A DNA stretch of 64,000 bases from Antedon mediterranea. Taxonomy: Eukaryota > Echinodermata > Crinoidea > Comatulida > Antedonidae. Position numbers and translations under genes: made by a program. The DNA is taken from positions 3,332,288 through 3,396,287 of the forward strand of contig NC_092676.1 in the NCBI RefSeq assembly GCF_964355755.1, read 5' to 3'. The notes beneath the pieces are model-generated. The model did not search any database. It was not told where the DNA came from and saw only the letters and a program-made list of their open reading frames with translations. Position 1 is the first letter of the stretch, and every line of letters starts with the position of its first letter. Positions 1 to 64,000 of the stretch are shown one piece after another.

Positions 1-75
1 TTCATATAAATTTCAACCTTTTTAATGTAAAATGTTACGGTTTTTAGACAAATAAATGAATTATTATTATTATTA
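1..75 (+). repeat. Possible LINE 3' end with ATT repeat
   Basis: AT-rich sequence ending in an AATAAATGA-(ATT)n tract. CR1/L2-type LINEs often end this way, and the LINE at 20.6 kb ends similarly in TTATTATTATTA. No coding part is visible inside the window, so the assignment is weak. Confidence 0.25.
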
Positions 76-347
76 TGCGATATGTGTAATGTTTCTTTAT
101 GACGCATTCGTGAACACTGTAATCAGAAAAAAATATCAAATAAAATAAAAAAGGGCTGTTTCTAAGTTGCTACGTTTTAATGATAAAAGGGTTAATTGGC
201 CAACAAGAGGTGAAAATTAGCTTGGCGACTTTATTTCTGAGTAAAGTAGAACATTATCAATCAACAAACTGAACTGTTGCCATTGATTGACTTCCCACCC
301 AATTCGTTCCCGGGACAAGAACGTTTGCTACATACAAAATACAGTTA

Positions 348-360
348 TAGGAGGCGGTAT
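348..360 (+). promoter_or_regulatory. Relic copy of the GGGGGCGGTAT promoter box
   Basis: TAGGAGGCGGTAT followed by ACAATACTAG closely matches the box found before G3-G8, especially the copy at 49458. No receptor gene follows it; the next recognisable piece is a class C tail relic at about 514. It probably marks a deleted receptor gene. Confidence 0.4.
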
Positions 361-513
361 ACAATACTAGAAAAATGTTGAATGCTTCCTCGTGATAACT
401 GTGTAATGTAGTTGACAAAAGTACATTTTTCTACAATATTAATAAAAATATTGTATGAGCATTATTTTATAACATTTGTATAAACATCAACTCGGGAGAG
501 AGAGAGAGATAAA

Positions 514-612
514 ACAGACAGCGGAAATAAATATGACTGCGTGACGTCAGCAATGAAAACGATGACCACTAAAACAGACAGTACGAATGAGTATGATTAT
601 GTGGAAACATAG
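514..612 (+). pseudogene. Class C cytoplasmic tail relic
   Basis: One frame reads through KYDCVTSA and NEYDYVET to a TAG stop. These match the tail of G9 and the orphan tails at 30.6 and 56.0 kb, which carry DSENEYDYVETS. No Ig or membrane segment remains upstream, so this is a leftover of a deleted receptor gene. The stop falls where intact relatives continue with a Ser residue. Confidence 0.6.
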
Positions 613-769
613 GTGCAGCCACGGTGAAGAACGATTGTCACTGGAAGAAGTCAGTAAAAACGGAAAGGCGTACTGTAGGCCTATATAAAAACTCAAATGT
701 TGATGCACATTTTGCAGAATGTGTACTAAACGTTGAAACTTCATATTCAAATATAATTGATTATAAAAA

Positions 770-965
770 CAACCTTCAAAATGAAGGAAAAACATTAAAA
801 GTGAAACAATTAATTTATTTTACTTTAGATTTTACTTGCCTTTCGGTTCAATACTCAGTATATAGCTTCGTTCACACAGAAGACGGCTTCGTTCAACCCT
901 TTACAGGATTTCCATTATTTAACAGAACAGCGCCGTTTTCAACTTCGTGTGAATATAACTTAAAA
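770..965 (+). repeat. Receptor 3' flank repeat (copy also at 31.4 kb)
   Basis: The stretch GAAGGAAAAACATTAAAAGT through the CTTTCGGTTCAAT segment is repeated near 31380-31530 downstream of the orphan tail there. Shorter versions occur near 40.7 and 45.5 kb. This supports region 1-1000 being the downstream end of an older receptor unit. The open frame over it is not supported as coding. Confidence 0.5.
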
Positions 966-1000
966 TCATCTAAAATTACAAATATTTACTTCAACTGAAT

Positions 1001-2107
1001 ATTCCGTAATACAGTATCACATGTGAATCACATGTATCTCCTAGTATATCATAGACCATAACCCAACCATTAACCTTTAACCTTATACATAATACAAACA
1101 CCACTGTGGTGGTACACATGAGATGCTGTTTAATTGGGAATGTTCCTATTATACATCTTGTCGTATGCAGAGACACAGCACTGAGAATCAGGTAGTTAAT
1201 TAGTTTGCAAATTCGGGTCATCAGCCAATCACGAGGCTTAACCATATTCTGGTTCATTATTTGGTAAATTTCTAAGCTATGAATTAAAGTTAGAATTGAA
1301 GGGATGTCTTCGGCTTTCGGGAATGTACCAATTTTAGTTTTCGGTCCTAAACATAGTGCCACAACATTCTATTAAATATAGTACTCATAGCATAGAACTA
1401 AAATAAACGTTTATTTTATAAACTCACTTTGTACTTTATCAAATGAATTGTTTCACAAACAAAAATGTTGAAACTGAAACTTACTGGTAATAATTTAAGA
1501 AAACATCACCGAATAGTTGTCACGAACACATCAGGTGTGTCAAAGTTTTCAATGGAAGTTTTTTGTTTTTGTTATTAAATTATTTTTCTGAAAGAGATAC
1601 ATGCTTTTTTTTATTAGGGGTCTCTAACTAATGCATATTATAAAGTACTGTATTTAAGAAGTTATAGGTTTACAACTAAATTATTTCAAAAGGAGCAACA
1701 ACATAAATGGAAGGAGCAACAACAAAGATAGAAGAAGCAACAACAAAAATGGAAGTAGCAACAACAAAAATGGAAGAATCAAAGTTTTGCTTATTAGTAC
1801 GATTTTAACACATTAATGTTACTGTTCCAAATGTTACGGTCCGTCATGTATTTATTTTACAGATATCTTTATAAACCTAGATGACCTCCTTTATATTATT
1901 TCATGAAATATTTATATCAATTTAATTTGAAGAAACCGACGAAAACTGATTTAGAATTTCAGCATGGAAATCAGGAAAACAAATGGATACATAGTTTTAA
2001 AAAAAGGGAAAACAAAATACTAATCGGTGAATATTTATCTACAAAAATTGTTGATTGATTGATTTACAAGAAACTTTAAAAGAATACAATATATGTTACA
2101 GTAAAAA
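1001..2107. other. Intergenic, no gene seen
   Basis: AT-rich DNA without a convincing reading frame. The only structure I see is a short tandem repeat of about 21 bp (core AGCAACAACAAAAATGGAAG, four copies) at 1690-1776. A small frame is open through it, but there is no other coding evidence. Confidence 0.6.
1690..1776 (+). repeat. 21-bp tandem repeat, about 4 copies
   Basis: Four near-identical copies of a unit built on AGCAACAACAAAAATGG. The purine/ACA-rich unit has no counterpart elsewhere in the window. Confidence 0.8.
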
Positions 2108-2757
2108 TATCCATTGAGGCCTATTTTATCACATTCATTATCAGTGCAGAATTACCGTAAACGTAAGTTTCTCCCCACCCAAAAGAAAAGAGTACAACAA
2201 CCAAAGTATCACGAAATATAAGAATAGTAAAAAACCTCTTGATTTAACCGTTAACACGACATTTGCTACTACAGTCAAGATAATGTTATTTAGAGTGTTT
2301 TAACCAATCACAGTCACGAACTACTCAGCATTTACAATTAAATTCTCACTGATCACGCCTCCGACTGATAAACGTATATCGCGCCCTCTTGAAGAAAATG
2401 GCAATGTATTAGGAAAGTATTTTTAAAGTATTACATCATTAATGTTGAATATTCAGTGGCGCTATTTCCCGGTATTTTATTTCTGCAGTAATCAAGTGTA
2501 CCACTAGTAGTGAAGTAGATCATCCCAACCTATATAACAACAAAATAAAGACACAAGTGCCAACGTTAAATGATTGCTACGAATACAGGATCTAACCGTA
2601 TAGGAAGTTATTTAATACTGGATATAATGTTGGATTGAAGTGTTTATAAATTGAGTACCATTTGCGTGTGAACAAGCAAACATTATTTAATGTCTAAAAC
2701 ATTATTACTGGTACATCGATCGTCTTATGATATCTAATATTGACTACAGGGTTTAAA
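2108..2757 (+). promoter_or_regulatory. P1-type upstream block of G1
   Basis: This block is repeated before G9 at 59640-60418. Shared landmarks include the ATGGCAATGTATTAGGAAAG stretch, TATTTCCCGGTATTTTATTT, CTAACCGTATA and TTTAATGTCTAAAACATT. G9 keeps about 150 bp near the start codon that G1 lacks. It probably holds the promoter and 5' UTR. A sequence resembling the GGGGGCG box lies in inverse orientation near 2375-2392, but the match is weak. Confidence 0.6.
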
Positions 2758-4653
2758 ATGGTTCATCATCAACATTGGGCATTGCTGTTTTACAAGTGCT
2801 TGATTATATTGTTTAGTATTTTTCACTGCTGTTGTGCAGCACGATCCTATAATTTTACAAAACAACCAGAATCTGTTCTTGTTGGACAAGGAATCACAGC
2901 AACATTATCATGTGAATGGGCACCAGCATTGAAGGAAACACATACGGTTGCATGGTCAGCATTCCCACGTGGTGGTACGTCTCATCTAATTGAAAGTTCA
3001 ACATCAAAATACAATCTAACAACTAAAGCAACCTTATCATATCTTTCCATTTTCAATGTTGGTTACAATGATGTAGGAAAATACAGGTGTGATATCTCGG
3101 ATGACAGTTTCAGTCTTTCTAAAGAGGCTTCTGTAGTTCTAGGAGAAATAGTGTGCAATCCAAAGAATGGCAATGATGAGATTGGAACAACGCTGACATG
3201 TTCTTTTACTTCTTCTCATCCTTCAAATAATATTGATTTACATTTGTATAAAGATGGACAATCAAATAAAACAGAAGTAAAACTACAACATAATAATATG
3301 TTAGAATCAAGGGATTTGACTGCCGAAGACTATGGAGTTCTATTTATGTGTAAAGCTACATTAGGAGGTGATGTGATAGGAACTTGTGAAACTACTCCGC
3401 TGCTGCCCATAGATGCAGAGATTGAACAATCACCACCAGGTACACTTCAGGTTGGTGATAGCTTCAACCTTACATGCTCAGCGAAAGGTAATCCTGATTA
3501 TTATGAATATGAATGGGCGTGGAATGACAAACCTGTACAATCTTCACCAAGCAAAAGACGATTTGCAATAGGTAATGTGCTTACTGTAGAGAGTGTATCA
3601 AGCAAAGCCAATGGCAAAATAGTTAATTGTACTATTAGTCGTGAAGATCGTAACAGTAGTATAGCAACCTATACAGTGAAAGTTTTAGAGCAAATGACTA
3701 CACGTTTGCAGTCGACATCTGGTACGCGTACGCGCAACTCAATTACGCGTCAACTATCAACCAACCTCCCTGATGACGAGTCCCCAAAAGTAACGACTAC
3801 ACGTTTACAGTCGACACTAGGTACACGTACGTACAAGCCAATTACCGTCAGACTATCAGAAACTAATTTCCAGGATAATGATTCTACAATTGTAATCATT
3901 GTCATCATTGGCGGAGTTGCGATAGCTCTTGTGAGTTTGATAACAGCATTTATAATTTACTTTTTAAAGAAAAGGCACAAGAAACAGTACGACAAAGAAG
4001 AGACAAAACCCGAAAATGTACCATTGGAAAAACCAGTGTACGGTAACACAGAACAAAACATTAACAGTTCTGAAATAGATAATGACCTATGTGAAAATGT
4101 GGAGACAATGTACGCAGAACCTGACATGTCAGAAAATGGTTGGCATATCAAATATAACACGCCACAGAATGCAGTAAACATTCATAAAACTGATGATTCT
4201 TTAGGTAAGTCAATGAAACCTAATGGAACGAGTGATGCTAAGCCGAGAAAAACGACAAGTGCCGAAAGTACAGATGCAATACAAGTAAAACCGATCAAGG
4301 CCCACAGTAAAGAAATTATTGAAGATTTGTATTCTAAGCCCAACAAACGGAATGCGAAAACGCTGATCGAGGCCCACAGCCAAGAGAATATTGAAGATCT
4401 GTATACTAGGCCTAATAAACCGACTGCAAGCAGACCAACCAAGGCCCACAATGTTAAAGAAAGTCTGGAAGATCTGTATTCTAAGCCCAACAAACCAACG
4501 ACAAGAACGCCAGAAATTACGCACGAAGATCCTACTAAGAAAAATGTAGAAGGCTTATCGTACGCAGAAATAGAGTTTAAAAGCGGTACGTTCCCAGCTC
4601 CTGGACCACAGGACTACGGGCTTGATTACGCAACTGTACAGATTAAGAAGTAA
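2758..4653 (+). CDS. G1: three-Ig transmembrane receptor, class A tail with ITIM pair
   Basis: Predicted 631-residue type I membrane receptor encoded without introns. The start at 2758 (MVHHQHW) aligns with MAHHQ/MYHQH starts of the paralogues; an in-frame ATG 18 bp upstream is less likely. Signal peptide about 1-27. Ig1: Cys52 and Cys111 in DVGKYRC. Ig2: Cys133, 148, 198 and 210, with TAEDYGVLFMC. Ig3: Cys240 and Cys291. Thr/Ser-rich stalk 312-375; membrane helix about 377-403. The tail has YGNT (428), YAEP (452), YNTP (466), then three 24-residue repeats with DLYSKP/DLYTRP (525, 549, 573), and ends with ITIM-type LSYAEI (602) and LDYATV (624). In known families ITIMs recruit SHP-type phosphatases and pYxxP binds Crk/Nck SH2 domains; that use here is inference. 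AATAAA lies at 4958-4963. Confidence 0.9.
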   Translation: MVHHQHWALLFYKCLIILFSIFHCCCAARSYNFTKQPESVLVGQGITATLSCEWAPALKETHTVAWSAFPRGGTSHLIESSTSKYNLTTKATLSYLSIFNVGYNDVGKYRCDISDDSFSLSKEASVVLGEIVCNPKNGNDEIGTTLTCSFTSSHPSNNIDLHLYKDGQSNKTEVKLQHNNMLESRDLTAEDYGVLFMCKATLGGDVIGTCETTPLLPIDAEIEQSPPGTLQVGDSFNLTCSAKGNPDYYEYEWAWNDKPVQSSPSKRRFAIGNVLTVESVSSKANGKIVNCTISREDRNSSIATYTVKVLEQMTTRLQSTSGTRTRNSITRQLSTNLPDDESPKVTTTRLQSTLGTRTYKPITVRLSETNFQDNDSTIVIIVIIGGVAIALVSLITAFIIYFLKKRHKKQYDKEETKPENVPLEKPVYGNTEQNINSSEIDNDLCENVETMYAEPDMSENGWHIKYNTPQNAVNIHKTDDSLGKSMKPNGTSDAKPRKTTSAESTDAIQVKPIKAHSKEIIEDLYSKPNKRNAKTLIEAHSQENIEDLYTRPNKPTASRPTKAHNVKESLEDLYSKPNKPTTRTPEITHEDPTKKNVEGLSYAEIEFKSGTFPAPGPQDYGLDYATVQIKK

Positions 4654-5211
4654 GGTGATATTGTTACGTAACCGTTACGTATTTACCGTTTACGTTGTAA
4701 CATATTTTAATACGTTTATCATTAACACATGTTGCAGAAATCAATATTAATCAACCTTCGGTATGTGACCTTACCATTTGGTCAAATCGCTCGTGACAGT
4801 TTTATGCAATGTGTATGTAGGCCTAAGATTAAAACAGAAGATTTAAAATAACAGCCATTATCTACGTTAACGCGGATTGTTGTTGCAGAGTTGTTTCTGT
4901 AACTTTGTATACAGTTTTTCATATAATTGACATAAAGTACCATAATATTCTATGATAAATAAATACATAAATAGCCTGGATGCATTACAGCCACTATAAA
5001 TATATAATTTAATAAAAGAACACTTGTTGGTAATTGTAAATATTACAGATGTACAGTCAAATAACTCTTAGATATCATAGCTTTAAATCCGTTTACTTAA
5101 TAATAGACGTATTGTAGTTGAATTCGGTTGCTTATCTATTTTGGTATTTAATTTAAAATAATCAATCTTGTATTATGTCGGCCTAATTAACCTTGCGCAT
5201 ATAAATAAGTT

Positions 5212-5348
5212 ACTTAATATATTTTTTTATTTTAAAGAAACCGATGTAGGCCTACAGTATACCGTATTTTAATGAATACTACTTAATATATTTTCTATTT
5301 TAAAGAAACTGATGTAAACCTATACCGTTGTATTTTAATGAATACTAG
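5212..5348 (+). repeat. 69-bp tandem duplication
   Basis: Two copies of a unit starting ACTTAATATATTTT and ending TTTTAATGAATACT. Copy one contains TAGGCCTAC where copy two reads TAAACCTAT. Confidence 0.75.
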
Positions 5349-5369
5349 CAGAACAAGAACATCTCGAAA

Positions 5370-5640
5370 ATAGACTTTCAGTTATTATCATTATTATAAT
5401 TGATTTATATTGATTAGATAGCTAATAATATTGATTATGCAATCTAAGATATTGATTATGTATTTGATAGTGATTGTTATTGTTTTTTTTTCAAGAGCAA
5501 ACCACACCAAAATAGATTTTCATTTTTATTACCATTATCATAATTGATTTATATTGATTAGATAGCTTAATATTATTGATTATGAAATTAAAGTTATTGA
5601 TTATGTATTTGATATTGATTGTTATTGGGTTTTCAAATGA
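5370..5640 (+). repeat. 144-bp tandem duplication
   Basis: The segment ATAATTGATTTATATTGATT occurs at 5396 and 5540 with similar flanks, giving a period of 144 bp. It is simple AT-rich sequence with repeated ATTGATTAT. Confidence 0.75.
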
Positions 5641-6090
5641 AAGCCAAATGTGTAAGTTATTTTTCGTTCTTGTATGAGGAAGCGAACTGAACAATTATTT
5701 TGGAAATGAGGAGATTGAAACAACACTGACGAGATCAAGGAAGTACAGGAAACAATTGGCAAGAGTTATGAGTTATATAAACACTAACATTGATGTACGA
5801 GGTTAGAGATAAGTGGTTACATTAATTCCCTTTCTGTCGATGGTACTTTGTACAATTCTCCCCCAATTTTCAACAAGTCCACACGGACTTCCGGAAAAAA
5901 ATAATTCAACATGATTCTGCATGATCAAACCAACAAGAAAACAGGGCCATATACATGGCTGCAGTCACGTGGTCAAGTTAGTGTTTGCCGACCAACCGAC
6001 CGACATAATGAGCGGAAGAAAGTAATTGAAAGTTCAAGATTAGTTAGAGATTGATGGTTACTTTCCTGTGGTAATTCGTTCAACTCTTAA

Positions 6091-7242
6091 GCTCTGTCTA
6101 CACTATCAAACTAGTTTGACGAAAAAGGATGTGATGTACCCAAATATGGTAGTGATATTCCCAACAATGGTAGTGGTATATTATGTCCATATATGGGCCC
6201 TTCACATTTTTTTTGTCACATAACATTTGATATTGTAGACAAAGCTTTACTGTTTAAACAAAATGACCCACATTTTTCATTTTATTTGAAATTCATATAC
6301 AATTTAGATTTCAAAGATTTTTTTGTTATCTTTTGTGGTTCACCACCACATTTATTCATTCAATGTTTCATTAGGGCCTACATAATTTGTTACCATTATT
6401 TTCTGTTTTTTCCTCATTAATATCATAATTTTAACCTTTAGTATCATCATTAATAAACATTCATTTGTTATTTTGTTTTCAGAATTACTAAACATTAATA
6501 TACAGAGTATTTACTTCTTAACATTCTTTTTTTTTGCTAAATCTTCTATTTACAAAATCAATTGTATATTAATTAAATACTTAGATTTCAAAGATAAAAA
6601 CACACAAAGTAACGCAAAAGGTTCAAGTATGTTTTTTTTAGCTTGTGGTTCATCAATATATATAAGATTGCACTGCGGTAATGTACCGGTACTGCAATGG
6701 TAACAAGTTAAAACCAAACTAACTTCTCCTTCTCGATACTGGAGTAAAACTACAATTTATAACGCCTTCGATTTAAATTCCAAAAGGTAAAACAATGTTG
6801 TTTTTGCTTTATATTTTCCTTCGTGGTTCATCAATTGCACGGTAATGTACCGGTATTACTGGTAATAAGTTAAAACCAAACCAATTTCTCTTTCTCCATA
6901 CTGATAGTAAACTATAATTTAAAGACTAAAACGAACTCCTTCGAGGAAGCAACGGCAATGGAAATTAAAGGGCGACAAATTTTACTTAATTCGTTTTTTA
7001 TGACATTAAATGGTCGCACAGACACTTCTGTTCATATCAAAACAAACAAGTTACGAAAACAGTAAGCCCTAATAAGGAAATAAGAGCATATGAAGCCCTG
7101 TCCACACTATCTAACTTTATGTAAAAAGTTATTGCCCATAAACGGACATGATGATGTCACATCACTACCATATTTGGGCATACCACTACTATGGGCACAT
7201 CACACTTTTGTTGTCAAACTAGTTCGATAGTGTAGACAGAGC
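6091..7242. mobile_element. 1.15-kb TTAA-flanked inverted-repeat transposon
   Basis: Termini GCTCTGTCTACACTATC (left) and its near-perfect complement at 7226-7242, both followed inward by CAAACTAGTT. The element is flanked by TTAA at 6087-6090 and 7243-7246. Inverted similarity extends inward (CCAAATATGGTAGTG versus CACTACCATATTTGG). TTAA duplications are typical of piggyBac and Kolobok families. No transposase domain is visible in the short frames, so it is non-autonomous. Confidence 0.7.
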
Positions 7243-7246
7243 TTAA

Positions 7247-7831
7247 TGCTGGTTGGACCAAAAATAGATCGGAAATGAAAAATCGGAACATAAAGGCTTG
7301 CTTCTAATAGTGTTCTCTATGTCTTGTCGTCACTTGGAGGGTAAACATATTATTATGTACACTTCTCTCCCAGGCATTCTTTTTTTTGCTAAATCTTCTA
7401 TTTACAAAATCAATTGTATATTAATTAAATACTTAGATTTGACACAAAAATGAAACACCAGCTTGTAGGCTGCAGGAATACTGGAAAGCTCTCTCTAAAA
7501 GTTCATCTTTATTACCATAAAAAAGGATTTTTTTCTCACTACAAACTATATAAAAGAGTAGGTGATTGTTTGCAGTTTTTTATTTTCACTGGAGTTTCAT
7601 GATTTGAGGTATGGTTTTTGCAAATTTTATAACTAAAAGCTAGGCTGCAAAGTTGAAAATCAAGCATACCTATTTCTGAAGAACAAAGGAATAAAGCCAG
7701 TATTGTAACCTACTTGAAAAGTGTTATGTAAGAAGTTCTGGGCTGGACAAACTAAGCCTTTGTTTAAATTCGCATCCTGTTTATATTGAACTGACTCATA
7801 GGCACAAACAAGCCCACTGCCCGTTTTAAAC
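7247..7831. other. Flank and probable LINE 5' leader
   Basis: No gene. Positions 7373-7441 repeat about 70 bp from inside the neighbouring transposon (6523-6590; CTAAATCTTCTATTTACAAA). The remaining sequence up to the LINE ORF1 is probably its 5' UTR, but I cannot fix the LINE 5' end. Confidence 0.4.
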
Positions 7832-9052
7832 TTGACTCTTACAATGGCAAATCTCATATCTAATAGCCTGGTGTGTCCAGCTAATCGGACATTTGACAAT
7901 GACGATGAAGAATCAATTTTGAAGGAATTCAGGGATTTAGAGCTATCTATCTTAAGTATGCCTTCTTATTTAACAACACCCTCGGCTTCCACACCAATTA
8001 AGCGATTTACTAATAATCCCAGAACATTTGATGCTGCTACGATTACTTCTTCAGTTGAGATTCGTGAAGTTTCTACACAATCAATTGCAACAAGAACAAC
8101 CAATATAGTTACCCAAACACCCGAGCACTGGGATCTGACACCCTCCTTAAAAAACAAAGTGAAAAGTAAGGATGACACAATAAATGATCTACGGAGACAA
8201 ATACACGATCTGAAAACTGTTCACGCTAACTTTGCCCAACTTTCGACATCTTTTAAGGAACTAAGTGAGAGAAATGAACACCTTGAGGCACAAATTACTA
8301 GCCTACGATCAGAGCTTGATGTAAAACACAACACATTTTATCAGCCTATTCATAACTGTTGCCAGGAAATAAGTCTGAATGGTAATGATCACGAGATCCA
8401 AACTAGTAACCATTTTGTTCGACTGGCAGATGAGCTCCCCACTTTACCTGAGCCGTTAATTCCTGAATCTGATCAAGCCATCCAAAACTCAACATACAAC
8501 GTCCAAAACAATGATAATGCATCTCACACTGTGAATACAACAAATTTGATAATCGGAGATTCCATGTTGAAACTAATTAAAACAAGAGGTCTAAGTGATA
8601 CATCAGTCAGGACAAAGCGAGGCTTTACTGTTAGTCAACTTTACAATGCTGTAACACATATGAATCTGGAAAATGTTACTAACATAATAATTCATGCTGG
8701 AACAAATGACTGTAGTCGAGAAGATTTTAACATTAGCAAACTTCACAAAGACTTTCTTCAAATAACAACATATTTGCAACAAAGGATATCTGGAAAGGTG
8801 CTCGTCTCGGGAATCTGTCCTCGTCTTGACAATACAAATTTTAACAGACAAATTGCTGAAGCAAATGATATGCTCCAAACGGTTTTTGGCCATATGTACA
8901 TTGACCATACCAACTATTTCACAGATGCTCACGGTGTACATTCAAATTACTTTACAAGACATGGCCTACACCTCAACCAGAAAGGTACATCAGTCCTACT
9001 AAGAAGTATTAATAGAGCAGTGCAGGTAATACGTACACCAGCGAGACAATGA
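7832..9052 (+). CDS. CR1-like LINE ORF1: coiled coil plus SGNH esterase domain
   Basis: 406-residue frame. Residues about 105-160 are a Glu/Leu-rich coiled coil. From about 238 onward is an SGNH (GDSL-type) hydrolase-like fold: LIIGDSML (Ser block), HAGTNDCS (Gly-x-Asn-Asp block) and TRHGLHLN (His block). Esterase-like ORF1 proteins are known in CR1 LINEs. The frame stops at TGA 9050, but translation continues in the same frame to 9243 with two CCHC zinc knuckles (CFNCGENGHVQRIC and CWKC...CQ), so the stop is probably a mutation. The exact start codon is uncertain; ATG at 7844 is an alternative. Confidence 0.75.
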   Translation: MTLTMANLISNSLVCPANRTFDNDDEESILKEFRDLELSILSMPSYLTTPSASTPIKRFTNNPRTFDAATITSSVEIREVSTQSIATRTTNIVTQTPEHWDLTPSLKNKVKSKDDTINDLRRQIHDLKTVHANFAQLSTSFKELSERNEHLEAQITSLRSELDVKHNTFYQPIHNCCQEISLNGNDHEIQTSNHFVRLADELPTLPEPLIPESDQAIQNSTYNVQNNDNASHTVNTTNLIIGDSMLKLIKTRGLSDTSVRTKRGFTVSQLYNAVTHMNLENVTNIIIHAGTNDCSREDFNISKLHKDFLQITTYLQQRISGKVLVSGICPRLDNTNFNRQIAEANDMLQTVFGHMYIDHTNYFTDAHGVHSNYFTRHGLHLNQKGTSVLLRSINRAVQVIRTPARQ

Positions 9053-9243
9053 AACCCAGAAGGCAAACAACGATACTTATCTGTTTCATCCTTCAACCAG
9101 GAAGCTCTGAATCCCTGCTTCAACTGTGGTGAGAATGGACATGTGCAGAGGATATGTCGTCATAAAGCACCGATTACATGCTGGAAATGTAACTCTGTAG
9201 GAGATAAGGCTAAGTTTTGCCAAGCATTTTATGATTACTAGGA
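9053..9243 (+). pseudogene. Zinc-knuckle end of LINE ORF1, cut off by in-frame TGA
   Basis: Same frame as the upstream ORF1. It reads CFNCGENGHVQRICRH then CWKCNSVGDKAKFC, giving one clear CCHC knuckle and one in which His is replaced. It ends at a TAG at 9241-9243. Confidence 0.65.
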
Positions 9244-9274
9244 AATAGGCAATGAGGGTTTAGCCGTAAATTCT

Positions 9275-10445
9275 ATGATTAATGACAATGAATTAGAACA
9301 AAATCCCCATGACGAGGTGGACACTCAACAAACTTATATAAATGATATTATACCACCTGGAGTTGCCTCAAATTTAACGTATACGATCAATTCAAATAAA
9401 AATGAAACAATTAACTATCAACATAACTGTTCGCTAAATGAACATAATAATTTAACTGAAAATTGTAAAGTATTTTTAAATAATGGTCTAAGTATCCTAG
9501 GATTGAATATAGTTTCTCTACCAAGCAAATTTGATGATCTAATCAACAACAATTCTATTGATATCATAGCACTCAATGAAACACGTTTAGATAATGTAAT
9601 TAAAGATGAATCGATACACATTGATGGCTATGATATTTATAGAAATGACAGAAATAGGGAAGGGGGAGGGGTTGCAGTTTATGTAAATAGAGGAGGATGT
9701 TTTACTTGTAAACTAAGAAATGATTTCATGAAAATGGAGCTTGAGATAGTACTAATCGAACTTTGTAAACCAAAAACTAAACCAATCATTTTAATAGCAT
9801 GGTACCGCCCACAAAACTCAAAAATTCAACTTTTAGATATTTTTGAACAAATTTTAGAAGAAAACGAATGTCTAAACAAAGAAATAATAATAATAGGAGA
9901 TGTCAATTGTGACACACTTTCACAAAACCCTACTTGCTATACACAAAAATTAATGGATATAACTAATAACCATTTTCTAACACAAATTATAACTGAACCG
10001 ACAAGGATAACAAACCAAAGTAAAACTCTGATTGGTCATTTTTATACATCCTTTCCAAACAGAATTTCTTCCTCGGGTGTCCTTAACACAGGAATTAGTG
10101 ATTATTCAGCTATTTACGCTGTCATTGGTAAAGAAGAAAAACCAAAACATAACCATAAATATAAAACAAAAAGGAACTATAATAACCTTGATGAGGAAAA
10201 ATTACAAATTGATATGTTAAATGTAAATTGGCATGAAATAACTTCATATACAAATGTGAATGACGCTCTGAAGTTTTTTGAAGACAAGTTTTTACAAATT
10301 GTTAATAAACATGTACCTTTAAAGAAAAAACGGGTTCGAAATAAAGATAGCCCATGGCTCACAAAAAATGTAATATTACAAATGCGAAAACGTGACTCAA
10401 TGAAAAAAAGAGCAAGTAAAGAAAATTGTCCTCAATTATGGAACG
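9275..10445 (+). pseudogene. CR1-like LINE ORF2, endonuclease part (interrupted)
   Basis: Encodes an APE-type endonuclease/exonuclease/phosphatase domain. Visible landmarks are ILGLNIVSL at the start, IIALNETRLD (catalytic Glu region), GGGVAVYV, IAWYRPQ and IIIIGDVNCD (GDxN block). The later GIS-DYSAIYA block stands in for the usual SDH-type motif. The frame is cut at GAACG (10441-10445), where a Ty3/gypsy element is inserted, and resumes at 19474. Not functional as it stands. Confidence 0.8.
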
Positions 10446-12732
10446 TGTAGTATATGCACGCGCACATATATATATGCGTACTGCGCATATGCTCTGACGA
10501 GTTTAGCCTACAAAACGTTCTATACAAAGATACTATAGCGCCACGAAGTGGCGCAAGATAGGGAACTCCTATCTCTTATACACTGCGCATGAGTGAAATT
10601 CCATGGGCAGCCATTCCGGCAAGCAAGTTACGCGATCACATACCCCGGAAGTGTATAATAAACCATTGAACCACATCCACGTGTGACGTGTTATTGTTTG
10701 TTCGGGAAGTTTTCTCGTGTTGTATTGGGTAAATTGTAGTGGTAAGTTTTTAGAATATATATTTTTTTGTTAGTAAACATTAACAAAATTATTAAATTGT
10801 TGTTTAAATTTAGTTCAGGCAGGCGTTTCTGCGCAATCCGATCTAGGCCTAGGGCCTAGATAGTAGTATGCCTAGTAGGCATATTTAATGCCGAATACTA
10901 GGCCTAGGCCTAGTTTAGTTAGTATGATGATTAATAAAAAAAAGTATGGGAGGATGAATGATATTGATTGGCGTCTTGATAGATGGATCAAACAAGGCTT
11001 GGATGGATGGAAGATTAAGAAAAAAACTGAAGCTGTTCGGGAATTAGGAGTTTTTAATAAAAATGTACAAGACAATATAGCGTTTTATTAATAATAACAT
11101 TAACAGAAATAATTAAATGTAATGAAATAAAAAATCGTGAGGATGTTATTGTTTGTTTTTTTTTTATTTAATAAATTTAAATTATAAATTTGATCCTCAT
11201 ATTTATTTTGTTCTTCATCTTTATTTGAAAAATATTTAGTTAATTAATGTAAACATTTTTGAATACTTACAATATTAATAAATAGTAGGCTATTGACTTT
11301 TGTTTTGAATTTAAAAATGTATAGTATTTTAAAATACTATAATATTGTAATCAAATGATTATGTAACAGTTCGAAAAGTGACCAAATAATTTAATGATAT
11401 ATTTTTCCCTATTTCAGAAAGATGTCTGTCATCATACTGTAAAATTGAGAAGATAGATGATTGAGTGCAAAGTGGTATTTTACACAAGAATTAAATACAA
11501 AGGCCAATAGTAATAATAGTTTATATTTTTGATTCTTGAAAAGGAGCAGTATCCTATGGGATTACAAATAAAATCACTATTTTCACACACCTCATACTTT
11601 AAAGTGAAAGGAAATAACCAGAATTCAGTTATTATCAGTACTGTTGTTTAGGCCTATTGGCTTCTTTTTAATACAAGAAATCAAAATAATAGAATTTTCC
11701 TTGTATTTAAGAAGGCTAAAACCATACATTCGTAATTTATTTATTGAGTGTATTTAATTATTCCACCATTATTTATTAATATTGTATAAAGCGAGATTTT
11801 TCAGTATTTTTATTGCATTTTAATCCTGTCTGTAATATTGAAAGTTGAGCTAATAAAAGTGGGTTGAAAAGAACAAATTATGATTATGAATTTTTAAAAT
11901 TAATATTTAATACTTTTACTTTTTTGAAATTAAAAAAAATGTAACAATTGTTTTTGTATCTAGTAATGTATGTACAGTATACTACAGTTGTGGCAGATCG
12001 TAGTAAAATTCCCCTTGCAATGAAATAACTTTGTAGGCCTGAAGCACACAAAATAGAAAGAGAGGGTCCGAACAGGGGAAAGAACATCCCTCTGCCCATA
12101 AATTTTTTTTTTTTTAATTAAAAAGACAGTTTTGGACAATATATTTGGCAATTATTACAATTCATCTCCAAAAAATGCTTCTCTCGCACATAAACTAAGC
12201 CATCATCCCAGCCTAGGCCAAAGGCGGCCGACCTTGGGCGTGAAGTGCGTAGCATCGCGCTGCGCGCCGCGACACTATTTATAACTATGCCTCAACCGAC
12301 TGCCTACAAAATTCGTCCCCCATACAGTCAGTGTTTATTCTGTAGCCGTTTGAGGTTGGACAGTGATATACGCATATGTAAGTGTAATATCAAATGGAGT
12401 AAATTTATATAATCGAATTTTATATAGATGTTCTTTCATTTTGACGCGAAAGATAAAATAAAGTCGTACTGTTTATCGCGTAGATGTAAATCCTATTTGT
12501 TTACATTGATTTGGTGGCGTGCCGCATTGCCTACTGGGTAATCCGCTTGCCGGAATGGCTGCCCATGGAATTATCATTTTTCGAGCGTCAGTTCCATATC
12601 TTGCGCCACTACGTGGCGCTATACGATCTTTGGTTCTATACTATTGTTCATTACTAGTTGGTTTCATTAAATACGTTCATTATTATACTCATCTCAACGT
12701 ACTTATTAATTTGTCTACGACGATACACGACA
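10446..12732 (+). repeat. Left LTR, split by a 2.1-kb transposon
   Basis: LTR pieces 10446-10525 and 12642-12732 match the right LTR, except for a few differences such as CATTACTAG versus CATGACTACTAG. Between them lies an inverted-repeat transposon. Confidence 0.85.
10526..12632. mobile_element. 2.1-kb non-autonomous DNA transposon, Mutator-like
   Basis: Long terminal inverted repeats: AAAGAT..TATAGCGCCACG at the left and its complement at about 12592-12632. An inner pair ATTCCATGGGCAGCCATTCC lies at about 10599 and, inverted, near 12551-12570, so arms exceed 100 bp. GTTCTATAC occurs on both sides (10517-10525, 12633-12641) as a 9-bp target duplication; the right LTR shows the empty site. 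Long arms and a 9-bp duplication suggest Mutator-like. A 67-residue frame at 10888 has no recognised domain. Confidence 0.75.
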
Positions 12733-12907
12733 CTGGCGACGAGGATACAGGCACATTTACATAGAGAGAAACGGAAGTATAATAATATTATAAAACTAGG
12801 CCTAGGCTAGCAGTTTTTGATTTTCCAACAACGGCAACCGTAACCAAGGAACCGCACAGGCTAATAACGATTCTGAGCGCCCTGAACGTACAGAGCGAAG
12901 CGCGGTA

Positions 12908-15900
12908 ATGGCAGCGGCTAATACCAGAATTCTATTCGAGGAATTCTACGTCCAGGATGGAGACATAGATACGTATGTGGACAGGCTGGAACAATATTTT
13001 GTGGCATTAGATATCAATGACGGAGGTAAGAAAAGAGCGATATTATTGAGTAGTTTAGGAGAGACTGGATACACAACGATACGAGATTTGTGTTTTCCTG
13101 ATAAACCAAGTACAAAATCGTACGATACGCTCACAACCAAGCTCAAAGAGCTTTATAAACCTACTCGAATAACGATTTCTGAACGATTTATATTCAGAAA
13201 TGTAAAACAGACACCGGGACAGACTATTTCTCAATTTGTATCCCATCTAAAGAAAAAGGCGATACATTGTGGTTTTGAAGGAGAGGCATTGGAAAACGCA
13301 CTGCGTGATCAGTTCGTATGTGGACTAATAAGTCAGAGCATCCAAAAGAAATTATTGACAAAGAACCATACGTTCAAGGAAGCAACAGACATAGCCATAG
13401 CCTCGGAGGCAGCAACAGCGAATATGAAAAGTATGTCGCACGATGTGGACAAGCCAATCAACCACGTTACGTCTAACAGCAGGAAGTCTACGAAAACTTA
13501 TCAAGCGTCAAACCTAACACGAACGCAGAAATGTGACCGCTGTGGTATGAACAATCATACAAGAGATACGTGTAAATACAAAAACGCTACATGCTTTAAA
13601 TGCAACAAACAAGGACACCTAAAATCAGAATGCAGGCAGTCGAGTAAATCAACAAAACAATATAAACCTAAATCCATCAAGCAAGTAGAAGCACCGGATT
13701 ACGACGAAGGTAATGACGATTTTGTAGATACAATGTTTTGCGTAGGCATTAAGCAGGACAATTCGGTACCACCAATAACGGTACAGATGCGAGTTGATGA
13801 TATAGATATTGATTTTGAAGTAGATACGGGCGCAGCAGTATCGATAATTAGCTTTGACGATTACGAAAGCAAGCTTAGCCATCTACCATTAAAGTCAGTA
13901 AAACGTACACTTCACGCATACACAGGTACTAAGCTCGATATAGCAGGAGAAATTAAAGTCACCGTGAACTATAGGGGCCAGAGTAACGTTCTCCCACTGA
14001 TAGTAGTGAGAACACAGCGACGAAACTCACCACCCTTGCTTGGAAGAACCTGGTTAGAAGTGATTAAGTTGGACTGGAAGTCATTATTTCCACCATCGCT
14101 TGCTCAGAATTCGGTAGAAATAGATAACGATGTCGGTCAGTCATTCAAACGGAAGTTCCCAGAAGTTTTCCGAACGGAATTAGGTACGGTTCAGGGACAC
14201 AAAGCGACATTACATCTAAAAGTGAACGCAATCCCAAAATTCTGCAAAGCTCGAAATGTTCCATTTGCGCTACGCTCCGCAGTTGAGGTAGAGTTAGACA
14301 GAATGCAAAACGAAGGAGTTATTTATCCGGTAAACTTTAGTCAGTGGGCAACCCCATTGGTATGTATTCCAAAGGCCGATGGCAGGGTACGTGTCTGCGG
14401 AGATTATAAAGTAACAGTCAACCCGAGTTTAAATTGCGACCAATATCCAATTCCGACCCCAGAGGAAGTTTTCACCAAGTTGGGAGGTGGAAAGCGATTC
14501 TCTAAGATTGATTTGAAATGTGCGTACCAGCAGTTAGTACTGGAAGACGAGGCGCAAGAGTTGGTAACGATCAACACGCACCGCGGATTATATCGATACA
14601 CGAGGTTACCGTTTGGTATTTCGTCCAGTCCAGCCATATGGCAGCGATTCATAGAACAGGTGATAGCAGGACTTAAAGGAACATGTGCGATCATGGACGA
14701 TGTTCTTGTTACAGGTGCGTCTGATAAAGAGCATATTAGTAATCTTGAGAAACTATTTGAGAGATTTAACAAGTATGGTCTCAGAGTGAAAGCGGAGAAA
14801 TGCGCGTTTGTACAAAAGGAAGTAGTCTACATGGGACGTAAGCTATCAGCAGCAGGAATTCAACCGACAAACGATAAAGTGAAAGCCATCAAGGATGCAC
14901 GAGCACCACAGAATGCAACAGAACTAAGATCCTGGCTAGGACTAGTTAACTATCACGCGTCATTTATTCCACGATTATCGACGATGATACATCCTTTGAA
15001 TGAGCTGTTGGGAAGCAAACCATGGTCATGGACTGTCGACTGTAGTAAAGCGTTTAACGCGGTAAAGCGAATTATTAGCGAAGACATGATGTTGACGCAT
15101 TATGACCCATTAAAACCACTGGAACTATACACGGACGCATCACCATACGGAGTTGGCGCAGTCATTTGCCACGTAAACGAGAACAATATCAAAACACCGA
15201 TCGCGTACGCATCGCGAAGCCTGCATAAACACGAAAAGGGTTATGCACAACTAGACAAGGAAGCCCTAAGCATCATGTTTGGACTTCAAAGGTTTAGAAC
15301 ATACTTATACGGACGGAAATTCACGATAAGAACTGATCATAAGCCACTTGAACGCATTCTAGGACCTAAATCAGCTATTCCGACACTGGCCGCACAGAGA
15401 TTACAGCGATGGGCAATCGTGCTGTCAGCGTTCGAATACGATTTAAAGTTCATTCCTGGAAAACAGAACGTAATTGCCGACGCACTCTCACGTCTCCCAA
15501 TGTCATACGAAGGACGGGAAGACGATGCAGTATATAACATAGCGGGGCATACATTAGACAATTTGCCAGTCACGAGTACGAACGTACAACAGCATACCAG
15601 GAAAGACCCGCTATTGAGCAAAGTGTTATACATGGTACAGACAGGTTTATGGCAGTCAGAAAACGACGACGATCTAAAACCATTCCTACACCGAAGAGAC
15701 GAATTGAGTGTAGAACAGGACTGTTTGCTGTGGGGATACAGGGTAGTGATTCCACCGAAACTCAGAGGGGCAGTTCTGGAGGAGCTTCATTGTGCTCACC
15801 CCGGAATCGTGCGTATGAAAGAGATTGCGCGAAGTCATGTCTGGTGGCCCCAGATAGATTCCGACATTGAACGATTGGTGAAGCAATGTCAAGCATGTCA

Positions 15901-15931
15901 CCCACATTCATTTAGACTAGACAAAAAGTAG
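12908..15931 (+). CDS. Ty3/gypsy gag-pol, part 1 (gag to integrase zinc finger)
   Basis: 1007-residue frame. Gag about 1-190 (retrotrans_gag-like). Two CCHC knuckles about 209-243 (CDRCGMNNHTRDTC, CFKCNKQGHLKSEC). Aspartic protease with FEVDTGAAVS near 305. Reverse transcriptase about 430-650 with FSKIDLKCAYQQL, RLPFGISSSPA and catalytic MDDVLV. RNase H about 735-860 with LYTDASPYG and RTDHKPLE. Integrase HHCC finger near 955-995 (HCAHPGIVRM, CQACH). After codon 997 the frame runs into an inserted transposon and stops at 15931; the last ten residues are foreign. The rest resumes at 18061. A single gag-pol frame without shift is a feature of some Ty3/gypsy lineages. Confidence 0.92.
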   Translation: MAAANTRILFEEFYVQDGDIDTYVDRLEQYFVALDINDGGKKRAILLSSLGETGYTTIRDLCFPDKPSTKSYDTLTTKLKELYKPTRITISERFIFRNVKQTPGQTISQFVSHLKKKAIHCGFEGEALENALRDQFVCGLISQSIQKKLLTKNHTFKEATDIAIASEAATANMKSMSHDVDKPINHVTSNSRKSTKTYQASNLTRTQKCDRCGMNNHTRDTCKYKNATCFKCNKQGHLKSECRQSSKSTKQYKPKSIKQVEAPDYDEGNDDFVDTMFCVGIKQDNSVPPITVQMRVDDIDIDFEVDTGAAVSIISFDDYESKLSHLPLKSVKRTLHAYTGTKLDIAGEIKVTVNYRGQSNVLPLIVVRTQRRNSPPLLGRTWLEVIKLDWKSLFPPSLAQNSVEIDNDVGQSFKRKFPEVFRTELGTVQGHKATLHLKVNAIPKFCKARNVPFALRSAVEVELDRMQNEGVIYPVNFSQWATPLVCIPKADGRVRVCGDYKVTVNPSLNCDQYPIPTPEEVFTKLGGGKRFSKIDLKCAYQQLVLEDEAQELVTINTHRGLYRYTRLPFGISSSPAIWQRFIEQVIAGLKGTCAIMDDVLVTGASDKEHISNLEKLFERFNKYGLRVKAEKCAFVQKEVVYMGRKLSAAGIQPTNDKVKAIKDARAPQNATELRSWLGLVNYHASFIPRLSTMIHPLNELLGSKPWSWTVDCSKAFNAVKRIISEDMMLTHYDPLKPLELYTDASPYGVGAVICHVNENNIKTPIAYASRSLHKHEKGYAQLDKEALSIMFGLQRFRTYLYGRKFTIRTDHKPLERILGPKSAIPTLAAQRLQRWAIVLSAFEYDLKFIPGKQNVIADALSRLPMSYEGREDDAVYNIAGHTLDNLPVTSTNVQQHTRKDPLLSKVLYMVQTGLWQSENDDDLKPFLHRRDELSVEQDCLLWGYRVVIPPKLRGAVLEELHCAHPGIVRMKEIARSHVWWPQIDSDIERLVKQCQACHPHSFRLDKK

Positions 15932-18060
15932 TGAGCCCTCTAGCGGTCATTTGTGATTTCTGAGATTCATCGAAGCGCGACAACATCACCCGGAAATGAT
16001 GTGAATTTAAAATTTTAATAGGGGTTAAACTCTTTTAACCAATTGAAAGCCTTAAATTATAGTTCCTTATGAATAATTCATGAGAATAATTAAAGCAAGG
16101 GTTGAAGAAGCATGTGACTTGGTTTTTGGAACAGGATAGCAGTTATGATCGTGTCAGGTAATCATTGAATTTGCTCTTCTTTTTGTTAGATTTTATACGG
16201 TTTTTATCAATAATAATATTGTACATTTTTACGAGACCATAAAAAAATTCCTCAATTTTTGAGTAAACGAGTGACTAAATAAAAAGTTACTATGTAATGT
16301 AAATATTCGTTTGACAAAAAATGGGCATGTTGATATTTTCAGGTATTTTTTAAATGGCGATTGAAATAGGTAAACAAATCACATGTATAACGGTGGTTTG
16401 TGCGAAGCTGGGCCTAGCCTTGATGGTCCAACGCGTACTGTGTGTTAATCAATGCGTATAAGATACACACGTAGTCGTTTAGGCCAATTTTTTTACATGT
16501 TTATTTATTAATATTAGGCCCCATTCTCATTTATTTTAATTAATGTACTGAATGTACCACACTTTACAACTCTATATAAATTAGATTTTGTACTTGTATT
16601 AAATTCAAACGTTTTATGGGATTTAAAACATTAAGCTAGGCCTTGTAGTAGGCCTAGGACCACATGCTAGGTTTTTCAGCCTAATTTATCATGCAGTATA
16701 CCTCTAGCCCATCTTTCAAATACATATTTAAATTAACATACTTTTTATATTTCTATATTTTTTATAGGATCTGACTCCAGAAAACATTTGCATCACTTGA
16801 AAGCAGCTATTTATGGACAGCATGTTGACATTCAAAAAAATGTGACCAGCTCTTATTAATTAAATGTCTTTTAAATTAAAGGTTTTCATTATAATGAAAT
16901 GTACGGTGACAGAAATTTAAATGATTCTCATAATTGAGGTTTCTCATAGATTTAATATTGAAGGTAAATAAATAAATAAAGATGTTTGTTATTCTTGCCT
17001 TTAGAAATAAACATGTTGTTAGTACTATATTATTAGGCCTAGGCCATTATACAAATTAAAACTAAAAAATACAGTAATCATATTTAAGGCCTACACACAG
17101 TACCTTACTTGATTTGATTTTTTTCAAATATTTAATTGATGAAATAAATGAGTTTGACTTTTCAATTAGTTGCCATTTTATTAGTTTCTGTGTGTTTTTA
17201 TTTATATTCTTAAAACAATTGTATACAACAACTTTAAAGTATTGCGCAGAAGTGATCAAATTATAGTAGGCCTATTTGTATGTTATTGTCGCTTAAAATT
17301 ATGCAGTTAAAGTATTTGATTTTAGGGTGACAGACACGGTTAGGCAAGAAAAGAAATAAATTTGGGAATTTTGTTCTGCGGTAAAAACAATTAAACATAA
17401 TTTACCCCTAATGCATGTAAATGTAGAAAACATTTGCTTATGTTAGCGCGACCGAAACTCGCTACTGGGAATAGAGCCTGCAAAAGCGACGCGTACACAC
17501 CTACTCGGGCACCGGCGGAGCGCGATCGATAGTAAATATACCCGATTTCAAATGATCATAAAATTCTTTTAAAAAATATCAACATTTTGATTTTTTGAGG
17601 ATTAAAAGTAAAGATATTGAAATTTAACATAATATTTACAAATATGTATTTAAAAATTCGGAAACAATTTTAGCGTGATATTAAAACAAACTTTTTAGAG
17701 TTCCGCGATTTCCTACGCAGGATTTGTTTGTTTTCATTGTTAATGGGCGAATGTTACCTAAACTAGAATCGTTATAAATCTTTTAAATTTGTATTATAAG
17801 TAATTTCTTTAGTATTCTTAGTAACATAGAATGTCTCTAATTAACTAGCAGTTATTTATACTAACTATTGTTCAATAATAAGCGTGTATGAAGTGAAAAT
17901 CTATAGTAATAATGTTCTTAGTCAGTTCGTCTCGCTCGCGTGAAGTCTTCGGGTTTCTCAATACAATTCTCAGCGGTAAAGATAGGCTCGCGCTAATGTT
18001 TAAATCAAAAGCGCTCTCAAAACACTTTTTGTCCAAAATTCGCAATATGACGTGAGTGTG
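15903..18060. mobile_element. 2.16-kb non-autonomous transposon inside the integrase, CMC-like
   Basis: Inserted between the integrase zinc finger and core. CACC flanks both sides (15899-15902 and 18061-18064) as a 4-bp duplication. The ends are imperfectly inverted: CACATTCA at the left, complement of TGAGTGTG at the right, and an inner shared GACAAAAAGT. CAC-type termini with 3-4-bp duplications suggest the CACTA/Chapaev (CMC) group. No transposase frame is seen; content is AT-rich with TAGGCCT tracts and a GC-rich patch near 17450-17530. Confidence 0.65.
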
Positions 18061-19056
18061 CACCAAACACAAAGTCGACCAAGCGTAGCACCAATGATGC
18101 CCTGGATCTGGCCAAATCAGCCTTGGACACGAATACATATTGACTATGCGCAGAAAGATAAACGAGATTATCTAGTAGTGGTTGACTCATATTCGAAATG
18201 GCCAGAAGTCGTTCAGATGAACAGTACGACGAGTGCAGCGACCATCAAAGCGATGAGAGAGTTGTTCAGTAGATACGGATTGCCTGTTCAACTTGTAAGC
18301 GATAATGGACCTCAATTTGTTAGCGACGAATTTGAATTCTTCTTAAAGCAAAACGGGGTGAAACATGTAAAGGTTGCACCTTATCACGCCGCAAGCAACG
18401 GAGCAGCAGAACGAATGGTTCAATCTTTCAAAAGATCGTTAGCGGCAAGCCGAGCTAATGGGAAGGATTTCCAACAATGTTTGGACAGATTTCTTTTATC
18501 GTATCGCACAACAAAACACGCAACTACGGGACAAACGCCAGCGAAGTTATTCATGGGCTGTGAGTTGAGAACGCGAGTATCACTTTTACATCCCAGTACA
18601 GAAAACAAGGTACTTAACAAGCAGAGTGATCAGAAGCTTCATCACGACAAAACGAAAGATCTACGAGAATTTTACCCAGGTGAAATGGTATTAGTGAAAG
18701 ATTTCCGACAAGAGGGAAAGTGGTGGCCAGGTACCGTGATAGAACGTACCACTCCAAAATCATACGTAATTAGTGTTGAGGATGGCCGAGTGTGGAAAAG
18801 ACACATTGACCAGTTGAAAGCGACAGACGCGGACGCTTACGCGAGTAAAACCCCTACTTCACATAGCGAGTTGGAACACAAGATTAAACAGACAGTACCA
18901 ATAACGATTGCGAGCGAAACGATTGCGAACAAAGAGCAAACATCCACCAACCAACCGGTTGAAGAGGAACATAGATTGTCTTCATCGCCTGAGGTTATTC
19001 CACGACGCTCCACGCGACTTCGAAGGAAGCCAACACGACTTATCGAAGAGATATAG
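18061..19056 (+). CDS. Ty3/gypsy gag-pol, part 2 (integrase core and C-terminus)
   Basis: Continuation of the interrupted gag-pol. Integrase core acidic residues: HIDYA (first Asp), SDNGPQF (second Asp) and NGAAERMVQSFK (Glu). A GKWWPGTV..VWKRHIDQL segment resembles the chromatin/DNA-binding C-terminal region. The upstream ATG at 18052 lies in the inserted transposon, so I start at its right border. Apart from the insertion there is no stop or frameshift, which points to a fairly young element. Confidence 0.88.
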   Translation, partial: HQTQSRPSVAPMMPWIWPNQPWTRIHIDYAQKDKRDYLVVVDSYSKWPEVVQMNSTTSAATIKAMRELFSRYGLPVQLVSDNGPQFVSDEFEFFLKQNGVKHVKVAPYHAASNGAAERMVQSFKRSLAASRANGKDFQQCLDRFLLSYRTTKHATTGQTPAKLFMGCELRTRVSLLHPSTENKVLNKQSDQKLHHDKTKDLREFYPGEMVLVKDFRQEGKWWPGTVIERTTPKSYVISVEDGRVWKRHIDQLKATDADAYASKTPTSHSELEHKIKQTVPITIASETIANKEQTSTNQPVEEEHRLSSSPEVIPRRSTRLRRKPTRLIEEI

Positions 19057-19286
19057 AACTTGTGAACAATGTTATTATTATGAACGTTAAAGTTATGTTG
19101 TTCATGTTTTTACACAAAATTATAATGGTGAGAATTACTCACATTTGTTAATTATTATGAGGAACCAAATAAGAACTATCTGGAACTATAGAAGCAGTAA
19201 TTTAATCACGATGATTAACCTATTTGATTAACAAAATAATTAACGAAAGTTTATTGTGCTTATTGATATCATGTTAACGTTAAAAT

Positions 19287-19473
19287 AAGAAAGGAGGAGT
19301 GTAGTATATGCACGCGCACATATATATATGCGTACTGCGCATATGCTCTGACGAGTTTAGCCTACAAAACGTTCTATACTATTGTTCATGACTACTAGTT
19401 GGTTTCATTAAATACGTTCATTATTATACTCATCTCAACGTACTTATTAATTTGTCTACGACGATACACGACA
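19287..19473 (+). repeat. Polypurine tract and right LTR
   Basis: AAGAAAGGAGGAG (19287-19299) directly precedes the LTR (19300-19473), as expected for plus-strand priming. The LTR starts TGTAGTATAT and ends ACACGACA. This copy lacks the insertion found in the left LTR. Confidence 0.88.
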
Positions 19474-20588
19474 GAACGAATACCGTGAATTAAAAAACAA
19501 AGTAACTTACGATATCAGGAGATCAAAAAAAAATTATTTCTCTGAACAATTAAATACAAAAGATTCCAAAATAATCTGGAAAAACATAAGATATATTGTA
19601 CCATCTAAGAATAAAAAAAGTGTTATAAGTAGTATAAATACAATAAATGGCCTTGAAACAGATTCTTACAAGATAGCTAATACTTTAAATGAGTTTTTTG
19701 CAAACATAGGACCTAACCTAGCTAAACAAATTCCTCAATTTGAAAATAACCATGTAAATTATGAATACCCAAATCAAGGTGAAGACAAAATAAATTTCAC
19801 ACTTGTTGACGAGGAATATGTATAATTATAAACAAATTTTATCATTATCTGACAAAAAGGCTACAGGAACTGATGAAATTCCTGCTAAACTAATAAAATT
19901 AGCAATCAACTCAATTGTACAACCCATTACATTTTTAATTAATTTATCTCTAAGAACCAGCGACTTCCCAAGTAAATGGAAAAATGCACGAATATGCCCA
20001 ATTTTTTAAAATGGCGACCGAAGTGAACCATCTAACTACAGGCCAATTTCTGTACTACCAATTTTATCGAAAATTATTGAACGCGCTGTCTTTGACCAAC
20101 TCTATCCACAAATCAACCCTAAATTATACAATCAACAATCTGGATTTAGGCCAAATTACTCGACATCATCGGCATTAATAAATATAACTGAAGATTGGAT
20201 TGACAGTATTGAAAATGGTAAATACATAGGACTAATAATGCTTGATCTCAAAAAAGCTTTCGACACTGTTAATCACATGGAAAAGAAAAGTTTCTCGTAT
20301 TCTGGCGCAAAGCTATGGAATAGTTTAAATGCTATAAACTCAAATGCAATTACAGCTCCTAATATACATATATTTAAAAAAATGATAAATGACCAAAGAT
20401 AAAATATACTTGAAACTCTATATTTTTTCATGAAATCTTTTTTTTTTTTTTTTTTTTTTTGTACTGTAATTGATAACTTGTGTAATAGTATAAATAGTTT
20501 TGTAGTAAGTAACGGCCTTTTGAAAAACACCAATTTGGTGATTCAAGTGTTGCATCCGTTTTTAAATAAAGTTGTTATTATTATTATA
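19474..20588 (+). pseudogene. CR1-like LINE ORF2, RT part and 3' end, internally deleted
   Basis: Resumes the LINE broken at 10445. Reverse transcriptase landmarks are DKKATGTDEIPAKL, NYRPISVLPILSK, QSGFRPNYST and LIMLDLKKAFDTVNH. At least two in-frame stops occur (about 19824 and 20007). Right after DTVNH (about 20278) the frame jumps to FSYSGAKLWNSL, the usual C-terminal motif of such LINEs, so the catalytic xxDD region is deleted. A poly-T run follows, and the 3' end is TTATTATTATTA at about 20575-20588. Confidence 0.8.
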
Positions 20589-21425
20589 GGCTAGGTCACT
20601 GCGTATTGTATATTGTTACATTATTTCTATCTATGTTCAGTATTATATACTTTCTTATTTACATACCACCTGTCTGGTATATAAGTACTCTAGGCGTTGT
20701 TTTCTGTTCTTCTGATGATGAGAATTGTTTCTCGAAACATTTCACATTTTAAGGCAGTTTGCCTATTCGTTAAATGCCTCGCTATACTCATATTAACTCG
20801 TAAGTTCGGTGGAATCATTCATGATTTATCTATTATATAATATGATTGTATGATTACCGTTGTTTTGATAGTAGTAAATGAATTTAGAAATATCTCTTTA
20901 CTACACCAATCGGTATAAAATAAAACTGAGATAATAAGAATTTATTTATTTCAGTTAGTCTTATTTCTGAAGAAGCTGTGCGTGTGAAGTATACAACAAC
21001 AGTGTCAAGGTAAACCACCCAAGTATTTTCATTTCGATTGGTTTGTTAAAAATGTCTAAATTCCTAATCCGGAGGTAATGAAGTAAATAAACACTGTATG
21101 GGGCATCATTGTATTATCACTGGATAACATACCACACAATATAATAATAACACATATGAAACGATCTTCTAAAATAACTTTATAATCGGATAAACAATTA
21201 TTTCTATATGATTGGATATTGTATTGGGCACAAATGAAATCATATCGCGTGAGGCTTTAGTAATAATGTCTTTCAAAAGAATGCGTTAAAACATCAACTA
21301 TTCTTACATTGTAGTCATTACCATAAATGATTGGAATCTACAATAGTCCTAAACAATCTCAATTTTGGTAAGGAAGTTACTTTAAACCGATCAAAAGCAA
21401 TATTTGAGAATTGACATTCACAAGA
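20589..21425 (+). other. Intergenic and G2 upstream region
   Basis: No gene. A CTGATGA..stem..GAAAC hammerhead-like motif lies at 20712-20742. The last about 70 bp (AATCTCAATTTTGGTAAGGA, then CAATATTTG) resemble the 5' leaders of G7, G9, G4 and G6, so they probably form the G2 5' UTR. Confidence 0.45.
20712..20742 (+). ncRNA. Hammerhead-ribozyme-like motif (degenerate)
   Basis: CTGATGA, then a 5-bp stem GAGAA/TTCTC with loop TTGT, then GAAACAT. One extra base sits before the stem, so the canonical hammerhead core is not perfect. Similar motifs are known in Penelope-like elements and related repeats. Activity is doubtful. Confidence 0.3.
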
Positions 21426-23125
21426 ATGGCTCATTCTCAATATTGGACATTGCTGTTCTTCAAGTTTCTGATTATATTTCATATATCTCACTGTTGTCGT
21501 GCACAGTACTACAATTTTACAGAACATCCACAATCGGTTCTCGTGTGACGCTATCGTGTCAATGGACACCAGCATTGAATAACAACCATCTCGTAACATG
21601 GAAATACGATCGTGTTAATAGTCCTAAACGAATTGAAATTTCAGATACAAAATACGCATTAATGAACGAAGCAACATCTTCAAGCCTTTCCATTTCTAAT
21701 GTTGGCTCTGGTGACGTAGGCAACTACATTTGTGAGATCTTCGAATGTGATTCATACAACAGTGTCTCATCTTCTACATTTGCTTCTCTAGTATTAGGAG
21801 AATTGATATGTAATCCGGAGAATATTGTTGATATAGGAACAACGCTGATATGCTCCTTCACCTCTTCTGATAATTCATATATTATTAATTTACTATGGTA
21901 TAACAACGGAAAACAAATAACTTCGGGACAACAACAAAACAATGATTTAGAATCAACGGCTATGACTGCCGAAGACGAAGGAGGTGTATTTACTTGTAAA
22001 GCCACCATCGGATTTCAAAGTCAAGCGACAGGAACTTGTGAAACTACTCCACTAGTATTTCCAATAGATGCAGAGATTCAACAATCACCACCAGGTCCAC
22101 TTCAGGTTGGTGATAGCTTTAATCTTACCTGCGTAGGGAAAGGTAATCCAGAAAATTATAATTACGAATGGACGTGGAATAACAACCCAGTAGAATCTAT
22201 GACAGATAGTCGATTTGCAATTGGCAATATGGTTATTGTGAATACTGTATCAGGCAGTGACAATGGCAAAATGGTTTCTTGTACTATTAGTAGTGGTGGT
22301 TACAGAAGTATAGCGAGCTATACAATAAACATTTTGGATCAGACGTCGAGTACAACTACAAGTATGTCGACACCAGATAGGCCTACACGTACGCAAAAAC
22401 CAATTACGGCGGTCAGACTCACCATACCTGATGACCCGGATGACATTTCAACAACAGTAATGACTACACGTTTAAAGTCGACACTAGATACACGTACGCA
22501 AAAACCAATTACGGTCAGACTCACAACACATAATGTTCCGGATGACATTTCAACAGCAGCAATGACTACACCAGGTACACGTTTGCAAAAACCAATTACA
22601 CATCAACTCACAACACATAAAGTCTCGGAAGACGTTTCCGCAACAGTAGACCTAATGAATACACGTTTAAACACAACACCTGTTACTGTAACGCGTTCTA
22701 TTACAGAAATCCTAACGGTTGTAATTATCGTAGTTGCAATTTTACTCGTCGTTTCTTTGATAATAATAATAAGCCTATGTGTTTATTTGCAAAAAAGAAA
22801 AAAGAAAAACACAACTCCTTCAAATCGACTGTCAAATAATCTTGAGCACGTTTACTATGACATTACGTCATCTAGCGCACACGTGACCTCGACAGCCAGT
22901 AACACTAAGTATGATTATGTCATACACCCGTTCACACGAAATACGGAAGAATCCACTCCTGAGTACCTTGAATTGGACGATGGTTTCCAAGATGGCGCAC
23001 CAAAATCAGCAAGTAATACAGCCGCTGATTACGATGATGTTGCATCGGAACAAACAGATACTAATAACAAAGAGTACAAATACGAAAACGGTATGCTGCG
23101 GGATAAAGGTATCAGAGAGACATAA
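21426..23125 (+). pseudogene. G2: three-Ig receptor, class B-like tail, frameshifted after the signal peptide
   Basis: The signal peptide starts at 21426 (MAHSQYWTLL) and is in frame up to SVLV, where a TGA at about 21546 ends it. Compared with paralogues, 16 bp are missing just before the Ig1 LSC motif, so Ig1-tail is in another frame (open to 23125). That frame extends upstream to an ATG at 21404, but its first about 45 codons are the signal peptide read out of frame. Ig1, four-Cys Ig2 and Ig3 are otherwise preserved. The long Thr-rich stalk holds about three TRTQKPIT repeats (22378-22650). Membrane helix TVVIIVVAILLVVSLII. Tail sites: YYDI, KYDYV, EYLEL, DYDDV, YENG. Probably dead or recently broken. 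Confidence 0.8.
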
Positions 23126-23347
23126 CAAAATAAAGTACGCAACTATCAATTTTCTACGCATGTATTGGAACTACGATTACGTCACATTGGTGCGTACACG
23201 GCGTTGTTTGCTGATTAACGAGTCAATCGTGTACGAAAATTGTCTGATTTATATCTAAAGCAAACGTTAGAAGCATACAGTATGAAACTTAATCAAATAA
23301 ATCAATCATTGTATAGAAACAACTATCCCCACAGAGGTCTTGTTTAA

Positions 23348-24749
23348 AGTGGAGCTCCACCCAGAAAATTACTATATTTCATACATTTCAACTATTATTT
23401 AAAAATATCATCCCTTATACTTCATATTTTTTTGAAATTTTTTTCAATGAGTACGATTTTCTTGAAAATCACGCCTTTTTGCGTTTTGGGGGGATACCTT
23501 GTAATTTCCTATTCTTTTACATGCAAAAGGGGGGTATATTTGAATAATCCTAAAAAATTCATTTCTTCACCAAAAAAAAAATGTAAAATATGTATTTATG
23601 TAATTTTTCCAGATCTTTCTATTTCTGGTATTTTTATCACGTATACATTGCGCAATTTTGCGTAAATAGACACTTTCCCCCGTTCGGGTCCAATTGGGTT
23701 TTTTATTTTGCTAGGGAGTACGATCACGTGACATTTTTCACAATCACACTACTGCAGCTGGCGATCTGTTATTTTGTCACGATGTTATTTTTGACGGGCG
23801 AAAAGTATATTAAAACATTCTGAATGTGACCCTATTATGTTTCACAGTGTAATAATGTGATTATGAGACTATTACTAAAATGTCAAATTTAACGAGATTT
23901 GAGAAAGATGTGGCTATATATTCAATAAAGCTAGGCCTAGGCCTACTAGAGTGTAGGTATGTACCGATGCTGCTTAGAGTGGCTTGGCCTCAGGCGCTAG
24001 CTAGGCTAGGCTGACAGCAGTGAAGTTTGTTTTGCTGTCACCCGACCTTGGCCTACCCATGGGCCATGATAGGGTGCCTGAATAGTTTCTTTTCAGTCAG
24101 GTCTAAGCTTGCACATCGCTTTACTATTCTTTACTACTCTTTTTCTGTATAGGATTTTGTGTTTCACAATTCTTAATATGCGAGAAAACCCAGGAACGAT
24201 AAATGGGGCGAAACGACCATGCCTATGAATACATAGGCCTCTAGACAAAAATTCAAGGCTAGCTAGGCTGAGCAGACGGCTTAGCTAGGCCTAGCCCTAC
24301 CTAGCTTAAAGTTAAAAGCAATCTGATAAGATTATAATGCTGCTGTTGTACAGTGAAAATCATGAGGTTACATGTAAATTATACTGACATTCTTATCGGA
24401 AATATTACTTAGGCCTAAACAAATCGTATTAATTGTGTGTATAAAATTTATTCCCCATTTTTCGACACATAATTTACCAAAGGGAAGAAATTTCCACAAT
24501 GCGTTGACCAGCGACTAAAACGCGTCAGTCGCTAAGTGTAACGCGTTTCGCGACGTATTGTAAACTAATAACCCCTAAGTTACTGAAAAACTGTAATTTG
24601 TTAAAAAACACTATTTTCTGACCGATTTTTTAGAAATGAGTTTTTGGAAAATATTTCCGTATTTTTCCTGTTTTTTTTTTATGTAATCACTTTCAATTAA
24701 ACATACTTAAACATAATATAAGCTGAGAAAGTCTGAGTGTAGCTCCACT
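23348..24749. mobile_element. 1.4-kb TTAA-flanked inverted-repeat transposon
   Basis: Left end AGTGGAGCTCCAC, right end GTAGCTCCACT, flanked by TTAA at 23344-23347 and 24750-24753. The symmetric ends and TTAA duplication suggest a piggyBac- or Kolobok-type non-autonomous element. Small frames inside have no recognised domain. TAGGCCTA tracts are dense at 23930-24300. Confidence 0.6.
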
Positions 24750-24753
24750 TTAA

Positions 24754-25569
24754 CATATAACATATCTGCCAAGATAAACAAGTAAATTGTAATTCTCATT
24801 ATAATGGACTGTAACATGGATCTAGTTTAAGTTTTAAAAAGGATATGCTTTTAAATAAATTGTTATATAATATTATAACATTTATTGTATATAAACCACT
24901 ACCACCACCATGGTCTAATATAAATCTAAATAAATAAGTGTACAGTTATATACATTTAAAATAGAATAAACTGTAGGCAGTTAGGCGTTATAGCAAAACA
25001 TTAATTAAGCTTGTATAGACGCAACAAAAGCGAGTTGACCAATGACAAGCGACAGTTCGAATAATACATTGCTTATGATTGATCAAATCGCTTACGTTGC
25101 TTTACGTCCTTGTGTTGCGTCTCTAGTGGGAACCACGCATTAGGGGAAAATGTACGCAATAGTAGTACAAAAATTATATATTATTTAAGGAAGCAATATA
25201 GATGAACAGGTTATGGTTAAATAACATAGTATAAAATGACTCTAAGTAACGAGAGGAAAGCCATGATTCAAAGTTGATATTTATTTGATCATCATCAGGA
25301 GTCGATGATCAAATAAAAATTGAAACGTTGAACCATGGTTTGCATCTCCTTATTATTTAAGGAAACAATAACACTAGATTATTAACGAGCAATACGACAA
25401 GAATAACACAGAAATTAGGAAGGCAGGAAGTTTTACGAAACTATTTTAAAATGTATTGGTTTATCAAGTTGTCCGGTATCGTGTTTTGTTTTCACTTTCA
25501 TGATGTTTCTAAGTGTACAATGAACGAATAAAATAATGCCAGTCAATTATCTATCAACATATTATTGGT
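24754..25569. other. Intergenic, hairpin at about 25288
   Basis: No gene seen. A perfect 12-bp stem TATTTGATCATC / GATGATCAAATA lies at about 25278-25315, followed by TTGAAACGTTGAACC. Its layout resembles the repeat-borne motif at 31.6 kb. A short stretch near 25219-25250 (AACATAGTATAAAATGACTC) recurs at 39345. Confidence 0.4.
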
Positions 25570-25572
25570 TAA

Positions 25573-25974
25573 AGGCCCATTTACACTAGGACGATAACGA
25601 TCGGCGATAAATAGATAAGCATGCATTTTTTTTTTACATAAAACAAAAGAATTTAGAAAGGTTTTCGTTCTAGAATTATAGAATATTCATTTATGCTGTC
25701 TTTGATAAAAATAATATTTTAAAAAATCCAATCAAATGACGTCATGATCAATAAAACAAAAAAAAGTCGTTGTATTGTCACGATATTATTGCTCTTACTA
25801 ATCATGACGTTATTTGATTGGACATGTGAAAATATCATTTTCATCAAATTAAGCATAGATGGTTCCTAAATAGTTCTAGAATAAAAACTTTTTAGATTTC
25901 TTTTGTTTTATGTATGAACAATGCATATTTGTTTATTTATCGTCGATCTTTATCGTCCTAGTGTAAACGGGCCT
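25573..25974. mobile_element. 402-bp MITE
   Basis: Terminal inverted repeats of about 40 bp: AGGCCCATTTACACTAGGAC at the left and the complement of GTCCTAGTGTAAACGGGCCT at the right. Flanked by TAA (or TTAA if one terminal base is assigned differently). The 3-bp TWA duplication fits PIF/Harbinger-type MITEs. The centre is AT-rich and noncoding. Confidence 0.75.
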
Positions 25975-25977
25975 TAA

Positions 25978-26736
25978 AGCTCAGGTACAGGCATGAATTT
26001 TAAATATAATATCTGGTTAATTGTACATAAATCAAATATTTGTAACAGAAATCAAGACGAAAAAACATGAATTTCCCTTAATATAGTCAAATACAAAATT
26101 TGGCAAAATTCTGCCATAAAAACCAGGAAGACTTTTTTTCAGTAGTTAGGTAGTATAACCTAATGTAATAAAATTATCTGGTGACTCCCTAGAAAGTGAA
26201 ACAAGATGGTGGATATACGGTGGATAATTTTTGCTATAGCATGAAAATAAAAATCTGAAGTTGAATAAAAATACCAGAAATGTAAAATTCAAGTTATATT
26301 ACCTATATTTAGTCATCTGATAACATTTTTTACCACACCGTTTATTTTTCATAGCTTTTTAAAATGCCTCTCTATTTACAAAATTTGTGTTCAAAATAAT
26401 AGAGATTTTACTGTGTAATTTGAACTATCCCCCCACTGATAAGAAAGTGCTTATTTTCAATAAGCTCGTGTAACACAAATAAAATCCCAAAAAATTATGA
26501 AACATAGGGGAAACTATAGATCGATAATTATTGGAATGTATGATCAATAGAAATTGTTTGCCCGCACCTGGCCTTTAAGGAAAGGAATTATAATATATGT
26601 ACCCTAAATGATATAAGGAATACAAACTTACATTGGCTAAAAAGTTGTATGGTACACCCTAAACATTGGACTATGGTATTTTACAAAATTATGCTTGATT
26701 ACATTTAAGTATTATACACTTGTTAAAAACCACCGA
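25978..26736. other. Intergenic, nothing recognised
   Basis: AT-rich sequence with no convincing frame, repeat pair or RNA gene. Confidence 0.5.
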
Positions 26737-26830
26737 TATCGGTTATCGTTGCAAAAAGACAAATAACAAAGTCATCGTGTGAATGGGCACCAGAAGTTTA
26801 TGCAAACGATGTACTGAATTATGGTATAGA
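26737..26830 (+). pseudogene. Ig1 relic of a lost receptor gene
   Basis: Matches the receptor Ig1 start: TCGGTTATCGTTGCA, then AAGTCATCGTGTGAATGGGC and CACCAGAAG, corresponding to SVLVA..SCEWAP. It lacks a signal peptide and the rest of the domain, and is out of frame. GCAAACGATGTA is shared with the inverted relic at 41.1 kb. Confidence 0.6.
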
Positions 26831-26939
26831 TGGAGTGGTAAACAATTTATAAATTCAGAAACAAATTAAGTAAACATAAATCTATGTATATGTTTCCATC
26901 TAATTGTAGCCTTAGATTAATCTAGTTAAACTAAGTGTT

Positions 26940-27537
26940 CAATGCTTACAAAACAAAGGAGGGGCCAATGCGGGGTTGGGGGTTACACATTTACTGTCAT
27001 TACACCTAGAAGACAGACATTTAATCAGAAATTGTATATTTTCATAAAAAGAACTATATCTTTCTACATATATTTAAATCAATAGTATGTTGAAATTACT
27101 GTATTTGACAATGTGTAATTCTTATTCTTCTTCAGCAGTTATCAGGTATTCCTGTCGTGTGTGGCAGCAGATAGCAACTTACATAAAAAGAAACAGGAAT
27201 GATCCAACGTTTTAGTTCGAAGTTACTCTATAGGGGGCGGTATGCATTATTACTAGTTTTACCTAAATAGAATGGAATATGTTAAAATAACTTTATACAG
27301 GTTACGTAGTTGATGCTAATATCACTTTAGCAGGAGTACGCTACAATACAGTACACAGTAATCAGAACGACTGTTACAGAGTATTACTTGTACCAACTTG
27401 TACAGCAATTATATAGTATAACAGGAATACAGTATCGTTAAATTGGTATACAAATCTGGACATTTTTTTTTTCGTATTATTTTGAATTTGATAAATAAGT
27501 AAATCAATCCCGGAACTTAACCGTCGCAGTGTTTATA
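26940..27537 (+). promoter_or_regulatory. P2-type upstream block of G3
   Basis: Shared with 39375-39870 (no gene), 41890-42483 (G5) and 56936-57360 (G8). Landmarks: GTGTGTGGCAGCAGA, the GGGGGCGGTAT box, GGTTACGTAGTTGATGCTAA and GCAGGAGTACGCTACAATAC. It probably contains promoter and 5' UTR; the ATG follows GTTTATA. Confidence 0.65.
27231..27243 (+). promoter_or_regulatory. GGGGGCGGTAT box of G3
   Basis: TAGGGGGCGGTAT preceded by TTACTCTA, ending about 295 bp before the G3 ATG. The AGGGGGCG core resembles the CTCF core motif and also SP/KLF GC boxes. The factor is unknown. Confidence 0.55.
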
Positions 27538-29043
27538 ATGGCTCATCATCAATATTGTACATTGCTGTTGTACAAGTACCTGGTTATATTGTATAGTATA
27601 TTTCACTGTTGTTGTGCACAATCCTATACTTTTACAGAACATCCACAATCGGTTCTTGTTGCAGAAGGACAAACAGCAAATATATCGTGTGAATGGACAC
27701 CTAAATTGAATGAAACCCATCATGTTGCATGGAGATACTATCCTTTTAGTACAAGAACGGATCAAATAATTGAACGTTCAACGTCAAAATACATTTTCAG
27801 AAAAGGTACAACATTTTCAAATCTTTCCATTTTGAATGTTGATCCTAATGATGTAGGACACTACCGGTGTCGTATCTCCAAAGGTGATGTTGTATACATT
27901 TTTTCTGAATTTACTTATGTAGTGATAGGAGAGTTAACGTGTAGTCCAGAATATGATAATGGTGACATAGGAACAACGATGACATGTACTTATACTTCAT
28001 CTGATCCTGTATATATTATTGATTTACTATGGTATAAAGAGGGAAATGAAATTACTTCAGCAGCACAACGAAGTAATATCAAAGAATCAAGGACTTTGAC
28101 TAGTGAAGACGATGGAGCTGTATTTACTTGTAAAGCTATCCTCGGTTATCAAGTGATAGGAACTTGTGAAACTACTCCTCTAATATTGACTATAGATGCA
28201 GAGATTGAACAATCACCACCAGGTCCACTTCAGGCTGGGGATAGGTTTACCCTTACCTGTTCAGGGAAAGGTAATCCTGATTATTATGAATGGACGTGGA
28301 ATGGCAAACTTATAGGATCGTCGACAGATAAAAGGCGATTTGCAATAGGTAATGTGCTTACTGCGACGAGAGTATCAAGCAGTGCCAATGGCAGAATAGT
28401 TACTTGTACTATTAGCCGTAGTGGTCGTACCAGCAGTACAGCGAGGTTTACATTAAACGTGCTAGAGAACATTTCCAGTAGGCCTACTACTACACATTTT
28501 CAAACAACACCAACGCAACAGGTCGTTACAGACAAACTACTACCAACTACACGCTTACACACTACACGTTTACAGTCGACACGTACGCAACAAGTCGTTA
28601 CAGACAAACTACTGCCAACTACACGCTTACGCACTACACGTTTACAGTCGACACGTACGCAACAAGTCGTTAATGACAAACTACTACCAACTACACGCTT
28701 ACACACTACACGTTTACAGTCGACACGTACGCAACAAGTCGTTACAGACAAACTACTGCCAACTACACGCTTACCCACTACACGTTTACAATCGACACGT
28801 ACGCAACAAGTCGTTACAAACAAACTACTACCAACTACACGCATACACACTACACGTTTACACACTACACGTTTGCAGTCGACACGTACGCAACCATTCA
28901 TTAAAGACCAACTCTCAACTAATATCTCATCGGTTGACGAGCCCCCAACACTAATGGTTGTTATTAGTGTACTCGCAATTCTACTCGTAGTTTCTGTAAT
29001 AACAACGATATACATGTATTTGCAAAAAAAAAAACGTATCTAG
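27538..29043 (+). CDS. G3: three-Ig receptor, tail lost by +1 frameshift
   Basis: 501-residue frame from MAHHQYCTLL (an ATG 9 bp upstream is also in frame). Signal peptide about 1-27. Ig1 with SCEW and DVGHYRC; Ig2 with four Cys (TCSP, TCTY, FTCKA, GTCETT); Ig3 with LTCSGKGNP and VTCTIS. The stalk contains five 24-residue repeats. Membrane helix LMVVISVLAILLVVSVITTIY. Directly after it, relatives read YLQKRNVSRDN; here an 11-A run (10 bases in relatives) shifts the frame, so the protein ends KKKRI. As written it is a membrane-anchored receptor with almost no tail; it may act as a decoy or be an incipient pseudogene. A sequencing error in the A-run is also possible. Confidence 0.85.
   Translation: MAHHQYCTLLLYKYLVILYSIFHCCCAQSYTFTEHPQSVLVAEGQTANISCEWTPKLNETHHVAWRYYPFSTRTDQIIERSTSKYIFRKGTTFSNLSILNVDPNDVGHYRCRISKGDVVYIFSEFTYVVIGELTCSPEYDNGDIGTTMTCTYTSSDPVYIIDLLWYKEGNEITSAAQRSNIKESRTLTSEDDGAVFTCKAILGYQVIGTCETTPLILTIDAEIEQSPPGPLQAGDRFTLTCSGKGNPDYYEWTWNGKLIGSSTDKRRFAIGNVLTATRVSSSANGRIVTCTISRSGRTSSTARFTLNVLENISSRPTTTHFQTTPTQQVVTDKLLPTTRLHTTRLQSTRTQQVVTDKLLPTTRLRTTRLQSTRTQQVVNDKLLPTTRLHTTRLQSTRTQQVVTDKLLPTTRLPTTRLQSTRTQQVVTNKLLPTTRIHTTRLHTTRLQSTRTQPFIKDQLSTNISSVDEPPTLMVVISVLAILLVVSVITTIYMYLQKKKRI
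28507..28881 (+). repeat. 72-bp coding minisatellite in the G3 stalk
   Basis: Five units encoding TRTQQVVTDKLLPTTRLHTT-RLQS with few changes; the fifth unit has five extra residues (TTRLH duplicated). Thr-rich, so probably an extended O-glycosylated stalk. Relatives have at most one unit. Confidence 0.95.
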
Positions 29044-29416
29044 AGACAACATAATTCCTTTAAATAGACCACCGAATAATATTGAACACAATTACGATTA
29101 CATTGTGTCTTCAGACACACAGATCAACACGACAGGCAAAGACACACACACGTATGATTATGCCATATATCCGTGTACACGAATCACAGAGAACATCAGT
29201 GCTGAATACATTGAAGTAGAAGACAGTTCCCATGAGGGCCCACAAAAACCAGAACAAAATATGACCGCAGTCGAGAACGATGATGTTTCCTTACAACCAA
29301 CGGATATTTGCAGCAAAGAGGCCATGTACGAAAATGGTAAATTGCGTATCAAAGGCATAGCAACTTCTGACAAGGTGACAATTAAGTACGAAAATATTAA
29401 AACATCTACGCGTTAG
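29044..29416 (+). pseudogene. G3 class B tail, out of frame
   Basis: The +1 frame encodes the full class B tail: VSRDNIIPLNRP, HNYDYI, TYDYAIYP, AEYIEVED, MYENGKL, IKYENIKTSTR and stop. Near-identical to the G7 tail, with no other damage, so the frameshift at about 29024-29034 is recent or an artefact. Confidence 0.85.
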
Positions 29417-29464
29417 AGAAGATCAGATGAGATAACTAAGATGACGTCACCTAGTTGTGCATGA

Positions 29465-29650
29465 GCTACTAATGATACAGACGTGTACGAAAATGTTAAA
29501 TTGTCACCGAGATTAAGAAGAGTTGGAATAAACATTTCATATAATCGCGAAGATGACGTCACCAAGGTGCATGTGAGTACAAACGACGTATACGAAAATG
29601 CATCGGTACGCACAAAAGCAGCGAAGTGTTCAGAAATAGAAGAAGAATAA
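29465..29650 (+). pseudogene. Class C tail end retained 3' of G3
   Basis: An ATG-less open frame reads DVYENVKLSPRLRR, NREDDVTKV and DVYENASVRTKAAK to TAA, matching the C-terminus of G9. It lies 49 bp after the class B stop. The counterpart after G7 (54136-54321) has an extra A. Confidence 0.7.
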
Positions 29651-30554
29651 CAGAACCAAACGTACAGAATATTCACACAAAAACCAACGATGAAAAGTGC
29701 ACTAACGCATATTATCATATAGACTTGTTTATGAAGTGTTCAATACCTAAATTAGAGGTTTATACCAGGTATGATATATTTAGTATTAATGTTTTTATTA
29801 GTGAAAATGATAACTTTTAACATTTGCAAACTACTGTCCCCAACACGTACAGGGGTGTGACCTAAAAGTATTGTAAGACTAGTATGGGCCATGATACTTC
29901 CATGGTAAGAGAAATAGAAAAGTAGGCTAAATATATACGTTGAATTATTATAGCAGAGTATTAAAATATTTTAAATATTAAATAATTTTGTTTAAGGAAG
30001 TAAATCAAAAAATATTATATTATAAATAATCAACTCTGAGATTAACATTAACCAGGAAAGGGAAGGAAGGATATTAATAGGCATGTGTTTTGTAACTTTT
30101 AAAGGTTACTTTATTATTACTTGTATTAATTTTTAATGTAACCGAGTAAATTATGTAATTTATTGTTTTATGACATACAATACAGGAAATAAATTAAATT
30201 TGAAAAACAATTTTACTACAATAATTTTAGACTAGTTCAGACTTATGTTTTTATTTTACAGAGAATAAATAAATAGTATCAGATATCACAAATGTGTGAA
30301 GAAATACATTAAAAATATTATTTTATTCTCTCAGCTTGAGTGTACTACTTACAGTACGCTCATGTAAATATATATTTAATTGAATATGTATAAGTAATTG
30401 TTTCTGTAATTGATTATTATAAGAGAGCAGACAAATTAAACTTAATTTAAAGTTAATGTTTTCCAAATGTTATTGTACTTGTTTGTTGATTAAGGAACAA
30501 ATGAATGGAAGGGCACCAGTTGAGATCAACGTTAACGAGAATAAGAAAGAAAGT
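29651..30554. other. G3 3' flank, shared with G7
   Basis: Closely similar to 54325-54732 and 55486-55900. It includes AATAAATAAATAG (30264), a possible poly(A) signal. The G7 copy has about 750 bp inserted after GGGAAGGAAGGA, which is absent here. Confidence 0.65.
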
Positions 30555-30913
30555 TGTAACCAAAAAAAAAATGAATATGACTGTGTAAAATCAGCAGACA
30601 ATCAAAACGATAAAATGACTGAAACAGACAGTGAAAATGAGTATGATTATGTGGAAACATCAAACATAGGCTCCATAGTAAAAGAAGGCACTGCAGAATA
30701 TATTGAGGGTGTTGATGACAACACTGATGCTGATTCCTTGACTGCCCTACTATAAACAGAAACTAATAGGGCTACTGTGGCTGAGTACAATGATGCTTCA
30801 ATACCACTAAACTAATTTCAATAAATACTAGAAAAATGATAAAGGTATCTGGACTTCGACGTATACGAAAACGCATCTGTACGCACAAAACCACTGAAGT
30901 CTGCAAGGAAATA
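30555..30913 (+). pseudogene. Orphan class C tail downstream of G3
   Basis: Reads EYDCVKSADNQ, DSENEYDYVETS and AEYIEGVDD, then a TAA (30753) where the copy at 56.0 kb has AAA. After more indels it ends DVYENASVRTKPLKSARK and TAG at 30911. No Ig or membrane segment precedes it. Confidence 0.7.
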
Positions 30914-31798
30914 GAAGAAGCAAAACAGAACGAAACGTAAGATCAAAAACAACAATGAAAACTGCACCAAACAATACATTACATTAAATACCTCTTTAAA
31001 AATATAAATATCTGCCATTTCAGTTTTCCAGGTATGATCTATTAAATTTGTTAAGTGAAATCTTTATCTTTCACTATTTCCAAAATACTGTTCCTATCCC
31101 GTAGATGAGTCTGACATATTTTCAGATACAAAAAAAAGCAATAATGACTAAATTATACGTTGAAATGTACAGTAATTAATTGGTCTGTTGTTTAAGAAAG
31201 TAAATTGAAATAAATTAGAGAGATTATTCAGTTATTTACACGTTACAAGTTTGTAATTTTGTGAATATGCATTTAATAAATAAATATAATCAGGTACTAC
31301 ACACGTTGGAAAAAAAGATATCTAATTCTTTGATAATTTTTTTTAAAGATAGAAAACAACTTTAACTTAATAAAGTTAATGAAGGAAAAACATTAAAAGT
31401 GAAACCATTAATTTGTTTTGTTATTGTTTTAACTCTAGATTTGACTTGACTTTCGGTTCAATGCTCAGTATAATGTTGCATTCACACGGAGACGGCGCCG
31501 TTCAATTCTTAATAGAATGTATCTATTATTTAACAAAAACTCAAACTCTGTGAATCAATTTGCTTTGATTGTCCTCAGAAGTACGATCCTCACTCCTGAG
31601 GACGATCAAAGCATATTGATCGAAACGTCGAAAAACTCAACAGTTCTTTTCAGAACTAATATACGTGGTGTACCGAAAAATTTATATCAACATTTGATTT
31701 CGCCATGCAAACCTTCAAACAATACAATGCATTAAGATATAAGAAGTTTTATAACTCGTGGACAACAATATCTAAATGCAAACTAAAAATAAAACCTT
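30914..31798. other. Intergenic 3' flank repeats
   Basis: No gene. Sequence at 31370-31530 repeats 770-965. A repeat-borne CTGAGGA..GAAACG motif lies at 31603-31637. Confidence 0.5.
31603..31637 (+). ncRNA. Hammerhead-like repeat motif
   Basis: CTGAGGA, then perfect stem CGATCAA/TTGATCG with loop AGCATA, then AAACGTCG. As at 20712, the stem closes one base off the canonical GAAA junction, so activity is doubtful. Motifs of this kind are carried by Penelope-like and other invertebrate repeats. Confidence 0.3.
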
Positions 31799-31812
31799 AA
31801 GAACGAATTTAT

Positions 31813-33461
31813 TTATATCACTGATGTTCCAAAATATGTATATACACAAGTTACAAATCTAATATATAATTTTATTTGGAACAATAAAAGGGAAAAGATA
31901 AAAAGAAAAACTCTAATTGGTGATGTTGAGATGGGAGGCATTAAAATGCCTGATTTTACTCTTCATGTTAACGCACTCATGTGTGGCTGGTTAAAAAGAA
32001 TTATGAATGATGATGGTGCTAAATGGAAAAATATTCCAATGTATTATATTAAAAAAATGTGATGTTAATGTTTTACTTAATATGTCATGTTATAACATTA
32101 TTGATGTTAATTCTGATAAAATTCCACTGTTTTACAAAAATATGATAAAAGCCTACATAAATTATAACAGAATCTCTAAAAAAAAAACCTGAAACTTATA
32201 ACGATATAATGAATGAGCAACTGTGGGGAAACCCCAACGTTAAACTAAAAAAAAAATCGCTTTTCTACAAGCATTGGATTGACAGTGGCATTATCAGTAT
32301 TAAAGACATTGTTAATAAGAACACTTTTTTAACATCAAACGAAATACTGGTGAAACTACAATGTAAAACAAACTGGTTAAATGAGTATTTGTGCATTATT
32401 AAGGCAATACCAATTCAATGGAAACGTATTATTAAGGAGGTAGATATTTTCAATTGTGATGATAATGATGAATTAGTTGGGACCAAGTATGAGATTAATA
32501 CTACCAAACTAATATACTCATGGTTTGTGAAAGAATATTTCATTATTCCAATGTCACAACTAAAATGGGAAGAGTACTTCAATGATAACAACATTGATTG
32601 GAAAACTTCTTGGTTACGGAAAGTATGTAAAATGAAAGATAAGAAACTAGCACAATTCAATTATAAGATGTTACATAGAATACTGCCTACCAACAAACGG
32701 CTGTATCAGTGGAAAGTTAAGGAAACACAAACGTGTGACAAATGTGGAGAAATTGAAAATGAAAATCATTTGTTTTTTAGTTGTAGATTTATTCAGAAAT
32801 ATTGGAGGAAAATGCTTAGTATCTTTGTAAGTTTAAATCACAATAATATATCATTTAAACAATTAATACTAGGAACGGGAGATAAGCTAATAGATTATAT
32901 TTACACTTTTGCAGCATTTACTATTTATAGAATAAAAATGTTATCTGCACTAAATAAGCCAGTGGGTAAATCTTTATGGAATTCATTTAAAAGCAATATG
33001 TTATATAACATTGAATGTGAAACATATAACAATAAAGAAACAAGTATAGAAAAATGGGTTGGTTTAAGAAATAAGATTATGATAATATAATTTCTAATTT
33101 GATACGATTAACCGAAAAAGAATTACAGTGATAGGGGTTACTGGTAGTACTGAGCTATTATTGTTTTTTTTTATCATGTATATAAATATATTGTATAATC
33201 CGGGTTGTAAAATGAAAACAAACAAATGAAAATGTGTGAGCTATTTTAAAACGGGATAGATGATAATGATGATCCTGTCAAGTGTATAACCAAAATATAA
33301 GAAAATTAATGAAAAAAGGAGTAATACAGAATTCATATATGTAAAAATGTTACTTATGAACTGTAACGACATTTACAAGTTAAATAATACGATTTTATGT
33401 AATATGAGATAATATGAATGTGAATAAAAGTGGTGTTTGCGCCACAAAAGAGAGAAAAAAA
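31813..33461 (+). mobile_element. 5'-truncated L1/Tx1-like LINE insertion
   Basis: Flanked by a 14-bp target duplication AAGAACGAATTTAT (31799-31812, 33462-33475). The empty site is present in the paralogous G6 upstream region near 46603. It encodes a LINE ORF2 C-terminal part: WNNKREKIKRKTL, MGGIKMPDF, and in 32209-33090 (293 residues) WLRKVCKMKD..QFNYKMLHRILPTNKRLYQW followed by CDKCGEIENENHLFFSC, a terminal zinc-finger-like motif. Frame breaks at about 32061 and 32190. The end is A-rich (GAGAGAAAAAAAA). Confidence 0.85.
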
Positions 33462-33475
33462 AAGAACGAATTTAT

Positions 33476-34415
33476 AAAATATATATAATAACATGATTAA
33501 CAACCTAATGAACGAAAAAAAAAACAACAAAATAACAAAATAACTAAACCTAACCTATATGGATGAAAAATAAATGAAAAGACATCCGTAATGATTAACA
33601 TAAAAATCCCCGAAATATTTTAATGGGAAAAATCATATGTATATAAGAAAATTAAAATGTATATTTCAAATATAATATTTTAGTTATAGTTTTCTAAGTG
33701 AAGACCAATTCATTTTAATTCAATTAGTGGTTATTATAATATGTAATATATATAAATACTACGACCTCTAGAGGAAGCAAAGGAGCCCTCTTAATTTGAC
33801 AATGTTTATTTAAAAACTTTCCTAAATAAAATAATCTCGGACATTTATTCAATAACTATAATAGCCTTCTCCTTATCTATTCATACAGAACCAGCAAAAC
33901 AAATGTGAAAACGTATAAACAAAGATGCGACAATAACAAAAATCGTTTTCAACATTATGTAGAAGTAGATCTCCACAATACATTACAACACAGGGATACT
34001 TCAGCGTTGCGTTTTAGTCAAAATCGTCACTCTAGGGGGCGATATACAGTTGTACTACAGGAGCTTTACCTCTCAATAATAGAATAAGATATGTTTACAA
34101 AACTTTAGACCGGATGCGCAGTTTATTTTTGCATATAGCATGTGATCAGGTTTGATGTATCAATACAGTGACTAGATACAGGACAGGAATCAGATCGAGT
34201 GAATGCTTAAACTGAGTACGATTTTATAACAACGCGAGTATCAACTATCAATAAGGTTTACATTATAAACATTATTGTTTAATCATCAGAATTTACCTAC
34301 GTCTATTTGTGTACGTTTTTGTTTCATCATAAATCTCTAGTTGGGAAATTGATTTAAACTGGACTAAAGTAATATTGGAAGCTCAACTAGAAACTACCAA
34401 GTCGCAGTGTTTATA
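33476..34415 (+). promoter_or_regulatory. P3-type upstream block of G4
   Basis: Parallels 46617-47201 before G6 and, in its last 250 bp, 52200-52594 before G7. Landmarks: GGTTTGATGTATCAATACAG, GGAATCAGATCGAGTGA, CGCGAGTATC and the leader GGAAATTGATTTAA. Confidence 0.65.
34033..34045 (+). promoter_or_regulatory. GGGGGCG box of G4
   Basis: TAGGGGGCGATAT preceded by CACTC; it ends 371 bp before the G4 ATG, the same distance as in G6. Confidence 0.5.
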
Positions 34416-35859
34416 ATGGCTCATCATCATTGCTTGTTGTGCCTGATTGTATTGTATAGTATATTTTACGACTGTTTTGCTCGAATTTATATTTTCACAG
34501 AAGATCCAAAATTGGTTCTTATTGCAAAAGGAAACACAGCAAGGCTATCGTGTGCATGGACACCAGAATTGTATGAACTGCATAACTTTGAATGGATATT
34601 ATTCCCTCTGAATGGTGGTGAGCCTCAATCAATTAGAATGTCAAATTCAAAATACAATCTAACAAATGACGCAACATCTTCGAATCTTTCCATTTCCAAT
34701 GTTGATTTCCATAACGCGGGAATATACAGGTGTGATATCACCGGAATAAATGAATACAGTTTTTCTAATGAGGCTTCTGTAGTGATAGGAGAAATAACGT
34801 GCAATCCAGAGAATGATAATGGTGAAATAGGAACAACAGTGACATGTTCTTATCCTCCTTCTTATCCTTCAAATGATATTGATTTACGATGGTATAAAAA
34901 CGGAAATATAGTAATATCAGACACACAAGTCAAACACGTTTTAGAATCAAGAGCTTTGACTGCTGAAGACGATGGAGCTGTATTTACTTGTAAAGCTTTT
35001 ATCTGAAATCAAGTGATAGGAACTTGTCAAACTACTTGTAAAGCTTCAATCGGACCAAAACGTCATGTGATCGGAACTTGTGAGACTACTCCGCTAGTAT
35101 TGAATATAGATGCAGAGATTGAACAATCACCGCCTGGTCCACTTCAGGTTGGTGATAGCTTTACCCTTACCTGCTCAGTGAAAGGTAATCCTGATTATTA
35201 TAAATATGAATGGACGTGGAATGACAAACCTGTAGGATCGTCACCAAATGAAAGAAGATTTGCAATAGTGAGTGTGCTTATTGTGAAGGATGTAACAAGC
35301 AGTGACAATGGCAAAATAGTTACTAGTTATAATAGTTACTACTAATAGGTACTATTAGTCGTAGTGGTCGTGACACTAGCACAGCGAGCTATACAATAAA
35401 CGTGCTTGAGAATTTTTTGGGTAGGCCTACAACTACACAATTGCAAACAACACCAGGTAGACGTACGCAACAAGTCGTTACAAACCAACTATCAGAAACT
35501 AATATCTCTTCGGGTGACGAGCCCCCAACACTAAAGGTTGTTATTAGTGTACTTGCAATTTTACTCGTAGTTTCTGTAATATTTATAATATACACGTATT
35601 TGCAAAAAAGAAACGTATCTAGGGACAACATAATTCCTTTAAATCGACCATCGAATAATATTCAACACAATTACGATTATGTTGCGTCTTCAGACCCACA
35701 GATCACCACGACAGACAATGACACACACACGTATGATTATGCCATATTATCCGTGTACACGCATCGCAAAAAAACCCAGTTCTGAATACATTGAAGTAGA
35801 AGACAGTTCCCATGAGGGCCCACAAAAACCAGAACAGAATATGACCGCATTCGAGAACG
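34416..35859 (+). pseudogene. G4: three-Ig receptor pseudogene, class B tail cut by a rearrangement
   Basis: Starts MAHHHCLLCL like G6. Ig1 and most of Ig2 are open to a TGA at 35004 (KAFI-stop); the same frame then continues with a short duplication of the GTC-TTCKA region and Ig3. An insertion of about 25 bp near 35325 (after KIVT) breaks Ig3. Stalk, membrane helix (VVISVLAILLVVSVIFII) and tail follow in another frame from about 35360. A +1 T at about 35747 shifts the tail again; it then reads SSEYIEVEDSS up to AFEN, where a foreign 185-bp repeat begins. The missing end of the tail lies inverted at 37585-37721. At least four lesions, so not functional. Confidence 0.85.
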
Positions 35860-36044
35860 TTATTTGATTCTTTTTCATAAAAGTGCTAATTCTAAGATGT
35901 GGTGTTCAGAATAAATGTTGGGAGTTAAAATACAAGGCGGGTGCAAAAGATAAATATTTGTAATCTTAGTTCTTGGGTCTTAGCTTTCGTGATCTTAGGT
36001 CTTAGGGTGTCTTAGCTTTCGTGGTCTTAGGTTTCGTGACACCC
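35860..36044 (+). repeat. 185-bp direct repeat, left copy
   Basis: Starts TTATTTGATTC and ends GTTTCGTGACACCC, with repeated TCTTAG motifs. By eye identical to 38283-38467. It begins exactly where the G4 tail is cut. Confidence 0.85.
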
Positions 36045-37509
36045 CAATTTTGATTTACCTTTATGTTACAATTAAATGGCAAATTGTTTTAAAATTGTTT
36101 TTTTTTTCATACAGCTGATAAACAATAGCCATGCGGGGAAAGTGAATAGCGGGGAAAGTGAATAGCATGTACTGTAGTAATTATTATATATCAAGAATTA
36201 TATTTATAAAAATCATAACTATATAATATAGTCAGGGTCCTCGTGTATTTCCGTAGGATTTTAATGCCCAAAGTGAGATTTTACTTGATTTCACTTTATT
36301 ATGGTGCTAGGATACCAAAAATGTTAGGTAACAAATTTTCACGATCCCGTAACCATGGTAACAGCCCCAAATTCAAAATGGCGACCAAATGGCCATATCT
36401 CCACAACCCTTTGGTCTATTGACAAGATATTGGCATCAAAATACTCGGAATATATATATTTATATTCGTTGTAATAGAACATTTTTACTAAATGCAACCG
36501 GAAATGCTATTTTCTGTACTATTGACCCTTGACCTTGACTCGTACTGTATCTTAAAAACGGCTGGTCATAGAAATTTTAAAATGGTCTCAAATTGCTCAG
36601 ACCTTATATATTTATATTTATTGTAATGCAATATTTTGTTAAAAAATGTCCGAAAGCAAAGTTATTGACCTTTGACATAGAGAATAGCTTACAAGGATTT
36701 TTATTCCGTAGTCTCTGGTCATATCTTCATAACCCTTTGGTCTATTGACAAGATATTGGTATCAAAATACTCGGAATAAATATATTTATATTCGTTGTAA
36801 TAGAACATTTTTACTAAATGTAACCGGAAATGCTATTTTTCTGCACTATTGACCCTTGACATTGACTCGAACTGTATCTAAAAAACTGCTGATTATAGAA
36901 ATTTAAAAATGGTCTCAAATTGCTCAGACCATACATATTTATATTTATTTTAATGGAACATTTTGTTAGAAAATGACCGGAAGTAAAGTTATTGACCTTT
37001 GACCTAATAAACATGAACTTTATGTATATAAGCATTTATCTATTTGAGCATGTATGGTCAATTGTTTGTGGTAGGGATTAAAAAAAAAGTTTATACATAT
37101 TATCATCATTCGAATATTTAATTTCTAATCACATATTTAGTTTTTATATATTTTATAAATAGTATATACTTTATAGTGTAAGCACATTTATCTATGTAAA
37201 CAACTTTGGACAATAGTAAAAATTACAGCAGAAATTCATTCATTCATCTACTTCACTAAAATGACGTAGCCAAATTGATTCTTCCTGCACTTTTCCTGAA
37301 ATGTTAATTGCTATACTTTTTACATTTTGGAGCTCCAAGAAACTGGAGCTCCAAAATTGGATTATAACATCTTTAATTACATCAGTACTATGCATTTATT
37401 GTGTCAGCATCCTTGTTGCCATTAAGACAGTCAAGGAGTGAGAGTGGTTGATTCTTCAACTTTTGTACCTTTAATGTTTGTTCTTGAAACACTTTCATAT
37501 AATGGTTTG
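36045..37509. repeat. Inter-repeat segment with 326-bp tandem duplication
   Basis: No gene. AACCCTTTGGTCTATTGACA occurs at 36405 and 36731, and surrounding sequence (ACTCGGAATA, GACCCTTGACCTTGACTCG) repeats with a 326-bp period. Unrelated to the receptor genes. Confidence 0.6.
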
Positions 37510-37721
37510 TTTGTACACGTTTGTATCATTATTAGGTCATGCACAACTAGGTGACGTCATCTTAGTTATCTCATCTCATCTTCTCTAACGCGTAGATGTT
37601 TTAATATTTTCGTACTTAATTGTCACCTTGTCAGAAGTTGCTATGCCTTTGATACGCAATTTACCATTTTCGAACGTGGCCTCTTTGCTGGAAATACCCG
37701 TTGGTTGTAAGGACACATCAT
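37510..37721 (-). pseudogene. Inverted end of a class B tail
   Basis: On the minus strand it reads DDVSLQPTGISSKEA, FENGKLRIKG, VTIKYENIKTSTR and stop (37585-37587), then continues into class B 3' flank. The left break (DDVSL) corresponds exactly to where G4 ends (AFEN), so it is most likely the missing piece of G4. On the minus strand it is preceded by a diverged copy of the 185-bp repeat (37722-37795). Confidence 0.85.
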
Positions 37722-37795
37722 CTTGTATTTTGACTCCAAATTTGTTAACTAACTTTATCCTGAATACCACACTTTAAAATTAGGACTTATAAGTA
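37722..37795 (-). repeat. Diverged inverted copy of the 185-bp repeat
   Basis: The complement reads CCTAATTTTAAAGTGTGG, CAGGATAAAG and GGAGTCAAAATACAAG, matching part of the 185-bp repeats with an inserted 10-bp stretch and substitutions. Confidence 0.6.
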
Positions 37796-37840
37796 CTTTC
37801 AGAAGGAGAAACACATAAAAACAAATAAATAAATCCTTTG

Positions 37841-38261
37841 AATTGATGATTTTACAGACGTGTTTCTTTGTATACTGTAACTCCTCCCATGCTGAATGTT
37901 TTTGTTTCTATGGAGCGCCAAAAGAGCAACAATAATAGTACAAGTATAAAAACAGAAAGAAAACGAAACAAAAAAACTTATTATCATGATTTTTAAATTA
38001 AAATTTATTTGCGAGTATTTATTTCTTCGTACTAGCATGATTATACTATTATCATTACAATTTTAATTTTACATTGTTCCGTCTACACTGTAGATCGACT
38101 CCACAGAGTTTTCAGCCCTCTATATAATTTTTGCTCTTTTGACGTTCCATAGAAACCAAAACATTGAACATGGGGTAGGCCTCTGTACTGTTAGGCTAGT
38201 CATGCGAAATTCGCAAACAGTATGTGTGCGATCGAGAAAAACGTCTGTAAAATCATCAATT
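37841..38261. repeat. Imperfect inverted repeat, about 420 bp
   Basis: Arms 37841-37929 and 38131-38261: AATTGATGATTTTACAGACG at the left returns as its complement at the right, as does GCCAAAAGAGCAA. The spacer is about 200 bp. It could be a fold-back element. Confidence 0.65.
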
Positions 38262-38282
38262 TAAAAATGTATTTGTTACTTT

Positions 38283-38467
38283 TTATTTGATTCTTTTTCA
38301 TAAAAGTGCTAATTCTAAGATGTGGTGTTCAGAATAAATGTTGGGAGTTAAAATACAAGGCGGGTGCAAAAGATAAATATTTGTAATCTTAGTTCTTGGG
38401 TCTTAGCTTTCGTGATCTTAGGTCTTAGGGTGTCTTAGCTTTCGTGGTCTTAGGTTTCGTGACACCC
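38283..38467 (+). repeat. 185-bp direct repeat, right copy
   Basis: By eye identical to 35860-36044. The two copies bracket about 2.24 kb. Confidence 0.85.
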
Positions 38468-38559
38468 ATCAAAATTGGACCGAAATCATTCTAATACCAT
38501 TTGTACGGTACTGAACAAATAAATAAAACACTGTCAATTTGTTCTGAACGTCCCACAGT

Positions 38560-38602
38560 CATGTCATGTCATGCCATGTCATGTCCTGTCATGTCATGTC
38601 CA
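38560..38602 (+). repeat. CATGT microsatellite
   Basis: About eight imperfect copies of a CATGT pentamer. The remaining DNA from 38468 to 38890 has nothing recognisable. Confidence 0.8.
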
Positions 38603-38894
38603 AACGAAGGTGCGCGTAACGAACTAGGTAGAATTCCGATTAATTACTATTAAATATTGAGAATGATCAAGTATTGAATAAAAATAAATAAAATAGAAAA
38701 TAATAAATAAAAAAAAAATGCTACAAAACTCAAAGATCGTGGGCGGAAAATGGCAAAAACTGTTGGGCGTTCAAAATAAAACATGTTCTGGATAATTTCG
38801 GTTGTGGTGGAATAGTTTAATCAATGAAAACATTTTACCTATTATCTCACAAAGAATTAGGGATGTTGCATTGCAGAAATCAAATGAGAAAAAA

Positions 38895-39350
38895 TAGTAT
38901 TATAATAATAATAGTAATAATAACACGTCTCAATTTTTACGAATTTATTAAATTTGACAATTTTTTACGAACCTTATGTTTATGATTTAAGATTTAAGTA
39001 TAGAATATTAATATCACGCTTTAGATTATCTTTTCATAATACTTTGATTGAAAAGAGGCGACCTTTAAAAATTAATCTAGAGTCTAGAATATGTATGTTT
39101 TGTGATCAATTAAGTTTAGAAGATATATGTCTGATTTAAATGTATACATTTAATAAAACAAACAAAAACAAACAGCTTAAAGAATATGTTTGTAAACAAT
39201 GAAACCCATAAAATTAAGACTTTTGCAACTTACTTATATAGGGCATAGGATAAAAGAAAAAAATCTGTATGTCCGTAAATAATATAAATTTTACTATGTG
39301 AAATGGGCCTGAAGCCATTGTTTATTGAAATAAAAGAAAGAAAGAATAAC
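38895..39350 (+). mobile_element. LINE 3' fragment
   Basis: An open frame (to 39139) reads RFRLSFHNTLIEKRRP and RICMFCDQLSLEDI, the pattern of the C-terminal region of several LINE reverse transcriptases, where a His-x-x-x-Cys would follow. It ends in an A-rich GAAAGAAAGAATAA tail. The family is not resolved. Confidence 0.45.
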
Positions 39351-39374
39351 ATAGTATAAAATGACTCCAAGTAA

Positions 39375-39870
39375 CAATGCTTACAAAACAAAGGAGGGGC
39401 CAATGCGGGTTGAGGGTTACACATTTACTGTTATTACACCTAGGTCTAGTTTTGCAGCTAAATCTAGTGTTCCTTAGTTTAGAAAATCAAATCGTAAACC
39501 ACGCTCTCTAAGAGAAGACAGGCACTTAAGCAGTAAGTGTATCTTCTTCTAATTACTGTATTTGACAATGCAGTGTTAATGTTCAGAATTGTGTAATTCT
39601 TATTCTTGTCAGCATTTATCAGGTATTCCTGCCGTGTGTGGCAGCAGATAGCAACTTGCATAAAAGAAACAGGTATGATGAAAAGTTTTAGTTCTAAGTT
39701 ACTCGATAGGGGGCGGTATGCATTACTAGTTTTACCTATATAGAATGGAATATGTTAAAATAACTGTATACAGGTTACGTAGTTGATGCTAATATCACTT
39801 TAGCAGGAGTACGCTACAATACAGTACACAGTAATCTGAGTGTTTAAACAGAGTATATTTTTCAAACCTT
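39375..39870 (+). promoter_or_regulatory. Orphan P2 upstream block without a gene
   Basis: A good copy of the upstream block of G3, G5 and G8, including the box at 39707-39719 and CACAGTAATCTGAGTGTTTA. After AAACAGAGTATATT it runs into unrelated sequence and no signal peptide or Ig1 follows. Possibly a promoter left behind by deletion, or by the inversion that moved the relic at 41.1 kb. Confidence 0.6.
39707..39719 (+). promoter_or_regulatory. GGGGGCGGTAT box, orphan
   Basis: TAGGGGGCGGTAT preceded by ACTCGA. It matches the boxes of G3, G5 and G8. Confidence 0.5.
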
Positions 39871-41070
39871 CTTCCCAAGGCTTCTTTTTAATATTATGTT
39901 AGCGTAGATATTTCATTTTATTTATTCATGGTCAAACATAGTAAATACACACATGAAATTATTTTTGTTTGTTCAAAGTTAAAAATTCAAATAAAAATAC
40001 AAAAATGATGTTAAAATATACTATATCCTTATTCCATAATGAATAACAAAATTAGATTTTATTGAATATATAACTGTTTTTTTATAGATTATGTAGGCCT
40101 GATTTATTGTTATTATAAGAGAGCAAACAAATTTGATTTTTAATAAAGAGGATTTTTCAAATGTCTGTTGACAAATTGAAGCATTTATTTATTAAAGCAA
40201 CTGAGATCAACAGTAACGGCAATAAGAAAGGAAAAAATGGTCTATAATGGTTCTCTCTAAAACCTCGACTAATACGTCATTAGATTTGTATATAGATAAA
40301 ATATAGATATTCAACTATAAGCAAGAACTTAATTATTGAGAAACCAGAAAAGGGAAGGTATGAAGTATTAGAAAATAATAAGCAAGAATTGAAATCGTTC
40401 AGGAAAAAAAGTAAGCAAACATAAGCATCCTAACGTGACCACCAAAATGGTCTATGGTGGTTCTCTAAAACCTCGAATATACGTCATTAGATTTGTGTAT
40501 AGATATAATATAGATTTTCAACTATAAGCAAGAACTTAATTATTGATAGTTATTTACACGTTACAATTTTTTAATATGCTTTTAATAAATAAAAGGTATC
40601 AGGTATTACACACGTTGAAAAGAAATCTATCTTATTCTTTACTAATTTTTATTATAAGAAGATAGCAAACAACTTTAACCTAATAAACTTAATGAAGGTA
40701 ACACATTGAAAGTGAAACTATTAATTTGTGTTGATACTTTTTACTTGTTATTTAAGGAAACAATAACACTAGATTATTAACGAGCAATACGAAAACCACA
40801 GATTTATTAAATTGGTGTTTTTAACCGGTGATTTTGCGCTGCCTTTTAAATAACCAGTTACCACAAATTTGTCCTGTTTCTGCTCCCAAGAAAATGGAGT
40901 TAATTTATTCACACCGATTTTAATTTATTCACACCGATTTTAACCGATTGTTTTTAAGCAGCAGAAACAGGCCCTTAGTTTAACTAGATTAATCCAAGGC
41001 TACAATTAGATGGAAACATATACATATATTTATGTTTAGTTTGTTTCTGATAGTCCCTCCAACTCCTCCC
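39871..41070. other. Receptor 3' flank repeats
   Basis: No gene. The stretch AAAATGGTCTAT..GGTTCTCT..AAACCTCG occurs twice here (about 40234 and 40446) and again at 45.28 and 56.69 kb. It also holds 5' flank-like sequence of the orphan tails (TTATTATAAGAGAGCA at about 40112) and a direct repeat of CACACCGATTTTAA near 40910-40940. Confidence 0.5.
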
Positions 41071-41074
41071 CCAC

Positions 41075-41165
41075 TCTATACCAGGCGGAGTTTGCGTCTA
41101 TTTCAGATATTACATCGTTTGCATTTAATTCTGGTGTCCATTCAAACGATAACGTTGGTTTGTTT
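41075..41165 (-). pseudogene. Inverted Ig1 relic
   Basis: The minus strand reads ACAAACCAACGTTATCG, then TTTGAATGGACACCAGAATT and GCAAACGATGTAA, matching the Ig1 region around LSCEWTPEL. Sequence beyond it (about 40979-41040) is also the complement of 26875-26930, so a segment next to the 26.7-kb relic has been copied in inverse orientation. Confidence 0.6.
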
Positions 41166-41889
41166 GTTTGTTTTTATTGATTTTCCACACAAAATGAATA
41201 TGATAATTAAGTAACAATAAACATATAAATATATATATATAAGAAAGATGTGTGGCTTGTGGGCAAATAAGTTCAAAGAACTTTAAGGCTTACCCACCAG
41301 AAAAGATACAATAAACATTATCAAGTATGACGAGTAATTAATACATAGTAAGAATATAAAATAAGAAGTAAAAATACATAAGTAAAATAAAAAATTTAAA
41401 AAGTAGATAAATAAGAAAAACAGTAGTATAAGTTATTAAAATGAATCATAAGTGTTTTAAACTTTAGCATTTTCACAAGTAATAATAAGTTACGTAGTAT
41501 TCAAGTACTAATAAATTATTTATTATATTCAGAGACTAAAAGCTTTTTGTAGTTGTATTTAAAACTAGAAACTGTACATTTTCTTTTTAACTCTTGGTGT
41601 TTGTCTTTTCAGACAGTCCATTTGTGAACTATAAAACTTTGTAGTCAATGTAAGTTTGTATACATTATATAATTTAGGGTACTTATATTATAATTCGTTA
41701 CCTTAACCAATAATATGTTGATATATAATTTACTGGCATTATTGTTCGGTCATTGTACCCTTTTACCCACATCTATGAAAGTGAAAATAAAACACGATAC
41801 CGAACCACTTGATAAATCAATAAATTTTAAAATAGTTTCGTAAAACTTCCTACTTTCCTAATTCCTGTGTTATTCTTAGAACATCAAAT
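41166..41889. other. Intergenic, nothing recognised
   Basis: AT-rich; no gene. Short matches to 25380-25560 in complement (ATAATATGTTGATA, AAACACGATACCG) suggest part of an old inverted duplication. Confidence 0.4.
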
Positions 41890-42483
41890 CGTAAACCACG
41901 CTCTATAAGAGGAGAAGACAGACACTTAATCAGTAATTGTATCTTTTCATAAAAGAACAATATCTTTCTATATATATTTAAATCAATAGTATGTTGAAAA
42001 TACTGTATTTGACAATGCAGTGTTAATGTTCAGAATTGTGTAATTCTTATTCTTGTCAGCATTTATCAGGTATTCCTGTCGTGTGTGGCAGCAGACGGCA
42101 ACTTACATAAAAAGAAAAAAAAACAAGAATGATACAACGTTTTAGTTTTAAGTTACTCTATAGGGGGCGGTATGCATTACTAGTTTTACCTATATAGAAT
42201 GGAATATGGTTAAAATAACTGTATACAGGTTAAGTAGTTGATGCTAATATCACTTTAGCAGGAGTACGCTACAATACAGTACACAGTAATCTGAGTGTTT
42301 AAACAGAGTATATTGTACCAACAACGTGCACATGTGAGCATCTACAAAAAGTATTATAAAGGCTAATTTTAAGTCTAAGTATAATTGAATTTTGTATTAC
42401 TATTTCTGGACATTTTTGATCCATACAATCTTGAATTTGATGGGTAAGGTAATCGATATTGAAGTTTAGCAGACGTGTTTATA
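41890..42483 (+). promoter_or_regulatory. P2-type upstream block of G5
   Basis: Very similar to 56936-57360 upstream of G8, including AACGTGCACATGTGAGCATC and TTTGATGGGTAAGGTAATCG before the ATG. The box lies at 42161-42173. Confidence 0.65.
42161..42173 (+). promoter_or_regulatory. GGGGGCGGTAT box of G5
   Basis: TAGGGGGCGGTAT preceded by TTACTCTA, ending about 311 bp before the ATG. Confidence 0.55.
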
Positions 42484-44783
42484 ATGGCTCATCATCAACA
42501 TTGTACATTGCTGATCGTTATATTGTATACAATTTTTTTACTGCTGTTGTGCACAAACCTATACTTTTACAAAACATCCACAATCGGTTCTCGTTACGGA
42601 AGGGCAAACAGCAACGTTGTCGTGTGAATGGACACCAGCACCAACACATGACGTTTTATGGTCTTTTTTCCCTCGTGTTGGTACGCCTAAATTAATTGAA
42701 AGTTTAACATTAAAATACAATGTAATAAGTAAAGCAACATCTTCAAATCTTTCCATTTTTAATGTTTATTCTGATGACGTAGGAAGATACAGATGTGATA
42801 TCTTGGATGGTGATTCATACAGTCTTTCTGAACTTGCTTCTGTTTAGTGCTAGCAGAAATAACGTGCAATCCAGAGAATGGCAATGGTGAGATAGGAACA
42901 ACGCTGAAATGTTCTTATATTTTGTCTCATCCGTTAGATAATGTTGATTTATTATGGTACAGATATGGAAGTGTAATTGAATCACATCACAAACAAATGC
43001 ATGTTTTAGAATCAAGGGTTTTGACTGCCGAAGACGATGGAGCTGTATTTACTTGTAAAGCCACAATGGGATCTCAAGTGATAGGAACTTGTGAAACTAC
43101 TCCGCTAATATTGAACATAGATGCAGAGATTGAACAATCACCACCAGGTCCACTTCAGGTTGGTGATAGCTTTAACCTCACGTGCTTTGGGAAAGGTAGT
43201 CCTGATCCTGGTAATTATATTTATGAATGGATATGGAACAACATTTCTGTAGATTCTTTGAAAAGTAATTGGCGATTTGCAATAAGCAATGTATTTACTG
43301 TGAAGAGTGCGACAACCAAAGACAATGGTGAAATAGTTACTTGTACTGTCAGTCGTGATGGACGTGACAGCAGTACAGCGAGCTATATAATAATAAAACA
43401 TTTCGGAGATTCCATTGAGTATATTAACTACACCTTTGCAATATTCTGTTACAGACCTATTACCATCAACCAATGTCTCGGACGACGAACCTCCAAAACT
43501 AACGATTGTCGTTGGTGTCGTAGCTCTTGTGATTTTGATAACAGCAATTATAATATACTTTTTACACAGAAGGCGCAAGAGCAATCAGTACGTCAACAAA
43601 ACAAAACCAATGACCCTACAATTACAGCCAAATTGTGGTCACATGGAACAACAAATTACATTTGTTGACAACAGAAATATACAAACTTCAGCAAGCAAGA
43701 GTCTAACACACAAGATACCAGTATGCATGAAAACCCTACCGTGTCAGCACAGGACACAATAAAAGAAAAGTATTATATGGTATCGGTAGACATTCACAAC
43801 CATGGAATCACTACAACATGCAACAGAAATGAATGTGATAGTGTGGATTTAACAACAGACAAGCACAATACTAAAATGGCAGCTGAAAGAGACAGCCAAA
43901 ATGACTGTGATTATGTGGAGTCAGCAACAGACAATCACAACATTGAAACCATCACATCAGGTAGCGTAAATGAGTATGATTATGTGGAAACATCATGCAA
44001 TGGAGCTAGAGTGAAGACTATCGGAAAAAACATTGAACTTGCCGATGACAACAGCAATTGTCCCAAGAGAAAGCCACTGAAAACAGAGAATAATAAGCCT
44101 ACAACGACTAAGTACAATAATGATTCAATGTCACAAGCAGATGTTTCCAGAAATGCCAGAGCTAATGATGAATTGTCCAAAAACAGTAAATTGCATCACC
44201 TCAAAGATATCACAAGCATGGCAACATCTGACGACCAGAACATGTATGAAAATGTTAAAATGCCGCGATTGAGGAAAGATAAAGTACTGCTTACAGTTAC
44301 AGGCAGTAGAGAAGATGACGTCACCACGGTACACGACGTGAATACAAAACCCAATACAAACGTGTACGAAAATTTATTTATTTTTTATTTATTTTCCACA
44401 TTTATTTAGTCATCAATTACAGTACATCATAATTACAGTACAACTGAAAACAGGGATCCTGCATAAAAAAGCTGTAGCTTCGTTTTTTTGTAGGACCCTT
44501 TGCTTCGATGTCAAAAACATGTGTTTCCAGAAAAAACAGAACCAACGATAAAGAGGCTGAGTATGAAAACAGTAAACTGCATCTTAAAGATATCACAAGC
44601 CTGACAACATCTGACGACCAGAACATGTACGAAAATGTGAAACGTGTGTTACGGAGACTGAGAAAAGATGGAGTAACCGTCATGGACAACCGCGAGGATG
44701 ACGTCACCCTAGTGCACGCGAATACACATGTGTACAAAAATGCACCAATACGAACAAAAGCAGTGAAGTCTGCTAAGAAATAA
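42484..44783 (+). pseudogene. G5: three-Ig receptor pseudogene, class C tail with duplicated end
   Basis: ATG at 42484 (MAHHQHCTLL). A +1 T in the signal peptide (about 42531), a +2 insertion at the end of Ig1 (42843, GTTTAG for GTAG) and a shift after Ig3 (about 43390) break the frame. Pieces: Ig1 to 42847; Ig2 and Ig3 42848-43390; stalk, membrane helix (LTIVVGVVALVILITAIIIYF) and near tail to 43762; far tail 43723-44370 with KYYMV, CDYVES, NEYDYVETS and MYENVK. The last about 110 codons of the tail occur twice (44120-44370 and 44510-44783), separated by about 140 bp of foreign AT-rich DNA. Closest relative of G8. Confidence 0.82.
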
Positions 44784-45630
44784 AACAAGTAAAACAGAAC
44801 CAAACGTACAGAATATTCATACAAACACAAGCAATAAGGGGTGTGACTTATTCTCAAGTAGTAAGTATTGTAAGACTAGTACGGACCATGACAGTTCCAT
44901 GGTACGATAAATAGAAAAGTAGGCTAAATATATACGTTGACATCTTGAATTATTATAGCAGAAACAAATATTATAAAGTATATATAGCAACATAGGCATA
45001 AGTGTCCTAATTTGACATCATTTGTTTAAATAGATAAAAAAAACACAAAAATGAAAGTATGCGTAATCGTCAAAGTGGTCTGTGTTGGTTCTCTATAAAA
45101 CATCGACTGTAGATTTTATATAAATATAATAGTTATAGATAATAAACTTTAAGGAACAACTTAATTATTGACAAACCAGAAAAGGGAAGATACGAAGTAT
45201 TAGAAATATTTAGCAAGAATTTAAAATAATACAGGAAAAAAAGTAAGCAAACATAGGTTACCTAACGTGACCGTCAAAATGGTCTATGACGGTTCTCTCT
45301 AAAACCTCGACTATACGTCATTATATTTGTATATAGATATTCAACTATAAGCAAGAACTTAACTATTGATAGTTATATACACGTTACAAGTTTGTAATTT
45401 TGTGAATATAGGCATATGCATTTAATAAATAAATAGTATCAGATGTTACAAACGTTATAAAGAAAGTTATCTTGTTCTTTATTATTTTTTTAATAAAAGA
45501 TAGCAAACAACTTAACTTAATAAAGTTAATGAAGGGAAAACATTGAAAATGAAACGTTTTGATAATTTGCTACTATGTTATTTAAGGAAACAATAACATT
45601 AAATTATAACCGAGCAATTCTTTAAATTAT
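44784..45630. other. G5 3' flank repeats
   Basis: No gene. Matches the 3' flank of G3/G7 (GACCATGACAGTTCCATGGT) and the AAAATGGTCTATGACGG repeat at 45.28 kb. Confidence 0.5.
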
Positions 45631-45634
45631 AATG

Positions 45635-46296
45635 TATCTATTATTTAACAAAATGGCGCCTTTAACTCCGTGAAACGGAACAAGTTAGGCGTACATTTTA
45701 TTTTACGGTAATGTAAATATAGTAGGCCTACATTATTCTACAATGAATAGCAAAAATAAATTTCATGGAATTTACAATTATTTGTTTAGAGTATGTAGGC
45801 CTAATTGATTGTTATTAGAGGAGAGAAACAAATTTAATAAAGTGGATTTTTTCAGATATTTTTATACAAATTAAAGTATTTATTTATTAAAGTAACTGAG
45901 AGTAATAGTAATGACAAAAAATGATAAAGATTTTGGGAACTAAGAAATTATAAATGGTGATAATGTATCTATTATTTAACAAAATGGCGCCTTTAACTCC
46001 GTGAAACGAAACAAGTTAGGCGTACATTTTATTTTACGGTAATGTAAATATAGTAGGCCTACCTTATTCTACAATGAATAGCAAAAATAAATTTCATGGA
46101 ATTTACAATTATTTGTTTAGAGTATGTAGGCCTAATTGATTGTTATTAGAGGAGAGAAACAAATTTAATAAAGTGGATTTTTTCAGATATTTTTATACAA
46201 ATTAAAGTATTTATTTATTAAAGTAACTGAGAGTAATAGTAATGACAAAAAATGATAAAGATTTTGGGAACTAAGAAATTATAGATGGTGAAGGTT
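45635..46296 (+). repeat. 331-bp tandem duplication
   Basis: Two nearly identical units starting TATCTATTATTTAACAAAAT (45635, 45966). Each holds GGCGCCTTTAACTCCG, TAGGCCTAC and the orphan-tail-type flank. Very few differences, so it is recent. Confidence 0.9.
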
Positions 46297-47201
46297 ACAG
46301 CTTGGTGCCTTCAATCAAACACAATATGGGTTTTCTTATTACGAAAAAAAACAAAGAAAGTTCTAAATACTTTCTACACTGTGTAGGCCTACATTTAGAA
46401 AATTGCCAAAATTACTGTCTTCAAATGGACTTTGTTTAAAAGATATTTAGAAGAGTAAAGGATCAAATAATAAATAAATTATTGTTCTTATTTAATGATC
46501 AATAATCCAACATATATCTACAGTAATATTCATTAGTATATAAGAAGTGTTATGATTCGTTGACAGCATTGTCTAAATTCAAATAGACTAAAAATAAAAC
46601 CTTAAGAAAGAACGAATTTATAAAATATATATAATAACATGATTAACAACCTAATGAACGGAAGAAAAAACAAACAACAAACTAACTAAACATAGCCTAT
46701 ATGGATGAAAAATAAATAAAAAGACATCCGTGGATTTTGTACTACAGAAAAGTATATTTCAAAAATACATTAAAATAGGAATATACCTCCTCAGCGTTTT
46801 AGTATAAAAAAATAACTCAAGGGGGCGGTATACAGTTATACAACTGGAGTTTTACTTATTTTACAATAATGGAATAAGATTTGTTTACAAAACCTTAGAG
46901 CGGATGCGCAGTTATTTCTGTGTATAGCATGTGACCAGGTTTGATGTATCAATACAGTGACTAGATACAGTACAGGAATCAGATCGAGTGAGTGCTTAAA
47001 CTGAGTACGATTTCATAACAACGCGAGTATCGACTAACAATAAGGTTTACACATAAACATTACTGTTTAATCATCAGAATTTACCTACGCCTATTTGTGT
47101 ACGTTTTTGTTTCATCATAAATCTCTATTTTGGAAATTGATTTAATCTGAACTAAAGTAATATTAGAAGCTGAACTAGAGACTACCAAGTCGCAGTGTAT
47201 A
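46297..47201 (+). promoter_or_regulatory. P3-type upstream block of G6
   Basis: 46297-46540 has nothing recognised. From 46540 the sequence matches the G4 flank and keeps the empty site of the LINE inserted there (CCTTAAGAAAGAACGAATTT). The box lies at 46819-46831 and the leader AATCTCTATTTTGGAAATTG precedes the ATG. Confidence 0.65.
46819..46831 (+). promoter_or_regulatory. GGGGGCGGTAT box of G6
   Basis: AAGGGGGCGGTAT preceded by ATAACTC; it ends 371 bp before the ATG, the same as G4. Confidence 0.5.
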
Positions 47202-48911
47202 ATGACTCATCATCATTGCTTGCTGTGCCTGATTGTATTGTGTAGTATATTTTACGAATGTTTTGCACAAACATATGTCTTCACAGAAGACCCGAAATCG
47301 GTTCTTGTTGCTGAAGGAAACCCAACAATTCTATCGTGCGCATGGAGGCCAGAATTGGATGAACGAAATACCTTTCAATGGTCATTTTTCCCTCAGAATG
47401 GTGGTGAGCCTCAATCAATTAGAATGTCAAATTCAAAATACAATCTAACAACCGACGCAACATCTTCGAATATTTTCATTTCCAATGTTGATTCTAATTA
47501 CGCGGGAAAATACAGGTGTGATATCAGACACGGCGATACAGACATTCTTTCTAAACTGGCTACTGTAGTGCTAGGAGAAATAACGTGCAATCCAGAATAT
47601 GATAATGGTGAAATAGGAACAACGATGACATGTTCTTATACTTCTTCTTATCTTTCAAATTTGATTTATTTACAATGGTATAAATCAGAAGAACAAGTAC
47701 AATTAGACACCCAAGACAAACACGTTATAGAATCAATATTTTTGACTGCAGAAGACGATAGAGCTGTATTTACTTGTAAAGCTATACTCGAAAATCAAGT
47801 GATAGGAACTTGTGAAACTACTCCGCTAATACTGACTATAGATGCAGAGATTGAACAATCACCACCAGGTCCACTTCAGGTTGGAGATAGCTTTAACCTT
47901 ACCTGCTCAGGGAAAGGTAATCCTGATTATTATAATTATACATGGATGTGGAATGACAAACATGTAGGATCGTCGCCAGATAAAAAAAGATTTGCAATAG
48001 GTAATGTGCTTACTATGACAAGTGTATCAAGCAGTGCTAACGGCAAAACAGTTACTTGTACTATTAGTCGTGATGGTCGTAACAGCAGTACAGTGAGCTA
48101 TACAATAAATGTTGCAGAAAATACGCAAAGTACAACTGCACGTTCACGCACAACACAAGGTAGGCCTACTGGTACAGACCTACTATCAGCAACAACATTA
48201 TTATCAACCAAACTATCAGCAAACAATGTCACGTACGACGAGCCACAAACATTGATTATTGTCATTGGCGTAGTTGCAACAGTTATTGTGATTTTGATAA
48301 CAGCAATTGTAATTTACATTTTACATAAAAGGCGTAAGAAACAGGATGGCAACAAAACAAAACCCGAAAGTGTACCATTGAAAGAACCAATGTATGGTAA
48401 CACTGATCAAGACATTAACACTTCTGAAAAATCATGCGTACAAAATGGCCCTCGGAGTGAAAAGTTGACAACAGATTTTACAGTATATGATGAGCCTACG
48501 ATTTCAAGTTCAAATACTCAGTTGGATACTATGTACGCCGAACCTGATACGTTAGTAACTGGTCACGATGCTAGGTATGACACGCCACGGAACGCTATAA
48601 GTCTTGATAATGTCGATACAGCGAATACTGATGAAGCGAATGATGCAAAGCCAAGAAAAACAAAAAGCAGAGAAAGTATAGATGCAATGTACGCGAAACC
48701 GAACAAATCTCGCAGTACAGAAAGTATTGATGATCTGTATGCTACGCCCAACAAACCGACTGCAAGAACGCCAGTGATTACCCGTGAAGATCCTACTAAG
48801 AAAAACATAGAAGGTCTAACATACGCAGATATAGAGTTTAAAGGCGGTACGTTTCCAAACCCTGAACCACAGGACTACGGACTTGATTACGCAACCGTAC
48901 AGATTAAGTAG
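47202..48911 (+). CDS. G6: three-Ig transmembrane receptor, class A tail with ITIM pair
   Basis: 569 residues, uninterrupted. Signal peptide about 1-22 (MTHHHCLLCL..CFA). Ig1 Cys46-Cys106 (AGKYRC, where Ala replaces Asp-Val); Ig2 Cys129, 144, 192, 204; Ig3 Cys235-Cys286. Short stalk 305-348 with an NVT glycosylation site. Membrane helix about 350-374, then HKRRKK. Tail tyrosines: MYGN (398), VYDEP (429), MYAEP (445), RYDTP (459), MYAKP (497), LYATP (513), ITIM LTYADI (541) and LDYATV (563). The ITIMs are 18 residues apart, as in G1. The ectodomain is closest to G4, whose tail is class B, so tail and ectodomain have recombined. Probably an inhibitory/adaptor-docking receptor at the cell surface (inference). 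Confidence 0.92.
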   Translation: MTHHHCLLCLIVLCSIFYECFAQTYVFTEDPKSVLVAEGNPTILSCAWRPELDERNTFQWSFFPQNGGEPQSIRMSNSKYNLTTDATSSNIFISNVDSNYAGKYRCDIRHGDTDILSKLATVVLGEITCNPEYDNGEIGTTMTCSYTSSYLSNLIYLQWYKSEEQVQLDTQDKHVIESIFLTAEDDRAVFTCKAILENQVIGTCETTPLILTIDAEIEQSPPGPLQVGDSFNLTCSGKGNPDYYNYTWMWNDKHVGSSPDKKRFAIGNVLTMTSVSSSANGKTVTCTISRDGRNSSTVSYTINVAENTQSTTARSRTTQGRPTGTDLLSATTLLSTKLSANNVTYDEPQTLIIVIGVVATVIVILITAIVIYILHKRRKKQDGNKTKPESVPLKEPMYGNTDQDINTSEKSCVQNGPRSEKLTTDFTVYDEPTISSSNTQLDTMYAEPDTLVTGHDARYDTPRNAISLDNVDTANTDEANDAKPRKTKSRESIDAMYAKPNKSRSTESIDDLYATPNKPTARTPVITREDPTKKNIEGLTYADIEFKGGTFPNPEPQDYGLDYATVQIK

Positions 48912-49457
48912 TAAATATCTGTTACTTTTACCAGTACCTTACATTTATCTTTACGAATCAACTTTTGACATGTGACGTAACCGCGTCGTTGCTTGTACTG
49001 TATATATATCCAAAGCTATTTTAATGCAATGTGTATTATAGGCACAAATAACAAATAACAGTCAAACGAATTTCTATCGTAATGTTATACGTCATACGCA
49101 TCACAACAACGATCATGAAGGAATTTGTTGAAATTACTGGGATGCTAAAATTTTATTTTATTAGAAACATTATAATTCTAAATATTTTTTGAAATATCAG
49201 ATTTTAGCCACATGGCAAGTGAAGCGTTTGGACAAATCATGGACACTTGTCCCGCAAAAAAAAAAATACAACTAATATTGGAAAACTTTCTCCATAATTT
49301 CAAGTTTAACTTTATCTACGGAGGCCTAGCTCAACACGGATGTTCTTTGCTGCAGCCGTGCTATAGAAAGGACAGCAGTTGTGTACGCAGTAGCAGTAAA
49401 TAAACTTACAATAATAAAAAACAGGAAAGTCCCAAATTTTAAATACAAGTTACACTC
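48912..49457. other. G6 3' flank
   Basis: No gene. The small frame at 49212-49403 has no recognised domain. AATACAAGTTACACTCTAGG leads into the G7 box. Confidence 0.5.
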
Positions 49458-49470
49458 TAGGGGGCAGTAT
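49458..49470 (+). promoter_or_regulatory. GGGGGCAGTAT box of G7, displaced by a transposon
   Basis: TAGGGGGCAGTAT preceded by CACTC. Without the 2.68-kb insertion it would lie about 440 bp before the G7 ATG; it is now 3.1 kb away. Confidence 0.45.
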
Positions 49471-49515
49471 ACAATACTACCGGTATACCTGACAGTCGGT
49501 AATCTGTGACAATAA

Positions 49516-52193
49516 CAGTCGAGACGCAGAGTTGCGTGACCTCGAAATTATCACAATCTCGAAATTTGAATCGCCGCCATTGCTACCGGCGATCGAGAGA
49601 AAGAAGTTCTGAATTTCCGTGTAAAATTATGAGATTTTATTAACGATTTACAGGGTATTTTGTATTTATAAATAATATTTAAGGGATTTTACCTGTATAG
49701 AATTCAAAAATTCGATCATATTTAGCCTAGCCAAGTGAAAGTTTGTGGCGACCTTAGCGTAGGCTAGCGGCGACTGGCGTAGTGATGAGTAACTTTAGTC
49801 GAAAAAAATTTAATAACTCACTGAAAATCGTATGAACAGTCACGGATTTTAGGTATATGACGTAAATATATATTCCAAACATTTCTACCAAAGGAAATCG
49901 TTAAACTCTCTTGAAGAAAAAAACGGCTGGATTCGTTTGAGTGAAGCGAATGAATTCTGAAATAGCAGCCATTTTCCGACGAGAGAAATGACGTAATGGC
50001 AATAGCCTTACAGCACCAGACGGCTTAAAATGACGTCATGGCATTAGTCGTAGGGGAACCAGACTGCTTTTAATAAAAACTGTCAAGGTCCGACTGCATT
50101 ACAGTATTTATGTGATTTAATTTTAAATTCCATTTATTATTGTTATTAATTAATAAATATTAATTTACAATGCACACTCCATCACTGCAATCATCACACC
50201 ACAAATTCTTCAAAAACTACATAATAAAAATAAAACACAAAGAAGAATTTTTTTAATTTATACTTTATTTTATTTCAACTCATAACTGTTGTATGATAAA
50301 AATTATCATTAACAAACTATCCTAAAATATACAAAAATGATTCTGGTAGAGTTATAAAACATTAAAAGTGTAATTTTAACTGAATGAATCTCTTTGGTAT
50401 ATTTTGGAGAACTGAGAAACATGTAACCTAATACAATTATGCAGCACGAATTTAAACATAAATACGATAACATTTAAAAAGACTAGATAGAAGTTAAATG
50501 CTGATAAAATAAATAAATATATATACTGTAATTATTATGCACTATACAATATTTATACTACCATGATGAAAGCTATACGGCAATATAACTGGAACAAATA
50601 CTGGTTTATAAACTACAGTATTTAAATTAGTTTGGATTAAGTAATTTCCAATAAAATGGAAATTGAATATAAAAACAAAACAGAAACCAGCCACCTGCTG
50701 AAATTTCTTAAATTTTTGTTTTTAAATAGCACCTATATTATTATTATTGAAATTAATCCTAGACAATGCAGAATGTAACGAGATGTTTTTATTTTTTTAT
50801 GGCAAAGTATTGGCATAAATACTTTCAAAATTATACTGCATGTAAAAATACTATTTTTATACTATTCAAAGACAAATCTAATTATTATAATATTATTAAA
50901 TAAAATCAAATATATCATATAGTTCTATAACTTATTTACATAGCACACATATTAAACTTGATATAAATTGGCGTAGTAAATGCACATGAAAGTTGGTTCA
51001 CAACAGTAAGCAGACATTCTGGCTTGATACGGTATGCCGACTAATTGAGGTGATCAAACGCTGGCATCCAAACACCTGCAAAATAAAATAAAAAGAAAAT
51101 ATTACAGTATCATTGTATACTTCCTTTATAGGTTTATTTTAGTACATCTGGTGAGCTTGGTACCATCGATTTCTGGCCGAGTGTTGAACACTCCAGCTGG
51201 CCTAGCATCAGCATAATAGCCTGGGCAGGAGCCGGCTGACTGGCTCTTCTCTGACTAGCTGCTAGGCCAAGATAGTATGCTCTACAGCTGGGACTAGGCC
51301 TAGGTGCATATAATAAAAAAAATTACAAATTTAGTTCCAATAGCATAGGGTAATTACTAATAGTTCAATCCGTACGAAATAACTATATAGGAAACTTCTA
51401 AACAGATCGGCCTAGCTAGCCCTAGTGGACAGTTGATCCGCCCTACTACTAGTTACAGTAGGCCGGCCCTATTTCTATATACAGACCGAAATCTCAATGT
51501 ATTTTATTCAGTTTATAATTACAAATTTCCCCAAAATATAACTTCAAATAACATTATAATTGCGTGATAATCAATAAATAGTCGATCAAAACCGAATATG
51601 TCAAACCAAAGCCCCGTGATTGGTAAAGATTGATCTGCTAAAGCACAGGCGCTATCTACGATATAGCTAAGGAATAATACATACAAAGATGGCGGCGGCC
51701 CGAAAAAAGTGACTGCTCAACTTGCACTAAATTTTAATAGTTCTCATGAATGAACAGAGCCAAATCTTTCTCAGAATATGTATTATATGTGTATTGAACA
51801 CATACTAGAATGTTATTAATTTTGGCTTGTGAAGAAAAAATCGGCTGGTTTGTTTCAAACCAAAACAAACCAGAATCAAAACTTACCTCACGTGAGCCCT
51901 CGACAGCTACGATTTCGAAAAATGGACGCCGATTTAAATGTCCGTCCTTTTATACGACAAAAAGTCGGCGGGAAGATTCTTTCTATATTTGGTAAGCCTT
52001 TACCATATTTGGCAAGTGAATTAGGTTCCTGATTGGTGAAATTTTACTGGATTTCTGAAGGCTCTTCCATGCAAAAATTCATCGCGGTTCGTCGCTAAGT
52101 GTAAACAATTTATACTTCCTGGTATAAAAATGGCGCATGCGCAGGGGAAAATTAGCGATTTAACGGTCATTTGAGCACTCTGCGTCTCGACTG
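49516..52193. mobile_element. 2.7-kb inverted-repeat transposon in the G7 upstream region
   Basis: Perfect 16-bp terminal inverted repeats CAGTCGAGACGCAGAG / CTCTGCGTCTCGACTG. ATAA on both sides may be a 4-bp target duplication. No transposase frame; short frames near 51810-52030 overlap and have no domain. TAGGCCTA-rich section at 51180-51480. Superfamily not resolved. Confidence 0.7.
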
Positions 52194-52197
52194 ATAA

Positions 52198-52594
52198 CTT
52201 GAAACCGGAAATCCAGTTTTTTCTGTATATACCATGTTACGAGCCTGACGTTCCAATACAGTGATTTAGAATACAGGAATCAGATCGAGTGAGTGTTTAA
52301 ACTAGTACCATTTCTATCAAAGTAGATTATTTCTGTATTATATCGTAGCATTTTACAATACACCAGTGATAAGAAACAGTAAAATCATAATCGAAAGTGT
52401 TCTTAAACTGGATAAAACTTCTATCACAATGTATACAGTTTTACATTGTATTAAGTATCTTTAAATCATCGGAATCCAGTATTTCTCAACGTTTTTATTC
52501 CGTACCAACAATCTCTATTTTGATAAGGAAATTGATTTACACTAATCTATAGCAATATTTGGAACTCAACCATCGGAAGGAACTACAAAGTGTA
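52198..52594 (+). promoter_or_regulatory. P3-like proximal upstream region of G7
   Basis: Shares CCAATACAGTGA, AGGAATCAGATCGAGTGAGT and the leader AATCTCTATTTTGATAAGGA with G4 and G6. It now starts directly at the transposon border. Confidence 0.6.
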
Positions 52595-54094
52595 ATGGCT
52601 CATCCCCAACATTGGACATTGCTATTTTACAAGAAGTGTCTGATTATATATTATAGTATATTTTACTGCTGTTATGCACGATCTTATACTTTTACAAAAC
52701 ATCCACAATCAGTTCTCGTTGCAGAAGGACAAACAGCAACGTTGTCATGTGCATGGTCACCAGCATTGAATGGAAACCATGATTTTGCATGGTCTTATTT
52801 TCGACCTGGTATTAACATTCAACGAATTGATGGTTTAAATGCAAGATACAATATAATAAATGAAGCAACCTTTTCAAATCTTTCCATTTTCAATGTTGGC
52901 TCTTTTGAAGTAGGAAGATACAGGTGTGATATCTTTGACGATGACGCTTCATACATTCTTTCTGAGCAGGCTGTTGTAGTGCTAGGAGAAATATCGTGCA
53001 ATCCAGAATACGACAATGGTGAAATAGGAACAACGATGGCATGTTCTTATATTTCCTCTTATAATGTTAATGCTATTGATTTATTATTTTATAAGAACGG
53101 AAAAATAATTACATCAGAAGTACAAGATAATGTTTTAGAATCAAGGGCTTTGACTAGCGAAGACGATGGAGCTGTATTTACTTGTAAAGCTATACTCGAA
53201 AATCAAGTGATAGGAACTTGTGAAACTACTCCCCTAATATTGCCTATATATGCAGAGATTGAACAATCACCACCAGGTACACTTCAGGTTGGAGAAAGCT
53301 TTAATCTTACCTGCTCAGGGAAAGGTAATCTTGATTACTATGAATATGAATGGATGTGGAGTGGCAAACCTGTAGGATCGTCACCAAATGAAAGGTCATT
53401 TGCAATAGGTAACATGTTTATTGTGAAGGATGTATCAAGCAATGCCAATGGCAACATAATTACTTGTACCATTAGTCGTAGTGGTCGTAACAGCAGTACA
53501 GCGAGGTATACAATAAACGTTCTAGAGAATATTTCGAGTAGGCCTACAACACCAGGTAGACGTACGCAACAAGTCGTTACTGACAAATTCTCAGCAACTA
53601 ATATCTCATCGGGTGACGAGCCCCCAACACTAATGGTTGTAATTAGTGTACTTGCAATTTTACTCGTACTTTTTGTAATAACAACAATATACATGTATTT
53701 GCAAAAAAGAAACGTATCTAGGGACAACATAATTCCTTTAAATAGACCATCGAATAATATTGGACACAATTACGATTATGTTGCGTCTTCAGACACACAG
53801 ATCACCACGACAGGCAATGACACATACACGTATGATTATGCCATATATCCGTGTACACGTATCGCAGAGAACATTAGTGCTGAATACATTGAAGTAGAAG
53901 AGAGTTTCCATGATGGCCCACAAAAACCAGAACGAAATATGACCACATTCGAGAACGATGATGTGTCCTTACAAGCAACGGATATTTGCAGCAAAGAGGC
54001 CACGTACGAAAATGGTAAATTGCGTATCAAAGGCATAGCAACTTCTGACAAGGTGACAATTAAGTACGAAAATATTAAAACATCTACGCGTTAG
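52595..54094 (+). CDS. G7: three-Ig transmembrane receptor, class B tail
   Basis: 499 residues from MAHPQHWTLL (an in-frame ATG 36 bp upstream has no homology). Signal peptide about 1-28. Ig1 Cys52-Cys111 (EVGRYRC); Ig2 Cys135, 150, 197, 209; Ig3 Cys240-Cys291. Short Thr-rich stalk 312-345; membrane helix about 346-368, then LQKRNVSRDN. Tail: HNYDYVAS (393/395), TYTYDYAIYP (411-418), AEYIEV (431), TYENG (471) and IKYENI (491), the last matching the ITIM consensus. YEN fits Grb2-type SH2 binding (family knowledge; not shown here). It is the only intact class B gene in the window and the reference for damage in G3 and G4. Confidence 0.92.
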   Translation: MAHPQHWTLLFYKKCLIIYYSIFYCCYARSYTFTKHPQSVLVAEGQTATLSCAWSPALNGNHDFAWSYFRPGINIQRIDGLNARYNIINEATFSNLSIFNVGSFEVGRYRCDIFDDDASYILSEQAVVVLGEISCNPEYDNGEIGTTMACSYISSYNVNAIDLLFYKNGKIITSEVQDNVLESRALTSEDDGAVFTCKAILENQVIGTCETTPLILPIYAEIEQSPPGTLQVGESFNLTCSGKGNLDYYEYEWMWSGKPVGSSPNERSFAIGNMFIVKDVSSNANGNIITCTISRSGRNSSTARYTINVLENISSRPTTPGRRTQQVVTDKFSATNISSGDEPPTLMVVISVLAILLVLFVITTIYMYLQKRNVSRDNIIPLNRPSNNIGHNYDYVASSDTQITTTGNDTYTYDYAIYPCTRIAENISAEYIEVEESFHDGPQKPERNMTTFENDDVSLQATDICSKEATYENGKLRIKGIATSDKVTIKYENIKTSTR

Positions 54095-54135
54095 AGAAGA
54101 TGAGATGAGATAACTAAGATGACGTCACCTAGTTG

Positions 54136-54321
54136 TGGATGAGCTAATAATGATGCAAACGTGTACGAAAATGTTAAATTATCACCGAGATTAAGAAGAG
54201 TTGGAATCAACATTTCAGATAATCGCGAAGATGACGTAACCAAGGTGCATGCGAGTAAAAAAACGACGTATACGAAAATGTATAGGTACGGACAAAAGCA
54301 GTGAAGTGTGCTAAGATATAG
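54136..54321 (+). pseudogene. Class C tail end retained 3' of G7
   Basis: Reads NVYENVKLSPRLRR and DNREDDVTKVHAS as after G3, then an extra A (AGTAAAAAAACG) shifts the frame before the YENASV-type end. It is shortly downstream of the class B stop. Confidence 0.65.
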
Positions 54322-55924
54322 AGGAAGCAAAACTGAAACAAACGTACAGAATATTCATACAAAAACAAACAATGAAAACTGCACTAACGCATATTATCAT
54401 ATTATGAAGTGTTCAATACCTAAATTAGAGGTTTATACCAGGTATGATATATTTAGTATTGATGTTTTTATTAGTGAAAATGATAACTTTTAACATTTGC
54501 AAACTACTGTCCCCAACACGTACAGGGGTGTGACCTAAAAGTATTGTAAGACTAGTATGGGCCATGATACTTCCATGGTAAGAGAAATAGAAAAGTAGGC
54601 TAAATATATACGTTGAATTATTATAGCAGAGTATTAAAATATTGTAATTTTGTTTAAGGAAGTAAATCAAAAAATATTATATTATAAATAATCAACTCTG
54701 AGATTAACATTAACCAGGAAAGGGAAGGAAGGAAGTATTTGAAAACAATGCAATATACATGGCTGCAGTCGCGTGCTCAAGTTAGTGTTTACCGACCGAG
54801 CAACTGACCGACATAGAGAGATGTAAAGTCGCGTTGCAAGCGACTAATAATTAGCAGAATTAAACTGTACAGAAACGAGTAAAGAAAAACAGAATAAAGT
54901 TCATCGATAACATACTCTTATTTGGCATGAAATAAGCAACAATAAAATATCGATATATGCAAGTACACGTGATTGTCCAAAATGGATTTTCCATGTTTCT
55001 ATATAAAGCTGCGATTGTATACGCCATTAGATTTCTATATAAATATAAATATAATTTAATTATTAAACTTTAAGCAAGAACTTATATATATTGATCGATA
55101 TTTACACGTTGCAAATTAGTAATTTTGTAAAAATGTATTTAATAAATATTTTGCTTTAAGTCTATAATTTTTTACTGTATATTTATAACTGCAAAGTTAA
55201 CGGACAAAAACCTCGCATAAATCACTTGAATTGAGAGGTATAGAGAAATTGAACAGTACATTGTTAATTTTTTTTTAATAGTTAATAGACTTTTATTTCG
55301 CATCTTTCTTTCTTTGTTTAAATGAAATCTGAAAATTGGACCCCATTGGAAATAAGTTTGCTTTTTTGTCGACTTAATGGGTTATCCAGGTATTCTTTTA
55401 ATACATTGTATATTTTAACTTTTTATGTATGAATATCGAATAAAATCAATCAATCAATCAATTTGACATTTTTGTATATTAATAGGCATGTGTTTTGTAA
55501 CTTTTAAAGGTTACTTTATTATTACTTGTATTAATTTTTAATGTAACCGAGTAAATTATGTAATTTATTGTTTTATGACATACAATACAGGAAATAAATT
55601 CAGACTTATGTTTTTATTTTACAGAGAATAAATAAATAGTATCAGATATCACAAATGTGTGAAGAAATACATTAAAAATATTATTTTATTCTCTCAGCTT
55701 GAGTGTACTACTTACAGTACGCTCATGTAAATATATATTTAATTGAATATGTATAAGTAATTGTTTCTGTAATTGATTATTATAAGAGAGCAGACAAATT
55801 AAACTTAATTTAAAGTAAATTTTTCCAAATGTTATTGTACTTGTTTGTTGATTAAGGAACAAATGAATGGAAAGGGCACCAGTTGAGATCAACGTTAACG
55901 AGAATAAGAAAGAAAGTTGTAACA
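54322..55924. other. G7 3' flank with about 750-bp insertion
   Basis: Shared with the G3 flank except for 54733-55485, which is absent there. The inserted part holds the dispersed repeat seen at 5945 (ATACATGGCTGCAGTC) and ends with AATAAAATCAATCAATCAAT, a LINE/SINE-like tail. Empty site: GGAAGGAAGGA then TATTAATAGG. Confidence 0.6.
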
Positions 55925-56303
55925 AAAAAAAAATTAATATGACTGTGTAAAATCAGCAGACAATCAAAACGATAAAATGACTGAAACAGACAGTGAAAAT
56001 GAGTATGATTATGTGGAAACATCAGGCATAGGCGTCAAAGAAGGCTCTGCAGAATACATTGAGGTTGTTGATGACACTGATGCTGATTCCATGATTGCAC
56101 TACTAAAAACAGAAACTAGTAGGCCTACTGTGGCTGAGTACAATGATGCTTCAATACAACAAAACTATATTTCAATAAATATTAGAGAAAATGATAAAGA
56201 GGCTGAGTTCGAAAACAGTAAATTACATCGTGTTAAAGGTATCTTCGACGTATACGAAAACGCATCTGTACGCACAAAACCACTGAAGTCTGCAAGGAAA
56301 TAG
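55925..56303 (+). pseudogene. Orphan class C tail downstream of G7 (open frame)
   Basis: From the ATG at 55977 it is open for 108 codons: SENEYDYVETSGIG, AEYIEVVDDTD, AEYNDAS, NYISI, AEFENSKL, DVYENASVRTKPLKSARK, stop. No signal peptide, Ig or membrane segment. It could be an unused relic or a 3' exon for an alternative tail of G7; the sequence cannot decide. Confidence 0.65.
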
Positions 56304-56935
56304 AAGAAGCAAAACAGAACCAAACGTAAGATCAAAAACAACGATGAAAACTTCACCAAACAATACATTACATCAAATACCTCTTTAAAAAAATAAATAT
56401 CTGCCATTTCAGTTTCCCAGGTATGATCTATTAAGGCTTTTGTTAAGTGAACTTTCACTTTTTCCAAAATACTCATAATTTGACAAAATAAGCAATAATT
56501 ACTAAATCATACGTTGAAATGTACAGTAATTAATTGGTTTGATGTTTAAGAAAATAAAATGAAATAAATTAGAGAGATGAATATTAACCAGAAAATAGAA
56601 GAGTAGGAAGTCCTAGAAAATAATTAGCAAGAATTGAAATCGTACAGGAAAAAAAGTCAGCAAACATAAGCATTCTAACGTGATCGTCAAAATGGTCTAT
56701 GATGGTTCTCTCTAAAACCTCGACTATACGTCATTAGATTTATATAAATATAATAATTATAACTAATAAACTTTAAGCAAGAACTAAATTGTTAAGTTAT
56801 TTACACGTTACAAGTTTCTAATTTTGTGAATATACATTTAATAAAATAATTGTACCAGGTATTACGAACGTTGGAAAGAAAGCTATCTTACACTTTAGTA
56901 ATTTTTATTAAAAGATAGAGAACAACTTTAACTTC
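56304..56935. other. Receptor 3' flank repeats
   Basis: No gene. It carries the AAAATGGTCTATGATGG repeat (about 56689) and the flank common to 30.9-31.3 kb. Confidence 0.5.
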
Positions 56936-57360
56936 AGCATTTATCAAGTATTCCTGTCGTGTGTGGCAGCAGACGGCAACTTACTTAAAAAGAAAAAAAG
57001 AAACAGGAATGATCCAACGTTTTAGTTTTAAGTTACTCTATAGGGGGCGGTATGCATTACTAGTTTTACCTATAGAATGGAATATGTTAAAATAACTGTA
57101 TACAGGTTACGTAGTTGATGCTAATATCACTTTAGCAGGGGTACGCTACAATACAGTTCACAGTAATCTGAGTGTTTAAACAGAGTATATTGTACCAACA
57201 ACGTGCACATGTGAGCATCTACAAAAAGTATTATAAAGGCTAATTTTAAGTCTAAGTATAATTGAATTTTGTATTATTATTTCTGGACATTTTTGATCCA
57301 TACAATCTGGAATTTGATGGGTAAGGTAATCGATATTGAAGTTTAGCAGACGTGTTTATA
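56936..57360 (+). promoter_or_regulatory. P2-type upstream block of G8
   Basis: Nearly identical to the G5 upstream block, with the box at 57041-57053 and the ATG after GTGTTTATA. Confidence 0.65.
57041..57053 (+). promoter_or_regulatory. GGGGGCGGTAT box of G8
   Basis: TAGGGGGCGGTAT preceded by TTACTCTA, ending about 308 bp before the ATG. Confidence 0.55.
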
Positions 57361-59638
57361 ATGGCTCATCATCAACATTGTACATTGCTGATGGTTATAT
57401 TGTATACTATGTTTTACTGCTGCTGTGCACAAACCTATACTTTTACAAAACATCCACAATCGGTTCTCGTTAAGGCTGGTTTCCTGTCGACGTAAGAACA
57501 TCACTTTTGTTGCGACTACGTCGATATGTCGTAAGAAATGCGGATTTTACAGGAAACCGATTACGATCAAAAATTTATAAAATCGACGCAACGTAAGAAA
57601 AATGGTAACGACAAACGATTTTACAGGAAACCGATGACCTAACAATTGTTGCGTTACGACGTTTTCTTCCGATTTTACAGGAAACCGGGATTTTTTATCT
57701 TACGCTTGAATGAACGCCCTTGCGTCACGTTTCTTACGTCTCTTACGAAAGTTGACTTGAAGTCAACTTTCGCAAGAGACGTAAGCGCAATCGTAACAAG
57801 TAACCAATGAACGACAAGGGTTATGACGTAATGTGTATGTCCTTATAGTGAAATAAAGCCGGACAATAACATTTGTATGTATTTACTACTATAATTTTAG
57901 TCCACTTTACGATGTTGTACATACTTTACAAATGCACAGTAGTTTCAATATAGGCCTAATAATTTTCTAATCAGGGAGTTTACAACTCATATCAAAATAT
58001 AATACTCTTATTTATGGACGTGCAATAAACAATCAGCATCGGTAGAAACGTCGCGAAAATGAACATTTGCAACAAGATAAGATATAGAAAGCCCCTTTGT
58101 AAGCAATAATATATTATTATGTAACTTTAAAAAAAAATTGTTTGCTTGATTTTGTATAATTTATATTGTTTTGTTAAATTTATTCTCATGCTCGATTAGA
58201 TATGCTTATAGGCCCATAGGCCAATGCCTAGTCTAGGGCCTAGGTCTAATAATAATAATAGGAATCTCGAAATGATTTGCCTTTTTTTAATTTTGAAAAC
58301 TATTTAAGGCTAGGCCTAGAGGGCCAGGATAATTAATTCATATGTTGATTCATACAAATAATACATAGGCCTACTAGCCTAGGCTAGGGGCCTAGGCTAG
58401 TTTGATTGTTTGGTCAAATCAATTCCTATTAGTACAGTATTAATTAAGTATTTTACTAATACTAGGGCCTAGCCTATCTACTGAAAATAACATGTTGGTG
58501 TGCTGCACTGACACTGCTGCTGAGTAGCTACAGGTACAATAACAACATTCAACATTTCGCGCGAAAAATGATAAAACCCGCTCTAAAAAGAAACACCAAT
58601 CAGAGATGTTGTTTCAAATACGTCATAAATCCGACCGACGTAAGAAAAAAATTTCAACTTTCGTAACAACACTAAAATCGACGTAAGCATACGACGTGTG
58701 TTTCACAGCCAAAATTTCAACTTTCGGGAGCAGCATAACTACAGATGTTTCTCTGCGGCCCGACACGATCTTGACTAAGGTCAACGACGTCAATTTTTTC
58801 TCAACTTTCGTAAGAGACGTAAGAAACGTATGAAACGCAAGAATCGTTGCAAAATTCGACTTCTTACGTCGACAGGAAACCAGCCTTTAAGGAAGGACAA
58901 ACAGCAACGTTGTCGTGTGAATGGACAACAGCACCAACACATGACGTTTTCTGGTCTTTTTTTCGCTCGTGTTGGTACGCCTAAATTAATTGAAAGTTTA
59001 ACATTAAAATACAATGTAACAAGTAAAGCAACATCTTCAAATCTTTCCATTTTTAATGTTGATTCTGATGACGTAGGAAGCTTAAGATACAGATGTGATA
59101 TCTTGGATAGTGATTCATACAGTCTTTCTGAACTTGCTTCTGTAGTGCTAGCAGAAATAACGTGCAATCCAGAGAATGGCAATGGTGAGATAGGAACAAC
59201 GCTGACATGTTCTTATATTTTGTCTCATCCGTTAGATAATGTTGATTTATTATGGTACAGATATGGAAGTGTAATTGAATCACATCACAAACAAATGCAT
59301 GTTTTAGAATCAAGGGTTTTGACTGCCGAAGACGATGGAGCTGTATTTACTTGTAAAGCCACAATGGGATCTCAAGTGATAGGAACTTGTGAAACTACTC
59401 CGCTAATATTGAACATAGATGCAGAGATTGAACAATAACCACCAGGTCCACTTCAGGTTGGTGATAGCTTTAATCTCACGTGCTTTGGGAAAGGTAGTCC
59501 TGATCCTGGTAATTATATTTATGAATGGATATGGAACAACATTTCTGTAGATTCTTTGAAAAGTAATTGGCGATTTGCAATAAGCAATGTATTTACTGTG
59601 AAGAGTGTGACAACCAAAGACAATGGTGAAATAGTTAC
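57361..59638 (+). pseudogene. G8: receptor pseudogene with transposon in Ig1 and no membrane segment
   Basis: Signal peptide MAHHQHCTLLMVILYTMF..CCCA and SVLV are intact, then a 1.41-kb transposon (57473-58886) interrupts Ig1. After it come EGQTATLSCEWT, a +1 T (about 58962), and Ig1/Ig2 open to a TAA at 59436 (TCA in G5). Ig3 continues in the same frame to GEIVT (59638), where receptor sequence ends abruptly and the P1 upstream block of G9 begins. Stalk, membrane helix and tail are missing. Closest to G5, without sharing all its lesions, so G8 decayed separately. Confidence 0.85.
57473..58886. mobile_element. 1.41-kb inverted-repeat transposon inside G8
   Basis: Ends AGGCTGGTTTCCTGTCGACG and its exact complement at the right. 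TTA flanks both sides (57470-57472, 58887-58889) as a 3-bp duplication; a TTAA reading is also possible. Inner subterminal motifs ACGTAAGAAA and CAGGAAACCG recur. PIF/Harbinger-like is favoured. No transposase. TAGGCCTA tracts at 58200-58400. Confidence 0.8.
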
Positions 59639-59639
59639 T

Positions 59640-60418
59640 CCATCCATTGATGTTTATTTTATCACATTCAGTATCAGTAAAACAAGTTTCTCCACGCCCA
59701 AAAAAAAAAGGGGACGAAAACCAAAATATTATGACAGAATGGAAAGCTAGTAAAAAACGGTATAAAAAACATCTTAATTTAACCGTTAACACGACATTTG
59801 CTACAACAGGAAAGATAAAGTTATGTGGAGTGTTCTAACCAGTCATAGTTAGCATTTTCAACTTAAACTCTCACTGACCACGCCTCCTCTGGAGGAAAAA
59901 TGGCAATGTATTAGGAAAGTATTTTTAAAGTATTACATCATTAATGTTAAATATTCAGTGGTGCTATTTCCCGGTATTTTATTTCTGCAGTAATCAAGTG
60001 TATCACTAGTGCTGAAGTAGATCATTCCAACTTATATAACAACAAAATAAAGACACAAGTACCAACGTTTAATGTTTGACTACGAATACAGGATCTAACC
60101 GTATACGAAGTTATTTAATATTGGAAATAATGTTGGATTAAAGTGTTTATAAACTGAGTACCATTTGTATCATACGTGTGAACAGGCAAACATTATTTAA
60201 TGTCTAAAACATTATTACTGGTGTCTTAGAATCGTCGCAATAAGGAATATAATTTATAGGAATATTTGCGTAAATCTCAATTTTATAAGGAAGTTCCAAT
60301 ATTCGGACGTCAATCGAGGCGCCTGCGTAATACCCTACTATTCCTACTATAACAACGCATGGGAACATCAATCGAACATTATGTCTGATGATATCTAATA
60401 TTGACTACAATGTTTAAA
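59640..60418 (+). promoter_or_regulatory. P1-type upstream block of G9
   Basis: Repeats 2108-2757 of G1. The left edge is the breakpoint with truncated G8. It includes the leader CTCAATTTTATAAGGAAGTT, also present in G2 and G7, and ATAACAACGCATGGGAACAT, which recurs before G10. Confidence 0.65.
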
Positions 60419-62536
60419 ATGTATCATCAACATTGTACATTGCTGTTTTACAAGTGCTTGATTATATTGTATAGTGTATTTCACTGTTGTTGTGCACAAT
60501 CCTATAATTTTACAAAACAACCAAAATCTGTTCTTGTTGGACAAGGAAGGACAGCAACGTTATCGTGTGAATGGAAACCAGCATTGTATGGAAACTATGA
60601 ATTTGCATGGTCATTTTTCCCCGATCAAAGTAGTAAAAACAATCAACGAATTGGAGTTTCAACTTCCAAGTACAATTTAACAAATATAGCAACCTCTGCA
60701 TATCTTTCCATTTTTAATGTTGGTTACAACGATGTAGGGAACTACAGGTGTGATATCTCGGAAGATGGTGGTTTATACAGTCTTTCTGAACTTGCTTCTG
60801 TAGTGCTAGCAGAAATAGTGTGCGATCCAAAAAATGGTGAGATTGGAACAACGCTGACATGTTCTTTTTATTTTTCTTATTATTATTCACGTGATATTGA
60901 TTTACTATGGTATAAAAACAGGAAACAAATTACATCAAAAGTACAAACAAATTATGTTATAAAATCAAGACCTTTGACTGTCGAAGACGATGGAGCTGTA
61001 TTCACTTGTAAAGCCATAATTAGATCTCAACATCAAATGACAGGAACTTGTGAAACTACTCCGCTAGTATTGACTATAGATGCAGAGATTGAACAATCAC
61101 CGCCAGGTACACATCAGGTTGGAGATAGCTTTAACCTTACCTGCTCAGGGAAAGGTAATCCTGATTATTATAATTATGAATGGACGTGGAATGACAAACC
61201 GGTAAGATCGTGGGCAAATGAAAGACGATTTGCAATAGATAATGTGCTTACTGTGAAGAGTGTATCAAGCAGTTACAATGACAAAATAGTTACTTGTACT
61301 ATTAGTCGCAATGGTCGTAACAGTAGTATAGCAACCTATACAGTGAACGTTATAGAGGAAATGACTACACGTTTGCTATCGACATCTGGTACGCGTACGC
61401 GAAACTCAATTACGCGTCAACTATCAACTGACGTCCCTGATGATGAGTCCCCAACCGTAATGACTACACATTTACAGTCGACACTAGGTATACATACACA
61501 CAAGTCAATTACATACATACTATCAGAAACTAATATCCAGGATAATGATTCTACAATAATATTAATTGTCATCATTGGCGTAGTTGCGATATCTCTTGTG
61601 ATTTTGATAACAGCAATTGTAAATTACATTTTACATAAAAGGCGCAAGAAACAGGATGAGAAAAAAACAAAAGCTGAAAGTGTAACATTGAAAGAACCAA
61701 TGTATGGTAACACTGATCAAGAAATTATTAAAACGCGCGTAAATGGCCGTCTGCGCGAAACGTTGATAACAGATTTTGCTGTATATGAAGAACCTGCAAT
61801 GTCAGACACACATGGAAACTTGGATATTGTTTACGAAGCCCATGACGTGCCGCCACACGACCAATTAACAGAAAAAGATAAGTATGATTATGTTACATCA
61901 GAAGAAATGACAGTTGAAATAGAAAGCAAAAACGAGTATGACTATGCAGCAATAGCAGACACCCACAGTGCCGAGATGACAACTGAACGACACAACTATG
62001 ATTATGTGGTATCAGCAGACATCCACATCACAGAAAATGAATATGACGATGTAAAATCAGCAGACGATCAAAGTGATGAAACAGACAGTGAAAATGAATA
62101 CGAGTATGTGGAAACATCAGGAATAGGCGTTACAGAAAAAGAAGGCTCTGCAGAACACATTGAGGTTGTCGATTACAGCGCTGATGACGATCCCAGTAAA
62201 GATTCACTAAAAACAGAAAATACCAGGCCTACAGCTAGCGAGTACAATGATGCTTCAATGTCACACACTTATATTTCCATCAATGATAATGATAATGAAT
62301 CTGAGTACGAAAACAGAAAATTACATCGTCTTAAAGGTATCTCGACTTCTGACAACTCAAAGACCAAATCCGAAAGTGTTAAATTATTACAGAGATCAGG
62401 AAGAGGTGGAATAACCATTTTAGATAACCGCGAGGATGACGTCAGTAAGGTGAATGCGAGTACAGTTGAAGTAAACGACGTGTACGAAAATGCATCGGTA
62501 CGCACAAAAGCAGTGAAGTGTGCTAAGAAAAAATAG
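60419..62536 (+). CDS. G9: three-Ig transmembrane receptor, long class C tail
   Basis: 705 residues from MYHQHCTLLF (an ATG 18 bp upstream is also in frame). Signal peptide about 1-26. Ig1 Cys50-Cys111 (DVGNYRC); Ig2 Cys135, 148, 197, 211; Ig3 Cys242-Cys293. Stalk 315-378; membrane helix about 379-405, then HKRRKK. The near tail matches class A (MYGNTDQ at 429, VYEEP at 456). The far tail is class C: KYDYV (489), EYDYA (507), NYDYV (527), EYDDV (542), EYEYVETS (561), EYND (609), TYISI (618), EYEN (630), VYEN (689). Many YxxV and YxN sites but no C-terminal ITIM pair. A hybrid of class A and C. AATAAA at 62590-62595, 54 bp after the stop. Confidence 0.92.
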   Translation: MYHQHCTLLFYKCLIILYSVFHCCCAQSYNFTKQPKSVLVGQGRTATLSCEWKPALYGNYEFAWSFFPDQSSKNNQRIGVSTSKYNLTNIATSAYLSIFNVGYNDVGNYRCDISEDGGLYSLSELASVVLAEIVCDPKNGEIGTTLTCSFYFSYYYSRDIDLLWYKNRKQITSKVQTNYVIKSRPLTVEDDGAVFTCKAIIRSQHQMTGTCETTPLVLTIDAEIEQSPPGTHQVGDSFNLTCSGKGNPDYYNYEWTWNDKPVRSWANERRFAIDNVLTVKSVSSSYNDKIVTCTISRNGRNSSIATYTVNVIEEMTTRLLSTSGTRTRNSITRQLSTDVPDDESPTVMTTHLQSTLGIHTHKSITYILSETNIQDNDSTIILIVIIGVVAISLVILITAIVNYILHKRRKKQDEKKTKAESVTLKEPMYGNTDQEIIKTRVNGRLRETLITDFAVYEEPAMSDTHGNLDIVYEAHDVPPHDQLTEKDKYDYVTSEEMTVEIESKNEYDYAAIADTHSAEMTTERHNYDYVVSADIHITENEYDDVKSADDQSDETDSENEYEYVETSGIGVTEKEGSAEHIEVVDYSADDDPSKDSLKTENTRPTASEYNDASMSHTYISINDNDNESEYENRKLHRLKGISTSDNSKTKSESVKLLQRSGRGGITILDNREDDVSKVNASTVEVNDVYENASVRTKAVKCAKKK

Positions 62537-62889
62537 AAGCAAAACAGAACCAAACGTAGGCCTACAGACAAAACATTTAAAACTGCATCAATAAATTCAT
62601 AAGAGACATAGATAGATGCACTGTTTCCTATAAGAAGTTTAATCGATATTTTAGTATAGCATTTACTTTAAAAATGAGAGAGAAGTTTATTAAACGTTTT
62701 GATCTTTTATGGATCATAATACACATCGGAATTACAATAAGGAAATTAACTTAAAAAAGCAATGTTTGGAAGTCAGTCAAAGTGCACGAGTCAGTGTACT
62801 ACAGTATTCTATTAGGCATATAACAACGCGTGGGAACATCACAACATTATAATTGTTTATAATTAGCTACATTTAATGCAAAGCTTACA
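62537..62889 (+). other. G9-G10 intergenic
   Basis: Short spacer with the G9 poly(A) signal (62590). The CATATAACAACGCGTGGGAA stretch near 62817 matches the G9 leader region. No GGGGGCG box is seen. Confidence 0.5.
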
Positions 62890-64000
62890 ATGTCTCATCA
62901 TCAATATTGTACATTGCTGTTTTACAAGTGCCTGATTATATTCTATAGTGTATTTCACTGTTGTTCTGCACAATACTATACTTTTACAGAACATCCACAA
63001 TCGGTTCTCGTTACAAAAGGACAAACAGAAACATTATCGTGACAGTCATGTCATTTTCTGGTCAGCATTTCATAGAAGAACGTATACAAGAATTGATAGT
63101 TCAACTTTGAAGTGCAATGTAACAACTAAAGCAAAATCGTCATATCTTTCCATTGTTAATGTTGATTATGATGACGTAGGAAGATACAGGTGTGATATCT
63201 GGAATGGTGGTGATTCATACAATCTTTCACGAGAGGCTTCAGTAGTGTTAGGAGAAATAACGTGCAATCCAGAGAATGACAATGGTGAGATTGGAACAAC
63301 GCTGACATGTTCTTATTTTACTTCTTATTATTCACGTGATATTGATTTACTATGGTATGAAAACAGGAAACAAATTACATGAAAAGTAAAAAAAAAACAA
63401 AGTTACAAAAACAGAAGCGTTGACTGTCGAAGACGATGGAGCTGTATTTACTTGTACAGCCACACTCGCATCTCAACATCAAGTGATAGGAACTTGTGAA
63501 ACTATTCCGCTAGTATTGACTATAGATGCAGAGATTGAACAATCACCACCAGGTCCACTTCAGGTAGGTGATATCTTTAATCTTACCTGCTCAGGGAAAG
63601 GTAATCCTGATTATTATGAATATGAATGGACGTGGAATAACATACCGATACAATCGTCGCCAAGTAAAAGTCGATTTGCAATTGGCAATGTGGTTGTTGT
63701 GAATTGCGTATTAAGCAGTGACAATGGCAAAATAGTTACTTGTACTATTAGTCGTAATGGTCGCAACAGCAGTACAGCGAGCTATACAATAAACGTCTTA
63801 GAGCATGTGTTGAGTAAACCTACATCTTTACAGTCGACATCAAGTACACGTACGTACAAACCCATTACACGTCAAATATCAACAGCAAATGTTCGATATG
63901 ACGTTTCAATGATAGCAGGTTTACACACAGCATCCTTTACTATCACGCAGCATTCCATTACAGACAAAAAGTCCCAAATAGGCCTACAAACGGTTGTCAT
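62890..64000 (+). pseudogene. G10: three-Ig receptor pseudogene, runs off the window
   Basis: ATG at 62890 (MSHHQYCTLLFYK), signal peptide and SVLV intact. A 22-bp deletion in Ig1 removes the CEW region and shifts the frame (TGA at about 63040). Ig1 then reads DVGRYRC in another frame to a TGA at 63380 (TCA in G9). A +1 A in an A-run shifts again, and Ig2-Ig3 and the stalk stay open from 63420 to the window end (FTCTAT, GTCETI, LTCSGKGNP, VTCTIS). Membrane segment and tail lie outside the window. Ectodomain closest to G9. Confidence 0.82.

Follow-up and report, generated by a model that had tools for sequence, protein, structure and literature searches.

A 64,000-nucleotide stretch of the Antedon mediterranea genome (the window) holds part of a large tandem array of single-exon, three-Ig membrane receptors whose signalling tails conflict with the tree of their ectodomains and whose ectodomains carry sites under positive selection. 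The overall explanation that we consider best, and rather probable, is that these genes encode receptors for variable ligands with interchangeable signalling tails.

Results

Receptor copies in the window

A tblastn search found ten receptor copies on the forward strand (Table 1), with a layout of signal peptide, three Ig domains, stalk, membrane helix and tyrosine-rich tail and an intronless coding part. G1, G6, G7 and G9 are open, as the initial annotation had stated and as their start-to-stop reading frames confirm. G2 and G3 have one frame break each, and the remaining four copies (G4, G5, G8 and G10) are degraded, with more lesions than either. The class B tail of G3 continues in the next frame past an A11 run at 29024-29034. 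Of the copies that the initial annotation counted as broken, about half of the ten, G2 and G3 are broken at one place only. The count of ten copies stands, while the claim that they share every part was slightly overstated: G8 lacks the stalk, helix and tail, and G10 runs past the end of the window. G8 matches G5 at 96-97% in two stretches. Two stretches of tail sequence, one following G3 and one following G7, resembled spare exons, and the possibility of alternative tail exons was considered and rejected. The first piece contains in-frame stops and neither helix nor ectodomain was found alongside either; both are therefore regarded as relics.

Table 1. Receptor copies, fragments and tail relics in the window
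Feature	Position	Strand	Description
Tail-only relic	525..610	+	
G1	2758..4653	+	intact, 631 aa; open start-to-stop frame
G2	21426..23125	+	signal peptide out of frame (break 21536-21545); open from within Ig1 to tail
N-terminal fragment of another copy	26649..26807	+	short; tblastn 39% over 61 aa, E 1e-7
G3	27538..29413	+	open up to membrane helix, stop at 29043
Tail-only relic	30568..30979	+	downstream of G3
G4	34416..35859	+	broken; ends at 35860, site of an element
G5	42484..44409	+	broken; tail class C-like
G6	47202..48911	+	intact, 569 aa; open start-to-stop frame
G7	52595..54094	+	intact, 499 aa; open start-to-stop frame
Tail-only relic	55930..56368	+	downstream of G7; homologous to relic after G3
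G8	57361..59648	+	broken near-copy of G5; insertion of ~1.4 kb; without stalk, TM and tail
G9	60419..62536	+	intact, 705 aa; open start-to-stop frame
G10	62890..64000	+	broken; cut off by window end

In six window copies (G1, G2, G3, G6, G7 and G9) only Ig domains scored above the Pfam cut-offs, with I-set scores exceeding V-set scores for Ig1; the NCBIfam scan gave no match above cut-off and the Rfam and tRNA scans gave none. The Ig fold of the ectodomain was confirmed. Since Ig3 was poor in a first structure model, a second was substituted, the predicted strands of which are consistent with three Ig sandwiches. Foldseek with the first model returned general Ig matches only. For Ig1, LRIG1 and PTPRK domains ranked alongside antibody V domains with the first model; with the second model antibodies mostly took the top ranks, with titin tied. 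The 19-residue helix cores of the six copies are uncharged, and the charged transmembrane residue of activating paired receptors is absent from them.

The single-exon coding sequence inferred initially was borne out by the absence of intervening sequence at any of the joints between signal peptide, Ig1, Ig2, Ig3, stalk, helix and tail. The statement concerns the coding sequence only: a 5' UTR intron was considered, and the ACAG preceding the G1 start is not conserved across all copies. Between the open ectodomains of G1, G2, G3, G6, G7 and G9, each of the 89 gaps in 15 pairwise comparisons had a length divisible by three; in pairs of a broken and an open copy this held for 115 of 157. In neutral simulations the G6 frame was still open in 20 of 2000 runs at 5% divergence and in 0/2000 at both 10% and 15%. 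Maintenance of the ectodomain frame exceeds chance.

Array size, relatives and origin

A genome search gave 97 matches over ~388 kb, corresponding to ~72 places by hand count, and the array runs past both window ends, in agreement with the tandem amplification proposed from the window. By hand count 43 of the ~72 places have an uninterrupted three-Ig ectodomain, which bears out the birth-and-death pattern; some pairs are nearly identical (L029/L030, for example). Five two-Ig copies that were fetched have one frameshifted end common to all, and look secreted.

A search of 5.8 billion proteins with a single copy as query turned up no close relative, and a family profile run on the same set retrieved two proteins of general Ig type, both weak matches (23-25% identity). 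Thus no known single-copy multi-exon orthologue, of the kind considered in the initial annotation, was seen there. No parent gene for the retrocopy origin suggested in the initial annotation was found in the genome search, which scored 77 of 328 candidates. Among the best 120 of 633 matches of a gypsy element, the closest named relatives were from Lytechinus (61%) and Patiria (59%), whereas the best named records from other phyla reached 43% and many matches above 43% were nameless. Judged by these similarities, the element is echinoderm-like.

Tail classes and their distribution

The tyrosine motifs support the earlier description of the tails as signalling-type and define three classes. Class A tails have two C-terminal ITIM-consensus tyrosines and four to seven YxxP motifs: G1 has YGNT, five YxxP and the ITIM-consensus motifs LSYAEI and LDYATV, and G6 five YxxP with LTYADI and LDYATV. 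Class B is represented by G2 (YDYV, YDDV, YENG) and G7 (YDYV, YIEV, YENG, YENI). In class C, an A-like membrane-proximal part is followed, in G9, by four Y[DE]xV motifs, YENR and YENA. Both ITIM motifs occur, as consensus matches only, in 10 of 34 classed copies; ITIM counts were only mildly above those of shuffled tails, and neither the YDxV count of G7 nor the YxN counts were significant.

The division into ITIM plus YxxP and YDxV/YxN tails conflicts with the phylogeny of the ectodomains (AU p 2e-4 and 2e-7), on which Fitch parsimony requires 12 class changes across the 34 copies. Some phylogenetic signal is retained, since 30 of 2000 shuffles reached a value no higher than the observed one, so that the changes are repeated but not random. 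Closely related ectodomains with tails of different class are found in the pairs G4/G6 and G1/G9. The ectodomain of G4 is the sister of that of G6, a grouping that the trees of Ig1 and Ig2 contain (100 and 91) and that of Ig3 lacks, and its stalk, helix and tail are of class B and G7-like. As read from these sequences, tails are exchanged between the ectodomains of different copies.

The sequence TAGGCCTA was considered as a possible signal for recombination where tails are swapped, and rejected. Of 13 B-tail copies, 8 have it 17 bp downstream of Ig3 and one further copy at 44 bp; in the stalk it occurs in one of ten A copies and none of ten C copies. Given this concentration in B-tail copies, we interpret it as a marker that hitch-hikes with the B module.

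Selection on ectodomain and tail

Codon models, run with custom code rather than PAML, identified ectodomain sites under positive selection, in six copies and then in 37. Removal of gap-adjacent codons lowered the LRT to 15.6 for Ig1, 13.5 for Ig2 and 23.0 for the whole ectodomain. With 37 copies Ig3 passed as well (LRT 12.9, p 0.0016), and selection is therefore not limited to Ig1 and Ig2. The null simulations cover six copies on one tree with no gene conversion; the 37-copy fit stands without such a control. The average omega of the ectodomain is below 1 (0.59-0.73), as is that of the tails, which are constrained.

An enrichment of selected sites in CDR loops with six copies (p 0.0014) was post hoc and was set aside in favour of the 37-copy sites, for which the region was likewise delimited afterwards. 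Nine Ig1 sites from the 37-copy fit fall within the C-C' and F-G stretches; the fit to Ig1 alone added residue 43 on strand B and residue 62 with inward parity. In the six-copy analysis plain DSSP loops contain 6 of 10 selected sites (p 0.24, no enrichment). Selection in Ig1 maps to one predicted face, the front (C-C'-F-G) face.

Discussion

In the reading that we favour, these single-exon type I membrane receptors form a large tandem family that evolves fast. Each would bind variable ligands, non-self or allo-self, by the front face of Ig1, and interchangeable tails would turn binding into different signals. We infer phosphorylation of the tail tyrosines, SH2 partners, an immune or allorecognition role, and secretion of some forms. 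SHP-type phosphatases and CRK-type adaptors would dock on class A tails, and NCK/GRB2-type adaptors, leading to actin or activation responses, on the YDxV and YxN motifs of class B and C tails. Through recombination among intronless copies an ectodomain would acquire a different module of stalk, helix and tail, and specificity and signal polarity could thus evolve separately. Copies that lost Ig3 and the membrane anchor may be secreted, perhaps as decoys. The family is thus probably a diversifying recognition family of immune or allorecognition type with a paired-receptor-like mode of action. Echinoderms are not known to undergo colonial fusion requiring histocompatibility, which counts against this reading.

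A more specific reading, which we put forward tentatively and at somewhat less than an even chance, is that the array works as a system in which germline recombination sets receptor polarity. Where Ig3 meets the stalk, unequal exchange or conversion would re-pair recognition with an ITIM/YxxP or a YDxV/YxN module; because each copy is one uninterrupted exon, any recognition module could be re-paired by ordinary exchange. Frameshifts at the Ig2/Ig3 border would yield secreted two-Ig decoys, and an intronless founder would have given rise to a large allo- or pathogen-recognition repertoire with a logic comparable to that of vertebrate NK receptors.

The intronless form also invites comparison with kirrelL, an intronless Ig membrane protein gene of skeletogenic cell fusion, present in all echinoderms examined and proposed to stem from retrotransposition (PMC8903837). 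A lineage-specific kirrelL-like expansion, in which single-exon Ig proteins serve homophilic adhesion or fusion through nephrin-like, actin-coupling tails and have no immune role, would fit this origin and the YDxV motifs of class B and C tails, as in nephrin. The passages on kirrelL mention no ITIM/YxxP array, and that paper contains no wording on paralogs or duplication. The protein searches, in a database that includes at least some echinoderm proteins, gave no kirrelL record at E 1e-3, and ~72 places, positive selection and swaps of ITIM-bearing tails are unlike a skeletogenic fusion protein. We consider this explanation unlikely.

Reproductive proteins are likewise tandemly duplicated and positively selected, and the selection evidence cannot separate immunity from fertilisation. 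A gonad-expressed family for gamete or sperm-egg recognition under sexual conflict, with the same anatomy and selection, is nevertheless improbable to a greater degree, as tails of contrasting class and two-Ig forms that look secreted would better suit signalling immune receptors. Least probable of all is a decaying array of mostly non-functional copies, with omega raised by relaxed constraint and part of the variation due to uncollapsed haplotypes or homopolymer errors in the assembly: by hand count, with the two-Ig rows among them, ~29 of 72 places lack an open ectodomain of three Ig domains, G3 differs at its A11 run and near-identical pairs occur, but the frame is kept at every gap between open window ectodomains, simulated neutral frames do not stay open, and omega exceeds 1 at specific, supported sites and is below 1 in the tails.

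The favoured reading of variable-ligand receptors with interchangeable tails has counterparts in several known systems. Vertebrate paired receptors (KIR/LILR, SIRP, Siglec) form tandem arrays with birth and death, in which common ectodomains are combined with inhibitory or activating membrane and tail modules; they are multi-exon, and activating members use a charged helix and DAP12-type adaptors. The array shares related ectodomains with tails of different class and ITIM-consensus members, and differs in its single coding exon and in each tail class having its own motifs.

The fester co-receptors (FcoR) of Botryllus schlosseri are a clustered family with 53 reported loci, type I proteins that combine V and C2 Ig domains with a long tail carrying ITIM or activating-type tyrosine motifs, and the coupling of binding and signal polarity was termed plastic (PMC12065747). 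By description, both are large clusters of receptors with tails of contrasting signal type. FcoR have a sushi domain and fester gene partners and swap motifs at some loci by alternative splicing, whereas the array has three Ig domains and one coding exon and its tails change between genes. The FcoR set of V Ig, sushi and two C2 Ig domains was not matched by the Pfam results for the six window copies. The Alr family of Hydractinia comprises 41 Ig receptors within a single allorecognition complex (PMC11999971), with ITAM/ITIM in candidate genes (PMC12065747). It is cnidarian and resembles the array by description; Alr was not listed among the matches from 5.8 billion proteins. The oyster CgIgIT2 is an invertebrate Ig receptor with an immunoreceptor tyrosine motif and an immune function (PMC11999971). 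It is described from a mollusc and with five Ig domains rather than three.

Diversified Ig receptors with inhibitory and activating tails occur in vertebrates. Such families are also described in ascidians and cnidarians (PMC12065747, PMC11999971). In literature searches on invertebrate or echinoderm Ig and immune receptor families, we found no comparable echinoderm family except the single intronless gene kirrelL. The locus would supply echinoderms with a candidate self/non-self receptor complex. Its single-exon form suggests how ectodomain and signal polarity may enter new pairings with neither exon shuffling nor splicing, and the array makes it testable how recognition families hold specificity and output independent.

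An intronless receptor array

The window carries an array of intronless receptor genes. Tblastn with six copies as queries found ten same-strand copies (G1 to G10), the number claimed in the initial annotation, and the frames of G1, G6, G7 and G9 agreed with its reading of these four as open from start to stop. Pfam assigned Ig domains in all six window copies submitted, and a Thr/Ser-rich stalk is followed by a strong predicted membrane helix. The five in-frame tails (G1, G2, G6, G7 and G9) comprise 117 to 308 residues with 9 to 18 tyrosines. Among the six open copies, 89 of 89 ectodomain gaps were divisible by three; when open copies were paired with broken ones, the figure was 115 of 157. 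This pattern indicates that the frames are coding and that the coding part lacks introns, in line with the single-exon coding part proposed initially, while an intron could still lie in the 5' UTR. At the point where the G3 tail goes out of frame there is a run of eleven A (29024-29034). L034, a near-identical sister of G3, has a 124-residue tail in frame; the break in G3 may thus reflect either an error in sequencing or a truncation that happened recently.

The genome (354 Mb, 18 contigs; window at C7:3332288-3396287) was searched with one protein query. Manual grouping of the 97 matches gave about 72 places, both counts being lower bounds, because scoring covered 77 of the 328 first-look candidates. 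By this grouping, about 69 places lie on the + strand of contig C7 at 3.268-3.655 Mb and three on its - strand near 8.90-8.91 Mb; on other contigs the query gave no match at E 1e-3 among the scored candidates. The ectodomain was open (query residue <=10 to >=302, no stop) in 43 of the roughly 72 places, likewise a minimum. For analysis, 43 loci were fetched, four of which duplicate window copies. Similar multi-receptor-gene blocks occur about 156 kb apart, at C7:3431326-3438563 and C7:3587221-3594926 (L008/L029, L009/L030). L029 and L030 are almost identical, and the blocks may represent either a segmental duplication or a haplotype left uncollapsed in the assembly. A small satellite cluster belonging to the family (L043, C7:8904273-8912651), which includes a two-Ig copy, lies 5.3 Mb away on the opposite strand.

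Seven genome matches stopped at query residue 210-214. Five were fetched; the other two rows are 3616115, which has tail matches roughly 1 kb downstream, and 8904273, which contains one stop. All five terminate in SIHQCRN or SIHQCRS through one common frameshift at the border of Ig3, downstream of which remnants of Ig3 persist in a different frame, and in all five 215-220 codons are open. Pairwise dS was 0.18-0.29 in nine of ten pairs and 0.02 in the tenth, with omega 0.59-0.90. We infer that these copies encode secreted two-Ig proteins.

Selection on ectodomains and tails

The ectodomain is under positive selection, and the selected sites in Ig1 map to a single face. For six window copies, M2a was favored over M1a with an LRT of 49.0 and M8 over M7 with 48.6; the highest LRT in 60 data sets simulated under M1a as null control, on one tree and with no gene conversion, was 12.9. 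With a separate tree per domain the LRT was 24.1 for Ig1, 19.7 for Ig2 and 1.7 for Ig3, and without gap-adjacent codons it was 15.6 for Ig1, 13.5 for Ig2 and 23.0 for the whole ectodomain. A fit to 37 copies, run without simulation control, gave 210 for the whole, 81.7 for Ig1, 85.6 for Ig2 and 12.9 for Ig3, which here reached significance (p 0.0016). Lower synonymous divergence in Ig3 than in Ig1 suggests gene conversion in Ig3.

When the whole ectodomain was fitted with 37 copies, nine Ig1 sites exceeded 0.9 (57, 59, 61, 65, 69, 72, 103, 109 and 113; residue 119 was assigned to Ig2). All nine fall in the C-C' or F-G stretches, which make up 33 of 93 residues (p 4e-5 for a region drawn post hoc) and correspond to the binding face of many V-type receptors. 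On strands C and F the parity of selected sites was opposite to that of the core residues Trp60 and Cys106, so these sites should face outward. The Ig1-only fit gave 13 sites, including 43 outside this region and 62 with inward parity.

The tails of G1 and G6 contain five YxxP and then two terminal ITIM-consensus motifs (class A), those of G2 and G7 YDYV/YDDV/YIEV plus YEN (class B), and that of G9 an A-like membrane-proximal part joined to YDYV-type repeats and YEN (class C). Compared with shuffled tails, the counts of YxxP (G1, G6) and Y[DE]xV (G9, G2) stood out and the ITIM excess was weak (p 0.02-0.04); no excess was seen for YDxV in G7 or for YxN counts. G1 and G6 share 8 of 8 aligned tyrosine columns, compared with 101 of 164 columns overall. 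In the scan set of 38 fetched loci plus six window copies, the ectodomain was open in 37 distinct copies; simple motif rules placed 34 tails in classes A (10), B (14) and C (10), leaving out L012, L021 and G3, which had no usable tail. Class B is heterogeneous. The tyrosine-motif tails are conserved: omega was 0.45 for A, 0.62 for C and 0.43 for B (seven copies), below 1 by LRTs of 33.3, 15.6 and 5.8. Mean omega of the matching ectodomains (0.71, 0.73 and 0.59) was likewise below 1.

Tail classes that cut across the ectodomain tree

The distribution of tails conflicts with the ectodomain tree. This tree joined the broken copy G4 with G6 (support 100%), as did Ig1 alone (100) and Ig2 alone (91), and the grouping was absent from the Ig3-only tree. 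Over a 300-nt stretch of stalk, helix and tail, G4 is 93% identical to G7. In identity profiles, G6/G4 dropped from 76-93% to 39-61% after Ig3, and G1/G9 fell below 45% beyond the membrane-proximal tail. Forcing class A or class B into one ectodomain clade was rejected (AU p 2.2e-4 and 2.4e-7). The 34-copy tree required 12 tail-class changes, against a mean of 16.1 for shuffled labels; 30 of 2000 shuffles needed 12 or fewer, and tail class therefore keeps some phylogenetic signal. Since 8 of 13 class B copies examined have a common landmark 17 bp past Ig3, the unit moved between copies seems to be stalk-helix-tail.

The palindromic octamer TAGGCCTA occurs 33 times in the 64-kb window. Among fetched stalks, it stands at the start of many of B type.

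Mobile elements and repeats

Among the best 120 of 633 matches to the gypsy element, the best named relatives were from Lytechinus variegatus (61%) and Patiria miniata (59%), identity dropped to 43% where molluscs and cnidarians first appear by name, and other high matches were nameless. The host was accordingly taken to be an echinoderm, with the caveat that mobile elements can pass between hosts. The repeat-ended stretch starts at the end of the G4 tail.

Mobile elements and repeats between receptor copies (window positions)
Feature	Position	Remarks
LINE-like ORF pair	7832-10450	first ORF esterase-like, plus endonuclease
Gypsy element	12908-19056	open in two parts, a polyprotein (12908-15931) and an integrase (18052-19056)
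Repeat-ended stretch	35860-38467	185-bp direct end repeats, 100% identical: 35860-36044, 38283-38467
Inverted class B tail end	37510-37722	between the 185-bp repeats; 95-96% complementary to G3 and G7 tails
Tandem duplication, 331 bp	45629-46291	99% identity; spacer before G6

Known analogues and possible function

As a hypothesis, the family arose from a retrocopy; this is more plausible because kirrelL, another intronless echinoderm Ig gene, has a proposed retrotransposition origin (PMC8903837). The closest working analogue of the array is the Botryllus fester co-receptor (FcoR) family, in which, according to PMC12065747, ITIM and hemITAM are exchanged by splicing at some loci; Hydractinia Alr and vertebrate paired receptors rank after it. 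No description of the present family was found in the literature searched, a weak absence given that subscription papers lie mostly outside its coverage, and the word 'immunoglobulin' is absent from the main text of the brittle star genome paper. ITIM recruits SHP. Judged by their motifs, as described in PMC5043372 and PMC12203975, the tails would direct output to SHP/CRK or to NCK/GRB2. Ig1 would recognize the ligand, and the receptor family may have an immune or allorecognition role.
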